A stretch of DNA of 64,000 nt, taken from assembly GCA_019114445.1 (NCBI GenBank), contig DXFL01000007.1, positions 1-64,000 on the forward strand, written 5' to 3'. Each line of letters opens with the position of its first letter. Positions within the stretch are counted from its first letter, which is position 1. Source of the stretch: Candidatus Barnesiella excrementigallinarum. GTDB lineage: Bacteria; Bacteroidota; Bacteroidia; Bacteroidales; Barnesiellaceae. Position numbers and translations under genes: made by a program. Positions 1-64,000 of the stretch are shown here, piece by piece. The notes beneath the pieces were generated by a model. It saw nothing but the letters and a program-made list of their open reading frames with translations, ran no database searches and was not told where the DNA came from.

Positions 1-148
1 CAAGACATATATCCGACAAGTTCAGTACAAAATTAATAGAAGACCCAGAGAAAAACTTCGGTTTGATTGTCCCGTAAGAGTATTTTTTGCTTCTTTGCAT
101 TTATAGTTGCATTGGTGACTTTAATCCACGGATTCTAATTATATATTG

Positions 149-156
149 TATATTTG
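149..156 (+). promoter_or_regulatory. -7 box upstream of ferritin gene
   Basis: TATATTTG matches the Bacteroidetes -7 consensus TAnnTTTG and lies 29 bases before the ferritin start. No convincing TTTG/TTG -33 box is seen at the expected distance, so this is only a candidate. Nothing else recognisable lies in bases 1-148. Confidence 0.4.
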
Positions 157-184
157 TGAAATAAAAACATAAAAACATAGAATT

Positions 185-709
185 ATGCTCAGTAAGAAAA
201 TGGAAGAGGCTCTCAATGCCCAAATCAATGCCGAGTTTTGGTCGGCCTATTTGTATCTGTCGATGTCGAACCATTTTGCGGCAGCCGGTAATCCGGGTTT
301 TGCCAATTGGTTCTCGGTACAGTTTCAAGAGGAACAGGCTCATGCCACTATCTTTACGAAATACGTGCTTTCTTGTGGTGGAAAAGTGACTTTGGCTCCG
401 ATAGCTGCTGTAAAAACAGAATGGGCTTCGCCCCTCGAAGCCTTTGAGGATACGCTGGTTCACGAGAAAAAGGTGACTGCCATGATTCATGACCTGTGTG
501 TATTGGCCGATGAGGAGAAAGATTTCGGTACCGCCAATATGCTGAAATGGTTTGTCGATGAACAAATCGAGGAGGAGGCCAGTGCACAAGAGTTGATCGA
601 TAGCCTCAGAATGATTAAAGATAACGGTTTTGGCCTTTATATGCTCGACAAGGAGTTGAAAGCTCGCACCTATGTAGAGCCTGCGCCGTTAGCCAAATTG
701 GCCGAATAA
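185..709 (+). CDS. ftnA: Ferritin (non-haem iron storage protein)
   Basis: This 174-residue protein fits a bacterial FtnA-type ferritin (usually about 165-175 residues), which oxidises Fe2+ and stores it as a mineral core inside a 24-subunit cytoplasmic shell. The four-helix ferritin fold is visible, with 'NAEFWSAYLYLSM' in helix A (first ferroxidase Glu) and 'FQEEQAHATIF' in helix B (the ExxH ferroxidase pair), followed by 'DEQIEEEASAQELID' in the C-terminal helices. There is no signal peptide. The ATG at 185 follows an AT-rich leader with a -7-like box at 149. The gene stands alone, ends in a strong terminator and is convergent with the TetR gene. Iron or redox regulation is likely from the family but no operator is recognised. 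Confidence 0.95.
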   Translation: MLSKKMEEALNAQINAEFWSAYLYLSMSNHFAAAGNPGFANWFSVQFQEEQAHATIFTKYVLSCGGKVTLAPIAAVKTEWASPLEAFEDTLVHEKKVTAMIHDLCVLADEEKDFGTANMLKWFVDEQIEEEASAQELIDSLRMIKDNGFGLYMLDKELKARTYVEPAPLAKLAE

Positions 710-739
710 TAATATTTTAACTTTGTATAATGATAGGCA

Positions 740-780
740 CAGGGCAACTCTCGGCGTGGGAGGTTGCCCTGTTTCTGTTT
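740..780 (+). terminator. Rho-independent terminator after ferritin
   Basis: A perfect 9-bp stem CAGGGCAAC/GTTGCCCTG (740-748 with 763-771) is followed by a T-rich tract. It lies 30 bases after the ferritin stop, between two convergent genes. Confidence 0.85.
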
Positions 781-807
781 TTAGTTATAATGCGTACGGC
801 CTTTTAC

Positions 808-1455
808 TCAGGAGTGTAAAAGGTGGGTGACTTGCGCGACGATGTGTCGCTTCCACGATTGCAGAAATTGGGAATATTCCTCGGGGTTTTCGTGGAAAAA
901 GAGTTTTTCGGAAAGTTTGCGGCTAAGGAACGGGAAGACTAGTTGGCTGTAAAAGGTCATAAAGACAAATTGCAGCGGTACTTTTTTGAGGTGGTTGTCG
1001 TCGATTTCCTTTTGGAGGAGTTCGCCTATGTGGTGCAGGTATTGGTCGTAATCCAAAGCACAGAAGGTGCCGATGAGGTGGTTTACATCGCGATAGATTT
1101 CGCCGACAATGAATTTGGGCAACATGGGATTGGCCGAGAAGATGCCGAAATAAACATCGATAATCTCTTCCAACTTTTTTTCGAAAGGCTCCTGCTTGGA
1201 AAAGATGGCGTCGATATGGGGTAGAAAATTGCTTACAATCGAGGAAAATACCGCTTGGAACATCTTGTCTTTTGTCCTGAAATAGTAATGCAGGGTGGGG
1301 CGGTTTATCCCTACCACGGCGGCGATGTCGCTCATCGAGGTTTGTTCGAACCCCTTTTCGATAAATTCTTGCTTGGCGGCTTCGATGATACGAGCTTCTA
1401 TATTTTCGCTTGTCCCATTTTTGGGAGTCGGGCGGTTTGTAGTCTGGGAATACAT
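808..1455 (-). CDS. TetR/AcrR family transcriptional regulator
   Basis: This 215-residue protein has an N-terminal TetR helix-turn-helix at about residues 20-65; 'MSDIAAVVGINRPTLHYYF' is the DNA-recognition segment. The rest is an all-helical ligand-binding domain with no recognisable ligand signature. It starts only 14 bases downstream of the stop of the large activator/dehydratase gene on the same strand, so the two are almost certainly co-transcribed. A perfect palindrome in the leader of that operon (5706-5725) is a natural candidate for its operator, giving feedback repression. By analogy with other TetR proteins beside CoA-linked metabolism the effector could be an acyl-CoA, but nothing in the sequence proves this. 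Confidence 0.9.
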   Translation of the reverse strand: MYSQTTNRPTPKNGTSENIEARIIEAAKQEFIEKGFEQTSMSDIAAVVGINRPTLHYYFRTKDKMFQAVFSSIVSNFLPHIDAIFSKQEPFEKKLEEIIDVYFGIFSANPMLPKFIVGEIYRDVNHLIGTFCALDYDQYLHHIGELLQKEIDDNHLKKVPLQFVFMTFYSQLVFPFLSRKLSEKLFFHENPEEYSQFLQSWKRHIVAQVTHLLHS

Positions 1456-1469
1456 GGTAGTTTTTGTTA

Positions 1470-4400
1470 TTAAGCTCTTAAATGGTGCGTGAAAAGCAAT
1501 AATCGGTTGGTTATATTTACACTGCTTACTCCACTGTCAAAATCCAAAGATAGTAAATTTAATTCAGGATAGAGCATACGCAGCCGCTTTTCGATTCCTT
1601 TCGACACGATGTGGTTGGCAATGCATCCGAATGGTTGTAACGAAATGACGTTGTTGATGCCTTGTTTCGTAAACTCGATAATCTCGGCCGGAAGCAACCA
1701 CCCTTCGCCGAATTGGGCAGCTCCCGAAACGATTCCTTCCGTTCGGCCGGCTTCTTCATAGATGTCGCTGAATGGGACAAAATAGCGGAATCCCGAGGCG
1801 GTGCGATTGAATATCGCTATCCGTTTGTCGATGAGCCGGTAGAAACTTCGGGAGAGAAAATGGGGTATCTCTTTTTTGCGTAGAAACATCTTCTCCTTAT
1901 TGTCTCGGTTCACAAATCCTTGCATAAAGAAGGGCAACAGCAGAGGCGGAGCCACTTCAATGCCTTGTTCGGTAAGGGTGCGAACTATATGTTGGTGGGC
2001 AAAGGAGTTGAATTTTAAAAATATCTCGCCGACCACACCGACCCGAGGGCACTCCTTGTCGAGACAAATATCATTAAAATCTTGGGCAGCCTGTCGAGTG
2101 TATTCTACCAGTTTTGAAGGGGTGTTTTCGAGGATAGGCTGTTCGGCCAGTGACAGGTACTTGTCGCGCAGGCGGGCGGCGGCACCCGGTTCCCGTTCGC
2201 GCACGACAGAGGCATGGTAGAATTTCGAGAGGGTATCGGTATAGAGCAAAGCATTGAGGGCGACCGAGAGTATTTTGCCCCATTTCAGGCCGAAACCCTC
2301 TTGCTCGTTCACAGCCTTTCGTCCCAACCCTAAGGTCACGACCGGTATGTCTCCGAATCCCGCGTCGAGCATGGCTCGTTTGATGAGGGCCAAATAATTG
2401 GTGGCGCGGCATTGTCCGCCGGTTTGAGTAATGGCTACGGCGGTGTGGTCGAGGTCGTAGCGTCCCGATTGCAGAGCCTTGATAATGTCGCCTACGATAA
2501 GTGTGGCCGGGTAGCAAACCTCGTTATTGGCATATTTTAGTCCGGTTTCGGCCGAAGATTCGTTGCTTGGCGGCAGGACTTCGATATCGTATCCCGACAG
2601 TTTGAAGAGGGGTACCAGCATGGGGGTAATGTACTCCGACATGAAGGGGACGATGATTTTTCGCCGACGGTCGTCCTTGCGGAATATCCGGGTTGTGCGG
2701 AAAGGTTCGGTACTTCCCGGACGGTTGTTTTGTCGCAGGCTCTCGACCAGCGAGCGCACCCGCAGTTTGAGGGAGCCGATGTTGTTCACATCGTCGATTT
2801 TCAGCAGGGTGAAGGGTTTGCCGTTGCGGTGCAATATGTCGCGAATCTCGTCGAGCAGGAAGGCGTCGGGGCCGCAACCGAAGGAGGTCATTTGTACAAA
2901 ATGAATGTCGTTTCCTTGATGGGCTACCCATTCGGCCGCTTTTAAGATACGGTTCATATAAGCCCATTGTTTCACAAGGTAGGTGTCGTGGGTGTCGATG
3001 CCGGTATCTTCCCGTACGATGTCGTCCGAAATGACGTTTACTCCTAAATTGGCAATCATTTCCGAGAGTTTATGTTGTATGAGCGGATCGGTGTGGTAGG
3101 GTCGTCCGGCCAGCAAAATGATAGGTTGACCTTTCTGTCGGCTTTCCCGTACGATCTCCTCGGCTTTATGGCGAATGTCGAGGACGTATTGCCGTTGGGC
3201 TTGCCAAGCCTGTTTTACCGCTTCGCGGGCTGTCTTTTGCGATACGCCTAAGGTTTTGAGATAGAGTGTGCATTGTCGGGTGAGCAATTGCGGGTCGGCA
3301 AAGGTGATGGCCGGTGAGTCGACGGGAATATCGGGCGACATGGCACTGCGTATAACGTCGGAGTATCCGGCGACGATGGGGCAGTTGTAGCTGTTCGACA
3401 TTTTGCGATCGCTTTCATGCTCGTAGATTACATAGGGGAGGAATATGCGGTCGACTTTTTTGTTGATGAGATTTTGTATGTGGCTGTGTACCAATTTGGC
3501 GGGGAAGCAAATGTTGTCGGACATAACGGTGTGGAGCGCCTTTTCGTAATTGGCGAAAGTCGACAAGTCGGAGAGTGCCACCCGAATGCCGCAGTGGGTA
3601 AAGAGCGCGTGCCAAAAGGGGTAGTTTTCGTACAGGTTCAACACCCGGGGGATTCCCACAACTGGGCTGCCCTGAGCCGGAGTTTCCCGGTCGAACAACA
3701 ACTTGTATTTGAAAGGATATAGATTTTGGCCGGGCAGTTCGCTTTCTCCCCGGTTGGTAAAAACGCGCTCACATTTGTTGCCGGAGTAGAACGTGTTTCC
3801 GTTGGGGAAGGTATAGCGGCACACGAAACAACGGTTCTCACAGCCGTTGCATTGCACTTGCCGACTGGTATAGTCGGTCGAGGCGAGTAATTGGTCGAGG
3901 GTACGGGGTGCCGATTGTTGTTCCATTGCCTGCAAGGCGCAACCGTAGGCTCCCATCAGTTCGGGGTGGTTGCTTCGAGCCGCCTGCCGACCTGTTTCCA
4001 ATTCGAAAGCCCGCACGATGGCATCGTTGTGCATGGTGCCCCCTTGTACTACGATGGTATTGCCCAATTCTTGGCTGTGTTTCAGTTTCAATACTTTGTA
4101 GAGGCAGTTTTTTACTACCGAATAGGAGAGCCCTGCGGCGATGTCGGCTACGGTAGCCCCTTCGCGCAAGACCTGTTTTATTTTCGAATTCATAAATACG
4201 GTACAGCGGGTTCCCAAGTCGCAGGGGTGTGTCGCGGTGCAGGCGGCATGGGCAAAGTCGGACACTTTGTAATTGAGGGTGCGGGCAAAGGTTTCGATGA
4301 AGGAGCCGCACCCCGATGAGCAGGCTTCGTTCAGTTCCATGCGGATAATCGCCCCTTGTTTGACAAAGATGGCTTTCATGTCTTGCCCGCCGATGTCGAG

Positions 4401-5666
4401 GATAAAACTCACATCGGGCTCCATTTGCCGGGCGGCTTTGTAATGGGCCATCGTCTCGATCATGCTCCCGTCGAGGGCAAAGGCAGCTTTGATAAGTTCC
4501 TCGCCGTAGCCAGTCGAGCACGAGCCGATTATATCCAGTTGGGTTTGCTGGGTGTCGCATTGCTTTTTCAACTCGGTAAGTCCCCGGCGTACCGCTTCGA
4601 TGGGATTCCCCAAATTGGAAGCGTAATAGGTGAAGAGAATGGCGCCGTCGGGAGCTGCAACGACGATTTTTGTAGTGGTCGATCCCGAATCGATGCCGAG
4701 TACGGCCTCTTGGTGCCCCGATACCAGCGGTCGAGTAGGCCAGTTGTATCGGCTTTTCGCCTCCCTCCATCGATCGTATTCCCGGGATGAGGCGAAGAGC
4801 GGAGGCAGAGAGGTTTTCCCCTTCGGGTTACTCTTTCGTGCGAGTGATTTTGCCAAAGAGGATAGTGTGGTGATATGTTTCTCGTCGGCACACAGGGCGC
4901 AGCCCGAGGCCGGCAGCAGATTTCCGCCGGCAGGGAGTATAAAATCGCTCTCGGCAATTTGCAGGTAGTCGGCAAAAGCTTTGCGCAGCGCCGGAATAAA
5001 GGTGAACGGGCCTCCGCAAAGCACGATGGGTGGATGGAATGTCCACCCTCGCGATAGGGTGACGATGGTTTGCACGGCGACGGCGTGGAAAATCGAAGCG
5101 GCAATGTCGGCAAGAGGTACGTTGCGGCTCACCAAATTCTGAATATCGGTCTTTGAGAAAACCCCGCAGCGGGCGGCAATGGGATGAATGTGTTCGGCTT
5201 GCAGAGCCAAGTCGTTCAGTTGTTTGATACTCAATCCCAACAGAACGGCCATTTGGTCGATGAATGCTCCTGTGCCACCGGCACAGTTCCCATTCATGCG
5301 CAGGTCGATGTTCCCTTCTTGGAAGAGAACCACTTTGGCATCTTCTCCACCAATGTCGATCAAAGCCGAAGCCGAGGGGTAGCTTTGCTGCACATATTGG
5401 GTGGCAGCTACCACTTCTTGGATAAATCCGGCGTGTAATTGTTCGGCAGTACCCATACCTACCGAACCGGTTACGGCAATGGTCGTTGCTATGTCGCCCA
5501 GTTGTTTTTGAGCTTCGTCGAAATAAGAGGCCAGTAGCTCGTTCACTTGGGCATTATGTCGTTCGTAACGTGAAAAAACAACCTCGCCATGTTTGTCGAG
5601 GATCACCATCTTGGCGGTTGTAGAGCCTACGTCTAATCCTGTTCTGTAATAGTTGGTCGCTTGCAT
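1470..5666 (-). CDS. Fused acyl-CoA dehydratase activase / DUF2229 protein
   Basis: This 1398-residue fusion carries two BadF/BadG/BcrA/BcrD ATPase domains: residues about 7-260 ('GLDVGSTTAK', 'DIGGEDAK', 'CAGGTGAFIDQ') and about 321-580 ('GIDSGSTTTK', 'DIGGQDMK'). Each keeps the phosphate motifs and a Cys pair (C128/C167 in the first; 'EACSSGCGSF' and 'GTRCTVF' in the second) like the subunit-bridging [4Fe-4S] ligands of HgdC-type activators. After about residue 630 come a Cys-rich motif 'CNGCENRCFVCRY', a DUF2229 domain and an HgdB/C-like tail. Classical activators use ATP to drive an electron into 2-hydroxyacyl-CoA dehydratases. The partner or substrate here is unknown, and no hgdA/hgdB gene is nearby. 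It is first in an operon with the TetR gene. Family assignment is secure; reaction is not. Confidence 0.85.
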   Translation of the reverse strand: MQATNYYRTGLDVGSTTAKMVILDKHGEVVFSRYERHNAQVNELLASYFDEAQKQLGDIATTIAVTGSVGMGTAEQLHAGFIQEVVAATQYVQQSYPSASALIDIGGEDAKVVLFQEGNIDLRMNGNCAGGTGAFIDQMAVLLGLSIKQLNDLALQAEHIHPIAARCGVFSKTDIQNLVSRNVPLADIAASIFHAVAVQTIVTLSRGWTFHPPIVLCGGPFTFIPALRKAFADYLQIAESDFILPAGGNLLPASGCALCADEKHITTLSSLAKSLARKSNPKGKTSLPPLFASSREYDRWREAKSRYNWPTRPLVSGHQEAVLGIDSGSTTTKIVVAAPDGAILFTYYASNLGNPIEAVRRGLTELKKQCDTQQTQLDIIGSCSTGYGEELIKAAFALDGSMIETMAHYKAARQMEPDVSFILDIGGQDMKAIFVKQGAIIRMELNEACSSGCGSFIETFARTLNYKVSDFAHAACTATHPCDLGTRCTVFMNSKIKQVLREGATVADIAAGLSYSVVKNCLYKVLKLKHSQELGNTIVVQGGTMHNDAIVRAFELETGRQAARSNHPELMGAYGCALQAMEQQSAPRTLDQLLASTDYTSRQVQCNGCENRCFVCRYTFPNGNTFYSGNKCERVFTNRGESELPGQNLYPFKYKLLFDRETPAQGSPVVGIPRVLNLYENYPFWHALFTHCGIRVALSDLSTFANYEKALHTVMSDNICFPAKLVHSHIQNLINKKVDRIFLPYVIYEHESDRKMSNSYNCPIVAGYSDVIRSAMSPDIPVDSPAITFADPQLLTRQCTLYLKTLGVSQKTAREAVKQAWQAQRQYVLDIRHKAEEIVRESRQKGQPIILLAGRPYHTDPLIQHKLSEMIANLGVNVISDDIVREDTGIDTHDTYLVKQWAYMNRILKAAEWVAHQGNDIHFVQMTSFGCGPDAFLLDEIRDILHRNGKPFTLLKIDDVNNIGSLKLRVRSLVESLRQNNRPGSTEPFRTTRIFRKDDRRRKIIVPFMSEYITPMLVPLFKLSGYDIEVLPPSNESSAETGLKYANNEVCYPATLIVGDIIKALQSGRYDLDHTAVAITQTGGQCRATNYLALIKRAMLDAGFGDIPVVTLGLGRKAVNEQEGFGLKWGKILSVALNALLYTDTLSKFYHASVVREREPGAAARLRDKYLSLAEQPILENTPSKLVEYTRQAAQDFNDICLDKECPRVGVVGEIFLKFNSFAHQHIVRTLTEQGIEVAPPLLLPFFMQGFVNRDNKEKMFLRKKEIPHFLSRSFYRLIDKRIAIFNRTASGFRYFVPFSDIYEEAGRTEGIVSGAAQFGEGWLLPAEIIEFTKQGINNVISLQPFGCIANHIVSKGIEKRLRMLYPELNLLSLDFDSGVSSVNITNRLLLFTHHLRA

Positions 5667-5705
5667 GGGGCTCTGTTTTAGAAATTTAAATTAACTGTCT
5701 TATAT

Positions 5706-5725
5706 GTTTGACAATATTGTCAAAC
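5706..5725. promoter_or_regulatory. Perfect 20-bp palindrome, probable TetR operator
   Basis: GTTTGACAAT followed by its exact reverse complement ATTGTCAAAC forms an uninterrupted 20-bp palindrome. It lies 40 bases upstream of the large activator gene and one base from a TACATTTG -7 element on the minus strand (5727-5734). A dimeric repressor bound here would cover the transcription start. The TetR protein encoded in the same operon is the obvious candidate. Confidence 0.7.
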
Positions 5726-5726
5726 G

Positions 5727-5734
5727 CAAATGTA
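5727..5734 (-). promoter_or_regulatory. -7 box of the activase-tetR operon
   Basis: On the minus strand this reads TACATTTG, matching TAnnTTTG, 61 bases upstream of the activase start codon. The -33 region is weak (no clear TTG). The adjacent palindrome supports its use. The remaining divergent intergenic region (5667-5974) also holds a plus-strand TATATTTG -7 box at 5897-5904 for the metallopeptidase gene; I see no other element in it. Confidence 0.5.
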
Positions 5735-5974
5735 AAATTTATTCTTGGGAGTTGGAACAGGCATTAAGTTTTTTTGGCTTTTAGACAGAGGATAGCATAT
5801 TATCCTTTAAGGAGGAATTTGTGTTCGAAATGGCCGATTTAACACAATTTTGTTATAATAACTTTTGCATTAACATATATAATGCGCTATTCCCTATATA
5901 TTTGCAGCGTTGAAACGGAAATAGAGAGCAAACAAGTGTAATTGAAGTTTGTTTTTTATGTAATAAAAAGAGAT

Positions 5975-6655
5975 ATGGTTTACATTCTGTTTATAGTTAT
6001 CGCATTGGTTAGTTTTGCCGTACAACGTACGTTGCAAAACAAATTTGAACAGTATTCGAAAATTCCTATTCCTTATGGCCTTACCGGACGTGATATTGCA
6101 GAACGCATGTTGCAGGAGAATGGGATAAACGATGTTACGGTTACTCAGGTCGATGGCCATTTGACCGATCATTATAACCCATCGAACCATACGGTCAATC
6201 TCAGCAAAGCGGTTTATTATGGCAACAGTGTGGCGGCTGCGGCGGTAGCAGCACACGAGTGTGGCCATGCCGTGCAGCATGCGCGAGCCTATTCGTTCCT
6301 GAAAATGCGTTCGGCGCTGGTTCCGTTTGTTAGTTTTGCGTCGAACTGGGTACAGTGGATTTTGTTGATAGGTATCCTTACCATACAAGTCTATCCGGCG
6401 ATTATGTTTTTGGGAATTATACTGTTTGCGGCTACGACATTGTTCAGTTTTATTACTTTGCCGGTCGAAATTAATGCCAGTCAGCGGGCTTTGGCTTGGT
6501 TGAACAATGCAGGAGTAACCGATGTCACTACTCACGACAAGGCTAAGGACGCTTTGAAATGGGCCGCCTATACCTATGTAGTTGCCGCGTTGGGTTCGTT
6601 GGCTACGTTGGTATACTATATTCTTATTTTTGTAGGGGGGCGAAGGAACGATTAG
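5975..6655 (+). CDS. Membrane zinc metallopeptidase, YugP-like (Zn_peptidase_2)
   Basis: This integral-membrane protease-like protein of about 226 residues has an HExxH-type zinc site in 'AAHECGHAVQHA'; the two His and the Glu are visible. Hydrophobic segments lie at the N-terminus, after the active site ('LVPFVSFASNWVQWILLIGILTI' region) and at the C-terminus ('YTYVVAALGSLATLVYYILIF'), as in the YugP/DUF family. The ATG at 5975 was chosen because it begins directly with the first membrane segment as in homologues. The in-frame TTG at 5942 would add an unlikely polar leader. The gene is monocistronic, with a -7 box TATATTTG at 5897 and a terminator at 6690. Its physiological substrate is unknown. 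Confidence 0.85.
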   Translation: MVYILFIVIALVSFAVQRTLQNKFEQYSKIPIPYGLTGRDIAERMLQENGINDVTVTQVDGHLTDHYNPSNHTVNLSKAVYYGNSVAAAAVAAHECGHAVQHARAYSFLKMRSALVPFVSFASNWVQWILLIGILTIQVYPAIMFLGIILFAATTLFSFITLPVEINASQRALAWLNNAGVTDVTTHDKAKDALKWAAYTYVVAALGSLATLVYYILIFVGGRRND

Positions 6656-6689
6656 AAGAAATAATAAAACAATATTTTATGTGAAAGGG

Positions 6690-6727
6690 AAAAGCCGTTT
6701 CTCCATGAGGGGGAGGCGGCTTTTTTT
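6690..6727 (+). terminator. Rho-independent terminator after metallopeptidase gene
   Basis: The AAAGCCG/CGGCTTT outer stem extends inward through G-T-containing pairs to CTCC/GGAG and is followed by seven T residues. Confidence 0.85.
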
Positions 6728-6758
6728 ATATAAAAAGGAGGCAAAAAAAGAAAATTGT

Positions 6759-6789
6759 TTTGTGTATAGAAATGATTTGTTTATTTTTG
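6759..6789 (+). promoter_or_regulatory. Promoter of the DUF3575/six-barrel operon
   Basis: TTTG at 6759-6762 and TATTTTTG at 6782-6789 are separated by 19 bases, a good Bacteroidetes sigma-ABfr-type promoter. The resulting leader would be about 95-100 bases before the first start codon at 6894. Confidence 0.7.
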
Positions 6790-6893
6790 CTCTGTTTTTT
6801 TGAAAATATTTAACTTTATAGAAACGTAAATAGATCATCACCGTCTCCGTTATAGGGGTCAAACAGTCGAGAGACGATTTGGAAATATGAAGT

Positions 6894-7445
6894 ATGAAAA
6901 AAGTTTTGTATAGGTGTTGCTTTATTTTAGGGGTAATAATCCTGAACATACAATTTATCAATGCTCAGCGTGTAGCTCTTAAAACTAATCTGATAGATTG
7001 GGCTACGTTATCTCCCAATATGGCTTTGGAGGTGAGGTTAAACCCAAAATTCTCTTTGGATATGAGTGCAACGGCAAATCCGTTCCTGTTTAAGGTTGCC
7101 GATATTAAAGCTACCCATTTCAGATTCCAACCAGAGTTGCGTTATTGGTTTAATCGGCCTATGGCACGGCATTTCATGGGTATAGGCTTGTTGGGCGGAT
7201 TTTACAATATGCGGTTTGGCAGCCATATTTACGAGGGCGATATTTTGGCCGCGGGTTTAACTTACGGTTATGTATTAGTTCTGAGCCGGCATTGGAATAT
7301 GGAGGCAACTGTGGGTGTGGGAGCGGGTAAGCTGAGAGCTTTCGATTATCGGGAAGGCGAGGACAAACCGGCTGCTCCTAATTTGCATAAATGGGCACCT
7401 GTTCCGGTTCGTTTGGGCCTCTCGTTTTCTTATATATTCAAATGA
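6894..7445 (+). CDS. DUF3575-like outer-membrane protein
   Basis: This 183-residue protein has a Sec signal peptide (lysine-rich start, then 'CCFILGVIILNIQFINAQ') and a body of alternating amphipathic strands ending in a C-terminal aromatic strand 'LSFSYIFK', typical of small outer-membrane beta-barrels. 'ALKTNLIDWATLSPNMALEV' is the characteristic opening of DUF3575 proteins, which in Bacteroidales often sit beside fimbrial or envelope genes. It is the first gene of a three-gene operon, 9 bases before the CarboxypepD_reg/OmpA-like gene. Its size is close to one repeat unit of the six-repeat protein encoded third, so the two may be related. Exact function is unknown. Confidence 0.75.
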   Translation: MKKVLYRCCFILGVIILNIQFINAQRVALKTNLIDWATLSPNMALEVRLNPKFSLDMSATANPFLFKVADIKATHFRFQPELRYWFNRPMARHFMGIGLLGGFYNMRFGSHIYEGDILAAGLTYGYVLVLSRHWNMEATVGVGAGKLRAFDYREGEDKPAAPNLHKWAPVPVRLGLSFSYIFK

Positions 7446-7454
7446 TTATAACGT

Positions 7455-9488
7455 GTGATTATGCTGAGTTTTAATAAATTCCGCTTGTTACTCCTTGTGG
7501 GTGTTTGGCTCGTAATTGGTACTTTGTCGCTGTCGGCACGCGATATAAATGTTCGAGGTACCATAACCAGCGTTGAAGGGGAACCTTTATATAGGGTGAG
7601 CATTTATAATGCAGGAACCAATAAGCTGGTGGGTGTGACCAATGAAGATGGTAGATATTTGGTAAAAATAGACTCGGAGGGCGAATTGCTTTTTACTTCG
7701 TTGGGATATGAAGAGAAAAAAGTAGCCGTGCGCGGCGAGTTGACAATCGATGTTATACTCGATCCTTCGTCAATCGCCCTCGAAGAGGTGATTGTCTCGG
7801 CAAAAAAAATTACCGATAATGTGATTCCCGAACCTACCGATATAGAGGTAAAAGGGAACTATTTCCATATCAAAACCCGGGTGAAAATACCGCGTGAACT
7901 CTTTTCGACCAATGCCCGCATGATAATCCAACCGGGTATTTATAACGTCTCCAAAGGGAAGATGATTTTCCTCAATCCGTTGGTGTTCGACGGGAAAGAG
8001 TATGCTATTACGCAGGAGCGTATGTACGATTACAATAGTGCGCAAGACCCTCTTTCGAAATATGTGCAAATTAAATCTACTTCGTCGCGTAGAGACGATT
8101 TGGTAGGTTATAACGATTCGACTTATGTAGAAAACCCGAATGACGATTTCCGTTGCGATATGATGGTTGCCATGGAGAATTACAATCGGGTGCTTTATCG
8201 CGATACGTTTGTGATTGCCCGTGGAGTGGTAAATCCGTTGCGGTTTTTGAAATATGAGATTCCGGGGAGTATGGTGAAAAACGAAAAATTTTTCCCGCAG
8301 CCCGAAATGCAGTTGCGCGATACCCAAGGAGATGTGAATCTTACATTCCCCGTTAATAAAAGCGTTTTAGATCTCAATGCCGGGAATAATCGGGCTGAAA
8401 TGGAGGCGCTTATTACCCGGTTGCGGCAGGTCGAGAACGATCCCAATGCCCGGTTGAAAAGTTTCTCTATTGCGGGAACCGCGTCGCCCGAAGGTAATTA
8501 TGCCAAGAACAAACAGTTGGCAAAGGCGCGTATGTCGTCGGCCATGTCGTTTATAATGAAAGAGTTAAATGAATCGACCCGGAACCAAATAGAACTTGCA
8601 ACAGATGCTTCGGTCGAGTCGTGGGACCGAGTGGTCGCTTTGCTTCGGGCCGATGGGAAGGCGGAAGAGGCCGATGCCATACAGGCTATTATCGATAAGT
8701 ATCCCAACGATCCGAACAGACAATCGATAAATGTAGTGAGGTTGCCTTTCTACCGGCCGATGATAACTACACAGTATTTGCCGCAATTACGGCGGGTAAG
8801 CTATGAGTTGCTTTTTTCGCAATATCGCTACCTGACCGATGAGGAGATTGTGGCGCTTTATCGGAACAGGAGTTCGGAGCTTTCGCGAAATGAGCTTTGG
8901 CGGTTATATAGTGGGGCCGATTCGATAGACGAACGGGAGGCTATTTGTCGCCGGGCGTTGGAAATTTATCCTAAGTTCTTGGTGGCTGCGACCGATTTGG
9001 CTTCGATTCTAATCGAAAAGGGAACTCCCGATACAGAGCTATTGCTTCCCTATTTGGACATGAAGGAGTTGCCCGATGAAACCCGGTTGAATCAAGTGTT
9101 GGCTTGGTTGTCGGCCGGACGTTACGTACAGGCCGATTCGTTGGCCTCTTATTTGCCCGACGAAGGCGTCTATCACAAAGCACGGGTATATGCCGCTGCG
9201 TTGAATGGCCGTTACGAAGAGGTTATTCAGGAAATATCGGCCGAGTCGCCTTTTAACGAAGTGCTTATGCTGTTGGCCATTAAAGCCAATGACCAAGCAT
9301 GGGAAAAGGCTAAATTGTTAGGAAATTCACCAAAAGAAAATTATATCAAGGCTGTGGCTGCCAATCGGGTCGACGAGGTGGTGAAAGCCCTGTCCTATTT
9401 GGAGAAAGCATTTAAAGATGATCCCTCGTTACGCGATATTGCCAGTATCGACGGCGATTTGCTGGATTTGTTACAGGAGGAAGATTAA
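7455..9488 (+). CDS. CarboxypepD_reg / OmpA-like / TPR envelope protein
   Basis: This 677-residue protein has a signal peptide ending near 'LSLSARD'. Next comes a CarboxypepD_reg-like beta-sandwich (residues about 28-115: 'VRGTITSVEGEPLYRVSI' to 'IALEEVIVSAKK') as found at the N-terminus of SusC-like proteins, then a middle domain resembling DUF3868-type Bacteroidales proteins. An OmpA-C-like peptidoglycan-binding segment follows at about 295-430 ('VNKSVLDLNAGNNRAEMEAL', 'IAGTASPEGNYAKNKQLAKAR'). The C-terminal third is helical and TPR-like. The architecture suggests a periplasmic anchor linking peptidoglycan to outer-membrane partners. It lies 9 bases after the DUF3575 gene and 3 bases before the six-barrel gene, so the three products probably act together. 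No enzyme motif is seen. Confidence 0.75.
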   Translation: MIMLSFNKFRLLLLVGVWLVIGTLSLSARDINVRGTITSVEGEPLYRVSIYNAGTNKLVGVTNEDGRYLVKIDSEGELLFTSLGYEEKKVAVRGELTIDVILDPSSIALEEVIVSAKKITDNVIPEPTDIEVKGNYFHIKTRVKIPRELFSTNARMIIQPGIYNVSKGKMIFLNPLVFDGKEYAITQERMYDYNSAQDPLSKYVQIKSTSSRRDDLVGYNDSTYVENPNDDFRCDMMVAMENYNRVLYRDTFVIARGVVNPLRFLKYEIPGSMVKNEKFFPQPEMQLRDTQGDVNLTFPVNKSVLDLNAGNNRAEMEALITRLRQVENDPNARLKSFSIAGTASPEGNYAKNKQLAKARMSSAMSFIMKELNESTRNQIELATDASVESWDRVVALLRADGKAEEADAIQAIIDKYPNDPNRQSINVVRLPFYRPMITTQYLPQLRRVSYELLFSQYRYLTDEEIVALYRNRSSELSRNELWRLYSGADSIDEREAICRRALEIYPKFLVAATDLASILIEKGTPDTELLLPYLDMKELPDETRLNQVLAWLSAGRYVQADSLASYLPDEGVYHKARVYAAALNGRYEEVIQEISAESPFNEVLMLLAIKANDQAWEKAKLLGNSPKENYIKAVAANRVDEVVKALSYLEKAFKDDPSLRDIASIDGDLLDLLQEED

Positions 9489-9491
9489 GGT

Positions 9492-12400
9492 ATGAAAAGA
9501 AGATACATTATGCGCTCTTTTATTTCGGCTGCTCGATATATGCTCCTTATTGTCTTTGCTTTGAGTTTCCGGGCTATGGCACAGCAGCAGGAGACCGAAA
9601 GTCAGTTCAACGGATTGGACTATATTTTGCAGAAGCCGGCCGGGAATGAGAAATATGGTTCGAAAAAATTTGGCGACCATTTGTTCTTTACGGGTGAAGC
9701 CGGTATTATGGCAGACCGAAGCCACAATAGAATGTTTATCCCTGCGGGAATAGGTGCCCGCGCCGGATTGACGGTAGGCGATTGGTTTACACCGGTGCAT
9801 GGTATTCGCTTGGGATTGAATGCCGGGTTGCACAATGGTTCGCTTGTGAATCCCTATTTTGCCGGGCTTTCGGTCGATTACCTAATGAATCTTACCGCAT
9901 TGTTGCATAAAGATAATCCGTCCCGGATTTTCGAGTTGATAGGCGTGGCCGGTGGTGAATATCAGTTATTGTATCATCGCAGGCAATGGACGAATGGTGG
10001 AGGATTTCGGTTGGGTTTGCAAACTCGCTTTAATTTCTCGCCTCTCACCTTCTTTTACCTTGAACCCCGTTTTGGCGTTTACTCCGATGGTATAGATGGT
10101 GTAGAAACGTGGATGAATTATGACTGGGAGGCTTCGTTGATGGCCGGGTTCGGTTATCGGTTGCTGCCGGCTCCGGTTCGTCGGAACGCATCGTTTTTGG
10201 GAGTCGATCAAGGATTCTTTATTTCGGCGGCCGGGGGGGTATCCTCTACAATAGTTGGCTCGTCCGATATTTTTCTCGATCCCGGGGCAACAGCTATGCT
10301 CGCCATAGGAACTCGTTTTACTTCCATTTCGTCGTTGAGGCTGTCGGCTTTGGTAAAATACTTGGGATCCGAGAAAAGTTCGTTGGGCGCACAACTCGAT
10401 TATTTGTTTAACCTCCATACCCTGTTTGGCGGATATGATCCTTCGCGGGTTTTCGAACTGTCGGGACTTTTAGGTGCCGGTTATCATGCGGTGGCAACCG
10501 GCGGTCCCTTGAATGGCCAATGGAGCGGTGGCGCCGGTTTGCATGGAGAGTTCCGGTTGTCCAACCAGTGGTCGTTGTTCTTGGAGCCTCGGGTAGATGT
10601 TTTTCCGAATGGAGTATGGAAAGATGGGTTGAGCCTTATCGATCCCCTACCATCGATGTTGGCCGGTGTGACATTCTATCCTGTATCGCCATCGATCGAC
10701 AGGAAATCGATAGAGGAAGATGAGTTTGATTTTCCCAAACCCATTGGAAATCTTTATGTGACTTTGGGAGGTGGATTTGCCGGTGTGCTGCAATCGTCCT
10801 TCTCCGAACCCTTCCCGAATAAAGGATACCGTTTGTTTGGCGGATTGGGTACTTGGTGGAATCCGGTTTCGGGAGTACGGGGAACGTTGAATTTTACCTC
10901 GATCAATGCTCCACGTTCTTTGCATAATACATTGGCGGCTGGGGCTCAGCTCGATTATTTGTTGAATTTTTCCAGCCTGTTTGGCGGGTATGACCGGAGC
11001 CGTTTGTTCGAAATAAGCGGAGTGGCCGGACTCAATTATGATTATGTATCGTCCGAGGGTTATTTCCGTCATAGTTTCGGTTTGGGAGTCGGGTTGCAAG
11101 GTTCATTCCGAATCAACGAGATGTTCGATCTTTTTGTCGAGCCTCGGCTGAATGTGAACCAAAACGATCGTTGGTCGCGCTATTTCTTGTCTAGTATAAA
11201 TGCCGATGTCGTTCCTACGATTACGGCCGGTCTCTCGTACAACCTGTATGGATATGGATTGAGACACGGATTGTTTCATAAAGAACAAGAAGAAAAGGAA
11301 GAGTTTAGCAACGAGTCGGCCATCGATCATATCTTCTATGGTGCAGGTGTAGGTGCAGCTTCTATTTTGCATCGGGGATTGTTTTCAGAACCTTTGGACC
11401 GCATAGGGCCGATGGCTACATTCTATTTGGGTAAATGGTTTACGGCAGCGTCGGGAGCCCGGTTGTTGGCCGGTGGCGGGTTGTATGGCGATTCCAGACA
11501 AGGACATCGTAAATTCGGTTTGGTGCAGTTGGATTATTTATGGAATATCAATACGACGTTGTATGGTTATAATCCTTCCCGCATATTCCAAACGACATTG
11601 GGCGTGGGTGCCGTGCTGTCTTATGCAACCGGTAACCATACGGGCTTTTATCCCGGATTGGGGTTGAGTTTGCAAGGTCTTTGGAAGGTTGGGTCGGGAA
11701 TTGGATTGTTCGTAGAACCCCAGTTGCGAGTTTTTGATAAAAAATATTCTCGCGAGGCTTTATCTCGTTTACCGGTCGATATATTGACTTCGGTCAATGT
11801 GGGGCTCCAATATCAACTCGATCGTTACGACTACAAAGCAAGTCATGCCGCACACGACTTGTCCGACAAATATTTCCTTTCGTTTGCTTATACAGGCCGT
11901 TGGCTCAGACAATCTGGCGCTTTTGCCAAAGGGTATGGGGCGTCGATCATGTTTGGCAAATGGTATACTCCGCTGTCGGCATGGCGGTTGGGCGGCGATT
12001 ATGGATATTATAGTGCCTCCCCGCGTTACATGGCTTTGTCGGTATCGGCCGATTATCTGTTCAATTTGTCGGCGTTTACAGCCGGGTATAATTCCGACCG
12101 TCTGTTCGAAGTCCTTTTGTTAGGCGGTGTGTATGGAGGCGTTGGAAATAGTGAAAGACAAAATCGATTTGAATATGGCGTGAGAGCCGGCGTTCAGGGC
12201 CGTTTCAATGTATCGTCGGGAATCGATTTGTTTGTGGAGCCGCAATTAGTGGCCGCACATATCCCTCATAGTTATAATAACGTCGATCCAGAGGCCCGTC
12301 TATTGGTAGGTCTCAATTACAAATTGGGTAAAGATGTGGCTGCACGGGAAGATCGAAAAGTTCCTGCCAAACCAAGTTATCTGTCGTTTACGATAGGACC

Positions 12401-12857
12401 TTCGATGTTCAGCGAAACAATCTTGCTCGATAGGTATCGCAAGGTTTCGACCGGTATTGATTTTTCGTATGGACGATGGCTTACGGCAGTTTCGGGTGTC
12501 GAAGTAGGAATGAGTTACGATTTTATCGATTCACGGATGCCGAAAACGTTGAATTTAGGTACGCTTCACGCCGATTATATGCTGAACTTCAATTCGTTGT
12601 TCGATGCCGATCCCGATCGCCGTTTCCATTTGATAGGTTCGGTAGGTACCGGTTTTGGGTGGAGCAATTATGACAGCGAAGGAGGCATTGGCTGGATGGC
12701 TCAGGCTGGTTTGCAACTTCGGTGGAACGTATCTTCTTCGGTCGATCTTTTTGTAAAGCCGTCGATGACTTTGTGGGACGACAAACTTTACGAAAACAAT
12801 ACCCACCATTTCGTGGGGGTAGGGCGTGTTTCGTTAGGAGCAGCTTATCGATTCTGA
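9492..12857 (+). CDS. Outer-membrane protein with six tandem barrel-like repeats
   Basis: This 1121-residue protein has a signal peptide ('MLLIVFALSFRAMAQQ'; start at 9492 or the inner ATG at 9510). Six degenerate repeats follow. Each has a 'DY(L/M)xN' strand, a 'GY(D/N)xSRxFEL' turn and a 'DLFVEP(R/Q)' strand. The DY residues fall at D129, D303, D488, D681, D854 and D1028, a spacing of 173-193 residues. Each unit has the alternating pattern and aromatic ends of an outer-membrane beta-barrel of about eight strands, and the last ends 'VSLGAAYRF'. The protein could form six linked small barrels or fewer large ones. It is the third gene of the operon, 3 bases after the OmpA/TPR gene. Function is unknown; surface scaffold or adhesin are possibilities. 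Confidence 0.75.
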   Translation: MKRRYIMRSFISAARYMLLIVFALSFRAMAQQQETESQFNGLDYILQKPAGNEKYGSKKFGDHLFFTGEAGIMADRSHNRMFIPAGIGARAGLTVGDWFTPVHGIRLGLNAGLHNGSLVNPYFAGLSVDYLMNLTALLHKDNPSRIFELIGVAGGEYQLLYHRRQWTNGGGFRLGLQTRFNFSPLTFFYLEPRFGVYSDGIDGVETWMNYDWEASLMAGFGYRLLPAPVRRNASFLGVDQGFFISAAGGVSSTIVGSSDIFLDPGATAMLAIGTRFTSISSLRLSALVKYLGSEKSSLGAQLDYLFNLHTLFGGYDPSRVFELSGLLGAGYHAVATGGPLNGQWSGGAGLHGEFRLSNQWSLFLEPRVDVFPNGVWKDGLSLIDPLPSMLAGVTFYPVSPSIDRKSIEEDEFDFPKPIGNLYVTLGGGFAGVLQSSFSEPFPNKGYRLFGGLGTWWNPVSGVRGTLNFTSINAPRSLHNTLAAGAQLDYLLNFSSLFGGYDRSRLFEISGVAGLNYDYVSSEGYFRHSFGLGVGLQGSFRINEMFDLFVEPRLNVNQNDRWSRYFLSSINADVVPTITAGLSYNLYGYGLRHGLFHKEQEEKEEFSNESAIDHIFYGAGVGAASILHRGLFSEPLDRIGPMATFYLGKWFTAASGARLLAGGGLYGDSRQGHRKFGLVQLDYLWNINTTLYGYNPSRIFQTTLGVGAVLSYATGNHTGFYPGLGLSLQGLWKVGSGIGLFVEPQLRVFDKKYSREALSRLPVDILTSVNVGLQYQLDRYDYKASHAAHDLSDKYFLSFAYTGRWLRQSGAFAKGYGASIMFGKWYTPLSAWRLGGDYGYYSASPRYMALSVSADYLFNLSAFTAGYNSDRLFEVLLLGGVYGGVGNSERQNRFEYGVRAGVQGRFNVSSGIDLFVEPQLVAAHIPHSYNNVDPEARLLVGLNYKLGKDVAAREDRKVPAKPSYLSFTIGPSMFSETILLDRYRKVSTGIDFSYGRWLTAVSGVEVGMSYDFIDSRMPKTLNLGTLHADYMLNFNSLFDADPDRRFHLIGSVGTGFGWSNYDSEGGIGWMAQAGLQLRWNVSSSVDLFVKPSMTLWDDKLYENNTHHFVGVGRVSLGAAYRF

Positions 12858-12880
12858 CCTGAAATTTTTATTATAGCTTG

Positions 12881-12915
12881 GTGGTCGTCGGTTGCGGCGG
12901 CCACTCTTTGTTTTT
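12881..12915 (+). terminator. Terminator of the three-gene envelope operon
   Basis: A 10-bp stem with two or three G-T pairs (12881-12890 with 12895-12904) is followed by TCTTTGTTTTT. The rest of the 309-base interval to hisS holds the hisS promoter and no credible gene. Confidence 0.7.
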
Positions 12916-12998
12916 GGGGATAGCGGGATTGTACCCGTTCGCACAAACAGACGATTCCGTTATGGCGGTGTATGTGTGGAATTTCTATTTTCGGGAGG

Positions 12999-13032
12999 TT
13001 TGCTCGTATCTCACTTTTTTATATTATCTTTG
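12999..13032 (+). promoter_or_regulatory. Promoter of hisS
   Basis: TTTG at 12999-13002 and TATCTTTG at 13025-13032 are spaced by 22 bases, close to the Bacteroidetes consensus. Transcription would start about 125 bases before hisS, leaving a long leader in which I recognise no T-box or other known element. Confidence 0.65.
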
Positions 13033-13166
13033 CACGGAAAGTAAAGATTGCGAGTGCCGTATCGTGGGGGGAAGGCTCCTTCTTGTTTCATGAGAAGGCA
13101 TGGTAGCGATGTTGACCGGGGTGGTATACCCTCTGTTGAATTTTATAGTATAGATTACAAAAAAGT

Positions 13167-14528
13167 ATGACGGCAAAACCTTGTATTCCGAAAGGAACGC
13201 GCGATTTCTCTGTGGAAGAGATGGCTAAGCGCAATTATATATTCGATACGATAAAGAGTGTTTTCGGCCTGTATGGGTTCAGACAAATAGAGACTCCGGC
13301 TATGGAGACGTTGCAGACGCTCATGGGCAAGTATGGCGAAGAGGGGGACAAACTCTTGTTCAAAGTACTCAATTCGGGCGATTTTCGTTCCGATGTTTCC
13401 GATTCGGATTGGGCCGATTGTAATCTCAACCGTTTAGCCGCCCGCTTGTGCGAGAAGGGGTTACGCTATGACTTGACAGTGCCTTTCGCCCGCTTTGTGG
13501 TTATGCACCGCAACGAACTGACTTTCCCTTTCAAACGTTATCAGATACAGCCGGTATGGCGTGCCGATCGTCCGCAAAAGGGACGTTACCGCGAATTTTA
13601 CCAATGTGATGCCGATGTGGTTGGCTCCGATTCGTTGTTGAACGAAGTGGAGCTGATTCAAATGATCGACGAGGTCTTTGCCCGTTTGGGGATAAGGGTG
13701 GCCATTAAACTGAACAACCGCAAGATATTGAGCGGTATTGCCGAGTGGATTGGGGCTCCCGAAAAGATTGTCGATATTACGGTGGCCATCGACAAACTCG
13801 ATAAAATAGGGCTCGACAAGGTTAATGACGAGTTGCGCGAGAAGGGTTTGACCGAAGAGGCCATCGCTCTTTTGCAGCCGATTATTTTGTTGCAGGGGAG
13901 CAACGAAGAGAAGTTGCAGGTATTGCGCCGGGAGTTGGCAGTGTCCGAGACAGGCTTGAAAGGTATCGACGAACTGGAATATATTTTGCAGAAACTGTCG
14001 GCCTCGGCGTTGCGCTCGACACTCGAAATAGACCTTACGCTGGCACGTGGGCTCAATTACTATACGGGAGCTATCCTCGAAGTGAAGGCGCTCGACGTAC
14101 AAATAGGCAGCATTACGGGTGGCGGCCGTTACGACAACCTTACCGGCGTGTTCGGTTTGCCGGGTGTTTCGGGGGTGGGTATTTCGTTTGGTGCCGACCG
14201 CATTTTCGATGTACTCAATCAGCTCGATCTTTATCCCAAAGAGTCGCGGCAGTCGACGCAAGTGTTGTTTGTGAACTTCGGGGAAAATGAATGTGGCGTT
14301 TGTCTTTCGCATTTGTCTCGGTTGAGAGCTGCCGGGATACGGGCCGAAATCTATCCCGAAGCTGCCAAGATGAAAAAACAAATGAGCTATGCCGATTCTA
14401 TCGGTGCCGAGTATGTGGCCTTAGTGGGCGAAAATGAAATTGCCGAAGGGAAAATAACGCTGAAAAATATGGCTACCGGGCAACAGTCGTTACTCTCTGT
14501 CGACGAGGTGATTGCATTGTTCGTATAA
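13167..14528 (+). CDS. hisS: Histidyl-tRNA synthetase
   Basis: This 453-residue class II aminoacyl-tRNA synthetase charges tRNA-His with histidine using ATP in the cytoplasm. Visible signatures are motif 2 '[20 protein letters not shown]', the histidine-specific '[10 protein letters not shown]' loop and motif 3 '[13 protein letters not shown]'. A C-terminal anticodon-binding domain starts near residue 360 ('[12 protein letters not shown]'). The insertion between motif 1 and motif 2 ('[20 protein letters not shown]') is typical of the Bacteroidetes form. The gene has its own promoter at 12999. The P-type ATPase gene follows after 45 bases, perhaps by read-through. Confidence 0.97.
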
Positions 14529-14573
14529 TGAAAGGGCTTAGCTCCCTGAAAATAAACTACATAGAATAAGATA

Positions 14574-17297
14574 ATGAATTCGAAATTGGAATATACCGGC
14601 CTGAGTGAATCGGAGGTATTGAAAAGCCGGGAGAAATATGGCGAGAATGTGTTGACACCCCCCGCCCGAACTCCCATGTGGAAATTGTTTTTGGAGAAAT
14701 TTTCCGATCCTATTATCCGAATCCTGTTGGTCGCACTTCTGCTTTCCGTGGGCGTGTCGATTTACCATATCGCTACCGGCGAGGCCGGAATGTCGGCCTT
14801 GTTCGAACCGGCAGGAATTGCTTTGGCCATTTTGCTGGCAACGGTGGTGGGCTTTTTGTTCGAGATGAGTGCCGCCAAAAAATTCGATATTCTCAATCAG
14901 GTGAACGACGATCTCCCCGTGAAGGTAATACGGGGAGGCCATATCCTCGAAATTCCCAAGCGGGAAGTGGTTGTGGGCGATATTGTCATGCTTAACGCCG
15001 GCGACGAGATTCCGGCCGATGGTATCCTGTTGAGTGCGGTGTCGGTACAAGTCAACGAATCGTCGCTTACCGGCGAACCGATGGCCACCAAAACAACTGT
15101 CGAGGCCGATTTCGATAAGGAGGCGACCTATCCCTCGAATGCGGTCATGAACGGTTCGACCATGTTGGGCGGATATGGCGTCATGCAAGTGACGCAGGTG
15201 GGCGATGCCACCGAGTATGGCAAAGTTTATACCGGCTCGCAAATCGAAAACAATACCCAAACCCCTCTCGATAAGCAACTCAATACATTGGCTTCGTTCA
15301 TCACGAAAGCCAGTTATGTGATAGCTGCTGTTATTTTTATTGCCCGTACGGTTATTTATCTGACCGAACATCCGGCAATCGACTGGATTTCGTTCGGGAG
15401 TTATCTGCTTTCGACGGCCATGATAGCCGTTACCGTTATTGTGGTGGCGGTGCCCGAAGGATTGCCCATGAGTGTGACGCTCAGTTTGGCGATGAGCATG
15501 AAGCGTATGTTGGCCAATAATAACTTGGTGCGAAAAATGCACGCTTGCGAGACGATGGGTGCGGCTACTGTAATTTGTACCGACAAGACGGGTACGCTTA
15601 CTCAAAACCAAATGCGGGTTTCGGAGGCCGATTTCGATTATGCACCCGACTCGGAGGTGAAAGAGATTATCGATGAAGGGATAGCTGTCAATTCGACGGC
15701 TCATCTCGATGAGGGAGCCAATGGGGTGAAGGTACTGGGTAATCCCACCGAAGGCGCTTTGTTGCTTTGGTTGGCCGATCGAGGGGTCGATTACTCCTTG
15801 TTGCGTCGCAACGCCCGGGTGGTAGAGCAACTCACGTTCTCGACCGAGCGTAAGTATATGGCTACGGTCGTTGAATCGCCTTTGCTTAAACATCGAGTGG
15901 TCTATGTGAAAGGCGCTCCCGAATATGTGATGAATTTCTGTTCCGAAAAAATTACAGCCCGGGGGCTTGTGCCGATGGATAAATGTAGGCCGCAAGTGGA
16001 AGAGAAGTTATTACAGTATCAAAATCAGGCCATGCGTACGCTGGGATTTGCTTATGCGTTGGTGAGCGACGATGAGCCGTACTTTTTGGCCGGACATTTG
16101 GCTCCTCATATCCGGCTTACCTTCTTGGGTGTTACCGCTATTGCCGACCCGGTTCGCAAAGAGGTCCCCGAGGCGGTTGCCAGTTGTTTGAATGCCGGCA
16201 TTCAGGTGAAAATAGTGACGGGCGACACCCCTGCTACGGCTCGCGAAATCGCTCGGCAAATCTCCTTGTGGACACCCGAAGACGGCGACCGCAATATCAT
16301 TACTGGCCCCGAATTTGCCAATCTCGACGATAATACTTTGTTGGAGCGTATCCCCGATTTGAAGGTAATAGCCCGGGCCCGCCCCATGGACAAGGAGCGA
16401 TTGGTGAAACTGTTGCAATCGCAGGACGAGGTCGTGGCGGTGACGGGCGACGGTACCAACGATGCGCCGGCTCTTAACGCCGCACAAGTGGGACTTTCGA
16501 TGGGCGACGGTACGTCGGTAGCCAAAGAGGCCAGCGACATTACCATTATCGATAATTCGTTCGGCAGTATTACCAAAGCTGTACTGTGGGGGCGTTCGCT
16601 CTATCGCAATATCCAAAAGTTCATACTTTTCCAGATGACCATCAACGTGGCGGCCTGTTTGATAGTGCTTATTGGAGCCTTCCTCGGCACCGAGTCGCCG
16701 TTGACCGTTACCCAAATGCTTTGGGTCAACCTCATCATGGATACCTTTGCCGCATTGGCTTTGGCCTCGTTGCCGCCCGACGAGCGGGTTATGCGCGATA
16801 AACCTCGCCACCTCAACGACAATATTGTTACCCGGGCTATGGGTAAAGGCATTATTGGTACCGGCATTGCGTTTGTGCTGTTGCTGTTCGGCCTGTTGCA
16901 GTATTTCAAACACGTCGAAGTGATCTCGATAACCCAGTTCGACCTGCGGATTTTCTTTGCGAATTTCTTCAATTTTGCTCCCGCGCCCGAAGGACTTACC
17001 CGTTACGAGCTTACCCTCTTTTTCTCTATATTCGTGTTCCTTCAATTTTGGAATATGTTCAATGCCAAAGCCTTCGGCAATGTACAGTCGGCATTCAGCC
17101 GCTTGTCCTCCTGCAAAGGTTTCTTATGGGTAACGTTGATTATTTTGGCTGGACAAATCCTTATTGTGAGTGTGGGAGGAGCCCTTTTCAGTGTAACGCC
17201 TTTGCCCGTGATGGATTGGGTTTATATCTTTGCCGCTACCTCGATTGTTTTGTGGGTGGGTGAGATATATAGGTTCATTCGTAGGTGTGTGGCTTGA
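14574..17297 (+). CDS. Calcium-translocating P-type ATPase, PMCA type
   Basis: This 907-residue P2B-like ATPase would pump Ca2+ out of the cytoplasm at the cost of ATP. An N-terminal cation-ATPase domain starts near residue 5. The actuator domain carries 'VNESSLTGEP' (TGE), M4 carries 'VPEGLPMSVTLSLAMS' with the PEGLP ion-binding kink, the phosphorylation site is 'CDKTGTLTQNQM' type ('ICTDKTGTLTQ'), and the hinge is 'VTGDGTNDAPALNAAQVGL'. About ten membrane segments are evident. No calmodulin-binding tail is expected or seen. Ion specificity is inferred from family resemblance. It lies between hisS and tRNA-Met on the same strand. Confidence 0.92.
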   Translation: MNSKLEYTGLSESEVLKSREKYGENVLTPPARTPMWKLFLEKFSDPIIRILLVALLLSVGVSIYHIATGEAGMSALFEPAGIALAILLATVVGFLFEMSAAKKFDILNQVNDDLPVKVIRGGHILEIPKREVVVGDIVMLNAGDEIPADGILLSAVSVQVNESSLTGEPMATKTTVEADFDKEATYPSNAVMNGSTMLGGYGVMQVTQVGDATEYGKVYTGSQIENNTQTPLDKQLNTLASFITKASYVIAAVIFIARTVIYLTEHPAIDWISFGSYLLSTAMIAVTVIVVAVPEGLPMSVTLSLAMSMKRMLANNNLVRKMHACETMGAATVICTDKTGTLTQNQMRVSEADFDYAPDSEVKEIIDEGIAVNSTAHLDEGANGVKVLGNPTEGALLLWLADRGVDYSLLRRNARVVEQLTFSTERKYMATVVESPLLKHRVVYVKGAPEYVMNFCSEKITARGLVPMDKCRPQVEEKLLQYQNQAMRTLGFAYALVSDDEPYFLAGHLAPHIRLTFLGVTAIADPVRKEVPEAVASCLNAGIQVKIVTGDTPATAREIARQISLWTPEDGDRNIITGPEFANLDDNTLLERIPDLKVIARARPMDKERLVKLLQSQDEVVAVTGDGTNDAPALNAAQVGLSMGDGTSVAKEASDITIIDNSFGSITKAVLWGRSLYRNIQKFILFQMTINVAACLIVLIGAFLGTESPLTVTQMLWVNLIMDTFAALALASLPPDERVMRDKPRHLNDNIVTRAMGKGIIGTGIAFVLLLFGLLQYFKHVEVISITQFDLRIFFANFFNFAPAPEGLTRYELTLFFSIFVFLQFWNMFNAKAFGNVQSAFSRLSSCKGFLWVTLIILAGQILIVSVGGALFSVTPLPVMDWVYIFAATSIVLWVGEIYRFIRRCVA

Positions 17298-17322
17298 ATT
17301 TGCGAATAAAAAAGTGCGCCGA

Positions 17323-17357
17323 TTTGTTGCGTAGTACAAAATAAACTTTTATCTTTG
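17323..17357 (+). promoter_or_regulatory. Promoter of tRNA-Met
   Basis: TTTGTTG at 17323-17329 and TATCTTTG at 17350-17357 are separated by about 20 bases, a close match to the Bacteroidetes consensus, about 40 bases before the tRNA. Confidence 0.75.
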
Positions 17358-17397
17358 CACCGCATTTGACAATAGGTCGTGTTCACATACACATGAT

Positions 17398-17471
17398 GGC
17401 GAGATAGCTCAGTTGGTTAGAGCGCATGATTCATAATCATGAGGTCCCGGGATCATACCCCGGTCTCGCTA
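17398..17471 (+). tRNA. tRNA-Met (anticodon CAT)
   Basis: The cloverleaf is complete: 7-bp acceptor GGCGAGA/TCTCGCT (with one terminal G-T pair), D stem GCTC/GAGC, anticodon stem CATGA/TCATG with loop TTCATAA (anticodon CAT), and T stem CCGGG/CCCGG. CCA is not encoded. The anticodon stem lacks the three G-C pairs of initiator tRNA, so this is an elongator tRNA-Met. A lysidine-modified tRNA-Ile(CAT) cannot be fully excluded by eye. Confidence 0.93.
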
Positions 17472-17476
17472 CGAAG

Positions 17477-17508
17477 AGAGCGCAGGTTTATTTGGCGCTC
17501 TTTTTTTT
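17477..17508 (+). terminator. Terminator of tRNA-Met
   Basis: A perfect 7-bp stem AGAGCGC/GCGCTCT with an 11-base loop is followed by eight T residues, directly after the tRNA. Confidence 0.88.
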
Positions 17509-17545
17509 GTAAAATAATTTGGTTCAGTGTTGGCGAAGGGATAGA

Positions 17546-17570
17546 TCGTCCCGATACAGCATCGGGACGA
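17546..17570. repeat. Isolated 10-bp inverted repeat
   Basis: TCGTCCCGAT / ATCGGGACGA with a 5-base loop forms a perfect hairpin between the tRNA terminator and the cupin terminator. It has no T tract on either side. It could be a REP-like element or a structured processing site; no second copy was noticed in this window. Confidence 0.5.
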
Positions 17571-17619
17571 ATCTAAGATCTTGTCACAGGCTCGTTATAA
17601 AAGGAATTCGATAAAACAA

Positions 17620-17653
17620 GGGGCTGTCCCCTGTTATTAGGGAGAGCAGCCCC
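17620..17653 (-). terminator. Terminator of cupin gene (minus strand)
   Basis: A GGGGCTG/CAGCCCC stem with partial inner pairing lies 10 bases after the cupin stop. On the minus strand it is followed by a T-rich stretch (TTGTTTTA). Confidence 0.7.
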
Positions 17654-17662
17654 TCGGTAGTT

Positions 17663-18076
17663 TTATTTCCAAATAGGAGTTTGTTCGGTTATGAATCCGT
17701 CGTTCAGTGTATATTGTTCGAGACTGCCTTCTTTGGCTTGAATACAGATATAGAGCATACTTGTCGCCGATGTACAGCGTAGGGACCGGCTGCTGTGGGT
17801 GGCTATGCGTACGATCGAACCTTCGGCGACGGGGAAGGTGATGTTGTCGATTTGAAAGTCTCCAGCACCCCGCAATACGATGTATATCTCTTCATTTTGT
17901 TTATGGCTGTGAAAGAAGGGGGCTGTTTGTCCCGGATTTAAGGTGCCGAAAGAAATTTCACAACTGGTTGTTCCTACACACTCTTTGATAAATTGTTTAC
18001 CGACAAATGTGCTTAGCTCGCCTATTGTGGCGTGAGTGAATGTTTTGCCCGAATTGATTTTACAGATTGTTTCCAT
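17663..18076 (-). CDS. Cupin-domain protein
   Basis: This 137-residue single-domain cupin carries motif 1 in the stretch 'PFFHSHKQNEEIYIVLRGAG' (two His and a Glu as metal ligands) and motif 2 around 'VAEGSIVRIATHSSRSL'. Small cupins of this type are metal-dependent isomerases, dioxygenases or sugar/small-molecule binders, and no substrate is evident here. There is no signal peptide, so it is cytoplasmic. It is transcribed divergently from an HxlR-type regulator 146 bases away, the usual arrangement for a regulator and its target. The HxlR protein may therefore control it in response to an electrophile or redox signal. Confidence 0.85.
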   Translation of the reverse strand: METICKINSGKTFTHATIGELSTFVGKQFIKECVGTTSCEISFGTLNPGQTAPFFHSHKQNEEIYIVLRGAGDFQIDNITFPVAEGSIVRIATHSSRSLRCTSATSMLYICIQAKEGSLEQYTLNDGFITEQTPIWK

Positions 18077-18102
18077 TTTTTTAGTGATTAAAGTTTTTTA
18101 TA

Positions 18103-18133
18103 TTGGTTACTAATAATAACTTTATTATTTTTG
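18103..18133 (+). promoter_or_regulatory. Promoter of HxlR-family regulator gene
   Basis: TTG at 18103-18105 and TATTTTTG at 18126-18133 are spaced by 20 bases in the divergent intergenic region, giving a leader of about 85 bases. Confidence 0.6.
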
Positions 18134-18222
18134 TAGTGCTAAGATGATGATTTTGGGCTGTATTTGCAAGAGGGTACAAAGATGTGGGTAAGTTACATTG
18201 AGGTAACGAATACAGAAAGTCA

Positions 18223-18609
18223 ATGAATTTCAAAATGTTAAATAAAATGAAAACATTCCTTCATACCGGAGTCTGTCCTGTACGGGATATTTTGAATCGT
18301 TTGGGTAGCAAATGGTCGATATTGGTACTTGAAACTTTGTATGAAAACGGTACAATGCGTTTCAACGATATACAACGCTCGTTGGGCGATATTTCGCAGC
18401 GGATGCTCACAGTTACGCTGCGAACGCTCGAAGAAGATGGAATGCTTACTCGTAAGATTTATGCCGAGGTGCCACCACGAGTAGAATACACTCTTACCGA
18501 TCGAGGGATCAGTTTTATACCTGTACTCGGAGAAGTGGTTCGGTGGGCAGCACAAAATACCGATGCTATTTTGGTAAGCCGATTTGAAAAGGGGAAGTTA
18601 GGAAAGTGA
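18223..18609 (+). CDS. HxlR-family (MarR-like) transcriptional regulator
   Basis: This 128-residue winged-helix DNA-binding protein has the HxlR N-terminal signature 'CPVRDILNRLGSKWSILVLE', with the conserved Cys near residue 18 that in some family members senses electrophiles or oxidants. It also has the recognition helix 'DISQRMLTVTLRTLEEDGM' and the wing 'PPRVEYTLTDRG'. Possible starts are 18223, 18235 and 18247; all lie before the conserved domain. It is divergent from the cupin gene and is likely to regulate it and itself. Confidence 0.9.
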   Translation: MNFKMLNKMKTFLHTGVCPVRDILNRLGSKWSILVLETLYENGTMRFNDIQRSLGDISQRMLTVTLRTLEEDGMLTRKIYAEVPPRVEYTLTDRGISFIPVLGEVVRWAAQNTDAILVSRFEKGKLGK

Positions 18610-18722
18610 GCGAACGTTACAGGCGTTTCTATCAATTAATATCATTGGGAAACGTAACAATGGCTTACTCAATCTCTATTAAGGTTCTCTCTGTTCGTTT
18701 GAACCGGGGAATAGGTTTGTTT

Positions 18723-19382
18723 TTAAGGAAGTGGTGCGATGTCGATTACCTCTTCGACTTGATAAACGCCATCGTATTCGGCCGCAAATCCCTCTGTCGA
18801 TTTTCCGGTGTCGATAACCCTCAACGAGGCTTTTACGGCGGTATAGGGCTTGGCATTTTCGCCCACGGTCTGTTCGTACAACGGTTTCAAGGAATCGGTT
18901 TTGTCGATGATCCAATATTCCGTGCTATCGCCCTCTGCGATGAACGAGCGTACTTCGTGGCCGATAATCAATCGACCGGTTACTGGAAAGGATAGAGAGT
19001 CGGCATTTTGTATGAGGGTAGCAGGAGTCGAATTTTGCGGTCGTGCAAAATTCCTCATGTAGCTGCCTTTTTTAAGAATGAGGCTGTCGGAGGTTAATTG
19101 GCAGATTTCAAGGGTATCGGAAAAGGATATTGTTTGATGATTACCTATACTCTCGCCGGACAGTATCAGTCGATCGCCTTCTCGTACCCATTGTTTGTAT
19201 TGGAGGGTGGACATATTGATCGATGTAGCTTCGCCGTTTTCTTTTAACTCGAATCCTTGTATGGCGTCACGAGACCCCGGTATCGGTTCTATCCATTGTC
19301 CCGTTAGAGTAGCTTCGTTGCGACAAGCCGAAAATAAGATAGCGATTGCGGTTAGGAGGGTAAACATTTTCTTTTTCATCAT
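18723..19382 (-). CDS. Lipocalin-like lipoprotein
   Basis: This 219-residue lipoprotein has a clear signal and lipobox 'AILFSAC' (Cys about residue 20). The first half resembles lipocalin-like domains of Bacteroidales ('LTGQWIEPIPGSRDAIQGFE', 'LKENGEATSINMSTLQYKQW'), followed by a beta-rich second half containing 'SFPVTGRLIIGHEVRSF'. It is probably anchored to the periplasmic side or surface of the envelope. No enzymatic motif is seen. It faces the HxlR gene convergently. A TAGATTTG -7-like box on the minus strand at 19415-19422 could be its promoter, but the -33 box is poor. Confidence 0.7.
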   Translation of the reverse strand: MMKKKMFTLLTAIAILFSACRNEATLTGQWIEPIPGSRDAIQGFELKENGEATSINMSTLQYKQWVREGDRLILSGESIGNHQTISFSDTLEICQLTSDSLILKKGSYMRNFARPQNSTPATLIQNADSLSFPVTGRLIIGHEVRSFIAEGDSTEYWIIDKTDSLKPLYEQTVGENAKPYTAVKASLRVIDTGKSTEGFAAEYDGVYQVEEVIDIAPLP

Positions 19383-19598
19383 CGAGTATTGTTTTGAGGT
19401 TATGAAACTTTCTACAAATCTATGGATAAAACGGATTTTAGGCTAAAATCCTTGATTTTAAAATCAGAATGTTTTTGTGAGAAGGGGTTATTTTGAAAAT
19501 TTTAATATTTCATGGTGCAGTATTAAGCCTTGTTTTTTCATTCTATATACGAACGGTTCAATAGTGGATCGAAAAAATAGGAATTAAAAAAGAAGAAT

Positions 19599-20380
19599 AT
19601 GAAAGCAAATTGGTTTTATGTAGCAATGGTTGCAGCCTCGGTGTTGTTGGTTTCCTGCCATACGGCAAAGGAGACTGTTTCGGGTAACGATATTCGGGGT
19701 GAGTGGAATATCGTAGAGATCGAGGGTACTCCGGTAGAGGCTCAGTCGCAACCGTTCATCGGGTTTGATGTAGCAAACGGACGTATTTATGGATATATAG
19801 TGGGTGCAATCGTTTGATGGGCAGTTTGAACCTTTCGGGTGAGAATAAAATCGAGTTGGAGCAGATGGCCTCTACAATGATGGCCTGTCCCGATATGGAG
19901 GTCGAGCGTCGTGTACTCGATGCGTTGGCTTCGGTAAAGAGTTTGAAAAACGAAGGCAACACTTTGGTATTATATGGTCCGGCTCGAAAACCGCTCATGT
20001 TGTTGCAGAAACGTTTTGATGTGGTCCCTTTGTCGAGTTTGAAGGGAGAATGGGAGGTGGTAAGCCTTTATGGTACGGCTTTACCTGCCGATATGGAGAA
20101 TACACCTTCGATCGACTTGGATATAGCGACAAATCGGGTGAGTGGAAATTCGGGGTGCAACCGTTTGACGGGAGAGATTCGTCGTGACGAGGCTGTGGAA
20201 AATTCGATTTCGTTTGCCCATGTAGCTTCTACCCGTATGGCTTGCCCCGATATGGCGACCGAAAACCAAGTCCTCTCGGCACTCAATAGTGTGCGTACTT
20301 GTGGTATGCTCGATAATGGCCGTTTGGCTCTTATGGACGAGGGGGGTACGATCGTATTGGAATTGGAGCGGAGCAAATAA
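19599..20380 (+). pseudogene. Tandem META-domain lipoprotein gene, frameshifted
   Basis: Frame one (19599-19817) encodes a lipoprotein signal 'ASVLLVSC' and the start of a META/HslJ domain, then runs into a stop after '...GRIYGYIVGAIV'. Frame two (from 19799) reads 'SGCNRLMGSLNLSG', the core META motif, and continues through a second META domain ('NSGCNRLTGEI') to 20380. Removing one AT from TATATA at 19794-19799 restores 'GRIYGYSGCNRLMG', so a 2-bp gain (or 1-bp loss) at a dinucleotide run separates the halves. Repaired, the protein would be about 260 residues with two META domains, a fold linked to heat shock/novobiocin resistance and envelope stress. It may be a true pseudogene, a phase-variable locus or a sequencing error. 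Confidence 0.8.
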
Positions 20381-20404
20381 TCTTTTGCAACATATAAGAT
20401 AAAG

Positions 20405-20455
20405 CGAGGAGCTTCCCATTTGGTTATAAAGATGGGAAACTCCTCGGCTGTTTTT
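20405..20455 (+). terminator. Terminator after META-domain gene
   Basis: A long stem CGAGGAG(c)TTCCCAT / ATGGGAA(a)CTCCTCG with one mismatch is followed by GCTGTTTTT. Confidence 0.85.
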
Positions 20456-20588
20456 AAAAGCGTAGAGGAAGCGGATTTTTGATTCATGCTTTTTGAAAAG
20501 ATTTTTCTATTTTTGTATAGGTTGCTGGGATTTACAAGAAGTGAATGTGCAGCGATTAATAGGTATGAAATACAAAAAACAAAGAGCG

Positions 20589-21884
20589 ATGAAGAAATTG
20601 TTGATAACGATTGTATGTTTTTGCGTTTTATCTATTTCTGTGCAGGCACAGACGTATGTACCGACCGCCGAGAATCTCCAAAATAGAAAAGAATTTGCCG
20701 AAAGCCGTTTGGGAATTTTTTTGCATTGGGGCTTATATAGTATGTTTGCGCAGGGAGAATGGTATATGAACAGTGCCAATGTCGATGCACAGGAATATGC
20801 CAAAGCGATGAATGCCTTCTATCCGCATCGTTTCGATGCCCGCGAATGGGTATCGGCTTTTAAGGCGGCGGGTGCGAAATATATTTGTTTTACAAGCCGC
20901 CATCACGACGGGTTTTCCATGTGGAATACGAAATGGTCCGATTATAATATTATGAATACGCCGTATGGGGAGGACGTGGTACGTCAGTTGGCCGATGAAT
21001 GTCATCGTCAAGGTATCAAGTTGCACCTGTATTATTCCCATATCGATTGGTCCCGTGAAGACTATCCTGCCGGTAAGACGGGTAGAGGCACCAAATGTTT
21101 GGATAGAGCCGATTGGCCCGCGTATTATCGGTTTATGAACAATCAATTGACCGAGTTGCTGACCAATTATGGCGAGATTGGTGCTATTTGGTTTGACGGG
21201 TGGTGGGATCATGCGGCAGATTCAATCCCGTTCGATTGGGAGTTGGAGGAGCAATATCGATTGATTCATAGGTTGCAACCCGGCTGTTTGATCGGGAATA
21301 ATCATCATCAGTCACCTTTTGACGGAGAGGATATTCAAATTTTCGAACGCGATGTGCCGGGCGAAAACAAAATGGGTTTTTCGGGACAGGATATAGGTGT
21401 ATTGCCTCTTGAAACTTGCCAAACCATGAACCATTCGTGGGGCTATAAAGCGGCTGACCAAGATTATAAGTCGGTTAAAGAGTTGGTCCATTTGTTGGTT
21501 CGCACATCGGGTAAAGGGGCCAATTTGCTGTTGAATATTGGGCCGCAACCCGATGGGACCCTGCCGGAGGCTGCCTTGAAACGGTTGTCCGAGATGGGGA
21601 AATGGTTGGCCTCTTATGGAGAATCCATTTATGCGACGGGTGCCGGAGGATATAGTTTGGGCGATAGTATCATTACTACTCGTAACGACAACCACCTTTA
21701 TATCCATCTGCTCGATACCGCCATCGACCACGTGAGTTTGCCTGTTCCCCAAAAGGTGAAGAGCGTAGAGGCATTGGGCGAGAACTGCCGTGTCGATTAT
21801 ACGTATCGTCGCGGGAATCTCGATTTGAAAGTCGATATACCCGATGATTGCATAGACTATGTCGTGAAAGTAACCTTTAAATAG
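20589..21884 (+). CDS. Alpha-L-fucosidase, GH29
   Basis: This secreted glycoside hydrolase of about 431 residues has signal peptide 'LLITIVCFCVLSISVQAQ'. The GH29 core shows 'HWGLYSMFAQGEWYMN', 'AKYICFTSRHHDGFSMWNT' and 'GAIWFDGWWDHAAD', where the Asp of WFDG is the expected nucleophile. GH29 enzymes remove terminal alpha-L-fucose with retention. The start at 20589 begins the signal peptide; 20565 is a possible alternative. The further upstream in-frame ATG at 20493 precedes a TATTTTTG -7 box (20508-20515) and is therefore unlikely. It is the first gene of the glycan-utilisation locus but is separated from the next gene by a 455-base interval with its own terminator, so it may be expressed separately. 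Confidence 0.92.
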   Translation: MKKLLITIVCFCVLSISVQAQTYVPTAENLQNRKEFAESRLGIFLHWGLYSMFAQGEWYMNSANVDAQEYAKAMNAFYPHRFDAREWVSAFKAAGAKYICFTSRHHDGFSMWNTKWSDYNIMNTPYGEDVVRQLADECHRQGIKLHLYYSHIDWSREDYPAGKTGRGTKCLDRADWPAYYRFMNNQLTELLTNYGEIGAIWFDGWWDHAADSIPFDWELEEQYRLIHRLQPGCLIGNNHHQSPFDGEDIQIFERDVPGENKMGFSGQDIGVLPLETCQTMNHSWGYKAADQDYKSVKELVHLLVRTSGKGANLLLNIGPQPDGTLPEAALKRLSEMGKWLASYGESIYATGAGGYSLGDSIITTRNDNHLYIHLLDTAIDHVSLPVPQKVKSVEALGENCRVDYTYRRGNLDLKVDIPDDCIDYVVKVTFK

Positions 21885-21895
21885 GGCTTGCGATC

Positions 21896-22025
21896 GTAGG
21901 GGTGCTGAACACGTTTTTTATATAAGAGAATTCTCCCCCGACGAACCCGCTGTTGACAACGGGTGATGGCCGGTTGGGGATAGGTCTTCGAAATAGAGTT
22001 TATTAATATGATGCGACACCCCTAC
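21896..22025 (+). ncRNA. Candidate structured RNA in 455-base interval
   Basis: Nested complementary arms are visible: GTAGGGGTG (21896) with CACCCCTAC (22017), CCCCGAC (21936) with GTTGGGG (21973), and ACCCG (21945) with CGGGT (21960). A strong terminator follows at 22060. No credible open reading frame occupies 21885-22339. The fold could be a small RNA, the 3' UTR of the fucosidase mRNA or chance. I do not recognise it as a known family. Confidence 0.3.
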
Positions 22026-22059
22026 ATATAATCTTATCCGATTGATATAGCATGGTAGT

Positions 22060-22104
22060 GAGAATATTCGTTTCCGGTAACGGGCGAATATCCTCTTTTG
22101 TTTT
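22060..22104 (+). terminator. Terminator in GH29-GH2 interval
   Basis: An 11-bp stem GAGAATATTCG / CGAATATCCTC with one mismatch is followed by TTTTGTTTT. Confidence 0.8.
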
Positions 22105-22339
22105 GGGGCGGAGAGGACAGGTAAAGATTTTAGAGGCGAGGAAGATATGCGGTTGCCGGCCGCTTTTTACCTCTCCGGCAAGCCGGGACGAGGCTAAAAA
22201 ACGGGAGTAAAATTATAAATAGATACTTTGTAAAATATTGATAAATATGTAGTTGTGAAAAATTACCCGAATTGAAAACAATTTTACCTATGTATTGACA
22301 TGGGGGAATATAATTTTGCGATACCAAATTTAATATACG

Positions 22340-24196
22340 ATGAAAAAACTAATATTGCAGAGTCTGTTTCTAGCGGCTTGTTTTACAAGTTTTGGAACAA
22401 CCGTTCCTCGGCCGGAATACCCGCGCCCACAATTTGAGAGAGAAAATTGGGTGAATTTGAATGGGACATGGAGTTATGAATTCGATTTTTCGGAAAGCGG
22501 AATCGAGCGCTCGCTATTCAATTCAAAAGGATTCGACAAACCCATTACAGTTCCGTTTTGTCCCGAGAGCCCGTTGTCGGGAGTAGATTATAAGGATTTT
22601 ATCAAGGCTATGTGGTATCATCGCACCTTGACTATTCCCCAAGATTGGAAGGAGAAACACATTTTCTTGAACTTTGGCGGAGTTGATTATAAATCGACCA
22701 TATATATTAATGGGAAGCAGGTGTTTGTACATTACGGAGGTTCCTCCTCTTTTTCGGTTGACATTTCTAAATATGTGACAGCCGGAGCCGATAATGACTT
22801 GGTGGTTTATGTGCAAGACGATGTCCGTTCCGAAATGCAGACGGGTGGAAAACAGTCGCGCCGGCTTTATTCATATAGTTGTTTGTACACCCGTGTAACC
22901 GGTATTTGGCAAACCGTATGGCTCGAAGCCGTAGAAAAGGGCGGGTTGAAAAGTTGTCGCATTACCCCCGATTTGGACGGGAAACAATTTGTTTTCGAAC
23001 CTGTATTTTACGATTTGAATGCCGATGTAAGTTTGCGTATCGGAGTTTTCGATAACGGCAAGAAGGTGTCGGAGCAGACGGTGAAGGGCAGCAACAGCAC
23101 TGTTGCCTGTGCAAAAATTAAGAATGTGAAAACATGGTCTCCCGAATCGCCGTTCCTTTATGATATAGAATTTACGGTTCTCGATGCACAAGGCAATGTG
23201 ATCGACAAAATAAAATCGTATGCCGGGATGCGCAAGACCGAGATTAGAGGTACTACATTTTATTTGAATAACGAACCGTATTATCAACGTTTGGTACTCG
23301 ATCAGGGCTATTATCCCGACGGCCAGTGGACGGCACCCTCCGACGAGCAGTTAAAACGCGACATCGTGTTGGGCAAAGAGGCTGGTTTTAACGGAGCTCG
23401 TTTACACCAAAAAGTCTTTGAACAACGCTATTTCTATTGGGCCGATAAACTGGGGTATTTGACTTGGGGCGAATCGGCCAGTTGGGGAATGGATTGGACA
23501 AGCCCTGTGGCAGCAAGAAACATGATTACCGAATGGGAAGAATGTGTGAACCGCGATTACAATGCCACTTCGCTTATCGCTTGGTCGCCTTTGAATGAAA
23601 CTTGGAAGGCCGATATCGACGGACAACGTGCCCGATTGACCAACGACCTCTACTTTATTACCAAACGGTTGGACCGTACCCGTCCGGTTGTGGCATCGAG
23701 CGGAGGCTATCATGCCGGCTTTACCGACATTTATGCCGAGCATACCTATACGCAAGATCCGGTCATGCTCTATCACGAACAAGAGTTGAAAGAAGATGGA
23801 ATGCCCTATATCCATCACCCCGAACATAGCGTGCCCTACAATGGCGAAGCTTATATGATCGATGAGTTTGGCGGAATCCAGTGGATTAAGGAGATGAAAA
23901 CCGCCGAGGTAGCCGGCTCGGAAGAATTTTGGGGATACGGGAAACCGCCTGTAACCATAGAGGAGTTCTATAAACGGTTGGAGGAACAGGTAAATGTGAT
24001 TTTGAGCCTCGACCATATTACGGGCTTCTGCTATACCCAAATTGTCGATGTAGAGTTGGAAAAGAACGGCATATATACCTACGACCGAAACGTGAAATTC
24101 GATATGGACCGCATTTACAAGATTTTTACGAAATCTCGTGAACAGGCTAAGAAAGAGGTAAAAAAGATGTTGGAGGAAAGAGAAAACAAGAAATGA
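22340..24196 (+). CDS. Glycoside hydrolase family 2 enzyme
   Basis: This 618-residue exported enzyme has a signal peptide (to about 'TSFGTT'). An N-terminal GH2 sugar-binding jelly roll (about 28-190, 'WVNLNGTWSYEFDF', 'MWYHRTLTIP', 'LNFGGVDYKSTIYINGK') is followed by an immunoglobulin-like domain and a TIM barrel. The probable acid/base Glu is in 'WSPLNETW' and the probable nucleophile Glu in 'YMIDEFGGIQW'. It is short for a classical LacZ-type beta-galactosidase and could be a galactosidase, glucuronidase or arabinopyranosidase; specificity cannot be read from the sequence. A TAATTTTG -7-like box lies at 22311-22318. It is followed by a weak hairpin and then the ELWxxDGT gene. Confidence 0.88.
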   Translation: MKKLILQSLFLAACFTSFGTTVPRPEYPRPQFERENWVNLNGTWSYEFDFSESGIERSLFNSKGFDKPITVPFCPESPLSGVDYKDFIKAMWYHRTLTIPQDWKEKHIFLNFGGVDYKSTIYINGKQVFVHYGGSSSFSVDISKYVTAGADNDLVVYVQDDVRSEMQTGGKQSRRLYSYSCLYTRVTGIWQTVWLEAVEKGGLKSCRITPDLDGKQFVFEPVFYDLNADVSLRIGVFDNGKKVSEQTVKGSNSTVACAKIKNVKTWSPESPFLYDIEFTVLDAQGNVIDKIKSYAGMRKTEIRGTTFYLNNEPYYQRLVLDQGYYPDGQWTAPSDEQLKRDIVLGKEAGFNGARLHQKVFEQRYFYWADKLGYLTWGESASWGMDWTSPVAARNMITEWEECVNRDYNATSLIAWSPLNETWKADIDGQRARLTNDLYFITKRLDRTRPVVASSGGYHAGFTDIYAEHTYTQDPVMLYHEQELKEDGMPYIHHPEHSVPYNGEAYMIDEFGGIQWIKEMKTAEVAGSEEFWGYGKPPVTIEEFYKRLEEQVNVILSLDHITGFCYTQIVDVELEKNGIYTYDRNVKFDMDRIYKIFTKSREQAKKEVKKMLEERENKK

Positions 24197-24204
24197 AAAA
24201 CAAA

Positions 24205-24232
24205 GGGGGCTGCTATTGAGGCGGCAGTCCCC
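24205..24232 (+). terminator. Weak hairpin after GH2 gene
   Basis: A 9-bp stem GGGGGCTGC/GCAGTCCCC (one G-T pair) is followed only by GCTATTTA, so termination is likely partial at most. Confidence 0.4.
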
Positions 24233-24267
24233 GCTATTTAATATTAACCATCTAAAATTTTAAGATC

Positions 24268-26094
24268 ATGAAAAAAAGAAACTTTTTATTGGCTGTTGCC
24301 ATGATGACAGTCGGCTGTATGGCTGCGGAAACGTTGCCCGAAGGTTTAGTGAGTCTTCTCCCAGACGGTGTAAAGGCAAATATCAGCACCGAACGTAAAT
24401 TGTCGAAACTGAAAAATCTGGTGGTTGCAGGTTCGCCCGAAAAAGGGTATAAAGCATTCTTTGCCGCATCGGACGATGCTCACGGTGAAGAACTTTGGGT
24501 AACCGACGGAACCCCCGAAGGTACCAAATTGGTAAAGGATATTGTACCGGGAAGCGCCAGCTCGAATGTAGGCTATCTGACTCGTTTCAACGACAAGGTG
24601 GTTTTCCAAGCATATACCGATGACGCAGACATGGAATTGTGGATTTCCGATGGAACCGAGGACGGTACCTATATGGTAAAAGATATCAATATGGTAGGCG
24701 CTTCCGATCCTCGTGGATTCACTCAGGTAAATGAAAATCAATTTATTTTTGGTGCCAAAGATTTCGAAAGCGAGAATTATAGCGAACGTGGAGCCCAATG
24801 GTGGTTGTGGGTGAGCGACGGAACCGAAGAGGGCACGAAGATGATTTATCAATGTGACATGAGATTCCCCGGTCAGGACAATACAACGTGGATGACCCCC
24901 TATTGCCGGGTGGGAAGAAAAGTATTCTTCAAAGCCGACAATGTCGAAGGTACAACCGGCGAAGAGTTGTGGGTAACCGATGGAACCGAAGCCGGAACCA
25001 AATTCGTGAAGGATATCAATACCGAAGCTATTGCAACCGGAACAGCCAACTCGGCACTCGACAATATGGTCAACTTCTATAACGAGAAACTGTTCTTCAA
25101 GGCATTCTCTATCGAGAGCAGCAACGAACCGTGGGCCAGCGACGGAACCCCCGAAGGTACCTATCAGATTTATGACTCCAATCCTACTTCCAACGAAACC
25201 GGATTCCCTCGTGGCGGTGGTGCCTCCGATGCTGCCATGTATCCGTATAACGGCCGTATCTATTTCCGTGGATACTCTTTGGATGGCGGTTGCGAATTGG
25301 CTGCTACAAACTGCGAAAAAGGCGATTTCGTATTCTTCGATATCAACAAGAACGACCCGTCGGTAGATAACAATGGTTTTGCCGATCCCGGTGTAGAATT
25401 TGATGGCGTGTATATGTTCTGTGCTGCCACAGGTTTCGATCCTTTGAAAGAGGGCAACTACGGTGGTGAATTGCACTATACCGACGGTAAGACCGTAACC
25501 ATGCAATCGGACCTCGGCCCGGGCACACAAAGCAACTGGGTAAAAGAGTTGACCGTTGTTTCGGGTAGTTTGTATTGGTGGAACGAAAGTGCCGAAGATC
25601 CCGAAAAGAAACAAAAACTTTTCCGTATCGACAGCAAAGATCAATTCCCCGTACGTGTAACCAACCTTTCGGCCGATGGCGACAAGATCCATTCGCTTCG
25701 TAACTTGGGCGGCGACTTGCTGTTTGCCACAGACGACGAGAACAAGAGCCTCTATCTCTACCACTATCGTAAAGAAGGCTTCGATCCTGTGAAAGATGCC
25801 GATAATTTGGAACCTGAATATCGTACGCGTGAAGAAATCGCATCGTCGGTTGAGAGCGTAGAACAAAAAGTTCAAAATATAACGATTTACCCCAACCCGG
25901 CGAGCGAACAATTCAGCATAAACACCAATGAAGAGATTCAATCGGTTAGTGTTTACGATTTGACCGGACGTTTGGTCTTGACCCAAAACAATCCTAACAA
26001 TACCATCAATATTGAGGATATGGTACAAGGCCTTTATAAAGTGGTTGTCGTAACCGCCAGCGGATCGTTTGTATCGAGCTTGATTGTCAAATAA
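24268..26094 (+). CDS. ELWxxDGT-repeat protein with T9SS type A sorting domain
   Basis: This 608-residue secreted protein has a signal peptide ('LLAVAMMTVGCMA'). At least five ELWxxDGT-type units follow ('EELWVTDGTPEGTKLVKDI', 'MELWISDGTEDGTYMVKDI', 'WWLWVSDGTEEGT', 'EELWVTDGTEAGT', 'NEPWASDGTPEGT'), which likely form a beta-propeller. The C-terminal about 75 residues are a T9SS type A sorting domain ('ITIYPNPASEQFSI' to 'SSLIVK'), so it should cross the outer membrane by the type IX system and be surface-attached or released. It sits directly before susC and may be a surface glycan-binding protein. No catalytic motif is seen. Confidence 0.85.
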   Translation: MKKRNFLLAVAMMTVGCMAAETLPEGLVSLLPDGVKANISTERKLSKLKNLVVAGSPEKGYKAFFAASDDAHGEELWVTDGTPEGTKLVKDIVPGSASSNVGYLTRFNDKVVFQAYTDDADMELWISDGTEDGTYMVKDINMVGASDPRGFTQVNENQFIFGAKDFESENYSERGAQWWLWVSDGTEEGTKMIYQCDMRFPGQDNTTWMTPYCRVGRKVFFKADNVEGTTGEELWVTDGTEAGTKFVKDINTEAIATGTANSALDNMVNFYNEKLFFKAFSIESSNEPWASDGTPEGTYQIYDSNPTSNETGFPRGGGASDAAMYPYNGRIYFRGYSLDGGCELAATNCEKGDFVFFDINKNDPSVDNNGFADPGVEFDGVYMFCAATGFDPLKEGNYGGELHYTDGKTVTMQSDLGPGTQSNWVKELTVVSGSLYWWNESAEDPEKKQKLFRIDSKDQFPVRVTNLSADGDKIHSLRNLGGDLLFATDDENKSLYLYHYRKEGFDPVKDADNLEPEYRTREEIASSVESVEQKVQNITIYPNPASEQFSINTNEEIQSVSVYDLTGRLVLTQNNPNNTINIEDMVQGLYKVVVVTASGSFVSSLIVK

Positions 26095-26114
26095 ATCGGG
26101 ATAGTGAACCTTAC

Positions 26115-26147
26115 AATGTATCACAGGCAAATCGCCTGTGATACATT
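26115..26147 (+). repeat. Perfect 14-bp intercistronic hairpin before susC
   Basis: AATGTATCACAGGC and its exact reverse complement flank a 5-base loop, 21 bases after the ELWxxDGT stop. A T-poor sequence follows, so it may act as an mRNA processing or stability element, or a partial terminator, setting susC expression apart from the upstream gene. Confidence 0.6.
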
Positions 26148-26197
26148 TGTCAAATGAATACATGAAAAACACATAAAGCCTAACAATAAAAGGTAGT

Positions 26198-29100
26198 ATG
26201 AATAATTCACTTAATAACGAAACAATGCGTCATTTCATATATCTTAAACCTTTTGTCATACTATTAGCCTGCTTTATATCGATGACCGCTTTTGCCCAAA
26301 AGACGGCTATGACGGGTGTTGTTCTTGATGCCGACAATCAAGAGCCGCTGATAGGGGTTACTGTAATGGAAAAAGGCACGACTAATGGAACGATGACCGA
26401 TATTGATGGGCGATTCAGTATCAGTGTCAATTCAAATGCTACGTTGGTATTCTCGTATGTCGGTTATACCAATCAGGAAGTTAGCGTTAAAGGAGAAAAA
26501 AATATAGTAGTTAAGATGGCCTCGACCAGTGTGGCTCTTGACGAAATGGTGGTTATCGGTTATGGCGTTCAGCGAAAGAGCGACATTACCGGATCTATAT
26601 CTTCTGTATCGGGAAAGGATATTAACGATGTTCCCGTGTCGTCGGCACTTCAAGCACTTCAAGGGAAGGCCGCCGGTGTAAATATTATTCAAAATACGGG
26701 TGCTCCGGGCAGCAATACCACGATAAAGATTCGCGGTACCGGTACGGTGAACGATGCCGACCCGTTGTATGTGGTCGATGGTTTTATTGTAGATAATATA
26801 GATTATCTCAATCCTAATGATATTGCCAATGTAGAGATATTTAAAGATGCGGCGTCGAGCGCCGTGTATGGAGCCCGTGCCGCCAACGGTGTGGTTGCCA
26901 TTACTACCAAAAGCGGTGAAGAGGGAAAAACAAAAATAACATTCGACAGTTATGTGGGCATATCGAATCCCTGGAAAACGATCGATGTTATGGGTGTGGA
27001 AGATTATGCGTTGATGACCGATTATATCAATGGATTATCCAATTACTCGGTAGATGGCCAACTCTATTATTCGAAAGATGGAGCGGGTAATCTTGTGTTT
27101 GACGATTACAAATATCACCGTGTCGATACGATTCGGAACAATTCTCCCAAGAATTGGTGGGATGCTATTACCCGTACCGGGTTCAAACAACAATATAACT
27201 TGTCGGTATCGGGTGGTACGGCAAAGACCAAGTTTATGGTTAGCGCCAGCTATTTCGACGAAAAAGGTATCGTAGAGACTTCGAGATACCAACGCTTTAA
27301 TACGCGTGTCAACATCAACCATCAATTGACTTCGTGGCTCAATGTAAATGCCAATATTTCGTATGCCAATGAAGATAACCACGCCGTTCCCGAAGGGCAG
27401 AACGGTGTATTGAAACGGGCATTGTATCAAAATCCGTTGATTTATACTTACGATTCGAAAGGATATTACTCCGAAGATCACCCCATTGCCGTGATCGACC
27501 GGAACCACCAGCGAATAAAAACCGACCGGTTCGATATGAATTTGAGTTTGAACGCCGATATTACAAAGTATTTGACCTATCAGTTCAAGACTTCGTATTA
27601 CATGGTGCCGGAAGACAATACAAACTTTTACGAGGTGAATAAACTCGATGTCGATTTCTCCATGCCCAGCGATTTGACTACGGTTTACCGCCGCCAAAAT
27701 CGTACGGACAAGTGGGAAATTAACAACTTGTTGACATTTAAGTGGAACAACAAAGTTCATCACATTACGGTATTGGCCGGACAGACAGCCGAGGGTTACC
27801 GTTACAGCTATCAGGAGTCCACTCGCAAGGGAACAGCCAGCAACTCGTCGAACGACTGGTATCTGTCGAGTGCATACACGGGCGATAAAACTTACGGTCT
27901 CGACCGGGAGTGGAGCGCCATCGGTTTTATCGGACGTATCAATTACGATATACTCGACCGCTATTTGTTCCAAGCCAATGTGCGTGTAGACGGTTCTTCG
28001 AAATTTGCCGCCAGCGAACGATGGGGTGTGTTCCCCTCGGTATCGGCCGGTTGGAAATTCACCAGCGAATCGTTTATGGAAGATGTCGATTGGTTAAGTT
28101 TGGGTAAACTGAGAGTCGGTTGGGGCCTTTTGGGTAACAACCGTATCGACGAAACCGCACGCTATACCCTGTTGGCTTCGCAATATAATTATCCGTATGG
28201 TATAGGTAACCACATTCTCTATCCCGGTGCCATTGCCACAACGATAGGTAACGATGCTATCCGTTGGGAGAAAGCCGAGACCTTCAATGTGGGTATAGAT
28301 TTGGGATTTTTTAGAAACAGCCTGACATTGAGTTTGGAATATTTCGACAAGGAAACGAGCGATATGTTGTTGAGGGTGCCTACGATTCTTTCGGCAGGTC
28401 TCGACAGCGACCCGATGACCAATGCCGGTTCGGTGCGTAACTATGGTGCCGAGATGAATGTCAATTACCGCAACAGCATAAACAAATTCCGGTACGAGGT
28501 AGGTTTCAACCTGTCGTATATCAAAAACGAGGTAACCAGCTTGGGTACCGGTAATGAGCCCATTTATGGTTCGTATCTCGAAGAGAGCAGTATTCTCGAT
28601 TATGTGACAAAAACCGCAGTAGGTAAACCGATAGGTTGTTTCTATGGATATGTAACCGATGGAATTTTCAACTCTTATGAAGAGGTAAAAGCGAGTGCGC
28701 AGTATGAAGTCGGGAAAAATGATTTTGAACAGACTACCTTCCCGGGCGATTTCCGGTTTAAGGATTTGAACGGCGATGGCCGCATTACAGCCGAGGACCG
28801 TACCTATTTGGGTTCGCCTCTTCCCGATTTTGTGTTTGGTGTTCCCATCACGTTGGGTTACGGGAATTTCGATTTGAATCTATTCTTCCAAGGGCAAACC
28901 GGGAACAAGATTTTCAATGTGATGGACTATTACCTTTACAATGCTGCCGAAGGGAATGTGTATGCCGATATCCGCGAGCAACATTGGTCGGGACAACTGA
29001 GCGAGGATAGAATGTTCTTCCCCAAGAATTTGGATGCTACGGTGCCCGATCTCGACCCGAGCGACAGGGCTCGCAACTTCCGGGCTTCGGATTTCTTTGT

Positions 29101-29362
29101 AAAAGATGGTTCTTATGTGCGGTTGAAAGAGTTGCGATTGACGTATACATTCCCCAAAAACTTGATTTCCAAGTGGAGAATGTCCAATTTGGCGTTGTCG
29201 CTCACAGCTTATAACTTGCTGACTTTCACGGCGTATGACGGATTCGACCCCGAAGTCGGAAAAGTGGTTGGGACCGAGTCCAACAACCTGAGTATGGGAG
29301 TCGACCACGGAAACTATCCGCAAGCCCGTTCTTTCACAATAGGACTTAAAATTGGTTTATAA
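26198..29362 (+). CDS. SusC/RagA-family TonB-dependent outer-membrane transporter
   Basis: This 1054-residue TonB-linked transporter imports oligosaccharides across the outer membrane as the channel of a SusCD complex. After the signal peptide ('VILLACFISMTAFAQ') come a CarboxypepD_reg domain ('MTGVVLDADNQEPLIGVTV'), a plug with the SusC signature 'DEMVVIGYGVQRKSDITGSI', 'LQGKAAGVNIIQNTGAPGS' and 'PLYVVDGFIVDNIDYLNPND', and a 22-strand barrel. The first residues before 'MRHFIYLKP' (alternative start 26225) are polar and may not be part of the protein. No N-terminal STN domain is visible, so regulation is by the hybrid two-component sensor rather than an anti-sigma pathway. susD follows after 14 bases. 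Confidence 0.96.
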   Translation: MNNSLNNETMRHFIYLKPFVILLACFISMTAFAQKTAMTGVVLDADNQEPLIGVTVMEKGTTNGTMTDIDGRFSISVNSNATLVFSYVGYTNQEVSVKGEKNIVVKMASTSVALDEMVVIGYGVQRKSDITGSISSVSGKDINDVPVSSALQALQGKAAGVNIIQNTGAPGSNTTIKIRGTGTVNDADPLYVVDGFIVDNIDYLNPNDIANVEIFKDAASSAVYGARAANGVVAITTKSGEEGKTKITFDSYVGISNPWKTIDVMGVEDYALMTDYINGLSNYSVDGQLYYSKDGAGNLVFDDYKYHRVDTIRNNSPKNWWDAITRTGFKQQYNLSVSGGTAKTKFMVSASYFDEKGIVETSRYQRFNTRVNINHQLTSWLNVNANISYANEDNHAVPEGQNGVLKRALYQNPLIYTYDSKGYYSEDHPIAVIDRNHQRIKTDRFDMNLSLNADITKYLTYQFKTSYYMVPEDNTNFYEVNKLDVDFSMPSDLTTVYRRQNRTDKWEINNLLTFKWNNKVHHITVLAGQTAEGYRYSYQESTRKGTASNSSNDWYLSSAYTGDKTYGLDREWSAIGFIGRINYDILDRYLFQANVRVDGSSKFAASERWGVFPSVSAGWKFTSESFMEDVDWLSLGKLRVGWGLLGNNRIDETARYTLLASQYNYPYGIGNHILYPGAIATTIGNDAIRWEKAETFNVGIDLGFFRNSLTLSLEYFDKETSDMLLRVPTILSAGLDSDPMTNAGSVRNYGAEMNVNYRNSINKFRYEVGFNLSYIKNEVTSLGTGNEPIYGSYLEESSILDYVTKTAVGKPIGCFYGYVTDGIFNSYEEVKASAQYEVGKNDFEQTTFPGDFRFKDLNGDGRITAEDRTYLGSPLPDFVFGVPITLGYGNFDLNLFFQGQTGNKIFNVMDYYLYNAAEGNVYADIREQHWSGQLSEDRMFFPKNLDATVPDLDPSDRARNFRASDFFVKDGSYVRLKELRLTYTFPKNLISKWRMSNLALSLTAYNLLTFTAYDGFDPEVGKVVGTESNNLSMGVDHGNYPQARSFTIGLKIGL

Positions 29363-29376
29363 TAAAATTATTTGCA

Positions 29377-31056
29377 ATGAAAAAACACATCATCATAATT
29401 CAAGCCATAGCCTTTGCCTTTCTTTCTTTGACGGCTTGTAGCGACTTCTTGGATAAGGGAGTGCTGGGTGAGTCTGACGCAAAGGACTATTATGATACGA
29501 AATATAAGTTGCAATCGGCCCTGAATGCGGTTTACGATATTCTCCAATCCGATGAATTTACGCAGTGCGAATGGCGTTTTGGCGATCCTACTGCCGACGA
29601 TGTTTGGGGTGGAGACGAAGGGCTGAGTTCGCAAATGGGCCAGTTGGTAAACTTCCGTTTCGATACGAACAACGAGTGGATCAGACGGCGGTATGTTATC
29701 AATTATAAAGGAATCCATCGGGTAAACCAAGTGATTGCCAACGCTCACAAAGTGCAGTTGTCGACAACCGATTATTCGGAATATAAGGCGGTGCGTGAAA
29801 TTTTGGGTCAGGCCAAATTTTTAAGAGCCTTCTTCTATTTCAACTTGGTGAAAACGTATGGCGGAGTGCCCATTCGTCCCGAAGTGGAGGAGGTAGACAA
29901 TTTGGTAATTCCCCGCAGCTCGGCCGAGGAGGTATATTCGTATATCGAGACCGATTTAAGGGAGGCCGCCATTATGCTCCCTGCACGCTATTTGGGAAGC
30001 GATTGCGGAAAAGCCAGCGAGGGTGCGGCGGTAGCTTTGCTGATGAAGGTTTTGATGTATCAGGCAACTCCGGGTACTCCTTCCGAAAAATGGGAAGAGA
30101 TGGTAAAGCTGGGCGATTTCTTTGTGAATGGAACCCCGATGAGCTTTGAGGAGATATTGAAATATGATTCTGAGCAAGAGGATTGGGAGGCTTTGCGTAT
30201 GCGGTTGTGGTTTAAGCCTCAATCGGAGAATAAAGATACCGATCCCTATGAGACACCTCAAACGTTGCTGCCTTCGTTGAATACCTCGTATTCGTTGAAG
30301 TATACCGATTATTATGGCAAGAACTTTACCTATATCGATCAGTTCTTCCAGGGAGGCGAGTTTTGCAGCGGTTCGATTTTTGAAATCGTGTTTAAGGAGT
30401 CGGCCGATGGTTCGGCAGGCGATACCAATGAGGGTGGATTTATTTATGACGACCTCTATTCGACCTCTCCCGCCATGTGGACTACTTCCGATATTATTAC
30501 GGAGATATTCGGTAGCGATCCTCGACGCGACTATGTCATAGGGCATCAAGAGTATACCCCCGATGGCGATTTGTGCCAAAGTGGTCCGGGACGATATGTG
30601 TCGTTGAAATGGTATACCCCGTTGAAAGAACGTCCGCAATACGGAGGCGACAACGGAAAGAACCGTCGGGTAATCAGATTCCCCGAAGTGGTGTTGATGT
30701 ATGCCGAGGCTTTGAATGAGTGCGGTAACGGCATGGAGGCTTTGGAGCAGTTGAACAAATGTAAGGCACAGGCAAATACGATCAATAACGGCTCTACATT
30801 GTATATCGGAGGCGGTTACGGATATATGCGCGATCAGATTTGGAAAGAGCGCAGAATTGAACTGTGCTTTGAATGGGATCGTTTCTTCGATTTGGTCCGT
30901 CAAAAGAGAGCCGCCAGTGTCATTAAGACTTATGGCTCGAAACGCGCCAACAAACGCGGATATTATTTCCGCGAAGGAGTGAACGAGATATTCCCGATTC
31001 CCCAAAGCGAAATAGATGTGTCGAATGGTGTTGTTACTCAAAATCCGGGATATTAA
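29377..31056 (+). CDS. SusD/RagB-family surface glycan-binding lipoprotein
   Basis: This 559-residue lipoprotein has lipobox 'LSLTAC' (Cys about 21). The SusD N-terminal segment is 'DFLDKGVLGESDAKDYYDT', the helical TPR-like region is around 'ILGQAKFLRAFFYFNLVKTYGGVP', and the conserved C-terminal block is 'RFPEVVLMYAEALNECGNG' and 'IWKERRIELCFEWDRFFDLVR'. It forms the lid of the SusC transporter on the cell surface and selects the glycan. It is 14 bases downstream of susC and 20 bases upstream of a third lipoprotein gene. Confidence 0.96.
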   Translation: MKKHIIIIQAIAFAFLSLTACSDFLDKGVLGESDAKDYYDTKYKLQSALNAVYDILQSDEFTQCEWRFGDPTADDVWGGDEGLSSQMGQLVNFRFDTNNEWIRRRYVINYKGIHRVNQVIANAHKVQLSTTDYSEYKAVREILGQAKFLRAFFYFNLVKTYGGVPIRPEVEEVDNLVIPRSSAEEVYSYIETDLREAAIMLPARYLGSDCGKASEGAAVALLMKVLMYQATPGTPSEKWEEMVKLGDFFVNGTPMSFEEILKYDSEQEDWEALRMRLWFKPQSENKDTDPYETPQTLLPSLNTSYSLKYTDYYGKNFTYIDQFFQGGEFCSGSIFEIVFKESADGSAGDTNEGGFIYDDLYSTSPAMWTTSDIITEIFGSDPRRDYVIGHQEYTPDGDLCQSGPGRYVSLKWYTPLKERPQYGGDNGKNRRVIRFPEVVLMYAEALNECGNGMEALEQLNKCKAQANTINNGSTLYIGGGYGYMRDQIWKERRIELCFEWDRFFDLVRQKRAASVIKTYGSKRANKRGYYFREGVNEIFPIPQSEIDVSNGVVTQNPGY

Positions 31057-31076
31057 TCTTTAATCTTATTTGTGAC

Positions 31077-32054
31077 ATGAAGAAGTATATCAATATATTT
31101 TTAGGAATATGCTTGGTCTTTCTTTTGGCTGCTTGCGAAAAAGACGAAGCTGCTACGCCGCACGCATCCATGACGGTAAACAAAGATTTGTTGGCGATTA
31201 ACGAATCGATGGTTGTCACTTTTAATGGATTTGCCGACCAAGTTGTCGTTTATACGGGCGACGAGTCGCACGACTATGAACTGCGGGACCAAAACAATAC
31301 CGGCTTTGTGGTCAACAAGGGTGTATTCAGTTATTCGTATTCGGTTCCGGGTACGTATAAAGTGGTTTGTGTAGCATCTACCCATACCGACGGGGCGACC
31401 GATTTGAAACGCGATACCTGCTCGTGTTATGTGAAAGTTATCGATGACCAAACGGAAATCGAGAAGTTGTCTTGTCCGCAAATCCTGTATGACGAGGTGT
31501 TTGCCGAGAAACTGAACGAGTCGGATTGGTTGATGACGTTGCCGAGAAAAGTTAAGTACAAAACCAGTGCGATGACCATTTCGTTAAGTCAGCGTCTCCG
31601 CTTTTACATTCAATCGGAGTTGACAAAGGTCTTTATCGACGGGGTAGAATATTCGTCGACAGGGAAATACAACTTAGAGAATGACCTCGCTATCAAGGTT
31701 CAGTCCGACTTTGGTACGGTGCGCGATTATAGACTGTTTACGATCTATTATCCCGAATTTAAGTCGATGTCGATTCTTGGTGTAGAGGGAACTTTGGTAC
31801 GCAACGAATTTAAGTACGATTCGTTCGTTTATGAGTTCACCTTACCCGCAGGGAGCGATGTCAGCCATGTAACACCTACGTTTGAACTTACCGATGCAAC
31901 CGAAAAAGCCTATATCGGTGACAGCGAGCAAGTGTCGAACGTGACGGCCGTCGACTTTACCCAACCGGTTACATACAAACTGGTGGGTGTAGACCCGAAC
32001 AATGCGAACGTGAGAGCCGAATCGAATGTCGAAATTAAAATCGTGTTTGAATAA
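31077..32054 (+). CDS. Putative surface glycan-binding lipoprotein (SusE/F position)
   Basis: This 325-residue lipoprotein has lipobox 'FLLAAC' (Cys about 20) followed by 'EKDE', acidic residues that fit a surface-export signal in Bacteroidetes. The body is all beta: a PKD/Ig-like first domain ('SYSYSVPGTYKVVCVASTH') and two later DUF5018-like beta domains ('DFGTVRDYRLFTIYYPEF', 'VTAVDFTQPVTYKLVGVD'). It has no catalytic motifs. Its position straight after susD is that of a surface glycan-binding protein that increases capture of the polysaccharide. A perfect hairpin follows it at 32121. Confidence 0.75.
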   Translation: MKKYINIFLGICLVFLLAACEKDEAATPHASMTVNKDLLAINESMVVTFNGFADQVVVYTGDESHDYELRDQNNTGFVVNKGVFSYSYSVPGTYKVVCVASTHTDGATDLKRDTCSCYVKVIDDQTEIEKLSCPQILYDEVFAEKLNESDWLMTLPRKVKYKTSAMTISLSQRLRFYIQSELTKVFIDGVEYSSTGKYNLENDLAIKVQSDFGTVRDYRLFTIYYPEFKSMSILGVEGTLVRNEFKYDSFVYEFTLPAGSDVSHVTPTFELTDATEKAYIGDSEQVSNVTAVDFTQPVTYKLVGVDPNNANVRAESNVEIKIVFE

Positions 32055-32120
32055 CCACCTATTTTTGTGTGATTAAATAGGGTATTTATTGATGAGAGGT
32101 AAATTCAAAGATTGTGCAGT

Positions 32121-32154
32121 GTAATTCCTCTTTCGAATATAAAAGAGGAATTAC
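32121..32154 (+). repeat. Perfect 13-bp intercistronic hairpin after SusCD cluster
   Basis: GTAATTCCTCTTT and AAAGAGGAATTAC flank an 8-base loop in the 152-base gap. No T tract follows, which favours an mRNA-stabilising or processing structure that lets susCD transcript accumulate over the downstream hydrolase genes. Confidence 0.6.
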
Positions 32155-32206
32155 CTGCATGGAATAAATACCGGCGAATATACTTACTCTTAAAAGAAGA
32201 AATATT

Positions 32207-34156
32207 ATGAAACGAATATTCCTGTCTGTTATATTTTGGGCGTGCATAGGTTTTTATACTCTTGGCGAACGCGTAGAACCATATTCGGGGTCGAGAATCT
32301 TTTGGGATATGAATAGCCAAGTGACTGTGTTTGCTTCGGGCAACTATGCGCGAATGATTGAGTTGCAAGACGGCCGCTTGCTGGCTGTGGCTGAGGTCGG
32401 AGGCGGAATCTCTATTGCAACGAGTGAGAATAAGGGTAAAAATTGGAGCGACCCGAAACGAATTGCCTCTAACCCGAGCCAAGTGTTTTTAGCAGTCCCC
32501 GATGTGATTCAATTGAAAGACGGGACCATCGTGGTGGGTTATAATCCCCGCCCTCAGGAACCTTATTCCGAAGAGCGCAAGTTTGGAATCCGTGTTGTGC
32601 GGAGTACCGATAACGGCGAAACATGGAGCGAGCCTATTTTTGTTTTCGATGCCCAGCATACGTTCAACGATGGTTGTTGGGAACCCTCTTTCCTTGAATT
32701 GCCGTCCGGTGAATTGCAATGTTACTTTGCCAACGAAAACGACTATACGTCGAGTAACGAACAATGTATCTCCATGTGTCGCTCTTTCGACAAAGGACTC
32801 TCTTGGGGTGAACCTGTAAAAGTAAGTTTCCGGGCAAATTCGCGCGATGGTATGCCTGTACCTATTTTGTTGAAGGACGAGAGCGAGATAGCTGTAATTA
32901 TCGAGGATAACGGTTGGCCCGGGCGAAATAATTTTGCGGCTACGACAGTTCGCACGACTTTGTCCGACAACTGGACATCGGGTTATGTCGATGCCAATAG
33001 CCCTAACCGCAATATGATTTTCGAGACCATTCCGCCGGTGGGAATCGTTTCGGCGGCTCCTTATATCCGGGTATTGCCGTGGGGCGAAACCGTAGCTTCG
33101 TATCAAGGCAGCGAAAATCGCAGCTCTTTGGATTTGCAGTATTTCGATATGTTTGTTTTGGTAGGTGACGAGCGGGCCAAAAATTTCAAGGCCAAAAGTG
33201 CACCGTTCTCGCTCGATGTAGCTCATCATTCGATTTGGAATTCGGTTTCGGTAATCGAAGATGGGGTAGTTGTTGCCGTAGGCTCCATAGGTGAGCCCAA
33301 TAAGAGCAACAATGTACAGATAATCAAGGGGTATCCCATACGTCAGGTGAAAGCCTGTTATTCGACAATAACGGTCGACGGGAATCGCGGTTCGCAAGAA
33401 AATTGGACCACCAAGAATGCCGACCAGTTGAAGATGGGTAATGTGACCAAAAACAAAACGACCATCGACTTTGCCTATGATAATGAAAACTTGTATCTGA
33501 CAGCCCGGGTGATAGACCGCAACCTCATCAATACGGGAATAGATAACGACGGTATCCGTTTCTTTATAGATGCCGATAATGTTTCCGATACGGAACCGGT
33601 CGAGGGTATGTATAGCTTCTTCTTCGATACCGATGGCAGTATCGATTTCCGAAGGGGCGAAAACGGCCGTTGGGTAACCGATACCAATACCGAGGGTATA
33701 CAATATGTGGTAAACATTAAATCGTTTTATTACGATGTCGAAGTGGCTATTCCGTGGAGCCTCTTAGGCAAATCGGCGGCTCCTGTCGACCAACGTATGG
33801 CTATTGCGCTGGAAATAGCCAATAAAGAACAATATCGATTGACCAACGAAGTGATACCCGATGTGGACAATGATGCATCGTGGACTTGGCTCGAATTCCT
33901 TCTTGACGAGGCCAGCGGGGTTGCCGGGGTTGTAGCCGGTGATGACGTACAGATTCGGCAAACCGAAGCGATGGTGGAAGTTGAAAGTAGCAAACCGATG
34001 GAAAAAGTCGAATTGTATTCTTTCGGCGGTATGCTTTTAAATGCGTTGAAAGCCAACGGTTATTATATACAAATGCCTTTCCCTAATCATGGGGGAGGTA
34101 TTTTGAAAATACAATTCGAAGATGGTCGGGTAATTAATAAAAAGTTGATGTTTTAA
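32207..34156 (+). CDS. Sialidase-like beta-propeller with CBM9-like and T9SS tail
   Basis: This 649-residue exported protein has a signal peptide. The N-terminal part (about 20-385) is a sialidase-superfamily propeller with Asp-box motifs 'STDNGETWSEP', 'SFDKGLSWGEP' and the weaker 'SENKGKNWSDP'. Residues about 395-570 resemble a CBM9-like carbohydrate-binding domain ('TIDFAYDNENLYLTARVID', 'FFDTDGSIDFRR', 'YYDVEVAIPWSLLG'). The last about 70 residues look like a T9SS type A sorting domain ('VESSKPMEKVELYSFGGMLL'). GH33, GH93 and related families share this fold; given the neighbouring GH43 genes an exo-arabinanase-like GH93 role is possible, but catalytic residues cannot be assigned and substrate is open. 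Confidence 0.7.
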   Translation: MKRIFLSVIFWACIGFYTLGERVEPYSGSRIFWDMNSQVTVFASGNYARMIELQDGRLLAVAEVGGGISIATSENKGKNWSDPKRIASNPSQVFLAVPDVIQLKDGTIVVGYNPRPQEPYSEERKFGIRVVRSTDNGETWSEPIFVFDAQHTFNDGCWEPSFLELPSGELQCYFANENDYTSSNEQCISMCRSFDKGLSWGEPVKVSFRANSRDGMPVPILLKDESEIAVIIEDNGWPGRNNFAATTVRTTLSDNWTSGYVDANSPNRNMIFETIPPVGIVSAAPYIRVLPWGETVASYQGSENRSSLDLQYFDMFVLVGDERAKNFKAKSAPFSLDVAHHSIWNSVSVIEDGVVVAVGSIGEPNKSNNVQIIKGYPIRQVKACYSTITVDGNRGSQENWTTKNADQLKMGNVTKNKTTIDFAYDNENLYLTARVIDRNLINTGIDNDGIRFFIDADNVSDTEPVEGMYSFFFDTDGSIDFRRGENGRWVTDTNTEGIQYVVNIKSFYYDVEVAIPWSLLGKSAAPVDQRMAIALEIANKEQYRLTNEVIPDVDNDASWTWLEFLLDEASGVAGVVAGDDVQIRQTEAMVEVESSKPMEKVELYSFGGMLLNALKANGYYIQMPFPNHGGGILKIQFEDGRVINKKLMF

Positions 34157-34191
34157 TTAGATTCGAAAACCTTAGTCTTTAATTCCGGGAT

Positions 34192-36834
34192 ATGAAAACA
34201 CAATTACATTTCTTTTGGGTCGTGATTGTTGCCTTGTGGGGCCAAAGTTTGTTCGCTCAAAATATTCAGAATCCGGTGCTCCCGAAAGTGGCCGACGCCG
34301 GGGTGATGAAATATAATGGCAAGTATTATATTGGAGGTGTGAATACGTTTGGCGATTTTTATATCTCCGAGGATTTGGTGAAATGGGAAGGCCCCTTTCA
34401 TGTGGTGACGATGGATAATGACTGGACAAAAGGCACCGGGGCTAAAAACAATCAGATTCATGCCAACGATTTGTTGTATTATAACGGCGAGTTCCATTTG
34501 TACTGGTCGGTAAATTATTGGGGCGAGGATAGGCACGCCGTGCATATTGTACACGCTCAAAGCGACAGTGTCACAGGGCCATATACCGAACCTCAGAAAA
34601 AGCATTGGTTGGATAACCGCATTGATCCTAAGGTCTTTAAAGATGATGATGGGCAGCTCTATATGTATATGGTGCGTTTTACCGATGGAAATACGATATG
34701 GGGCCGCAAAATGAAAAATCCGGGAGAATTTGCCGGAGAACCGGTGTGCCTGTTTGCTTCGTTGCCGAATACTTGGGAAACGATGGACAACCGGGTGGCC
34801 GAGGGGCCGTGGGTTATAAAATACAGGGATCGCTATTATATGATGTATAATGCGAACCATACGAGTACCGAATGGGGAAATTACCAGTTGGGTGTTGCCG
34901 AGGCCGATTCGCCATTGGCATTCCAGCATGGGAATAAATATAGTTATCCGGTTGTTGTCTCGAACCAAATGGTTCTCGAAGAGCGTTATGTCGATGTGCT
35001 GCGTTATGATACGACTTACACGCCGTTGTTTTCGTATACGGTAGATCGTCCCGAAGGTAAATGGGTTGAACCCGATTATGATGCGACTGCTTGGGAAAGC
35101 GGGGCAGGCGGATTTGCTTCGGACGAGATAGAAGGTTCTACCGTACGAAAATTGGGTACGCGATGGGATACCCCGTCGTTGTGGTTACGCAAACAGTTCG
35201 ACGTGAGCGATCCCAAACACAACTTTGCATTGAGAGTGACGCATAACGGCGATACCAAAATATATTTGAATGGGACACTTATATACGAAAAGAGTGGTCG
35301 CGATTATTGTATCGTAAACTTGAATAAGGAACAAAAGCGAGCTTTGAAGCAAGGTGGGAATATCCTTGCCGTCGAAACGGAAAAAGGGCGTACAAGAAAT
35401 TTTTTCGACCTCGCGTTGTTCGATATGGGGCGCGATAAGGCCGATGATATTCTCATAACTCCGGGGCAACCCAATATCGTGAGGGGCCCTAACGGATTCG
35501 AATGGTGGCTGGTATATATGGCAAACAAGAATGACGAGCCTCGGGGGCAACACATCGACAGGGTTCAATTTTTTGATAAGACTTTGTATGTCGATGGTAT
35601 CACCGGACCTCATACGACAGGCTACCATCCTGCTCCTTCGCAACCCACTTTTTCTTGTATCGACGAAGTTCCCTCGTTTGGATTGTTGGACGATTTTGAA
35701 CCGGCGTTGTCGTACCTGTTTGAAACTAATGTGAAGACTACGACGAATGCCGGGGTCGTTGCTTGGTGGCAGGATTCCGCAAATTGCGCGTATGTCGGGC
35801 TGGACGAAAAAACAAACAGTTGGTATTTGCGGATTCGGCTCGACGGGAAGGAGACCCTCCGAACCTTTGCATTGCCCGCTGATTTCCGTTGGGGTGTTTA
35901 TCACCAACTGAGGGTGGAGCGGAACAATACCGGGTTGAGGGTTTGGCTCGACGAAATTCCGGCTCCGGGAGTTCATCGGTTGAGTGGTGTGATTCCCGAC
36001 AACCAACCCGGTAGGGCAGGGGTGTTTGCCGAGGATAACCGTTCGTTGTTTGCCGGTAGCGTATATACGATTGGATTCGACGATGTGGATATGACTTTGA
36101 ACAGAGGCGAGCAGAAGATATTGGGCGAGCCGCTCGATGCGTATGAATTCAGTTTCCAGCTTTACGGTTTGTCGGGAGAACGGTCGGCCGGTTGCTATCC
36201 GCTGTATGTCGATGCCGAAAATTATGTGAAGGCTGTTTTTAATGGAGAGACGGGAATGCTCGATGTCGTTTCGGTCAAAAATGGTCGGCAGCTTTGGACG
36301 AAGTCGTTCCCTTTGGCCGGGAATAAAATAGTATATCCCGATGTGAAATATACCGATTTTATAGAGAAAACTTATAAATTTGCAAACCCGGTATGGTTGG
36401 ATTCCATATATTTGAGCCGTCACGATGCCGACAATGAGTTGTTGTTCGCACAGAATATGTTTGACCACTTCGACGTGTCGTATCTGGCTGAGGGTGAGTG
36501 GTATCCGATCGATGACTTGGAAACGGGAGTGTGCTCCCACCCGGCATACAACTATGCGAAATTGCCGAAATTGAAAGTCGATGGATTGCGTTTCATCAAT
36601 AAAAATGCGACCGACCTGCAACGCCATATTTATAAGATAGGCATTCACGAATGTTTGAAAGAGTCTTATAATTTACGGGTTGTAAGAAGAGCCGATCAAA
36701 TGTATCTCTTTGTCGATGGTCGGGAATTGGGCTCGGTAAAAGTGGACAGCCCTAAGTCCCGAATCGGTGTTTATGCTATCGACTATGCTCCTGAATACAA
36801 AGGAATTTTGTATTACCACATCGGCGGTGAATAG
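34192..36834 (+). CDS. GH43-type hydrolase with inserted beta-sandwich and C-terminal domains
   Basis: This 880-residue exported enzyme has signal peptide 'VVIVALWGQSLFAQ'. The GH43-like five-bladed propeller shows the base Asp in 'KVADAGVMKYNGKYY' (D35), the modulator Asp in 'NRIDPKVFKDDDG' (D145) and the acid Glu in 'RVAEGPWVIKYRDRYY' (E204). After about residue 262 the propeller is interrupted by a domain of about 150 residues like those in CBM/jelly-roll insertions ('LWLRKQFDVSD', 'ALRVTHNGDTKIYLNGTLIY'). It resumes at 'NIVRGPNGFEWWLVY'. A lectin-like beta domain and a discoidin-like region fill residues about 490-880. Usual GH43 substrates are arabinofuranosides, xylosides or galactans; specificity is not evident. 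Confidence 0.75.
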   Translation: MKTQLHFFWVVIVALWGQSLFAQNIQNPVLPKVADAGVMKYNGKYYIGGVNTFGDFYISEDLVKWEGPFHVVTMDNDWTKGTGAKNNQIHANDLLYYNGEFHLYWSVNYWGEDRHAVHIVHAQSDSVTGPYTEPQKKHWLDNRIDPKVFKDDDGQLYMYMVRFTDGNTIWGRKMKNPGEFAGEPVCLFASLPNTWETMDNRVAEGPWVIKYRDRYYMMYNANHTSTEWGNYQLGVAEADSPLAFQHGNKYSYPVVVSNQMVLEERYVDVLRYDTTYTPLFSYTVDRPEGKWVEPDYDATAWESGAGGFASDEIEGSTVRKLGTRWDTPSLWLRKQFDVSDPKHNFALRVTHNGDTKIYLNGTLIYEKSGRDYCIVNLNKEQKRALKQGGNILAVETEKGRTRNFFDLALFDMGRDKADDILITPGQPNIVRGPNGFEWWLVYMANKNDEPRGQHIDRVQFFDKTLYVDGITGPHTTGYHPAPSQPTFSCIDEVPSFGLLDDFEPALSYLFETNVKTTTNAGVVAWWQDSANCAYVGLDEKTNSWYLRIRLDGKETLRTFALPADFRWGVYHQLRVERNNTGLRVWLDEIPAPGVHRLSGVIPDNQPGRAGVFAEDNRSLFAGSVYTIGFDDVDMTLNRGEQKILGEPLDAYEFSFQLYGLSGERSAGCYPLYVDAENYVKAVFNGETGMLDVVSVKNGRQLWTKSFPLAGNKIVYPDVKYTDFIEKTYKFANPVWLDSIYLSRHDADNELLFAQNMFDHFDVSYLAEGEWYPIDDLETGVCSHPAYNYAKLPKLKVDGLRFINKNATDLQRHIYKIGIHECLKESYNLRVVRRADQMYLFVDGRELGSVKVDSPKSRIGVYAIDYAPEYKGILYYHIGGE

Positions 36835-36902
36835 TAGAAGTGTGTATATGGATACTCGTTTTTCGGGGTTCTATTATTTTTGATAACCTAACCAATAAAC
36901 CT

Positions 36903-39900
36903 ATGTCGAAGCGCCTTATACGTCTGTTCTTTTTGTTTTTTCTGTTGGTATCCGGCATTCGTGCCGAAGCGTTGAGTAACAACTATCGGTTTACGCATAT
37001 AACCAGTAAGGAAGGGTTGCCTCATCAACAAGTGGAGGCGATGGCTTTCGACAACAAAGGTTATTTGTGGATAGGGACCCGAAACGGATTGTCGCGTTAC
37101 GACGGCTATTCGATGGTGACTTATTACAACAACGGCCCGGACGATATCAATTCCTTGTGTCATAATTTTGTTCGGGCTTTGTATTTCGACTCCAAAGGGC
37201 GATTATGGATTGGTACGCCGGGCGGGATTTGCCGGTTTCGGGAAGACAGCGAGGATTTTAAGTGTTACGATACTCATGGAATTTCGGCTATTGTCGAGGA
37301 CAAGCAGAACCGTATATTTTGTTCGGGAGCCGAATTGTATGCTTACGATGAGCAGAAAGACGAATTCCGAATGATAGAGCGTGCCAACTCGGAGTATATT
37401 ATCTCGTTGGCTTCCGATTCCAAAGGACAGTTGTTCCTTTCGACAAATCAGTCGATATTTTATTACGATTCGTCATTCTCGAAAACGACGCAAATCGATT
37501 CGAAGTATTTTGCCGATTTTGTTACCGGTGTCGATGGTATCATACCTTTGAAATTCGACAGCAAGGGGCGTTTGTGGGTAGGTCGAAACGGGAAAGGGGT
37601 TTCTTGCATAGACTTGACTACCGGCGAATGCCGGGTATATGCTCCGCATGAGATCTCCAACGGTACCGTGAGGACGATTGCCGAAGATAAGGAGCATAAG
37701 ATATGGCTGGGAACCGAGAAGGGAATTACCGTGATTGATCCCGATGGAACGATAGATATTATCCGGCAGAATTTTATTGATAAAAACAAACTGAACGATA
37801 ATGCCATTTATACCATTGTACCCGATAAAAACGACAATATTTGGATAGGTACCTATTTTGGCGGAATCAATATTTTACTGAAAAACAACGACCAATTCCA
37901 GTGGGTGGAACCGGGGTATTCCAATACCAATGTACGGGGGAAAGCGGTTAGAAAAATTATAGAATTGCAAAACAACGTACTGTGGATTGCGACAGAAGAC
38001 GGTGGAATAAATATTTATGATACGAATAAAAATAGCGTAACGCTTTTTGACCGTATTCCCCATTTAGGACATAATATCCACTGCCTGTTTTTCGACGAAA
38101 CGACCGACGATTTGTGGATAGGTACTTTCCGAAACGGGTTGTTCCGGTACAATATGAAATCGAAAAGTTGTGTACATTATATGCCCAACAAACTTACCGG
38201 CTTGGAGTCGGATGCCATTTTTTCCATAACCAAACAAGACGATAAGTTGTGGATAGGAACTACGCACGGGCTGCGCTATTTCGATTCGGAGAACAATAAG
38301 TTCGAGAAAATAAATCATCCTATTTTGGATTCTTTTTTCATCTATTGCTTATTAATCGATGATGATAAAAATTTGTGGGTGGGTACAAACAATCAAGGGT
38401 TGTATAGTATCGATTACTCTACCAATGAGGTTCGGGGGTGGACGTCCGATACACAAAACAATCTTAAAGACAATTACATTACCAGCCTGTATCAGGATTC
38501 CAGTAATAAAATATGGTTGGGAACCAATAACGACGGACTGCATTATATCGACCCTCTGGATTTGAAAATCAGGTCGTTGGACAATGAACTGTCGTTGTCG
38601 AAAAGTTCGATTTGCAGTATCATCGAAGACAAGATAGGGAACCTTTGGGTAAGTACCAGTCAAGGGTTGTATAAATTCAATTTGGAGCGTAATGCGCTTA
38701 TCCGCTATACGGCCGAAGATGGATTGCCTACGAACCAGTTTAATTTCGATTCGTCTATTCAGGCGCAAGACGGGCGTCTCTATTTCGGGAGCGTGAACGG
38801 ATTGATTTCGTTCGACCCGGAGGTGGTTAAAAGTAACTCGGGCCCGTTCCCGGTTCATTTGGGCCATTTGACCATCAACAACGAAACGATGTCGACCCAT
38901 ACGGAAAACTCGCCTTTGACGGCCGCCCTCGACGATATGGATACGTTGGTGTTGTCGTATGGGCAGTCGCGTTCGTTTAGTATCGATTATTTGGCGGTAT
39001 CGTTGGAAAATCCGCGTTCGTTGAATTATCAAGTCCGTTTAAACGGGGTCGATAAAGATTGGCGAAATGTCGGACAAGAACGTAAATTCGTGGGTTTGAA
39101 ATTGTCGCCGGGAACGTATAATCTGCAAATCAGGGCCAATAACTCGAATGAAGGGTGGGAACAAGCCCCGGTTAAATCGTTGACGATTGTTATTGAACCG
39201 CCTTTCTATCGCTCTACTTGGGCCTATATGATCTATTTTTTGGTGATTGTCTCGGTTCTGTTTGTGGCATATCGAATCTTTTCTATTCGTTTGCACGAGA
39301 AAAATGTGATCCGGTTGGCCAAAATGGAGAAAGAGAAGTTGGAAGAGATCAACAAAGAAAAGATCGAATTTTTTACAACCGTGTCGCACGAGCTGAAAAC
39401 GCCTTTGTCTTTGATTATGGCGCCGCTCAAATATATCGCCCAACAGCAGGAGTTGAGTGAAGAGTCGATGAAACGGCTGGACATTGCCATAAAAAATACC
39501 AACAAGATGGTAGGGATTATCGACGAGTTGGTCACCTTCAATAAAGTGGAGTCGGGAAATTCGCAATTCTTCCTCCAAGAGGGCAATCCGCTTGACTTTA
39601 TCGAAAACACGGCGATGATGTTCAAAGAGAATGCCCAACAAAAAAATATATCGTTGTTTATCCATTGCGAAAACAATGGCGAAGATGTGTGGTTCTCGCC
39701 GTTGTATGTAGAGCGGATAACCAACAATTTGCTCTCTAATGCGTTGAAGTTTACACCGGCTAATGGGAAAGTCATTGTCAAGGCCGAGATAACGAACAAA
39801 CCTGATGGATATGTCTATTTGCGCATTGAAGTGAGCGATACGGGTATAGGAATAGTGAAGGAGGAGATTGATAACATTTTCTCGAAATATTATCAAACCA

Positions 39901-40955
39901 AGCGCGGCCATAATGTGAACAATAAGGGTTGGGGCATTGGTTTGGCTTTGGTGAAACGGTTGACCGAGATTCATAAAGGGAGCATTTCGGTTGACAGTAC
40001 GATAGGGAAAGGAAGCACATTTGTCGTTTATTTAAATGTAACGGCCGAGGCTTTTGACCCGAAAGTCCGTATCAATGACGATAAAATGGTGGTTCCTCTC
40101 AGTAAATATGTTTATGAGAAGCCGTCGCTCGTGTATAAGCCGGGAGAAGACTCGCCGGAGATGGTCGCCGAAAAAGAGCCGGTAGATACGCAAATGTCCA
40201 TTCTTATCGTCGAAGATAATAAGGAATTGTTGCAGTTCTTGTTCGACTATTTCTCGCCCCGGTATAATGTGTATACTGCCGAGAACGGGAAAGAGGGATT
40301 GGAGATTGCACAGAAATCGCCTATTCAGTTGGTTATTTCCGATGTGATGATGCCCGAAATGGATGGATTCACGTTGTGTAATATTTTGAAAAACGATATT
40401 CAAACTTCGCATATCCCGGTCATTTTATTGACGGCCAAGAGCGATACCGAAGATGTGGTTAAAGGTTATGAGAGCGGAGCCGAGGCCTATGTTTCCAAAC
40501 CGTTCGACCCTCAAATTTTGGAATTACAAATGAATAATATTATCAGAAACCGTAAGATTAACCAAGCGCAAATTGTGAATGCCGATAAAGCCGATATTGA
40601 AGATTCGTCGTTGAGCAAATTCGACAAGGATTTTATTAACCGGATAAATGAGTTGATCGACAATAATTTGGACGATAGTGAATTTTCTATCACATCGATT
40701 ACCCAGCAGTTGGGTATTAGCCGCAGTTTGCTTCATGTGAAAATGAAGAGTTTGCTCAATATGTCGACCGGCGACTATATTCGGAAAAAACGGCTCAACA
40801 AGGCTTGCGCTTTGCTTTGTGAAGGGTATAATGTTTCGGAGACGGCGTATAAAACCGGTTTCTCGGATCCCAATTATTTTTCCAAGACATTTAAGAAGGA
40901 GATAGGCATTACCCCTACCGAATATCTCGAAAACAAGAAAAAATCCCCTAAATAA
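36903..40955 (+). CDS. Hybrid two-component system sensor/regulator (HTCS)
   Basis: This one-protein regulator of about 1350 residues senses a breakdown product in the periplasm and activates the locus. After the signal peptide come about a dozen Reg_prop propeller repeats ('GYLWIGTRNGLSRYDGYS', 'GRLWIGTPGGICRF'), a Y_Y_Y domain ('YQVRLNGVDKDW', 'GTYNLQIRANN'), one membrane segment, a histidine kinase ('FFTTVSHELKTPLSL' H box; 'NNLLSNALKF' N box; 'GWGIGLALVKRL' G box), a receiver with Asp in 'VISDVMMPEMDG', and a C-terminal AraC HTH ('FSDPNYFSKTFKKEIGITP'). The start at 36903 gives a good signal peptide and lies 20 bases after a TATTTTTG box (36875-36882), so the upstream ATG at 36840 is unlikely. 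Confidence 0.95.
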   Translation: MSKRLIRLFFLFFLLVSGIRAEALSNNYRFTHITSKEGLPHQQVEAMAFDNKGYLWIGTRNGLSRYDGYSMVTYYNNGPDDINSLCHNFVRALYFDSKGRLWIGTPGGICRFREDSEDFKCYDTHGISAIVEDKQNRIFCSGAELYAYDEQKDEFRMIERANSEYIISLASDSKGQLFLSTNQSIFYYDSSFSKTTQIDSKYFADFVTGVDGIIPLKFDSKGRLWVGRNGKGVSCIDLTTGECRVYAPHEISNGTVRTIAEDKEHKIWLGTEKGITVIDPDGTIDIIRQNFIDKNKLNDNAIYTIVPDKNDNIWIGTYFGGINILLKNNDQFQWVEPGYSNTNVRGKAVRKIIELQNNVLWIATEDGGINIYDTNKNSVTLFDRIPHLGHNIHCLFFDETTDDLWIGTFRNGLFRYNMKSKSCVHYMPNKLTGLESDAIFSITKQDDKLWIGTTHGLRYFDSENNKFEKINHPILDSFFIYCLLIDDDKNLWVGTNNQGLYSIDYSTNEVRGWTSDTQNNLKDNYITSLYQDSSNKIWLGTNNDGLHYIDPLDLKIRSLDNELSLSKSSICSIIEDKIGNLWVSTSQGLYKFNLERNALIRYTAEDGLPTNQFNFDSSIQAQDGRLYFGSVNGLISFDPEVVKSNSGPFPVHLGHLTINNETMSTHTENSPLTAALDDMDTLVLSYGQSRSFSIDYLAVSLENPRSLNYQVRLNGVDKDWRNVGQERKFVGLKLSPGTYNLQIRANNSNEGWEQAPVKSLTIVIEPPFYRSTWAYMIYFLVIVSVLFVAYRIFSIRLHEKNVIRLAKMEKEKLEEINKEKIEFFTTVSHELKTPLSLIMAPLKYIAQQQELSEESMKRLDIAIKNTNKMVGIIDELVTFNKVESGNSQFFLQEGNPLDFIENTAMMFKENAQQKNISLFIHCENNGEDVWFSPLYVERITNNLLSNALKFTPANGKVIVKAEITNKPDGYVYLRIEVSDTGIGIVKEEIDNIFSKYYQTKRGHNVNNKGWGIGLALVKRLTEIHKGSISVDSTIGKGSTFVVYLNVTAEAFDPKVRINDDKMVVPLSKYVYEKPSLVYKPGEDSPEMVAEKEPVDTQMSILIVEDNKELLQFLFDYFSPRYNVYTAENGKEGLEIAQKSPIQLVISDVMMPEMDGFTLCNILKNDIQTSHIPVILLTAKSDTEDVVKGYESGAEAYVSKPFDPQILELQMNNIIRNRKINQAQIVNADKADIEDSSLSKFDKDFINRINELIDNNLDDSEFSITSITQQLGISRSLLHVKMKSLLNMSTGDYIRKKRLNKACALLCEGYNVSETAYKTGFSDPNYFSKTFKKEIGITPTEYLENKKKSPK

Positions 40956-40990
40956 TACCCTTTGGACATTTGTCCCTATTTTGTGGACAC

Positions 40991-41027
40991 AATTACCCTA
41001 CGGCTCTTTGCCGATAGGGTAATTTTG
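40991..41027 (+). terminator. Terminator after HTCS gene
   Basis: A 10-bp outer stem AATTACCCTA/TAGGGTAATT with an inner CGGC/GCCG stem (one bulged A) is followed by TTGTAT. The T tract is short, so read-through into galM is possible. Confidence 0.6.
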
Positions 41028-41094
41028 TATATAAACCAAAGAACAACGATTTTTACTAATTCCCCGGTATGGCCGGGATACTAATGCAATGTTT

Positions 41095-42225
41095 ATGAAA
41101 AAGCAACTTGTCTTACCGTTTCTTTTTTTGAGTTTGTTCTCCTGCAACAAGGCGGAGAAGGGTATTGTATTGATGGATGCCGAGAATTACACGAGTACCA
41201 TAGACGGCAAACCGGTAGAGTTGTATACGCTCGAATCGGAGAACGGTATGGTCATGCAGGTTACCAACTTCGGCGCTCATGTCGTATCGCTTTGGGTGGC
41301 CGACAAAGATGGTAAATACGACGATGTGGTTTTAGGGCACAAAACCCTCGATGAGTATATCGACTATCAGGGAGAGCGGTTTGTGGGTTGTGTCGTGGGA
41401 CGATATGCCAACCGAATTGCCGATGGGAAATTTACGTTGAACGGCATTACATACAATGTCCCGAAGAATAATAACGGGCAGAGTTTGCACGGTGGCCTTA
41501 AAGGGTTGGATCAAGTTGTGTGGAATGTCGATTCGGTGGGAAAGGATATGATTTGTCTCTCGTATCTTTCGCCCGATGGCGAAGAGGGATATCCGGGCAA
41601 TTTGTCCATAAAGATGACTTATAGCCTTACCGGGGATAACGCTTTCAGAATAGACTATTCGGCAACGACCGATAAACCTACTCATGTGAATTTGTCGAAC
41701 CATAGCTTCTTCAATTTAAAAGGAGAGGGCGGCGGAACCATCAACGACCATTTGTTGACGATTTATGCCGATTCGATCACTCCTGTAAACGAGTCGCTCA
41801 TTCCTACGGGAAATCTTATGGCAGTCGATGGGACGCCGTTCGATTTTAGAACCGCCACTCCTATCGGGCAACGGGTGAACGAAGAGAACGAACAGTTGAA
41901 AAACGGTAACGGGTATGACCACAATTGGGTGTTGAAGAAAGTCCATGAGGGTGATATAGAGTTGGCGGCTACTGTTTATGAACCGCAAAGCGGACGTTTG
42001 CTCGAAGTCTTTACCGACCAGCCGGGGCTGCAATTTTATGGCGGGAATTTCTTTAATGGAACCGGCGATGGCAAATATGGGGCAAAATTCAACTATCGGG
42101 AGGCACTTGCTTTGGAAACGCAAAAATTCCCGGATAGCCCGAATTGGCCGAATTTCCCGTCTACTCTGTTGAATCCCGGCGAAGAGTATAGTCACACTTG
42201 CATTTATAAGTTTTCGATAAAATAG
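41095..42225 (+). CDS. galM: Aldose 1-epimerase, lipoprotein form
   Basis: This mutarotase of about 376 residues interconverts alpha and beta anomers of aldoses such as galactose, glucose or arabinose. Family motifs are 'GRYANRIADGKFTLNG', 'SLHGGLKGLDQVVW' (catalytic His), 'HVNLSNHSFFNL' (second His), 'YDHNWVL' and 'ALETQKFPDSPN' with the catalytic Glu. Unlike cytoplasmic GalM it begins with a lipoprotein signal and lipobox 'SLFSC' (Cys about 17 from the ATG at 41095), so it should act in the periplasm or at the surface, speeding anomer supply to importers or to downstream enzymes. It lies between the HTCS and the last GH43 gene. Confidence 0.92.
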   Translation: MKKQLVLPFLFLSLFSCNKAEKGIVLMDAENYTSTIDGKPVELYTLESENGMVMQVTNFGAHVVSLWVADKDGKYDDVVLGHKTLDEYIDYQGERFVGCVVGRYANRIADGKFTLNGITYNVPKNNNGQSLHGGLKGLDQVVWNVDSVGKDMICLSYLSPDGEEGYPGNLSIKMTYSLTGDNAFRIDYSATTDKPTHVNLSNHSFFNLKGEGGGTINDHLLTIYADSITPVNESLIPTGNLMAVDGTPFDFRTATPIGQRVNEENEQLKNGNGYDHNWVLKKVHEGDIELAATVYEPQSGRLLEVFTDQPGLQFYGGNFFNGTGDGKYGAKFNYREALALETQKFPDSPNWPNFPSTLLNPGEEYSHTCIYKFSIK

Positions 42226-42289
42226 AATTCACCTTATGCCGTTTATATTTGTGGACTGTTTGATACGATAGGGGTCTGCCGGCTGAAAA

Positions 42290-43273
42290 ATGAAGTATAT
42301 GAAAGTTAGATTTTTATCTGTCCTTTTGTCGACGCTTTCTTTGGGGACGATTGTTGCACAGGATAACCAGATTTATTTTGCCGACCCGACGGTTTTTGTC
42401 GAGAACGGGAAGTATTATTTGACAGGAACGATTGGCGATGGCCCAAAGGGTTTTGCTATTTTGGAGTCGACCGATTTGAAGCATTGGAGGTCGGGCAACG
42501 GAGACCCTTTCCGCATGATTTTATCGCCCGGCGAAAAAGTGTTCGGCACCGATATGTTTTGGGCTCCGCAAATTTTTAAGGATAATGGCCGTTATTATTT
42601 AACCTATTCGGCTAATGAACAGACGGCTGTCGCTTCGTCTTCGTCGTTGACCGGGCCGTATCTCCGAGATGTATCTGATGTCCGGCCCATCGATGGCTCT
42701 GAAAAAAACATAGACTCGTTCATCTTTAAAGATGACGATGGGAAGTACTATTTATATCATGTGCGTTTCAACCACGGGAATTATATTTGGGTAGCCGAAT
42801 TCGATTTGGCGAAAGGAACCATCAAGAAAGAGACTTTGCGTCAATGCCTTCGGTATACCGAGGATTGGGAAAAAACCGACCCCGACCTTTGGGACCCGAT
42901 TATGGAAGGGCCGACGGTTATAAAACGAGATGGGGTATATTATCTGTTCTATTCGGCAAATCATTTTTTGAACAAAGATTATGCCGTGGGATATGCTACT
43001 GCCCAATCGCCGATGGGCCCGTGGACAAAATACGAAGGCAGCCCCATTATTCATCGCGATATTGTAGGTGAAAACGGATCGGGGCATGGCGACTTTTTTG
43101 TGGGTTTGGACGGGAATCCCTATTATGTGTATCATGTGCATTATTCCGATTCGGTTGTGGCCCCGAGACGAACTCGTATTGTCCCTTTGGTGATAAAGAA
43201 AAACGAGAAAACCGGCCAGTGCGATATCTCTGTTGACCGTGAAAATGTTATTGTCCCGATTATCGGGAAGTAG
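42290..43273 (+). CDS. GH43-family glycosidase
   Basis: This 327-residue exported single-domain enzyme has a signal peptide ('FLSVLLSTLSLGTIVAQ'; start 42290 or 42299). GH43 propeller motifs are 'IYFADPTVFVENGKYYLTG' (base Asp), 'NIDSFIFKDDDGKYYLYHV' (modulator Asp) and 'IMEGPTVIKRDGVYYLFYS' (acid Glu), with the closing 'GHGDFFVGLDGNPYYVYH' strand carrying the His typical of the family. It probably removes arabinofuranosyl or xylosyl residues. A TATATTTG box at 42244-42251 may give it a separate promoter. It is the last gene of the glycan locus, ended by a bidirectional terminator. Confidence 0.88.
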   Translation: MKYMKVRFLSVLLSTLSLGTIVAQDNQIYFADPTVFVENGKYYLTGTIGDGPKGFAILESTDLKHWRSGNGDPFRMILSPGEKVFGTDMFWAPQIFKDNGRYYLTYSANEQTAVASSSSLTGPYLRDVSDVRPIDGSEKNIDSFIFKDDDGKYYLYHVRFNHGNYIWVAEFDLAKGTIKKETLRQCLRYTEDWEKTDPDLWDPIMEGPTVIKRDGVYYLFYSANHFLNKDYAVGYATAQSPMGPWTKYEGSPIIHRDIVGENGSGHGDFFVGLDGNPYYVYHVHYSDSVVAPRRTRIVPLVIKKNEKTGQCDISVDRENVIVPIIGK

Positions 43274-43307
43274 ATAGCGGATTGTGCATCCCTTGATATA
43301 GATTAAA

Positions 43308-43355
43308 AAATTGAGGATACTCCCTTATAAAAAAGGAATATCCTCAATTTTATTT
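43308..43355. terminator. Bidirectional terminator between convergent operons
   Basis: A 12-bp stem AAATTGAGGATA/TATCCTCAATTT with further inner pairs has T tracts on both strands. It separates the plus-strand glycan locus from the minus-strand peptidoglycan-salvage operon. Confidence 0.85.
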
Positions 43356-43442
43356 TCGGGCGACGGAAAGGCTGTCTGAATTTTCTTCCTCCCCCTCCCG
43401 GTTGCATTTATGTTTTCCGGTCGTTTTGCGTGAGTGATGTTG

Positions 43443-44108
43443 TTATTGCATATACGGTTGCAATACCTCTTTCCAAACCAAATAGGCGTCGCCCAGCAAA
43501 TGCAGGCCGTCGTTTGTGTAGGCGGGATTGAGTTCGGTGGTTCCCGGCGTGATCAAATGCGAATAGAGATCGATGTAGGTGCATTGCTCGCTCGCGGCGA
43601 GTTGTTCCAGTTTTTGGTTGATCTCGACAATTTGCGGCGCTTTTCCCACAATCTTTCGATATTGCCCGAACGAGTCGTTTGTAGGCAACATACTTTGTAT
43701 GTAGAGCTGTGTGGAGGGAGTCTCCTTTCGTATTTTTCTCACGATTTTTGCAATGTTCCCCACGATACTGTCGGTCGAGAGGTCGTGTGAGACATCGTTG
43801 ATACCTATCATTAAGAAAATCTTGGCCGGTTTACCCTGTACAATGGGTTCGAGCCGGTCGTATACGCCCATCGACACATCGGAACTGATACCCCGGTTTT
43901 TGATGTTGGGGTTGTCGAACAGTTCGTGCCACTCGCAGTTGTCGGTAATGCTGTTGCCCAAAAAGATGATGTCGTCGCTATCGACCGGCAGTTTCTCGAA
44001 CAGTGTGGCACGCTGGTAGTAATAGAGGTTGTAGTGATATACCTCTTGGGCGGTTGCCGCAACTGTTGCGAGGATTGCCGACAGGAAAAAAATCGAGATT
44101 CTTTTCAT
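43443..44108 (-). CDS. Secreted SGNH/GDSL-family hydrolase
   Basis: This 221-residue exported hydrolase has signal peptide 'FFLSAILATVAATAQ'. SGNH blocks are complete: I 'FLGNSITDNCEW' (Ser nucleophile), II 'NRGISSDVS' (Gly), III 'MIGINDVSHD' (Asn) and V 'NDGLHLLG' (Asp and His). The family holds esterases and acetyl-hydrolases. As the last gene of the MurNAc-salvage operon, 17 bases after murQ, a plausible role is removing O-acetyl groups from MurNAc or muropeptides before uptake. This role is inferred from context only. Confidence 0.85.
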   Translation of the reverse strand: MKRISIFFLSAILATVAATAQEVYHYNLYYYQRATLFEKLPVDSDDIIFLGNSITDNCEWHELFDNPNIKNRGISSDVSMGVYDRLEPIVQGKPAKIFLMIGINDVSHDLSTDSIVGNIAKIVRKIRKETPSTQLYIQSMLPTNDSFGQYRKIVGKAPQIVEINQKLEQLAASEQCTYIDLYSHLITPGTTELNPAYTNDGLHLLGDAYLVWKEVLQPYMQ

Positions 44109-44125
44109 GATGTCCGGGTTGACGA

Positions 44126-44953
44126 TTATGCATTGGGATTTTCGGCGTGGTAAGCATCTACGGCTTTTTTTACCGAACCATGCAGGAGCAGCAGGCGTTT
44201 GGCGTGTTCGTAATCCATGCCTAACTCTTCCGAAACCATGCGGGTACCGCGGTCCACCAATTTTTGATTCGAGAGTTGCATATTGACCATGCGATTCCCT
44301 TTTACACGTCCCAGTTGTATCATTACCGAGGTGGTAATCATGTTGAGAATCATCTTTTGTCCCGTTCCCGATTTCATGCGGGAGCTACCCGTTACATATT
44401 CAGGCCCTACGATCATCTCGATAGCCACATCGGCCTCTTTCGAGATGGGCGATTCGGGGTTGCTCGATATGGAGCCGGTGAGGATTCCGTGTTCGCGAGC
44501 CGCACGTAAGGCTCCGATAACATAGGGAGTTGTACCCGAAGCGGCAATGCCTATAACGGTATCTTTATTGTTGATGTGGTGTTCTTGCAATTCTTCCCAA
44601 CCGCGGTTCATGTCGTCCTCGGCATTTTCCACCGGGTTACGCAATGCAATGTCGCCACCGGCAATCAACCCGATAACCAGTGTGGGAGGCATACCAAACG
44701 TGGGCGGGATTTCCGACGCATCGAGAACTCCCAATCGGCCGCTGGTCCCGGCACCCATATAGAAGATACGTCCGCCTTGTTTCATACGAGGTACGATTTG
44801 GGTAACGAGTTTTTCTATTTGGGGAATGGCTTTTTGTACGGCCAAAGCTACTTTTTGATCCTCGGTGTTGATTTCTTGTAAAATCTCCAAGACCGATTTC
44901 TTTTCGAGATTGTCGTATAGCGAGGATTGTTCGGTTATTTTTACGAATGCCAT
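44126..44953 (-). CDS. murQ: N-acetylmuramic acid 6-phosphate etherase
   Basis: This 275-residue SIS-domain lyase cleaves the lactyl ether of MurNAc-6-phosphate to give GlcNAc-6-phosphate and D-lactate in the cytoplasm. Signatures are 'FYMGAGTSGRLGVLDASE' (SIS phosphosugar site), 'NPVENAEDD' with the catalytic Glu and 'TGSSRMKSGTGQKMILN'. Length fits the family (about 270-300). It follows the kinase gene by 18 bases, and the order kinase then etherase matches the murTKQ arrangement known from Tannerella forsythia. Its two products are covered: GlcNAc-6P enters amino-sugar metabolism, and D-lactate may be oxidised by the dehydrogenase encoded upstream. Confidence 0.96.
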   Translation of the reverse strand: MAFVKITEQSSLYDNLEKKSVLEILQEINTEDQKVALAVQKAIPQIEKLVTQIVPRMKQGGRIFYMGAGTSGRLGVLDASEIPPTFGMPPTLVIGLIAGGDIALRNPVENAEDDMNRGWEELQEHHINNKDTVIGIAASGTTPYVIGALRAAREHGILTGSISSNPESPISKEADVAIEMIVGPEYVTGSSRMKSGTGQKMILNMITTSVMIQLGRVKGNRMVNMQLSNQKLVDRGTRMVSEELGMDYEHAKRLLLLHGSVKKAVDAYHAENPNA

Positions 44954-44971
44954 AATATATACTGTTTGGTG

Positions 44972-45808
44972 TTATAAATTTGAATGAAACTCAATGAGCC
45001 CTTTCATAGGGCTTTTAATAATATTCCCCAGCTCTATTTGCAAGGCCAAAGCGGCCTCTTCGAGCACCTCTTTGTAATAATATGCGATAGAACCTATAAA
45101 ATGTACTTTTACATTTTTATAGTCGTATTGCATGACGTTGCGGGTGAAGAAACTCTTGAATCCGTTCAGCACGATTCGGTGAATGCAGGGTTCTTCGATA
45201 TTCTCGATAAGGAACGGCGATACCGATGCCAAGAAGCGGTTGGGGAAAGGTTTCTTATACACATTGTCCAAGATCTCTTGGGGCGTGAGGTTAAAGCGTT
45301 TGAAGAACTTCTCTTTCAATTCGGGCGTGAGTTGGTTTTTCAAGCAGTCGCCTACCAACAGTTTCCCTAAAACGGCACCGCTGCCTTCGTCGCCGAGGAT
45401 ATATCCCAACGGCGAAATGTTGTCGACAATATCTTTCCCGTCGTAATAGCACGAGTTAGAGCCGGTTCCCATGATACAGGCGATACCCGGAGTGTGGCCG
45501 CAGAGACTGCGGGCAGCAGCCAACAAGTCGCTCCCCACTTCGATTTTTACCGGTATATGGCGGTATATGGCTTTTTGTACGATTTCGTTTTTTTCGGGGA
45601 AAGCGCAACCGGCTCCGTAGAAATAGATGGCGTCGATAGGCATACCCTCCAAATGAGGTAAAAGTTTATCCTTTATGACAAGACTTATCTCTTCTTCGGT
45701 TTGAAAAAACGGGTTTGTACCTTCGGTAGTAATTTGTTTTACTTGGGTTCCTTGGTTTACTACACACCAATCGGTTTTGGTAGAACCACTGTCTGCAATA
45801 ATAATCAT
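44972..45808 (-). CDS. murK: BadF/BadG-type amino-sugar kinase, MurK-like
   Basis: This 278-residue ASKHA kinase has phosphate-1 motif 'ADSGSTKTDW', 'EGTNPFFQTEEEIS', an adenosine/phosphate-2 segment 'GIACIMGTGSNSCYYDG' and 'GYILGDEGSGAVLGK'. MurK-type kinases phosphorylate MurNAc (and often GlcNAc) at O-6, supplying MurQ. Its start overlaps the stop of the membrane-protein gene by 4 bases, and murQ follows after 18 bases, so translation is coupled. A GlcNAc-specific NagK role cannot be excluded by sequence alone. A diverged paralogue lies at 61751-62590. Confidence 0.85.
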   Translation of the reverse strand: MIIIADSGSTKTDWCVVNQGTQVKQITTEGTNPFFQTEEEISLVIKDKLLPHLEGMPIDAIYFYGAGCAFPEKNEIVQKAIYRHIPVKIEVGSDLLAAARSLCGHTPGIACIMGTGSNSCYYDGKDIVDNISPLGYILGDEGSGAVLGKLLVGDCLKNQLTPELKEKFFKRFNLTPQEILDNVYKKPFPNRFLASVSPFLIENIEEPCIHRIVLNGFKSFFTRNVMQYDYKNVKVHFIGSIAYYYKEVLEEAALALQIELGNIIKSPMKGLIEFHSNL

Positions 45809-46977
45809 ATCTTTATATATATTTTCTTTTTATACAAAACGTATCCTACAATCCAATTTACGCCTACGAACAAGAGCGCGAATACGAGCGACGCAAAAGT
45901 TTTGTCTTTGCACAAGGGCACGAGCCACTCGTTGTAAACCACACCTTTCAGCGTCATTAGTTCTCCGCCATAGGTGACGTAGATGTTTCCGATGAGAATG
46001 CTCAGTACGGCACCCAATACATACATGAACAGGGGATTGATACCGAATGCCTCGAAAAATCGGCTCCACTTTTTGTAGCCTTTGATGTCGATAATCCAAA
46101 TGAGCAGTGCCAAAGAGCTGGCCGCCAGTCCACAGGTGGTGAGGGTAAAGGTGGGCGACCATATTTTTTTGCTGATGGGACAACCATATTCGAGGAGCAA
46201 TCCGGCAAAAGTGAGTATGGTACCGGCAATAAAGAGGTTTTGCATTCGCACGGCGTTATCTTTTGTGCGCATGATGAGGCTTCCGCAGAATAGACCTATG
46301 AGCACGTGGCATATCGACGGTATGGTGCTGAGCAATCCTTCGGGGTCGAGGGCCAGCCCGTTGTCGTGGTACATATGGTTGGGACCCAAAACAGCCCGGT
46401 CGACTACCGAGATGATGTTGTCTTCGGAAAACTCAAACCCTTTCCCGGTAACCAATATCACGAAATAGGCCAAGAGGGTAACCACTACGATGTGCGGAAT
46501 GTATTTGTGTTTTACCAGCAATGCAATAAATGCGGCAGCCCCGTAACAAATGGCCAATCGGGGCATAACTCCCAGTATGCGGATATGGTCGAAATTCCAC
46601 ATGGCAGTACCTAAGCGCTCGAAAAAGGAGAGCGACTCTTCGCCCAGTTGGTGGTAAGTGCGCATGGTCAATCCCAGCCAAGCGATGGCCAAACCTATGG
46701 CAAAGATGACAATCGTGCGGCGAATGATTTTCCAAGCTACGGGCCCCGATAACTTAAAGTCGAATTTCCGCAACGACATATAAGTCGATATTCCCATGAT
46801 AAACATGAAGAAGGGGAAAACGAGGTCGGTAGGTGTAAGTCCTATCCATTCGGCATGGCCGAGAGGTGCATAAATATGGCCCCACGAGCCGGGATTGTTT
46901 ACCATAATCATTCCGGCTATGGTGATACCCCTCAGAATATCGAGGGACAGGAGGCGATTGCTGGGCGGTTTATTCAT
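45805..46977 (-). CDS. Multi-pass membrane protein, HGSNAT/DUF5009-like; MurT candidate
   Basis: This inner-membrane protein of about 390 residues has roughly ten hydrophobic segments. It opens with 'RLLSLDILRGITIAGMIMVN', the signature of the YeiB/heparan-alpha-glucosaminide acetyltransferase-like (COG4299/DUF5009) superfamily, then 'TPTDLVFPFFMFIMGISTYM'. In the MurNAc-auxotroph Tannerella forsythia the membrane protein preceding murK and murQ (MurT) is the MurNAc transporter, and this gene holds the same place. The start at 46977 lies 2 bases after the preceding stop; an upstream ATG at 47004 would overlap that gene. It could alternatively be an N- or O-acetyltransferase. Confidence 0.75.
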   Translation of the reverse strand: MNKPPSNRLLSLDILRGITIAGMIMVNNPGSWGHIYAPLGHAEWIGLTPTDLVFPFFMFIMGISTYMSLRKFDFKLSGPVAWKIIRRTIVIFAIGLAIAWLGLTMRTYHQLGEESLSFFERLGTAMWNFDHIRILGVMPRLAICYGAAAFIALLVKHKYIPHIVVVTLLAYFVILVTGKGFEFSEDNIISVVDRAVLGPNHMYHDNGLALDPEGLLSTIPSICHVLIGLFCGSLIMRTKDNAVRMQNLFIAGTILTFAGLLLEYGCPISKKIWSPTFTLTTCGLAASSLALLIWIIDIKGYKKWSRFFEAFGINPLFMYVLGAVLSILIGNIYVTYGGELMTLKGVVYNEWLVPLCKDKTFASLVFALLFVGVNWIVGYVLYKKKIYIKI

Positions 46978-46979
46978 GG

Positions 46980-49781
46980 TTATTGTTTTTTGGGCGTTGT
47001 ACATTTATCTACTAAGTAAACGATCGATACATAGGGTATCCCGGCGTTTGTGGTTAATCCTATCTCGCAGGTGCGGCTGTTGGAGTAACCCATTTTTACA
47101 CCGGCCTTTTCCAATTGCGGTTTCAACTTGCGCAGGGCATAAGCATTGACTTCGGGGTGGGTGAAGCCGCGGTCGCCGGCAAATCCGCAACAGCCCACCT
47201 CTTCGGGTACGATTACGTGGGTGGAACAGAGCCGGGCCAGCTCGACAAGCATATTACCCAAATTCATTTTCCGCATCGAGCAGGTGATGTGTACGGCTAC
47301 CGGGGTATCGATGGGCGAGAATATCAGTTTCTCTTTCAAGAAGGTATAGATAAACTCTACCGGTTCGTACAGTTTCACTTTGGTCATCACTTCGCGCATA
47401 CGGTGCAGGCAGGGACTTTGGTCGCAAAGTACGGGATATTCGCCTTCGTGACTGGCTTCGTATAGTGCCTCTTCGAGCTCGGCCGATTTGCGGTCGGCTA
47501 TATCCATCATACCTTTGCTCTCCCAAATGGTACCGCAGCAAAGGTTTTTCATATTCTTGGGGAAGATGACTTCATACCCGGCTTTTTGCAACAGGGCTAC
47601 GGTCTTGTCGATGAGCGGTGTTTGGTCGGGCGAATTTTTTGCCGTGCCCATTGTTTGGTTGATACAACTGGGGAAATAGACTACTTTCAACGGCTTTTCG
47701 CGTTGCTCTATCCGGTGCGGGTAGTAGGGCTTGGGCATAGCGGCGGTCCACAGCGGCAGTCCTAATCGGTGCAGTCCTTTGCCTATGGCACCCATCGATT
47801 TGCTTCCCAATAGTTTGTGCGCGGTGTCGGCCAAATAGAGTATGGGTCGCAATCCGGCTTTGGTGGCCGCAAAATGGTTGGCGACGAAATCGCCGGTTTT
47901 GTAGCCGATACTTCCGACCGGCAAATTTTCTTGTCGTATGTCGTGGGTAAGGTCGCCTACGTTTATTCCCATCGGGCACGACATGGAGCATAGCCCGTCG
48001 CCGGCACAAGTGGCGTTGCCCAGATATTTGTATTGCTGTTGCAGGGTGTGCAACCGCTTTTGGCTTTCGGGATCGTTGCTGTTTTTGAGCCGGGATATTT
48101 CCCGCCGGATCACGATACGTTGACGCGACGAGAGGGAGAAACCGCAGGTGAGGCAGTTTACTTCGCAGAATCCGCATTCGATACACCGGTCTACGTGGCC
48201 GTTGGTCAGCGGCATGGGCTTGAAATTCTTGATGTGGCAATGGGAATCGTCGTTGAAGATGACACCGGGATTGAGCAGCCCTTTGGGGTCGAACAGCTCT
48301 TTAACGGCTTTCATGTAGCCGTAGGCTTTTTCGCCCCATTCGTATTTTACGAACGGAGCCATGTTTCGACCGGTGCCGTGTTCGGCTTTCAGCGAACCGT
48401 CGTACTTGTCCACTACCAAAGTTTTCACTTCGTCCATCAGTTTTTCATACCGGGCTACTTGCTCGGGCGTGTCGAACGATTGGCTGATGATGAAGTGGTA
48501 GTTCCCTTCCAGCGCATGGCCGTAGATACAAGCGTCGTGGTAGTTGTTGGTTTCCAACAGTGTTTGTAAGTCGGCGGTAGCTTCGGGCAGGTCTTTCAAG
48601 GGGAAGGCCACATCTTCTATCAATACGGTGGTCCCTAATTGTCGGGTCCCGCCTACCGAGGGGAAAATACCTGAGCGGATAGCCCAGTATTTCGAATACT
48701 CTTCGGGCTTTTCGGTAAAGTGTATGGGAACCGCCGTTGCAAACGGGGTCAGTATTTTCTTTATTTCCTCGATGTGGGCTTGCAGCTCTTCGGGCGAATC
48801 GGCTTTGGTCTCGGTGAGTACGGCTGTCAAACCTTCGCCGGTGGTGTCGTTGACCGAGGCGAGCGATTTTTTGTCGAGCAGCTCGGCACTGAATACGGGA
48901 CCCGGTTTCATGGCTACTACGGCGCGGCAAGCCTCCTTGATGTCGGAAAAATAGAGCATGGCGCTTGCCGAGTAGGGGTAGTCGTGTTCGGTTTTCATCG
49001 TGACTTCGGAGAGGAAAGCGAGGGTGCCTTCCGAGCCTACCATCAGGTGGGTGATGATGTCGAACGGGTCGTCGTAAGCGACGAAGGGTAGCAAATTGAG
49101 GCCGGTCACATTTTTGATGGCATATTTTTTACGGATACGTTCGTACAAAATTTGGTCGTTTCGTATGGCGTCGCGTATCTCGACAATGCGGTTCAAAAAC
49201 GGAGCCCGGCTTTTCTCAAATGCTTGTCGGCTGGCCGGGTTGCCGGTGTCGAGCACCGTACCGTCGGCAAATACGATTCGAGCCGACAGCAGTTCTTTGT
49301 CGCTGTTGGCGTGGGTGCCGCAGTTCATGCCCGAAGCATTGTTCATGACAATGCCGCCTACCATAGCCGATTTTACCGAGGCGGGGTCGGGTGCGAATTT
49401 TCTGCCATAGGGTTTGAGTATTTCGTTCACACGCGACCCGATAATGCCCGGTTGTAAGGTTATTTGTTTGTGGTCGTCCGAGATGGAATATTTCTCCCAG
49501 TTCTTACCGGCAACGATAAGAATGGAGTCGCTTATGCTTTGCCCCGATAGTGATGTGCCGGCGGCCCGGAATGTCACAGGCAGTTCGTATCGGTGTGCCA
49601 GCGCGAGAAGGCGGGACACTTCTTGCTCGTCTTTCGATCGGATAACGATTTTCGGGATCAAACGATAAAACCCGGCATCGGTACCCCAAGCCAACAAGCG
49701 AAGTTCGTCGGTATATATCCGTTCTTTGGGGATAAACTTGCCGGCCTCTTTTAGATAAGCGTTATATTGTTGTTCTTTCAT
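46980..49781 (-). CDS. FAD/Fe-S D-lactate dehydrogenase-like oxidoreductase
   Basis: This 933-residue fusion has an N-terminal FAD_binding_4/GlcD-type domain (about 45-270, 'RAAGTSLSGQSISDSILI', 'NNASGMNCGTHANSD', 'VGSEGTLAFLSEVT') and a FAD-oxidase C-terminal domain ending near 'HGTGRNMAPFVKYEWG'. Two 4Fe-4S clusters follow ('CIECGFCEVNCLTCG', 'CAGDGLCSMSCPMGIN'), then CCG domains ('LCCGTIWESKG', 'HITCSMRKMN', 'EVGCCGFAGDRGF'). This is the architecture of quinone-linked D-lactate/D-2-hydroxyacid dehydrogenases. It sits between namZ and the murT-murK-murQ genes, so the simplest role is oxidising D-lactate released by MurQ to pyruvate. Glycolate or other 2-hydroxyacids are possible alternatives. 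Confidence 0.88.
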   Translation of the reverse strand: MKEQQYNAYLKEAGKFIPKERIYTDELRLLAWGTDAGFYRLIPKIVIRSKDEQEVSRLLALAHRYELPVTFRAAGTSLSGQSISDSILIVAGKNWEKYSISDDHKQITLQPGIIGSRVNEILKPYGRKFAPDPASVKSAMVGGIVMNNASGMNCGTHANSDKELLSARIVFADGTVLDTGNPASRQAFEKSRAPFLNRIVEIRDAIRNDQILYERIRKKYAIKNVTGLNLLPFVAYDDPFDIITHLMVGSEGTLAFLSEVTMKTEHDYPYSASAMLYFSDIKEACRAVVAMKPGPVFSAELLDKKSLASVNDTTGEGLTAVLTETKADSPEELQAHIEEIKKILTPFATAVPIHFTEKPEEYSKYWAIRSGIFPSVGGTRQLGTTVLIEDVAFPLKDLPEATADLQTLLETNNYHDACIYGHALEGNYHFIISQSFDTPEQVARYEKLMDEVKTLVVDKYDGSLKAEHGTGRNMAPFVKYEWGEKAYGYMKAVKELFDPKGLLNPGVIFNDDSHCHIKNFKPMPLTNGHVDRCIECGFCEVNCLTCGFSLSSRQRIVIRREISRLKNSNDPESQKRLHTLQQQYKYLGNATCAGDGLCSMSCPMGINVGDLTHDIRQENLPVGSIGYKTGDFVANHFAATKAGLRPILYLADTAHKLLGSKSMGAIGKGLHRLGLPLWTAAMPKPYYPHRIEQREKPLKVVYFPSCINQTMGTAKNSPDQTPLIDKTVALLQKAGYEVIFPKNMKNLCCGTIWESKGMMDIADRKSAELEEALYEASHEGEYPVLCDQSPCLHRMREVMTKVKLYEPVEFIYTFLKEKLIFSPIDTPVAVHITCSMRKMNLGNMLVELARLCSTHVIVPEEVGCCGFAGDRGFTHPEVNAYALRKLKPQLEKAGVKMGYSNSRTCEIGLTTNAGIPYVSIVYLVDKCTTPKKQ

Positions 49782-49803
49782 CTCGGTGGGTTAAAAACAA
49801 AGT

Positions 49804-51036
49804 TTATTTATAGAGGTAATATTTGCGGGAGAGGTTTTTGAAATCCTCTACGTCCTTATACCAATAGTCTTTGATGTCGTCGAAACGGTAGTTTTTAGAG
49901 AACCGTTCGCGTATTTGGTTGCTGCCGCATACTTTGTCGAACATATCGAATCGTTTTTCGGTCTCTTTGCCAAACGCCTTTTTATCGGGATACATGGCAG
50001 CCAGTTCCTGTAAGATGTAGAATTGGACTTCGGAGAGCCGAGCCTTTTTGTAGTCGAGGATATGGACTTGTACTCCTTGCAGGTGTTCTCCCTGACCGAA
50101 AGCATAGAAGGGTTTGAGGTGCATGGGGCGGAATTTGATACCCGGCAGGTCGAGGGCATTCATGCGGTCGGCCAGTTTTTCGGCGTCGATCCATTGTGCC
50201 GCAAACATTTGGAAGGGTATGGTGTATCCCACGCCTATCGACAGGTAGGGCAGTTCGCCTACGATACCCGACAGGGGATAGAAATAGGCCGAATGGGGGT
50301 GGGGAATATGCGGCGAAGAGGGAATCCATTGCAACCCCGTTTGGGTATAATCCATGCTACGTTTCCAGTGCTTCATGGGTACGACCGTGAGGTTGCAGTC
50401 CTTAGCCAGCATATGTTCGCCTACGAACATACGGGCGAGTTCGCCACAGGTAAGTCCGTAGATATAGGGTATTTTGAATTGGCTGACAAAAGAGAAGTAA
50501 CCGTCCTCGACGATATTGCCTTCTACTTTTTCGCCGCCTATGGGGTTGGGACGGTCGAGCACGACAAATTCTATCCCGTTTTCGGCAGCGGCTTCCATAG
50601 CTACGCCCATAGTGCTGATGTAGGTGAACGAGCGGCAGCCTATGTCTTGTATGTCATAGACGAGCACGTCGATATCTTTGAGCATTTCGGGGGTAGGCTT
50701 CCGGGTCTTTCCATACAGTGAATAAACGGGGAGTCCGGTCGAGGGGTCGGTCGAGTTGTCCACTTTATCGCCGGCGTGTACATCGCCCCGTACTCCGTGT
50801 TCGGGTCCATAGAGGGCGACTAAGTTTACGTTGGGCGCTTCGAACAGAATATCGATGGTCGATTTCAACGAATTGTCCACGCCGGTGGGATTGGTGATGA
50901 GACCAACTCGTTTACCTTCCAATATTTTGAAATTGTCTTTTTTCAGAACTTCGATTCCTGTCATTGTTTTTTGTGCGCTCAATGCTCCTGCTGTAATTGC
51001 AATAAGGCACAAAATTATATACTTTTTTAATTTCAT
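49804..51036 (-). CDS. namZ: Exo-beta-N-acetylmuramidase NamZ-type (DUF1343, GH171)
   Basis: This 410-residue exported protein of the DUF1343 family has signal peptide 'IILCLIAITAGALSAQ'. Conserved blocks are 'GKRVGLITNPTGVD', 'LYGPEHGVRGDVHAGD' (a likely catalytic Glu in the EHG motif), 'VYDIQDIGCRSFTYISTM', 'LDRPNPIGG' and 'SPHIPHPHSAYFYPLSGIVG'. NamZ of Bacillus subtilis, the founding GH171 enzyme, removes MurNAc from the non-reducing end of glycan strands. Its place beside the AmpG-like and MurT/K/Q-like genes fits release of MurNAc for uptake. It lies 16 bases after the AmpG gene. Confidence 0.9.
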   Translation of the reverse strand: MKLKKYIILCLIAITAGALSAQKTMTGIEVLKKDNFKILEGKRVGLITNPTGVDNSLKSTIDILFEAPNVNLVALYGPEHGVRGDVHAGDKVDNSTDPSTGLPVYSLYGKTRKPTPEMLKDIDVLVYDIQDIGCRSFTYISTMGVAMEAAAENGIEFVVLDRPNPIGGEKVEGNIVEDGYFSFVSQFKIPYIYGLTCGELARMFVGEHMLAKDCNLTVVPMKHWKRSMDYTQTGLQWIPSSPHIPHPHSAYFYPLSGIVGELPYLSIGVGYTIPFQMFAAQWIDAEKLADRMNALDLPGIKFRPMHLKPFYAFGQGEHLQGVQVHILDYKKARLSEVQFYILQELAAMYPDKKAFGKETEKRFDMFDKVCGSNQIRERFSKNYRFDDIKDYWYKDVEDFKNLSRKYYLYK

Positions 51037-51052
51037 AGACTTTTCTTTTGTG

Positions 51053-52918
51053 TTATTTTGATTCTATTTCTTTTTCTTCGTTCTCTTTCTTCCCGTAGTT
51101 GGGGTCTATTTTGATGAATGCGCAGACGGCGATTGTGGCAACGCAGCAAATCATTACCCAATAGAAGAAGTGTTTATAGCCGATAAGCTCTTGCAGCCAG
51201 CCGGCAGCCATACCCGGCAACATCATGCCCAATGCCATGAATGCGGTACAGATGGCGTAGTGGGCGGTTTTGTGTTCTCCGTCGGAGAAATAGATGAGGT
51301 AGAGCATATAGGCGGTGAATCCGAATCCGTAACCAAACTGCTCGATAAAGACACAGAGGTTGATGATAAAGAAACTTTCGGGTTGATAGTAACTGAGGTA
51401 AACAAATGTGGCGCACGTGAGCGAAATACTCCAAGCCATAGGCCAAAGCCATTTTTTGAGACCGCCTTTGGCTGCCACAATTCCACCGATAATACCGCCG
51501 ATGGTCAAGCCCAAGATACCTATCGTACCGTATACCAAACCTACTTGGCCTGTGGTCAGTCCCATACCGCCCAATTCGCGGGGATCGAGCAAGAAGGGGT
51601 TGATGAGTTTTACCAACTGGGCTTCGGGGAGGCGATAAAGCAGCATGAACAGTACGGCCACCCATACCTGTTTCTTTTGGAAGAAGGTAACGAAAGTGGC
51701 AAAAAACTCTTTGAAGATGTTCGAGGCCGTAGCTTCGCATACAGCTTTATCGGATGCCGGTTTAGGCAGTATATATTTGTGATAGAGGCAGATGGCAATG
51801 AAAAATCCCGCCAGTACGAAGAAGGTGATAGACCACGCCAACGAGATGTTGCCCGAGGTCGATTCGAACGATGCGCTCGAAGCCTCTTTCAATTTCGGGT
51901 CTATTTGTATGGTGATGTAAGCCGGTTTGTCCCAGTTCGCTTCGGTAAATTCAAAGCGGTCGCCTTGTGTCAGGAATATACTTTGGTCACCTTTTTTGTG
52001 GGCTGTATTCAAGACCACTTTTTCACCTTTATCGGGTTTTTGCGAGAGGCATACTTTTACTACGCCTATGTTCCCGGTCAGTTGGTGTTGGGTTCTCTCT
52101 CTATTTTCGCCAAAGGTCTCTTTGATAAAGGTGTTGATTTTTTCACCCAGTTTGCTGCTCTTTTCCTGAGCTACTTTTTGAGTGCCGGTGGCTTCGGCCA
52201 CGACAAATCCGTTGGCAATGTTTTGCTGTTTCACCCAAGCGTTAATGGAATCGACTTTGGCAGGATCGGCGGTCGTACCTATTTCGAGGACTGCGGGCGA
52301 TGCAAAAAAGTGCATTTCGTTGTCGGTGGCGTCGATTACATAATCGTTGTTCGGTAGCGATATTTCGTTGGCGTATTGCGGTCCGGCGTTCACTTCGAGC
52401 GACAAGGGGGTAAGTCCCGTATTCGATTCGAGCAATCCGGCGAGAATTACCAGCAAGCCTTGTCCGGCAATGGTGGCAATACGGTAGAATGTGCTTCGGA
52501 TACCCACATACATGGCTTGGTCGTGTGTGTCGAGCGCCAGCATATAGAATCCGTCGGCCGCTATATCGTGCGTAGCCGAGCTGAATGCTACGAGCCAGAA
52601 GATGGCAAGGGTGATTTGGAAGAAGTGCGGGGCGGGAATCGTGAAGGCGATACCGGCCAGTCCGGCACCTACCAGCATCTGCATGGTTACTACCCACCAG
52701 CGTTTGGTTTTCAGCAAATCGACAAAGGGGCTCCAAAAGGGTTTGATAACCCACGGCAAGTAGAGCCAACTGGTGTAGAGGGCTATATCGGTGTTGGATA
52801 TTCCCAGTCGTTTATACATGATAACCGAGATGGTCATCACAGCTACATAGGGCAGACCTTGCGCAAAGTAGAGCGTAGGAATCCATGCCCAGGGCGATCT
52901 CTTTTTCTGCGAATTCAT
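51053..52918 (-). CDS. ampG: AmpG-like muropeptide permease with extracytoplasmic insertion
   Basis: This 621-residue MFS transporter resembles AmpG, which imports anhydro-MurNAc/GlcNAc muropeptides from the periplasm ('WIPTLYFAQGLPYVAVMTIS', 'WVIKPFWSPFVDLLKTKRWW', 'ATHDIAADGFYMLALD'). It is longer than E. coli AmpG (491 residues) mainly because residues about 165-358 form a soluble insertion between the N- and C-terminal halves. Part of that insertion ('DRFEFTEANWDKPAYITIQI') reads like a Calx-beta-type beta-sandwich. The C-terminal half resumes at 'LAWSITFFVLAGFFIAI'. It lies 10 bases after the SpoIID gene and 16 before namZ. Confidence 0.88.
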   Translation of the reverse strand: MNSQKKRSPWAWIPTLYFAQGLPYVAVMTISVIMYKRLGISNTDIALYTSWLYLPWVIKPFWSPFVDLLKTKRWWVVTMQMLVGAGLAGIAFTIPAPHFFQITLAIFWLVAFSSATHDIAADGFYMLALDTHDQAMYVGIRSTFYRIATIAGQGLLVILAGLLESNTGLTPLSLEVNAGPQYANEISLPNNDYVIDATDNEMHFFASPAVLEIGTTADPAKVDSINAWVKQQNIANGFVVAEATGTQKVAQEKSSKLGEKINTFIKETFGENRERTQHQLTGNIGVVKVCLSQKPDKGEKVVLNTAHKKGDQSIFLTQGDRFEFTEANWDKPAYITIQIDPKLKEASSASFESTSGNISLAWSITFFVLAGFFIAICLYHKYILPKPASDKAVCEATASNIFKEFFATFVTFFQKKQVWVAVLFMLLYRLPEAQLVKLINPFLLDPRELGGMGLTTGQVGLVYGTIGILGLTIGGIIGGIVAAKGGLKKWLWPMAWSISLTCATFVYLSYYQPESFFIINLCVFIEQFGYGFGFTAYMLYLIYFSDGEHKTAHYAICTAFMALGMMLPGMAAGWLQELIGYKHFFYWVMICCVATIAVCAFIKIDPNYGKKENEEKEIESK

Positions 52919-52928
52919 GGTTTATGTT

Positions 52929-54233
52929 TTAATATAGTTTTTCTATGGTTGCTCCTACGAAATAGTGCAGGAGGATTTCCCGGTAGGAGAACCCTTGTTC
53001 TCCCATAACGGCTGCTCCTATCTGGCAAAGGCCTACGCCGTGGCCCCAGCCGGCTCCCCGCAGCACAAAGCGTTGCGGTATGCCGTCGACGATCTCCTCG
53101 CGTTCGACAACGAAAGCCGAACTGTACAGGTGCGAAGGCGACAGGGTACGGCGTATTTCCAACTCTTTGCCTATGGTGAGGATTTGTTTGGTGCCTACGA
53201 TTTGCAACCGTATCAACCGGCCTGAACGACCGCGTTCGATGGGTTTCAAGTCGATGATTTCGCCAAAGTCGATTCCCGATTTTTCACGAATCAAGTCCGA
53301 TAATTCCTGTTGGGTATAGCTTACGCTCCAACGGTAGAAGTCGGTGGTTTCTTGATCGTAGTTGTTGAGTACTTGCGAGAGTATTCGTTTGTCGGTGGTG
53401 TTGCAGAATGCGTCGGGCGAAGCGTATATCCAAGTTCGGGCACTCTCTTCGTCTCTTAAATCGGGGAAGTTGTTTTCGTCCCGGCTGTCGCGCAAGGGTA
53501 CCAAATAGGGGTGGTTTATGTTTTCCCAGCAGGTGGCAAACTCTTCGACAACTCCGCCGCAACATTTCGAGAAACGGGCGTCGCAGATTTTCCCGTCGTA
53601 GGTGAGTATTTCGCCGCGGGTGGCTTGTATGGCGCGGGCAACGATTTCGGTACTGGCGCGGGTGATACCTTGATAGCGCTGGCAATGGTCGTCGGCACAT
53701 ACGTCGAATTTATCGTGGTCCTCCCGGTCGTACCAGCGAATCAGTTCGCTGTCGGTACGGATAAGCGAAACCGGCTTTTCCCCTTCCAACTCTTTGTTCT
53801 TTTGGATTTGAGCCAACAGCCAACTGCGGGAGATGACGGCATGGGATTTGAGCAGTTCGAGCGAGGCGGTCGCGCTCATCTCGGACGAGATGACGCTCAG
53901 CAGATATTCTTCGATACTCAATTCGTTGATGGCCGTAATGCGGTCGCCCTCGACAATCAGTTTCAAAGAACCTTTGAACACTTGGTCTTCTTTTCGTTCC
54001 CAATGGAATTTTACTCCTATGGTTACTCCTTTGAGGCAGAATGAGTTCTCGTCGCATTGCGGGGCGAAAACGAGTTGGTCGAAGCACTTCCCGTTCCACT
54101 CGATTTTCCCTTGTTCGAGGTGTACTTTTTGTTCACCTTCAACCGGTCGGTTGTCGTGTATATAGGTCCCGTTGAAAGCGAAGCAGATCTCTTTCTCCGA
54201 CATGATACCTACGGTTACCGATGGCTCTTTCAT
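52929..54233 (-). CDS. SpoIID/LytB-domain protein
   Basis: This protein of about 434 residues has a SpoIID domain spanning about 95-434: 'LSIEEYLLSVISSEMSATAS' with the catalytic-type Glu, 'LELLKSHAVISRSWLLAQ' and the C-terminal 'GAGWGHGVGLCQIGAAVMG'. SpoIID proteins are lytic transglycosylases acting on peptide-stripped glycan, and LytB relatives enhance amidases. No classical signal peptide is visible at the chosen ATG (54233), which is preferred over the GTG at 54242 that overlaps the preceding TAG. Bacteroidales homologues often have a short non-classical start. In this operon it could open denuded glycan strands made by the amidase. Confidence 0.85.
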   Translation of the reverse strand: MKEPSVTVGIMSEKEICFAFNGTYIHDNRPVEGEQKVHLEQGKIEWNGKCFDQLVFAPQCDENSFCLKGVTIGVKFHWERKEDQVFKGSLKLIVEGDRITAINELSIEEYLLSVISSEMSATASLELLKSHAVISRSWLLAQIQKNKELEGEKPVSLIRTDSELIRWYDREDHDKFDVCADDHCQRYQGITRASTEIVARAIQATRGEILTYDGKICDARFSKCCGGVVEEFATCWENINHPYLVPLRDSRDENNFPDLRDEESARTWIYASPDAFCNTTDKRILSQVLNNYDQETTDFYRWSVSYTQQELSDLIREKSGIDFGEIIDLKPIERGRSGRLIRLQIVGTKQILTIGKELEIRRTLSPSHLYSSAFVVEREEIVDGIPQRFVLRGAGWGHGVGLCQIGAAVMGEQGFSYREILLHYFVGATIEKLY

Positions 54234-54241
54234 AAGCAGCA

Positions 54242-55171
54242 CTATTTGAGTTTTTCTATGATTTCATACATCTTTTCCCTACTGAGGCATACCTCCGAGA
54301 GAATTTTTTCGAGGTGCTCGGCACCGATTTTCTCGAAGTCTTTTTCGAGGGGGGTGATGAATACACCACCCATATCGACCGATGCGGGGCTGAGCAGGAT
54401 ATTCTCGTCGCCTTCGGCAAAGTAGCACGAGGGGCGATGCTGGGCTCTTGGGAAGATACAAGCTATCCATTTCCCGTTTTCATACCAAGCGAGGAGGTTC
54501 ATCATGGGTTCTGTTTCGCCTTCTTTCTGTTCGAGTGCGTGATAAAGCCGTCCGAACAGTTTTTCGGCGTCTTCGGCCTTCTCGGCTTCGATCAGGAAAA
54601 ACGGGCATACATAATCTTCTACTTGGCTCAGCCGGGCAGTTCCCTCGCTACGGACAGGAATGAGCCGGCAATGTTTAAGGGCTTGTTCGAGCGGCAGGAA
54701 TCCTTTGTTCCCGGCTTGGAAGTGGGCGTGGTCGGGTGCCGAGGCTCCGCATTTAGGCCCGTTGTAGAACAGCACATAGTTGTCGGCAGCTTGTGCGAGA
54801 CCGAGCATATCGCCGAATCTCTTTTCGATGAGCTGGGGCAAATGTTCGTTTACGGGAATGGTGAAGTGTTCGGGGAAGATGGGGAAGGGGTTGATGAGCC
54901 ACGTATAACCGCCGGCCGGAAGTCCTTCCTGCACTTCGGGACGGTTGGCGGCACACAAAAAACATTTGCGCTCCTTCAACGATTTCGTATCTACTTTGGC
55001 GGCCGACGAGACGATACGTGCCGGGTTGAACTGCACCTTTACCATGCAGTTCCCCAGCGATACCTCTTTGACGCGTACCGATTCCAATGCTTTGTAGTTG
55101 TTACGGGCCGACTCCCATGCGGCGAGTTGGCTGGTAAGCAGTTGTTTGGCTTGTTGCGATGTGACACTCAT
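54242..55171 (-). CDS. DUF4922 protein, HIT/GalT-like nucleotidyltransferase fold
   Basis: This 309-residue cytoplasmic protein resembles GalT/Ap4A-phosphorylase members of the HIT superfamily. It has a Cys pair in 'KERKCFLCAANRP', the substrate strand 'LINPFPIFPEHFTIP' and the catalytic-type 'APDHAHFQAG' (HxHxQ). GalT-like enzymes transfer or release nucleotidyl groups on sugar 1-phosphates. It lies between a glycosyltransferase gene (5 bases upstream) and the SpoIID gene (stop and GTG overlapping). It may prepare or break down a nucleotide-sugar tied to cell-wall salvage; the reaction is not known. Confidence 0.75.
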   Translation of the reverse strand: MSVTSQQAKQLLTSQLAAWESARNNYKALESVRVKEVSLGNCMVKVQFNPARIVSSAAKVDTKSLKERKCFLCAANRPEVQEGLPAGGYTWLINPFPIFPEHFTIPVNEHLPQLIEKRFGDMLGLAQAADNYVLFYNGPKCGASAPDHAHFQAGNKGFLPLEQALKHCRLIPVRSEGTARLSQVEDYVCPFFLIEAEKAEDAEKLFGRLYHALEQKEGETEPMMNLLAWYENGKWIACIFPRAQHRPSCYFAEGDENILLSPASVDMGGVFITPLEKDFEKIGAEHLEKILSEVCLSREKMYEIIEKLK

Positions 55172-55176
55172 GGCAA

Positions 55177-56634
55177 TTATTTTTTATTCATGGCTACACG
55201 AGCTTGCAACTCCCAGGTGCGAATGCGGTCTTTGTACAAATTGTTGGCGTTCATCTTCTCGATGCTCAACGAAGCGTCGGAGTTGTCGTCCCAGCGACGG
55301 CACAGATACACAACGTCGTAGATACGGCCTATTTGGAAATGGCGTGAGATGTTCAATCCCAAAGCGTAGTCTTCGCCGTAGCTTGTGTTAGGCACTTTTA
55401 CTTGGCGCAACAACGGGGTGTAGAAGGCGCGGGGCGCACCCAACCCGTTGATACGGAGTGCGTTGTTTCGTCCGTTTTCGGGGGTCCACTCTTTGTGGTC
55501 GATAATGCCCGGAGCAATCATGTTCATGTTGAAGTCGGTCATCATGTAAGTACCTACCACCATGCCGCAATTTTGCTCGTAGAACGCGTTGACCATAGTT
55601 TGCAGGGTGTTTTCGCTGCTGTATACGTCGTCGCTGTCGAGCTGTACGGCAAATTTACCGCATTTGGGGTGGTGTACACCCATGTTCCAGCAGCCGCCTA
55701 TGCCCAAGTCGTTCCGCTCGGGGATAATGTGGATTACCCGTTCGTCGTGGGCGAATTTGTCTATGGCTTCGGTGGTACCGTCGGTCGAATGGTTGTCGAT
55801 GATAATGAGGTTGAACTTGAAATTGGTTTTTTGGGCCAGCACCGAGTTGATGGCGTCGGCAATGGTGCGAACACGGTTGCGCACAGGGATAATGACCGAA
55901 GCTTCGTATTCGAAATCGCCTTTGTCGAATTCGATCTTTTCAAATACGGGTTCGAGGTATCCGCCAATCTCTTTGAGGTGTTCGGTGCAGGCCGCTTCCA
56001 TTTCTATTTGTACGCCGCGGTTTTTGGGGTCTACATAGTCGAATATTTTTTCTCCGCTCTTGCGCGTGTCGTTTTCGACCTCGGAGTAGAGGAATTCGTT
56101 CATGTGGACCAGTGATGTTTTTTGTGATAATTTCAGACGGAGGTCATAAAGGCCAGCAAATTGGAAGTCGGTTTTCATACGGGAAACGGCCTCTTTGAAT
56201 GCAGCGGCGTTGAAGAGAAGCAGCGACCCGAAGTTGAAGTCGTCGCGCAAGCTGCCGTATTGGTAGTCGATGACCGGGGCTTTTTGTTGTTGGCCGTCGA
56301 CCACGTGATAGGAGTCGGCATATACCATTCCGGCGTGGGAGTCTTCGGCGATATGGACCATACGTTCGAGGGCGAAGTATCCCAGTTCGAGGGTGGTGTA
56401 TTTGGTGTAGAGCAGCGTGAAGTCGGCATCGCTGTGGGCTGCCAGCAGGTGCATGGTGGCCGACGCATTGAGTGCGGGGATATGGAGAACCTCGCAGCCT
56501 TCTACTTGTTCGTTGCTCTTTTCGGTGGAGAGCAGGTAGATGTTCTTTACATATTCACAGTTGTGCAGCCCTTTGAGGGTTTCTGCTACTTGATCCTTGT
56601 TCGAAAAAGGAATGAAACAGTTGATTGTTTGCAT
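55177..56634 (-). CDS. Family 2 glycosyltransferase with duplicated GT-A-like domain
   Basis: This 485-residue cytoplasmic protein has a complete GT2 domain in its C-terminal half (from about 243: '[18 protein letters not shown]', '[15 protein letters not shown]', DxD-like '[13 protein letters not shown]', acceptor-site '[13 protein letters not shown]'). The N-terminal half (about 1-225) looks like a second, degenerate GT-A fold ('[20 protein letters not shown]', '[14 protein letters not shown]'). The sugar donor and acceptor are unknown. It is co-transcribed with, and only 5 bases before, the GalT-like gene, so the two may work on the same nucleotide-sugar. Confidence 0.85.
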
Positions 56635-56654
56635 AGTGAAAATTATTTGTTGTT

Positions 56655-58508
56655 TTATTTATAATCGATGACCAGCAGGCCTATTTCGCCGCCCGTGGCG
56701 GTAAAGAGGCATTCGTTTTTCGACAGTGGCACGAGGGTGCTGATGAGCGAGTTCCCTACTTTGTGTTTCCACAGGAGTTCTCCCGTGCGGGCATCCAGCC
56801 CGAACATCAACCCGTTTTTGGTGCTGCCGAATACGACACCCTCTTTCTCGACGGGCATCGAGGGGGCGTGTTCGTATCCGAATCCTACATTCGAGGCCCA
56901 TATCTTTTGGGGCTCGGACGATACGGCAGAGTAGCATACCACGCTGTCGTTCATGGTTTTGCTATAAATGCGCTCGTTGTCTTCCGACAACCCTACGGTT
57001 TCGCGTACCATCGATTCGGCGGTGCGCCACACGGTTTCCCCGGTCTGGGCATCGATAGCGGTCAATACCCTTTCGGGGTCGGCGATAAATACCTTGCCGT
57101 TAGCCGCTACGGGCCATACGGCCGCTGCCGAATAGAATTTTCCGGGTTTGCCTTCGTGCCATCTCCATTGTTCTGCTCCGGTTTTTTTGTCGAGGGCATA
57201 GAGGTTTTTATCCCATGCACCGAAGATGACGAGGTCGTTGTAGACAAGAGGTTTGGTTTCGATATAGCCTTCTACCCGGTCGTAGCACCATATCTCTTTG
57301 CCCGATTTGATGTCGATGGCTCTGAAACAGTGGTCGCTGCCGCCTATGTAGGCTATTCCGTCGTGAATGGTGACGGCTCCCAGAACGGGGGCATCGGTAG
57401 CGATTTTCCATCGTAACTGTCCGTTCGAAGCGTCTATACCGTATATGTTCATGTCGGCGGAGCCGAATACGACTGTGTTTTTATCGGCGGCCGGGGTTCC
57501 TATGATACGCATGGCCGATTTGAAACTCCACAGCTTTTCTCCGTCGGCAAGCGAATAGCAGGTGAGGGTTCCCGAATCGTCGCCTACATACACCTTTTTG
57601 TCCCAGCAGGCGGGCGACGAGAATATTTCATAACCGCTTTGTACGAGCCATTGCTCTTTTACTTGCGGATATGCTTGGTTGACCGAATAGTCGGGGCGGG
57701 GATATCCGGTGTTGCTTTCGGGGAAACTTTTGCCGGTCATGGCGTATGCTCCCCGGCGGACGGGGGATTTACCTATTTGGTGTTCGTATACGATAATGGA
57801 ATCGGGAGTAACCTCGCACAACGAGTATCCGCCAACGGCTTCTTTGGCCCGTAAATTCGAGCGGCACAGGATTCCGGGAATGCCGTCGTATTGCAGTTGC
57901 ATATATTTGTGGTAATGGCCGCCCATGACGAGCCTGATATTGTAGGGCCGCAGGGCATCGGTTACATCGTACCAGTTGTCTACATCGCCCGGTTGGAGGG
58001 GGTAATGGGTGACGAAGATTACCGGTTGTTCTTTCCCGGCTTGGGCGAGTGTAGCTTCTATCCAGTCTATGTCTTGCGGTGCCACGTGGCCGTCGGCCAT
58101 GCGGATAATAGGCCCTGAGTTGACCCCTAAAAACAGAATGCCGCCGTGTTCGAATTGGAAACGTTCGCTCCCGAATACCCGGGCAAAATCGGTTACTCCC
58201 GATTCGCTCCATTTGGTTTCGTGATTGCCGGGGACAATGTAGTATTTGACGGTGAGCCGGTCGAGCAGCGATTTTACCACTTCCATCGACCGCCGGTCGC
58301 CTATGTTGGTAATATCGCCCGAAATGATGGCGAAATCGACACCTTCGGTGGCATTAATTTGTGCGACCGATCGGGCCAAATCGTTGTAGGGGAGTGAATC
58401 GCCGGCCGTGATGTGTATGTCGGTGAGGAAGGCAAATTTGAAATTTGCCGCATGGCTGCCGGTAAAGGCAAGTATTATAAGCAGGAGTGAGAGATGAATT
58501 CTTTTCAT
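56655..58508 (-). CDS. Secreted metallophosphoesterase fused to PQQ-like propeller
   Basis: This 617-residue exported protein has signal peptide '[15 protein letters not shown]'. The calcineurin-like phosphoesterase domain (about 24-280) keeps all metal-binding blocks: 'FLTDIHIT', '[10 protein letters not shown]', 'VPGNHETKW', 'VTHYPLQ' and 'VMGGHYHKY'. The C-terminal part (about 320-617) is a PQQ-type beta-propeller with repeats such as '[20 protein letters not shown]' and '[18 protein letters not shown]'. It is probably a periplasmic phosphodiesterase or phosphatase with a binding propeller; a teichoic-acid-like, nucleotide or phospholipid substrate could all fit. It lies 3 bases after the amidase-like gene. 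Confidence 0.85.
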
Positions 58509-58511
58509 GGG

Positions 58512-61502
58512 TTATCGATTGTTTGTTGATGTTTCGAACGTCGACAAGATGGCTTGCATGAAGGCATCGCGTTGCGTTTGGGTCTTTATGGTCTCAAAGG
58601 GGTACCCTGCGATACAGGTATCGTAGTTGTCGCCTCGGTAAAAAATGGCGGCGCTGATGTTGTTTTCGCCGTAGCGTTGTATCGTGTAACTGCCTTTCCC
58701 GAATGGCTCTATCCCGTCGGGCGATTCTACGGCATAACATTTTTCGTTGAGGGTGTTGAAATATTCGAGGGATAGGTGGTCGAACAGGACGAAGGGCGAA
58801 GCCGCCGGTTTCACCTTGCCGCTTATCGAGGCTTGCCCGGTGCGCCATGTGTAGTGCAACACTTCGTTGGCAAATTTCTTGTCGCTCTCGTTTGACGTGC
58901 CGTTGTCCCACAAATCGGTGGCGACGTAGGCTCCCGATACGAACAGTTTCCGTCCGCCGTCGCAGTAGTCGGCGATGGCTTTTTGCAACGCTTCGGGGAA
59001 GGTCTTGAACATGGCTTTTGCTACTCCCCGACCTATATTTACCTGTTTCTCTTTCCCAAGAATCAAGTCGGCAATGCGGTAATCGTTAAGCGGAACCAAT
59101 TGTTCGGTTATGGCTTCGTCGCTGCTCGACAGGAACGAGTATCCGGCATTGACAATCGATTGGCCGTGTATGTAGGGGTAGTCGAATGTATTCCCGGCAA
59201 TGACTTGGGTTTCGTAGTTGGCTCGGCTGGCTCCGAATCCCGGATTGTCGTCGTCGAGCCACGGTATTTCGCGGCGGAATTCATATTGCTCGCCGATGAA
59301 ACTGATGTCGTAGAGGTAGGGTACCCCGAAATCTTTGCGGGTGTTGAAGCCTGCGGTGAGGGTGTCGGTTTGGAAACTGTCGGGGGCGCTTATGCGGTCG
59401 AATCCGTTAATGACCATGACGATACCTTTTTCGTGCGAGGCTCGGCAGAGCGACAGCGTTTCGGACGGGAAACTCTCTCCGCCGCGGTTTACAGCCGTGA
59501 CCTTGAAACTGTAAATCGAGTCGGGCTGTATACGGACGGTAAAGGTGGTGTCCGATACGAGAGTGCCGTTGTCGAATGCTCCGTTGCCTGTCCGGGTGTA
59601 GACGATGTATTTTTCGGGCGAGGCTGTGGGCTCCAACGGGTCGTCGACAGGTCGCCAAGCGAGGGTCGCTTCGTTCTCGCCGGTGAATGCGGTGCGCAAG
59701 TGGCTTACCGGCAGGGGTTGTATGAGGTAGTCGCGATCATTTTGTTCGGCGATGAATTTTACAATTCCCTTGTAGATGGCTCGCGAGACTAAGAAACGGA
59801 ACCGGGGATCGAGACCGTAGCGCATATCGGCGAAATTCTGGTGGGAGAGCAGTTCGAGCAACATGGTGGGGACTTCGGGCGTGCGGGCTTCGAAGTAGGA
59901 TTTGTTCCACATACCGCGGCGGCTCCATTCGGGTTCGTAGTTTTTGCGAATGTCGTCGGTGATTTGGGTGAGTATCAAGTCGGTAAGATAGCGCGATGCC
60001 TGCCGGGATATGTTGTCTCCATAGGTTTTTCGCTCTTTCCCGGTGAAATAGATTCCCAGACTTCCTATGATCGAGTCGTTTTTGGTGGTTCCGGCGTCGG
60101 AGTGGAAGGCAAAAGCGAGGTCGATGGGCACGTTAAGGCCGATGCTGTCGGGGAGTACGGCCGAGCCTCCGGCCAAGTAGTTGACCCATTCGCCCCGGCA
60201 TTTATAGTCGTCGGTATAGTCGTTTGTTCCCTCGCTGGGCGAGTATACTTTTTCGGGGAATCCGGCCCATTGCAACCAGTAGCGTGCGGCTTCGGTGAAG
60301 CGGGGGTATCCGCTGGTAGTCGGGGTATAGTTTATGGCCGGGGCAAGGGTTTGATTGGTTTCTGCCGGCGATGGCTGCCGGGCGATATTACCGTATCCTC
60401 CGCCTATTTTTACGGCGTCGGCCGTGATGATTTTCCCTTTTTCACGGGAGAGATTGCTCAATTCTATGCGGGCTTCTTGGTTCCCTTCGAAATCGAAATG
60501 TCCTAAATAAATCCACGTGCCCCCTCCCATTGTTTGGTTTACTCTGAATTGCGTTTCACCACCTTTGTGAACGACGGTATAGAGCGCGTCGTCGGTACTG
60601 TTTTTAACGGTTTGGTAGGCTACGTAAACGGCATATTTCCCGGTTTGGGGAATATGGGCAACCCACCGGGCGGCTATGGCGTGAGCCGGGTGGGTGGTGG
60701 TAGTGGTTGTGCGATAAGTGCCTTGTTCGAACGGATTTTGTCCTTGTGTATATACCTCGGTGGTATGGGCGAATCCCCGGCCTCCGTTTTGCCAGTTATA
60801 TTTTTCGTTAGCCGTTTCGGTATAGGAGGCGGGATTGTCGTTGTCGGCAATGAGTTCGTGGACGTTGATGTCCCGTTCGCGGGGCGAAAATACATAGGCT
60901 CCTGCGTTTTCGAGCATGGGGGTAAGGAAGGGTATGACGAAACTTTGGGTGAAGAGGTCTTCGACCGTTTCGAAAATACGGGCGCGTTGCCACTCCCAGC
61001 GGTTAAGCGATTGTTCGAAGTAGTATCCGTGGCTTTGCCAGAGGGCGATGTGCCGGTTGAGCAGCCCTTTTGTGGGTGGATATAGCCGGGTTATGGGCGA
61101 AACCACCGGGTGGTCGCAATGCGTGGCAAATTTTGCGTGTTTGTCGGCAAAGGGGATTAGCTGGCTTATTTCATAACCGCCGGCACAAATGGCAAGTTTT
61201 TTCTTTTTGAGATCTTGGGGGAGGAGGGCACGAACAGAGTCGTACATATCCTTGACAAGCTCTTCCCGAAAGGGTAGGTAGGAAAACTCGTCGTTCATTT
61301 CGACGGTGAGCCGGTTGTTTTTCTCTACCACCAGTTTTTTTAGTTTTATTTCTCCGATATTCAGATATTTGGGCTTGAAAGAAACGAGCGATTTTTCTAT
61401 CGCACTTTCCGTCGGGGTTAACTCTTGCGAATATCCGCTGAGGACTATCGACAAGACGATTGCAAAGGACAGAAAATATTGTTTCTTTTTCATGGTTTTC
61501 AA
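58512..61502 (-). CDS. Amidase_3-like N-acetylmuramoyl-L-alanine amidase split by golvesin domain
   Basis: This 996-residue exported protein has signal peptide 'FLSFAIVLSIVLSGYSQ'. Residues about 100-215 look like the first half of a zinc amidase_3 ('IALWQSHGYYFEQSLNRWEW', 'ENAGAYVFSPRERD'). Residues about 225-370 are a golvesin/xanthan-lyase-type binding domain ('GGGTWIYLGHFDF', 'GKIITADAVKIGGG'). The amidase resumes at 'LAFAFHSDAGT' (His 467) and ends with 'EVPTMLLELLSHQNFADM' (Glu 550). A fibronectin-III-like domain (about 600-690) and a long C-terminal domain follow. If active it would strip stem peptides from glycan, making substrate for SpoIID and NamZ. It is the first gene of the 12-gene operon. 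Confidence 0.75.
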   Translation of the reverse strand: MKTMKKKQYFLSFAIVLSIVLSGYSQELTPTESAIEKSLVSFKPKYLNIGEIKLKKLVVEKNNRLTVEMNDEFSYLPFREELVKDMYDSVRALLPQDLKKKKLAICAGGYEISQLIPFADKHAKFATHCDHPVVSPITRLYPPTKGLLNRHIALWQSHGYYFEQSLNRWEWQRARIFETVEDLFTQSFVIPFLTPMLENAGAYVFSPRERDINVHELIADNDNPASYTETANEKYNWQNGGRGFAHTTEVYTQGQNPFEQGTYRTTTTTTHPAHAIAARWVAHIPQTGKYAVYVAYQTVKNSTDDALYTVVHKGGETQFRVNQTMGGGTWIYLGHFDFEGNQEARIELSNLSREKGKIITADAVKIGGGYGNIARQPSPAETNQTLAPAINYTPTTSGYPRFTEAARYWLQWAGFPEKVYSPSEGTNDYTDDYKCRGEWVNYLAGGSAVLPDSIGLNVPIDLAFAFHSDAGTTKNDSIIGSLGIYFTGKERKTYGDNISRQASRYLTDLILTQITDDIRKNYEPEWSRRGMWNKSYFEARTPEVPTMLLELLSHQNFADMRYGLDPRFRFLVSRAIYKGIVKFIAEQNDRDYLIQPLPVSHLRTAFTGENEATLAWRPVDDPLEPTASPEKYIVYTRTGNGAFDNGTLVSDTTFTVRIQPDSIYSFKVTAVNRGGESFPSETLSLCRASHEKGIVMVINGFDRISAPDSFQTDTLTAGFNTRKDFGVPYLYDISFIGEQYEFRREIPWLDDDNPGFGASRANYETQVIAGNTFDYPYIHGQSIVNAGYSFLSSSDEAITEQLVPLNDYRIADLILGKEKQVNIGRGVAKAMFKTFPEALQKAIADYCDGGRKLFVSGAYVATDLWDNGTSNESDKKFANEVLHYTWRTGQASISGKVKPAASPFVLFDHLSLEYFNTLNEKCYAVESPDGIEPFGKGSYTIQRYGENNISAAIFYRGDNYDTCIAGYPFETIKTQTQRDAFMQAILSTFETSTNNR

Positions 61503-61610
61503 ATAGATGAACCTCGGTTTTTTGCTTTTTTTCTTGTTCCGACCATGGGGCTGACCTGAGTTGGTAAATCGAACCTGTTTCTTAGGTCAAGTTTCCCTTT
61601 ATAACTAATA

Positions 61611-61618
61611 CAAATATA
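61611..61618 (-). promoter_or_regulatory. -7 box of the peptidoglycan-salvage operon
   Basis: On the minus strand this reads TATATTTG, about 110 bases upstream of the first operon gene. The -33 region is not well conserved. It is the only good candidate between 61503 and the upstream terminator at 61690. Confidence 0.45.
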
Positions 61619-61689
61619 ACGTAAATTTTTGATTCGAGAACATATATTTAGTATTTTTTAATATGATTTCGTCTCTGTTACCGTCTGCG

Positions 61690-61722
61690 AAAAAAAAGCA
61701 GAACCGGGGCATACGATTCTGC
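61690..61722 (-). terminator. Terminator of second kinase gene (minus strand)
   Basis: GCAGAA/TTCTGC pairs and, on the minus strand, is followed by eight T residues (61690-61697). It separates the kinase gene from the 12-gene operon. Confidence 0.85.
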
Positions 61723-61750
61723 ATGAATAATCTCTGATGAAGAGATACGA

Positions 61751-62590
61751 TTATCCGTAAATCGAATGGTATTCGATAAGACCTTGCATAGGGCTTTTCT
61801 CGGTTTTTTCGATGGTGAGGCCGAAATCTTTTGCCACCAAATCGAGAATGTCGGCATACGTGTAGGCCAAATTTCCCATGAAGTAGACCGGATATGACTT
61901 GTAGTCATATTGGATAATGTTTCTTTGGAAAAAGTTCATCAGTTCCTCGTAGACTAAATTCAGGGCATATTTGTTGTCCAAGTGGTCTTTCAAGAAATAG
62001 GAGAATGACGAGAGCGACCGATTGGGGAATGGATGATTGTAAATCGAGTTCATAATTTCGTCGGGAGAGACTTTGAACTTTTCGTAAAAGGCTTCGCATA
62101 GCTCTTTGGGGGCGAGATTTTTCAAATAGTCGCTTGCAAAGCGGCGACCCATGGCGGCACCACTGCCTTCGTCGCCCAAAATGTATCCTCCCGAACGTAC
62201 GTTTTTGATAATGCGTTCGCCATCGTAAAGGCACGAGTTGGAGCCTGTGCCCAAAATACAAGCGATACCCGGTTTGTCTATCAGCATTCCTCTTGCTGCG
62301 GCCAACAAGTCGCTTTCGGCCGAGATGGGAGTTTTGAATTGGGCAACCAGCGAAGCTTCGAGAATATTTTTTTTATCTATATTGGCGCATCCGGCTCCAT
62401 AAAAATAGACGCGTTCCCATCTTTTTTTGAAAAAGGTATCCGGGAGATTAAGCCGAATGCTATGGCTAATTTCTCGGCGGGTTTGAAAAAAGGGATTTAT
62501 ACCTTCTGTAAAACTCCTTTCTACCACATTTTTGCCATCGACCAATACCCATTCTGTTATGGTGGAACCGCTTTCTGCTATGATTTTCAT
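61751..62590 (-). CDS. Second MurK/NagK-like BadF-type kinase
   Basis: This 279-residue ASKHA kinase is clearly paralogous to the MurK-like protein at 44972-45808: 'EGINPFFQTRREIS', 'GIACILGTGSNSCLYDG' and 'GYILGDEGSGAAMGRRF' match block by block. Its phosphate-1 loop reads 'AESGSTITEW' where the paralogue has 'ADSGSTKTDW'; both Asp residues are replaced by Glu and the Lys by Ile. It may prefer GlcNAc over MurNAc, or another amino sugar, giving the cell separate kinases for the two sugars released from peptidoglycan. It is a single-gene unit with its own promoter and terminator. Confidence 0.82.
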   Translation of the reverse strand: MKIIAESGSTITEWVLVDGKNVVERSFTEGINPFFQTRREISHSIRLNLPDTFFKKRWERVYFYGAGCANIDKKNILEASLVAQFKTPISAESDLLAAARGMLIDKPGIACILGTGSNSCLYDGERIIKNVRSGGYILGDEGSGAAMGRRFASDYLKNLAPKELCEAFYEKFKVSPDEIMNSIYNHPFPNRSLSSFSYFLKDHLDNKYALNLVYEELMNFFQRNIIQYDYKSYPVYFMGNLAYTYADILDLVAKDFGLTIEKTEKSPMQGLIEYHSIYG

Positions 62591-62699
62591 AAATACAAAC
62601 TATTGTTCGTTGTGCGTTTTTGGTATTTTTAACTTGTGATAAAAATAATGCAACCCTCTGCAATAAAGCTTTTTATTGTAGGAAGTAACTTATCGTTTA

Positions 62700-62731
62700 C
62701 AAAGATAAAATTTCTTTCGTCATTTTCCAAA
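62700..62731 (-). promoter_or_regulatory. Promoter of second kinase gene
   Basis: On the minus strand TTTG (62731-62728) and TATCTTTG (62707-62700) are separated by 20 bases, a near-consensus Bacteroidetes promoter, 110 bases upstream of the kinase start. Confidence 0.75.
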
Positions 62732-62769
62732 CAGAATGGCTATTTTACCGCATATCGAACAATTTATGT

Positions 62770-62823
62770 AAAAAAGGAACGGGCGGTAAAACGAGATTGT
62801 TTCCAATAACGTTTTATCGCCCG
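62770..62823 (-). terminator. Terminator of the right-edge T9SS cargo gene (minus strand)
   Basis: A 14-bp stem CGGGCGGTAAAACG/CGTTTTATCGCCCG (one G-T pair) is followed on the minus strand by TTCCTTTTTT. Confidence 0.85.
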
Positions 62824-62840
62824 CTTTATTTAAGAGAGGA

Positions 62841-64000
62841 TTAGTGGGTAATCAGTACCGGATAGCAGAATTCTTTTTCGGCGCTTCGGATTTTCAGCAG
62901 GTATGTTCCTGTGGGAACATTCGATACGTCGATGGCCGATTCTGTACTTGATTTTACACAACTTCCTGTGAGGCTGTACAGGGTGAGGAGTTGGACAGGA
63001 TTCTCGGATTGGACGTACAAAATATCGGATGCCGGGTTGGGATAGACTTTGATTGCTGTTGATGTGGCAATGAAGTGAATATCCGATGAGGTATATACCA
63101 GCATATTGTCCAAGAAGAAACTGCCCGAAGCAGAGAAGAAAGGCGATTTACGCACTACTTTTATTCCGCTTATTCGATAGCTCTTTCCGGGGGTGAGCGG
63201 GTCTAAGCGAACTTCTCTGAATTGCCACCCTCTGAAATCGATGTTGGTGAGCAACAGCTCTTGCGTGTCGGTGTCCGAAGTCAGTTGCAGCCATATTTCG
63301 TCGCAAGCCAAGTCGCCATAGATGTGCATACCTATGGTTTGGGTGTTGTCGACGGTTGTCGAACCGGCGAACGAATCGGCGGTGGAGTATACGGCATAGG
63401 CTTCGGGAGCCGTAAATGTGTAAGTGAAGTTGTACGATGCGCTTCCGAACAAGGTTTGCGAGGTAGACCGGGTGGCTTTGGCCGTGGAGGTAGCCGTGCT
63501 CTTTTCTGCTTCGAAGGTTACCATATCGGCGGTTTCGAAGGTCTCGGCCGCTGTTTCGGTACGGCGTATGTCGCCGGCGGTGAAGTTGATTTCAATAGGA
63601 TCTATGATGGGGAGGCTATTGACATCGTGCAACGAAGCATCGATTTTCAGTTTGTAATTGGCTCCCTGAACCAAATCGGACGCCGTGGTGAAGTAGTAGT
63701 TACCATAAGTGTTGCCCAATTGGTTGTATTTGGCGGAGCGCAAATTGATGCTTACTTCGTTCCCGTCGTTGTCGTAGAGTTTGATAAGGTTACGAATGTC
63801 TACTGCGTCGAGTACATTGTCGAAACGCACTTCGATAGTAGGTTTCGGGTAGTGGAGTGTGGAACCTTCGGAGGGGCTTGCGGCCAGCAGTTTCAGTTGA
63901 TTGCGGCCTTGTGTGAGGAAGGTGAAGGAGAAATCTTCTTCCATGCTCATGTCACCCGGGTGTTTGGCGCTCTTGTCAAGGGTTACGGTGTAGGACGTAG
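62841..64000 (-). CDS. T9SS-sorted surface protein (5' end beyond window)
   Basis: At least 386 codons are open to the right edge, so the start lies outside the window; the ATG at 63950 is internal. The visible part begins in a Big/Ig-like domain ('VTLDKSAKHPGD'), followed by another Ig-like domain ('PTIEVRFDNVLDAVDIRNLI') and a jelly-roll-like region containing 'MHIYGDLACDEIWLQLTSD' and 'FRGWQFREVRLDPLTPGK' that resembles sugar-binding domains of secreted Bacteroidales enzymes. It ends with a T9SS type A sorting domain ('IKVYPNPASDILYVQS'). The catalytic part, if any, is upstream and unseen. Confidence 0.8.
   Translation of the reverse strand, partial: TSYTVTLDKSAKHPGDMSMEEDFSFTFLTQGRNQLKLLAASPSEGSTLHYPKPTIEVRFDNVLDAVDIRNLIKLYDNDGNEVSINLRSAKYNQLGNTYGNYYFTTASDLVQGANYKLKIDASLHDVNSLPIIDPIEINFTAGDIRRTETAAETFETADMVTFEAEKSTATSTAKATRSTSQTLFGSASYNFTYTFTAPEAYAVYSTADSFAGSTTVDNTQTIGMHIYGDLACDEIWLQLTSDTDTQELLLTNIDFRGWQFREVRLDPLTPGKSYRISGIKVVRKSPFFSASGSFFLDNMLVYTSSDIHFIATSTAIKVYPNPASDILYVQSENPVQLLTLYSLTGSCVKSSTESAIDVSNVPTGTYLLKIRSAEKEFCYPVLITH

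Follow-up and report, generated by a model that had tools for sequence, protein, structure and literature searches.

The stretch of DNA analysed here (the window, 64,000 nucleotides of contig DXFL01000007.1 from Candidatus Barnesiella excrementigallinarum) contains between positions 43443 and 61502 twelve open reading frames packed on the minus strand (Table 1). A sequence-only reading had named twelve tightly spaced genes there; the ORF check of the window located all of them, and Pfam and NCBIfam profiles back the twelve identities, some with scores below the curated cut-offs. Eight of the eleven junctions are gaps (3, 20, 5, 10, 16, 22, 18 and 17 bases) and the remaining three are overlaps (1, 25 and 4 bases), a spacing compatible with a single transcript. 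Two genes probably start three codons further in than their open frames: the amidase-like gene at 61493 instead of 61502 (TTG) and the SpoIID gene at 54233 instead of 54242 (GTG).

Table 1. Genes of the cluster and the kinase gene adjoining its upstream end
Product	Positions	Strand	Support
Second MurK-like kinase	61751..62590	-	K1058-like by position and identity
Amidase-like protein with golvesin-like insert and fn3, secreted, zinc	58512..61502	-	Golvesin_C E=3.7e-26
Calcineurin-type metallophosphoesterase with PQQ/BamB-type beta-propeller, secreted	56655..58508	-	profile match
GT2 glycosyltransferase, predicted cytosolic	55177..56634	-	Pfam GT2 E=7.2e-23
DUF4922 protein, Ap4A-phosphorylase/GalT-like, HIT superfamily	54242..55171	-	PF16269 E=1e-62
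SpoIID/LytB-fold protein, predicted cytosolic	52929..54242	-	TIGR02669 E=3.7e-51
AmpG-like muropeptide/disaccharide permease, long form	51053..52918	-	TIGR00901 E=7e-48
NamZ exo-beta-N-acetylmuramidase, secreted	49804..51036	-	NamZ_N E=3e-88, NamZ_C E=7e-41
FAD/Fe-S dehydrogenase, GlcD-like and GlpC-like halves	46980..49781	-	profile matches
MurT-like inner-membrane MurNAc transporter, HGSNAT/NagX-like	45805..47004	-	HGSNAT_cat E=1.1e-5, over cut-off
MurK MurNAc 6-kinase	44972..45808	-	phmmer vs 8oqw E=2.9e-109
MurQ MurNAc-6-phosphate etherase	44126..44953	-	TIGR00274 E=4e-98, 328 bits vs cut-off 302
SGNH/GDSL hydrolase, secreted	43443..44108	-	PF13472 E=1e-18

The claim that these genes form a peptidoglycan/MurNAc salvage operon is upheld, and MurT, MurK and MurQ match Tannerella forsythia with BLAST identities of 61.5% (against the gene at the murT position), 58.9% and 78.9%, respectively. 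MurK scores 31.3 bits with BcrAD_BadFG, just below the cut-off of 31.5. It keeps at the lactyl pocket, as does the T. forsythia enzyme, the Ser-Pro-Leu motif described as conferring MurNAc specificity (PMC10465942); the second kinases carry RSG (window) and RAG (T. forsythia) at that position. The permease reaches 163 bits with TIGR00901 (curated cut-off 350) and passes the MFS_1 cut-off. Unlike the T. forsythia AmpG (437 residues), it bears a long insert of about 187 residues, without Pfam match over cut-off and placed by eye in a periplasmic loop; in the main comparison set, 80 named DUF4922 loci, 25 of 71 AmpG frames have at least 600 residues. The FAD/Fe-S protein is predicted to be a cytosolic oxidase of the D-lactate released by MurQ. 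Among the 44 loci that span at least 20.7 kb, 21 have its gene; MurQ is in view in 19 of the 21, and the other two end 141-153 bases past MurK.

Among the secreted products, the first one is predicted to be an N-acetylmuramoyl-L-alanine amidase. Its residues H158, E181, H467 and E550, which we take to be the zinc ligands and the catalytic Glu of the Amidase_3 motif, are invariant in 25/25 aligned relatives; nevertheless, the name is restricted to amidase-like, because the Amidase_3 profile stays under its cut-off (E=0.0018, 18.8 bits versus 27) and covers only the sub-region 59703-60317. A hydrophobic N-terminal segment is present in 35 of its 38 relatives, and it is 54.5% identical to a T. 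forsythia protein labelled 'xanthane lyase' (PMC5388701). NamZ shares 71.3% identity with its T. forsythia counterpart. The SGNH hydrolase is possibly a sugar O-acetylesterase, and a homologue follows MurQ in two loci (L063 and L068); the named loci end short of this position.

The operon itself is not new, most of its genes being known from T. forsythia. The precedent invoked in the earlier reading, murTKQ, was correct as far as it went, but it is wider: the operon Tanf_08345-08385 of strain ATCC 43037, mapped in this analysis onto locus L126, comprises nine genes transcribed as one unit according to RT-PCR (PMC5388701), and all nine have counterparts in the window in the same order (first gene, GT2, DUF4922, SpoIID, AmpG, NamZ, MurT, MurK and MurQ). 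The window adds the SGNH hydrolase, the metallophosphoesterase-PQQ gene, not found between the operon genes of L126, and the FAD/Fe-S gene, not found between NamZ and MurT there. Gene order is widely conserved in relatives: the first eleven genes of the window stand in identical order in 11/80 named loci, including those of Bacteroides fragilis S82 (L079) and B. ihuae (L070), a type of locus that ends 1-428 bases past MurQ, before the SGNH position.

The folds of GT2, DUF4922 and SpoIID, the trio at the centre of the operon, agree with expectation. GT2 has an N-terminal part of about 240 residues, the first 239 without Pfam match; its DSDD (333-336), GED (420-422) and RRW motifs are invariant in 31/31 unfused proteins, and its PDB profile match is chondroitin synthase (2z87, E=5e-16). 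The AlphaFold2 model of DUF4922 (pLDDT 93.5) finds in Foldseek yeast Apa2 as best match (4i5t, E=2e-11), and H148-x-H150-x-Q152 and C70/C73 are invariant in 46/46 proteins. DUF4922, despite being only about 18% identical to Apa2, shows both marks of the Ap4A phosphorylases and GalT, the HxHxQ motif and a fold shared over nearly the whole protein, and from sequence and model it is predicted to be a cytosolic nucleotidyl-transfer enzyme. SpoIID matches 4rwr (E=2.5e-26) and shares the fold and the catalytic Glu region with the Clostridioides difficile and Bacillus anthracis SpoIID proteins (5i1t, 4rwr). E121 and C182-A-D-D-H-C187 are invariant in 44/44 proteins, and its C-x3-H-C motif resembles the SpoIID zinc site. 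It differs from those proteins in having more conserved cysteines, in the lack of a detected signal or anchor and in its fusion to DUF4922 in some relatives.

The linkage of GT2, DUF4922 and the phosphoesterase had been considered functionally unexplained. The phosphoesterase is present in 20/80 named loci. GT2 and DUF4922 belong with SpoIID and AmpG to a conserved core. GT2-DUF4922 are in order in 75/80 named loci (74 tight). The four genes GT2-DUF4922-SpoIID-AmpG keep this order on a single strand in 61 loci, and in 53 of these no gap exceeds 400 bases. DUF4922 and SpoIID are fused in ten of the 80 loci, and in five more the whole trio is one polypeptide, with no murTKQ in view; a second set of 25 loci, partly overlapping the first (L029 and L095 lie on contigs of equal length), adds three double fusions and one GT2-DUF4922 fusion. 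AmpG adjoins the triple fusion in four of the five loci and lies 953 bases away in L137, while the other nine query genes were not detected within the 2.3-8.5 kb on either side. SpoIID is not in view in 10/80 loci, six of which show AmpG (L075, L089, L094, L107, L114 and L136). Among 119 genomes of the order an AmpG-like gene is present in 26/26 with DUF4922 versus 11/93 others, and independent pairs are concordant in about 6 cases and discordant in 0 (median p 0.03). MurQ, counted at E<=1e-37 with weaker SIS-domain matches excluded, occurs in 24/119 genomes; in G058 and G088 the match lies in a fragment. Of these 24, 15 have DUF4922, in eight on one stretch with MurQ or within about 10 kb, so the association of the neighbours with murTKQ in relatives stands; the core also occurs without murTKQ, 11 of the 26 DUF4922 genomes having no MurQ. 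That the trio with AmpG is a conserved core and one functional unit is well supported, and the trio is widespread in Bacteroidota.

A different function would be biosynthetic: DUF4922 would make or exchange an NDP-sugar, GT2 would build from it a surface glycan or a modified muropeptide, a cytosolic SpoIID would trim or bind the product, and the co-transcribed salvage genes would supply the sugar. GT2 retains the motifs of a forward enzyme, and the PDB profiles that it matches best belong to GT2 enzymes that polymerise or transfer; moreover, the operon of T. forsythia has been described as glycosylation-related and as dependent on GppX, and loss of GppX affects surface proteins (PMC5388701). 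Nevertheless, the five triple fusions stand with AmpG, none of the other query genes being detected around them, and AmpG is an importer in T. forsythia (PMC7670621), which makes the biosynthetic role somewhat unlikely.

The location of the trio was assessed by a simple hydrophobicity test (threshold 1.6 over 19 residues), which separates the controls. No signal-like or membrane segment was detected in the window GT2, DUF4922 and SpoIID; a hydrophobic N-terminal segment is found in 7/71 SpoIID relatives versus 55/56 NamZ relatives, and none of the SpoIID fusions (13 double, 5 triple) reaches the threshold, the highest value being 1.55 (L127). Without a signal-like segment, SpoIID is predicted to be cytosolic, and a cytosolic location of the whole trio is well supported. 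Since relatives moreover carry it in one chain with a nucleotide-handling enzyme, its assignment in the sequence-only reading as a glycan cutter outside the cell does not seem tenable, and we call it a SpoIID-fold protein rather than a lytic transglycosylase of the envelope, as no sign of an envelope location was found. Described SpoIID proteins do act in the cell envelope (PMC6635528), and export by a route hidden from the hydrophobicity test would allow SpoIID to cut denuded glycan outside, the fusions being the exception; with segments so rare relative to NamZ and all 18 fusions below threshold, this is highly improbable.

Recycling of the E. coli type uses AmpG, NagZ, AnmK and MurQ. The operon has AmpG-type import and MurQ in common with it, and differs in its separate kinase MurK and in the steps between: AnmK (PF03702) and a cytosolic GH3 NagZ were found neither in this genome, 93.6% complete, nor in that of T. 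forsythia, and the pathway can hardly be called complete, as it had been. The search for a cytosolic hexosaminidase covered family GH3, where all six proteins of this genome have export-type N-termini, as do 28/28 from four trio genomes (three of these segments, below 1.6, were judged by eye). T. forsythia needs AmpG to grow on GlcNAc-MurNAc and GlcNAc-anhydroMurNAc; according to the same source no AnmK ortholog is predicted there, and the processing of AmpG-imported fragments and the use of anhydroMurNAc without AnmK are stated to be open (PMC7670621). The organism reached an OD of about 0.8 on lytic-transglycosylase digests versus 1.3 on muramidase digests, and the authors discuss that it uses free anhydroMurNAc poorly (PMC7670621).

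Within the order AnmK and DUF4922 are anti-correlated (Fisher p=7e-13). This exclusion was not accepted at face value, since an RpoB tree of 113/119 genomes (six without usable rpoB were left out) shows mostly one clade behind it, and the ancestry-corrected pairs, about 2.0 concordant and 0.1 discordant, are not significant (median p 0.5). In a phylum sample of 247 genomes the contrast runs in the same direction, with AnmK in 16/37 DUF4922 genomes (3 of the 37 are of this order) versus 155/210 others (p=4e-4, ancestry ignored; the count excludes weak matches in G164, G273 and G297, whose frames have 166-184 residues). A strict replacement of AnmK by the trio is false, because both coexist in many genomes: in these 16, in 2/26 DUF4922 genomes of the order and in 6/20 searched trio genomes (this one and 19 behind named loci).

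The synteny with AmpG, the fusions, the lack of export signals and the failure to find AnmK and a cytosolic GH3 NagZ suggest that the operon serves peptidoglycan/MurNAc salvage of the T. forsythia type in which the trio processes AmpG-imported disaccharides, a reading for which we see the chances as evenly balanced. The secreted amidase-like protein, NamZ and perhaps the SGNH hydrolase would strip and trim cell wall material, either foreign or the cell's own. MurT would import MurNAc, and AmpG would import GlcNAc-MurNAc and GlcNAc-anhydroMurNAc, a transport demonstrated in T. forsythia only. By analogy with T. forsythia and E. coli work, MurK would phosphorylate MurNAc and MurQ would convert it to GlcNAc-6-P and D-lactate, the latter being oxidized, presumably, by the FAD/Fe-S protein. 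The trio, as a soluble cytosolic set, would turn the imported disaccharides into MurNAc. SpoIID would open the 1,6-anhydro ring with water, its lytic-transglycosylase fold working in reverse; the fold can use water, since one SpoIID homologue is described as a muramidase on denuded glycan (PMC6635528). GT2, also in reverse, would pass GlcNAc from GlcNAc-MurNAc to a nucleoside diphosphate, and the Ap4A-phosphorylase-like DUF4922 would swap the nucleotide for phosphate to give GlcNAc-1-P. The disaccharide would thus be split phosphorolytically, with the bond energy saved as GlcNAc-1-P, and the MurNAc released would go to MurK/MurQ or, where these are absent, to an AmgK-type kinase. This full chemistry, by which the trio would stand in for NagZ and AnmK after import by AmpG, is a tentative hypothesis, somewhat unlikely as a whole, and a GT2 running in reverse inside the cell would be unusual. 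The loci with no SpoIID in view, the coexistence of AnmK with DUF4922 and the weaker growth of T. forsythia on lytic-transglycosylase digests also count against the reading.

The trio might also serve another salvage step, in which, for example, GT2 and DUF4922 convert the imported disaccharide directly into an activated product for wall synthesis, such as UDP-GlcNAc, while SpoIID, as a reverse lytic transglycosylase, transfers onto an acceptor instead of hydrolysing. Activated sugars from a scavenged disaccharide would be useful to T. forsythia, since it is reported to be without glmS, glmU, murA and murB (PMC5790795), and MurB was not found in its genome here either. MurB is however present in the trio-bearing genomes of the window, of B. 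fragilis S82 and of Prevotella sp. ne3005, and we regard such a step as unlikely.

The genomic evidence makes the trio a strong candidate for the step stated open in T. forsythia (PMC7670621). If the trio does process the disaccharides, common Bacteroidales of the gut and mouth would have a recycling route not described before, in which SpoIID is cytosolic and DUF4922 gains a function; in the open-licence literature, covered by titles and abstract starts, no description of the trio, of a cytosolic SpoIID or of a DUF4922 function was found. The natural fusions make the hypothesis testable with one purified protein.

Regarding transcription, the second kinase, whose T. forsythia counterpart on L126 is 60.5% identical, lies upstream in both organisms, on the strand of the operon only in the window. 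It was considered as an operon member and set apart, given the opposite strand in L126, and it probably has its own transcript, because a terminator-like hairpin (61722-61698) separates it from the operon and a Bacteroides-type promoter match (62731-62700) precedes it. A sigma-70 promoter scan was uninformative, with 20 sites versus 21.1 expected. The hybrid two-component gene at 36840-40955 was likewise considered, as a GppX-like regulator of the operon; it more likely belongs to a separate polysaccharide locus, because an epimerase gene and a GH43 gene lie next to it on the plus strand.

Twelve minus-strand genes lie in the window exactly where the sequence-only reading had placed them, and each of the eleven junctions is either at most 22 bases long or a small overlap. 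The gene names are backed by profile matches, some of them under the curated cut-offs. The assembly containing the window amounts to 2.6 Mb and is 93.6% complete. The precedent that had been named, murTKQ of Tannerella forsythia, does exist, but it is wider than stated and comprises a nine-gene transcript that includes AmpG, NamZ and the trio formed by the GT2, DUF4922 and SpoIID genes. According to PMC5388701, Tanf_08345 to Tanf_08385 are a single transcript by RT-PCR, labelled in order 'xanthane lyase', two glycosyltransferase genes, lytB, ampG, ybbC, murT, murK and murQ. The T. forsythia contig locus L126 reads amidase-like, GT2, DUF4922, SpoIID, AmpG, NamZ, MurT, MurK and MurQ, hence the second 'glycosyltransferase' of that transcript should be the DUF4922 gene. 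Compared with the T. forsythia operon, the window has additional phosphoesterase-PQQ, FAD/Fe-S dehydrogenase and SGNH hydrolase genes. Neither of the first two is unique to the window: the gene order, whose conservation the earlier reading had proposed to look for, is unchanged over the first eleven genes in 11 of the best 80 of 571 DUF4922 loci (B. fragilis, B. ihuae, B. clarus and B. oleiciplenus among them), all of which stop short of where the SGNH gene would show. The operon framed as a salvage pathway is mostly known already, and the genes that this framing left over are the finding.

Of 571 relatives confirmed in a scan of genome contigs with a DUF4922 alignment, the best 80, nearly all from Bacteroidales, were analyzed; DUF4922 being the query, the counts measure what accompanies it. 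GT2 is found in 77/80 loci, AmpG in 71, SpoIID in 70, NamZ in 48, MurK in 45, the amidase-like gene and MurQ in 38 each, MurT in 34, the dehydrogenase in 30, the phosphoesterase-PQQ in 20 and the second kinase in 8, the values for far genes being lower bounds, because many loci end at contig ends and the 10-kb flank barely reaches MurQ in operons of the window type. Among the 44 of these loci spanning at least 20.7 kb, GT2 is present in 44, AmpG in 43, SpoIID in 39, MurK in 35, MurQ in 31, NamZ in 30, the amidase-like gene in 27, MurT in 26, the dehydrogenase in 21 and the phosphoesterase-PQQ in 16, and nine show no MurK and no MurQ within the visible stretch. The order GT2-DUF4922-SpoIID-AmpG is kept in 61 of the best 80, with all gaps at most 400 bases in 53. 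Among 19 short loci newly fetched from a phylum sample (the best-scoring ones, flank about 1.5 kb), GT2 stands beside DUF4922 in 13, in 12 of them within 120 bases.

The DUF4922 model (pLDDT 93.5) retrieves yeast Ap4A phosphorylase as the top Foldseek match (E=2e-11), followed by a DUF4931 protein and GalT-type enzymes; the profile by itself also matches Apa2 (E=3e-7), and the HxHxQ motif is invariant (46/46). SpoIID matches the structures of B. anthracis and C. difficile SpoIID and retains E121 and CADDHC (44/44), and GT2 retains DSDD, GED and RRW (31/31). DUF4922 and SpoIID occur as a single frame in 10 of the best 80 of 571 loci and in three of the second set of 25 (L043, L047, L051). In one natural fusion (L103, modelled with pLDDT 88.7) each half retrieves the same structural relatives as the separate proteins. 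GT2 is fused to DUF4922 in L048, and five loci with Prevotella or Prevotellaceae in their titles (L137, L143, L144, L146, L149) carry triple GT2-DUF4922-SpoIID frames of 1226-1235 residues with AmpG alone of the remaining query genes in view.

Compartments were predicted from the most hydrophobic 15-residue stretch of the N-terminal region (with ample room allowed upstream, threshold 1.6), leaving aside fused proteins and those whose alignment begins after residue 60; the measure is simple and untrained as a predictor, and its controls are well separated. A segment of at least 1.6 was found in NamZ (55/56), amidase-like (35/38), phosphoesterase-PQQ (20/21) and SGNH (2/2) proteins; the counts for MurQ, MurK and the dehydrogenase were 1/59, 3/64 and 0/32. 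The trio gave 2/90 for GT2, 1/87 for DUF4922 and 7/71 for SpoIID, which had been taken for a glycan cutter outside the cell. A 19-residue scan of the whole length reached 1.6 in one of 71 unfused SpoIID frames (L113, 1.62) and in no fused protein. In a fused chain, SpoIID would lie in the same compartment as two proteins that handle nucleotides.

Neither the genome of the window nor that of T. forsythia gave a match to AnmK (PF03702), which is present in 6 of 20 trio genomes searched. The GH3 proteins detected in the window genome (6), T. forsythia (3), Prevotella sp. ne3005 (10) and B. fragilis S82 (9) all begin with an export-type segment, the call being made by eye for L277, L288 and L289, which score 1.27-1.57. 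That leaves two cytosolic activities to which no known gene corresponds, and three conserved genes, predicted to be cytosolic, that have no function assigned. According to PMC7670621, T. forsythia grew more weakly on digests made with lytic transglycosylase. The conserved, sometimes fused and predicted cytosolic trio lines up with a step declared open in print.

The sample of the order comprises 119 genomes, of which 26 carry DUF4922, 24 MurQ, 80 AnmK and 37 an AmpG-like gene. AmpG occurs in 26/26 DUF4922 genomes versus 11/93 others (ancestry-corrected pairs about 6 concordant, 0 discordant, median p 0.03), MurQ in 15/26 versus 9/93 (3.7 to 0, median p 0.125) and AnmK in 2/26 versus 78/93 (2.0 to 0.1, median p 0.5). 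AmpG carriers miss AnmK in 24/26 cases with DUF4922 and have it in 9/11 without, as raw counts with few independent pairs. On the corrected pairs, therefore, the association of DUF4922 with AmpG holds, and its anti-association with AnmK is merely suggestive.

GT2 enzymes are inverting, so in the proposed mechanism the GT2 of the trio, working in reverse on a beta-1,4-GlcNAc linkage, would yield an alpha NDP-GlcNAc. An Apa2- or GDP-galactose-phosphorylase-like partner would convert this to GlcNAc-1-P. GlcNAc-anhydroMurNAc is a product of lytic transglycosylases, and for this reason an enzyme of that type may bind it. Water could serve as acceptor for the SpoIID fold, since PMC6635528 shows muramidase action of a SpoIID homologue on denuded glycan. 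Downstream, in the organism of the window, MurNAc would pass to MurK/MurQ, and the D-lactate released by MurQ would feed the FAD/Fe-S dehydrogenase, which has lactate- and glycolate-oxidising enzymes among its nearest solved relatives. Two Prevotella genomes (G120, G121), which show no MurK or MurQ in the visible neighbourhood of the trio, contain reading frames of the APH family, 526 and 554 residues long and presumably AmgK.

Features in and around the operon
Feature	Position	Strand	Remark
Hybrid two-component regulator (1371 aa), then aldose epimerase, then GH43 protein	36840-43273	+	probably a separate polysaccharide-utilisation locus converging on the operon
Operon	43443-61502	-	twelve genes
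MurT	45805-47004	-	by profile, HGSNAT/NagX sugar N-acetyltransferase-like membrane family
AmpG insert	51851-52411	-	about 187 residues, no Pfam match over cut-off
Hairpin	61698-61722		strong, terminator-like, then eight T; between second kinase and operon
Second kinase gene	61751-62590	-	60.5% identity to the T. forsythia kinase upstream of its operon
Protein with type IX secretion sorting tail	62841-63950		upstream of second kinase
Second NamZ gene (L002)	G000:C9:15650-16249		elsewhere in the genome

The gap that separates the second-kinase gene from the operon also contains TATATTTG, an element resembling the Bacteroides -7 box; hairpin and element would set the kinase off from the operon. 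Its T. forsythia counterpart we take for K1058 of PMC10465942. The family of MurT is an odd fit for a pure transporter role. AmpG frames reach at least 600 residues in 25/71 (best 80 of 571 loci), the remainder being mostly of about 440. The second NamZ gene recalls the NamZ1/NamZ2 pair of T. forsythia.
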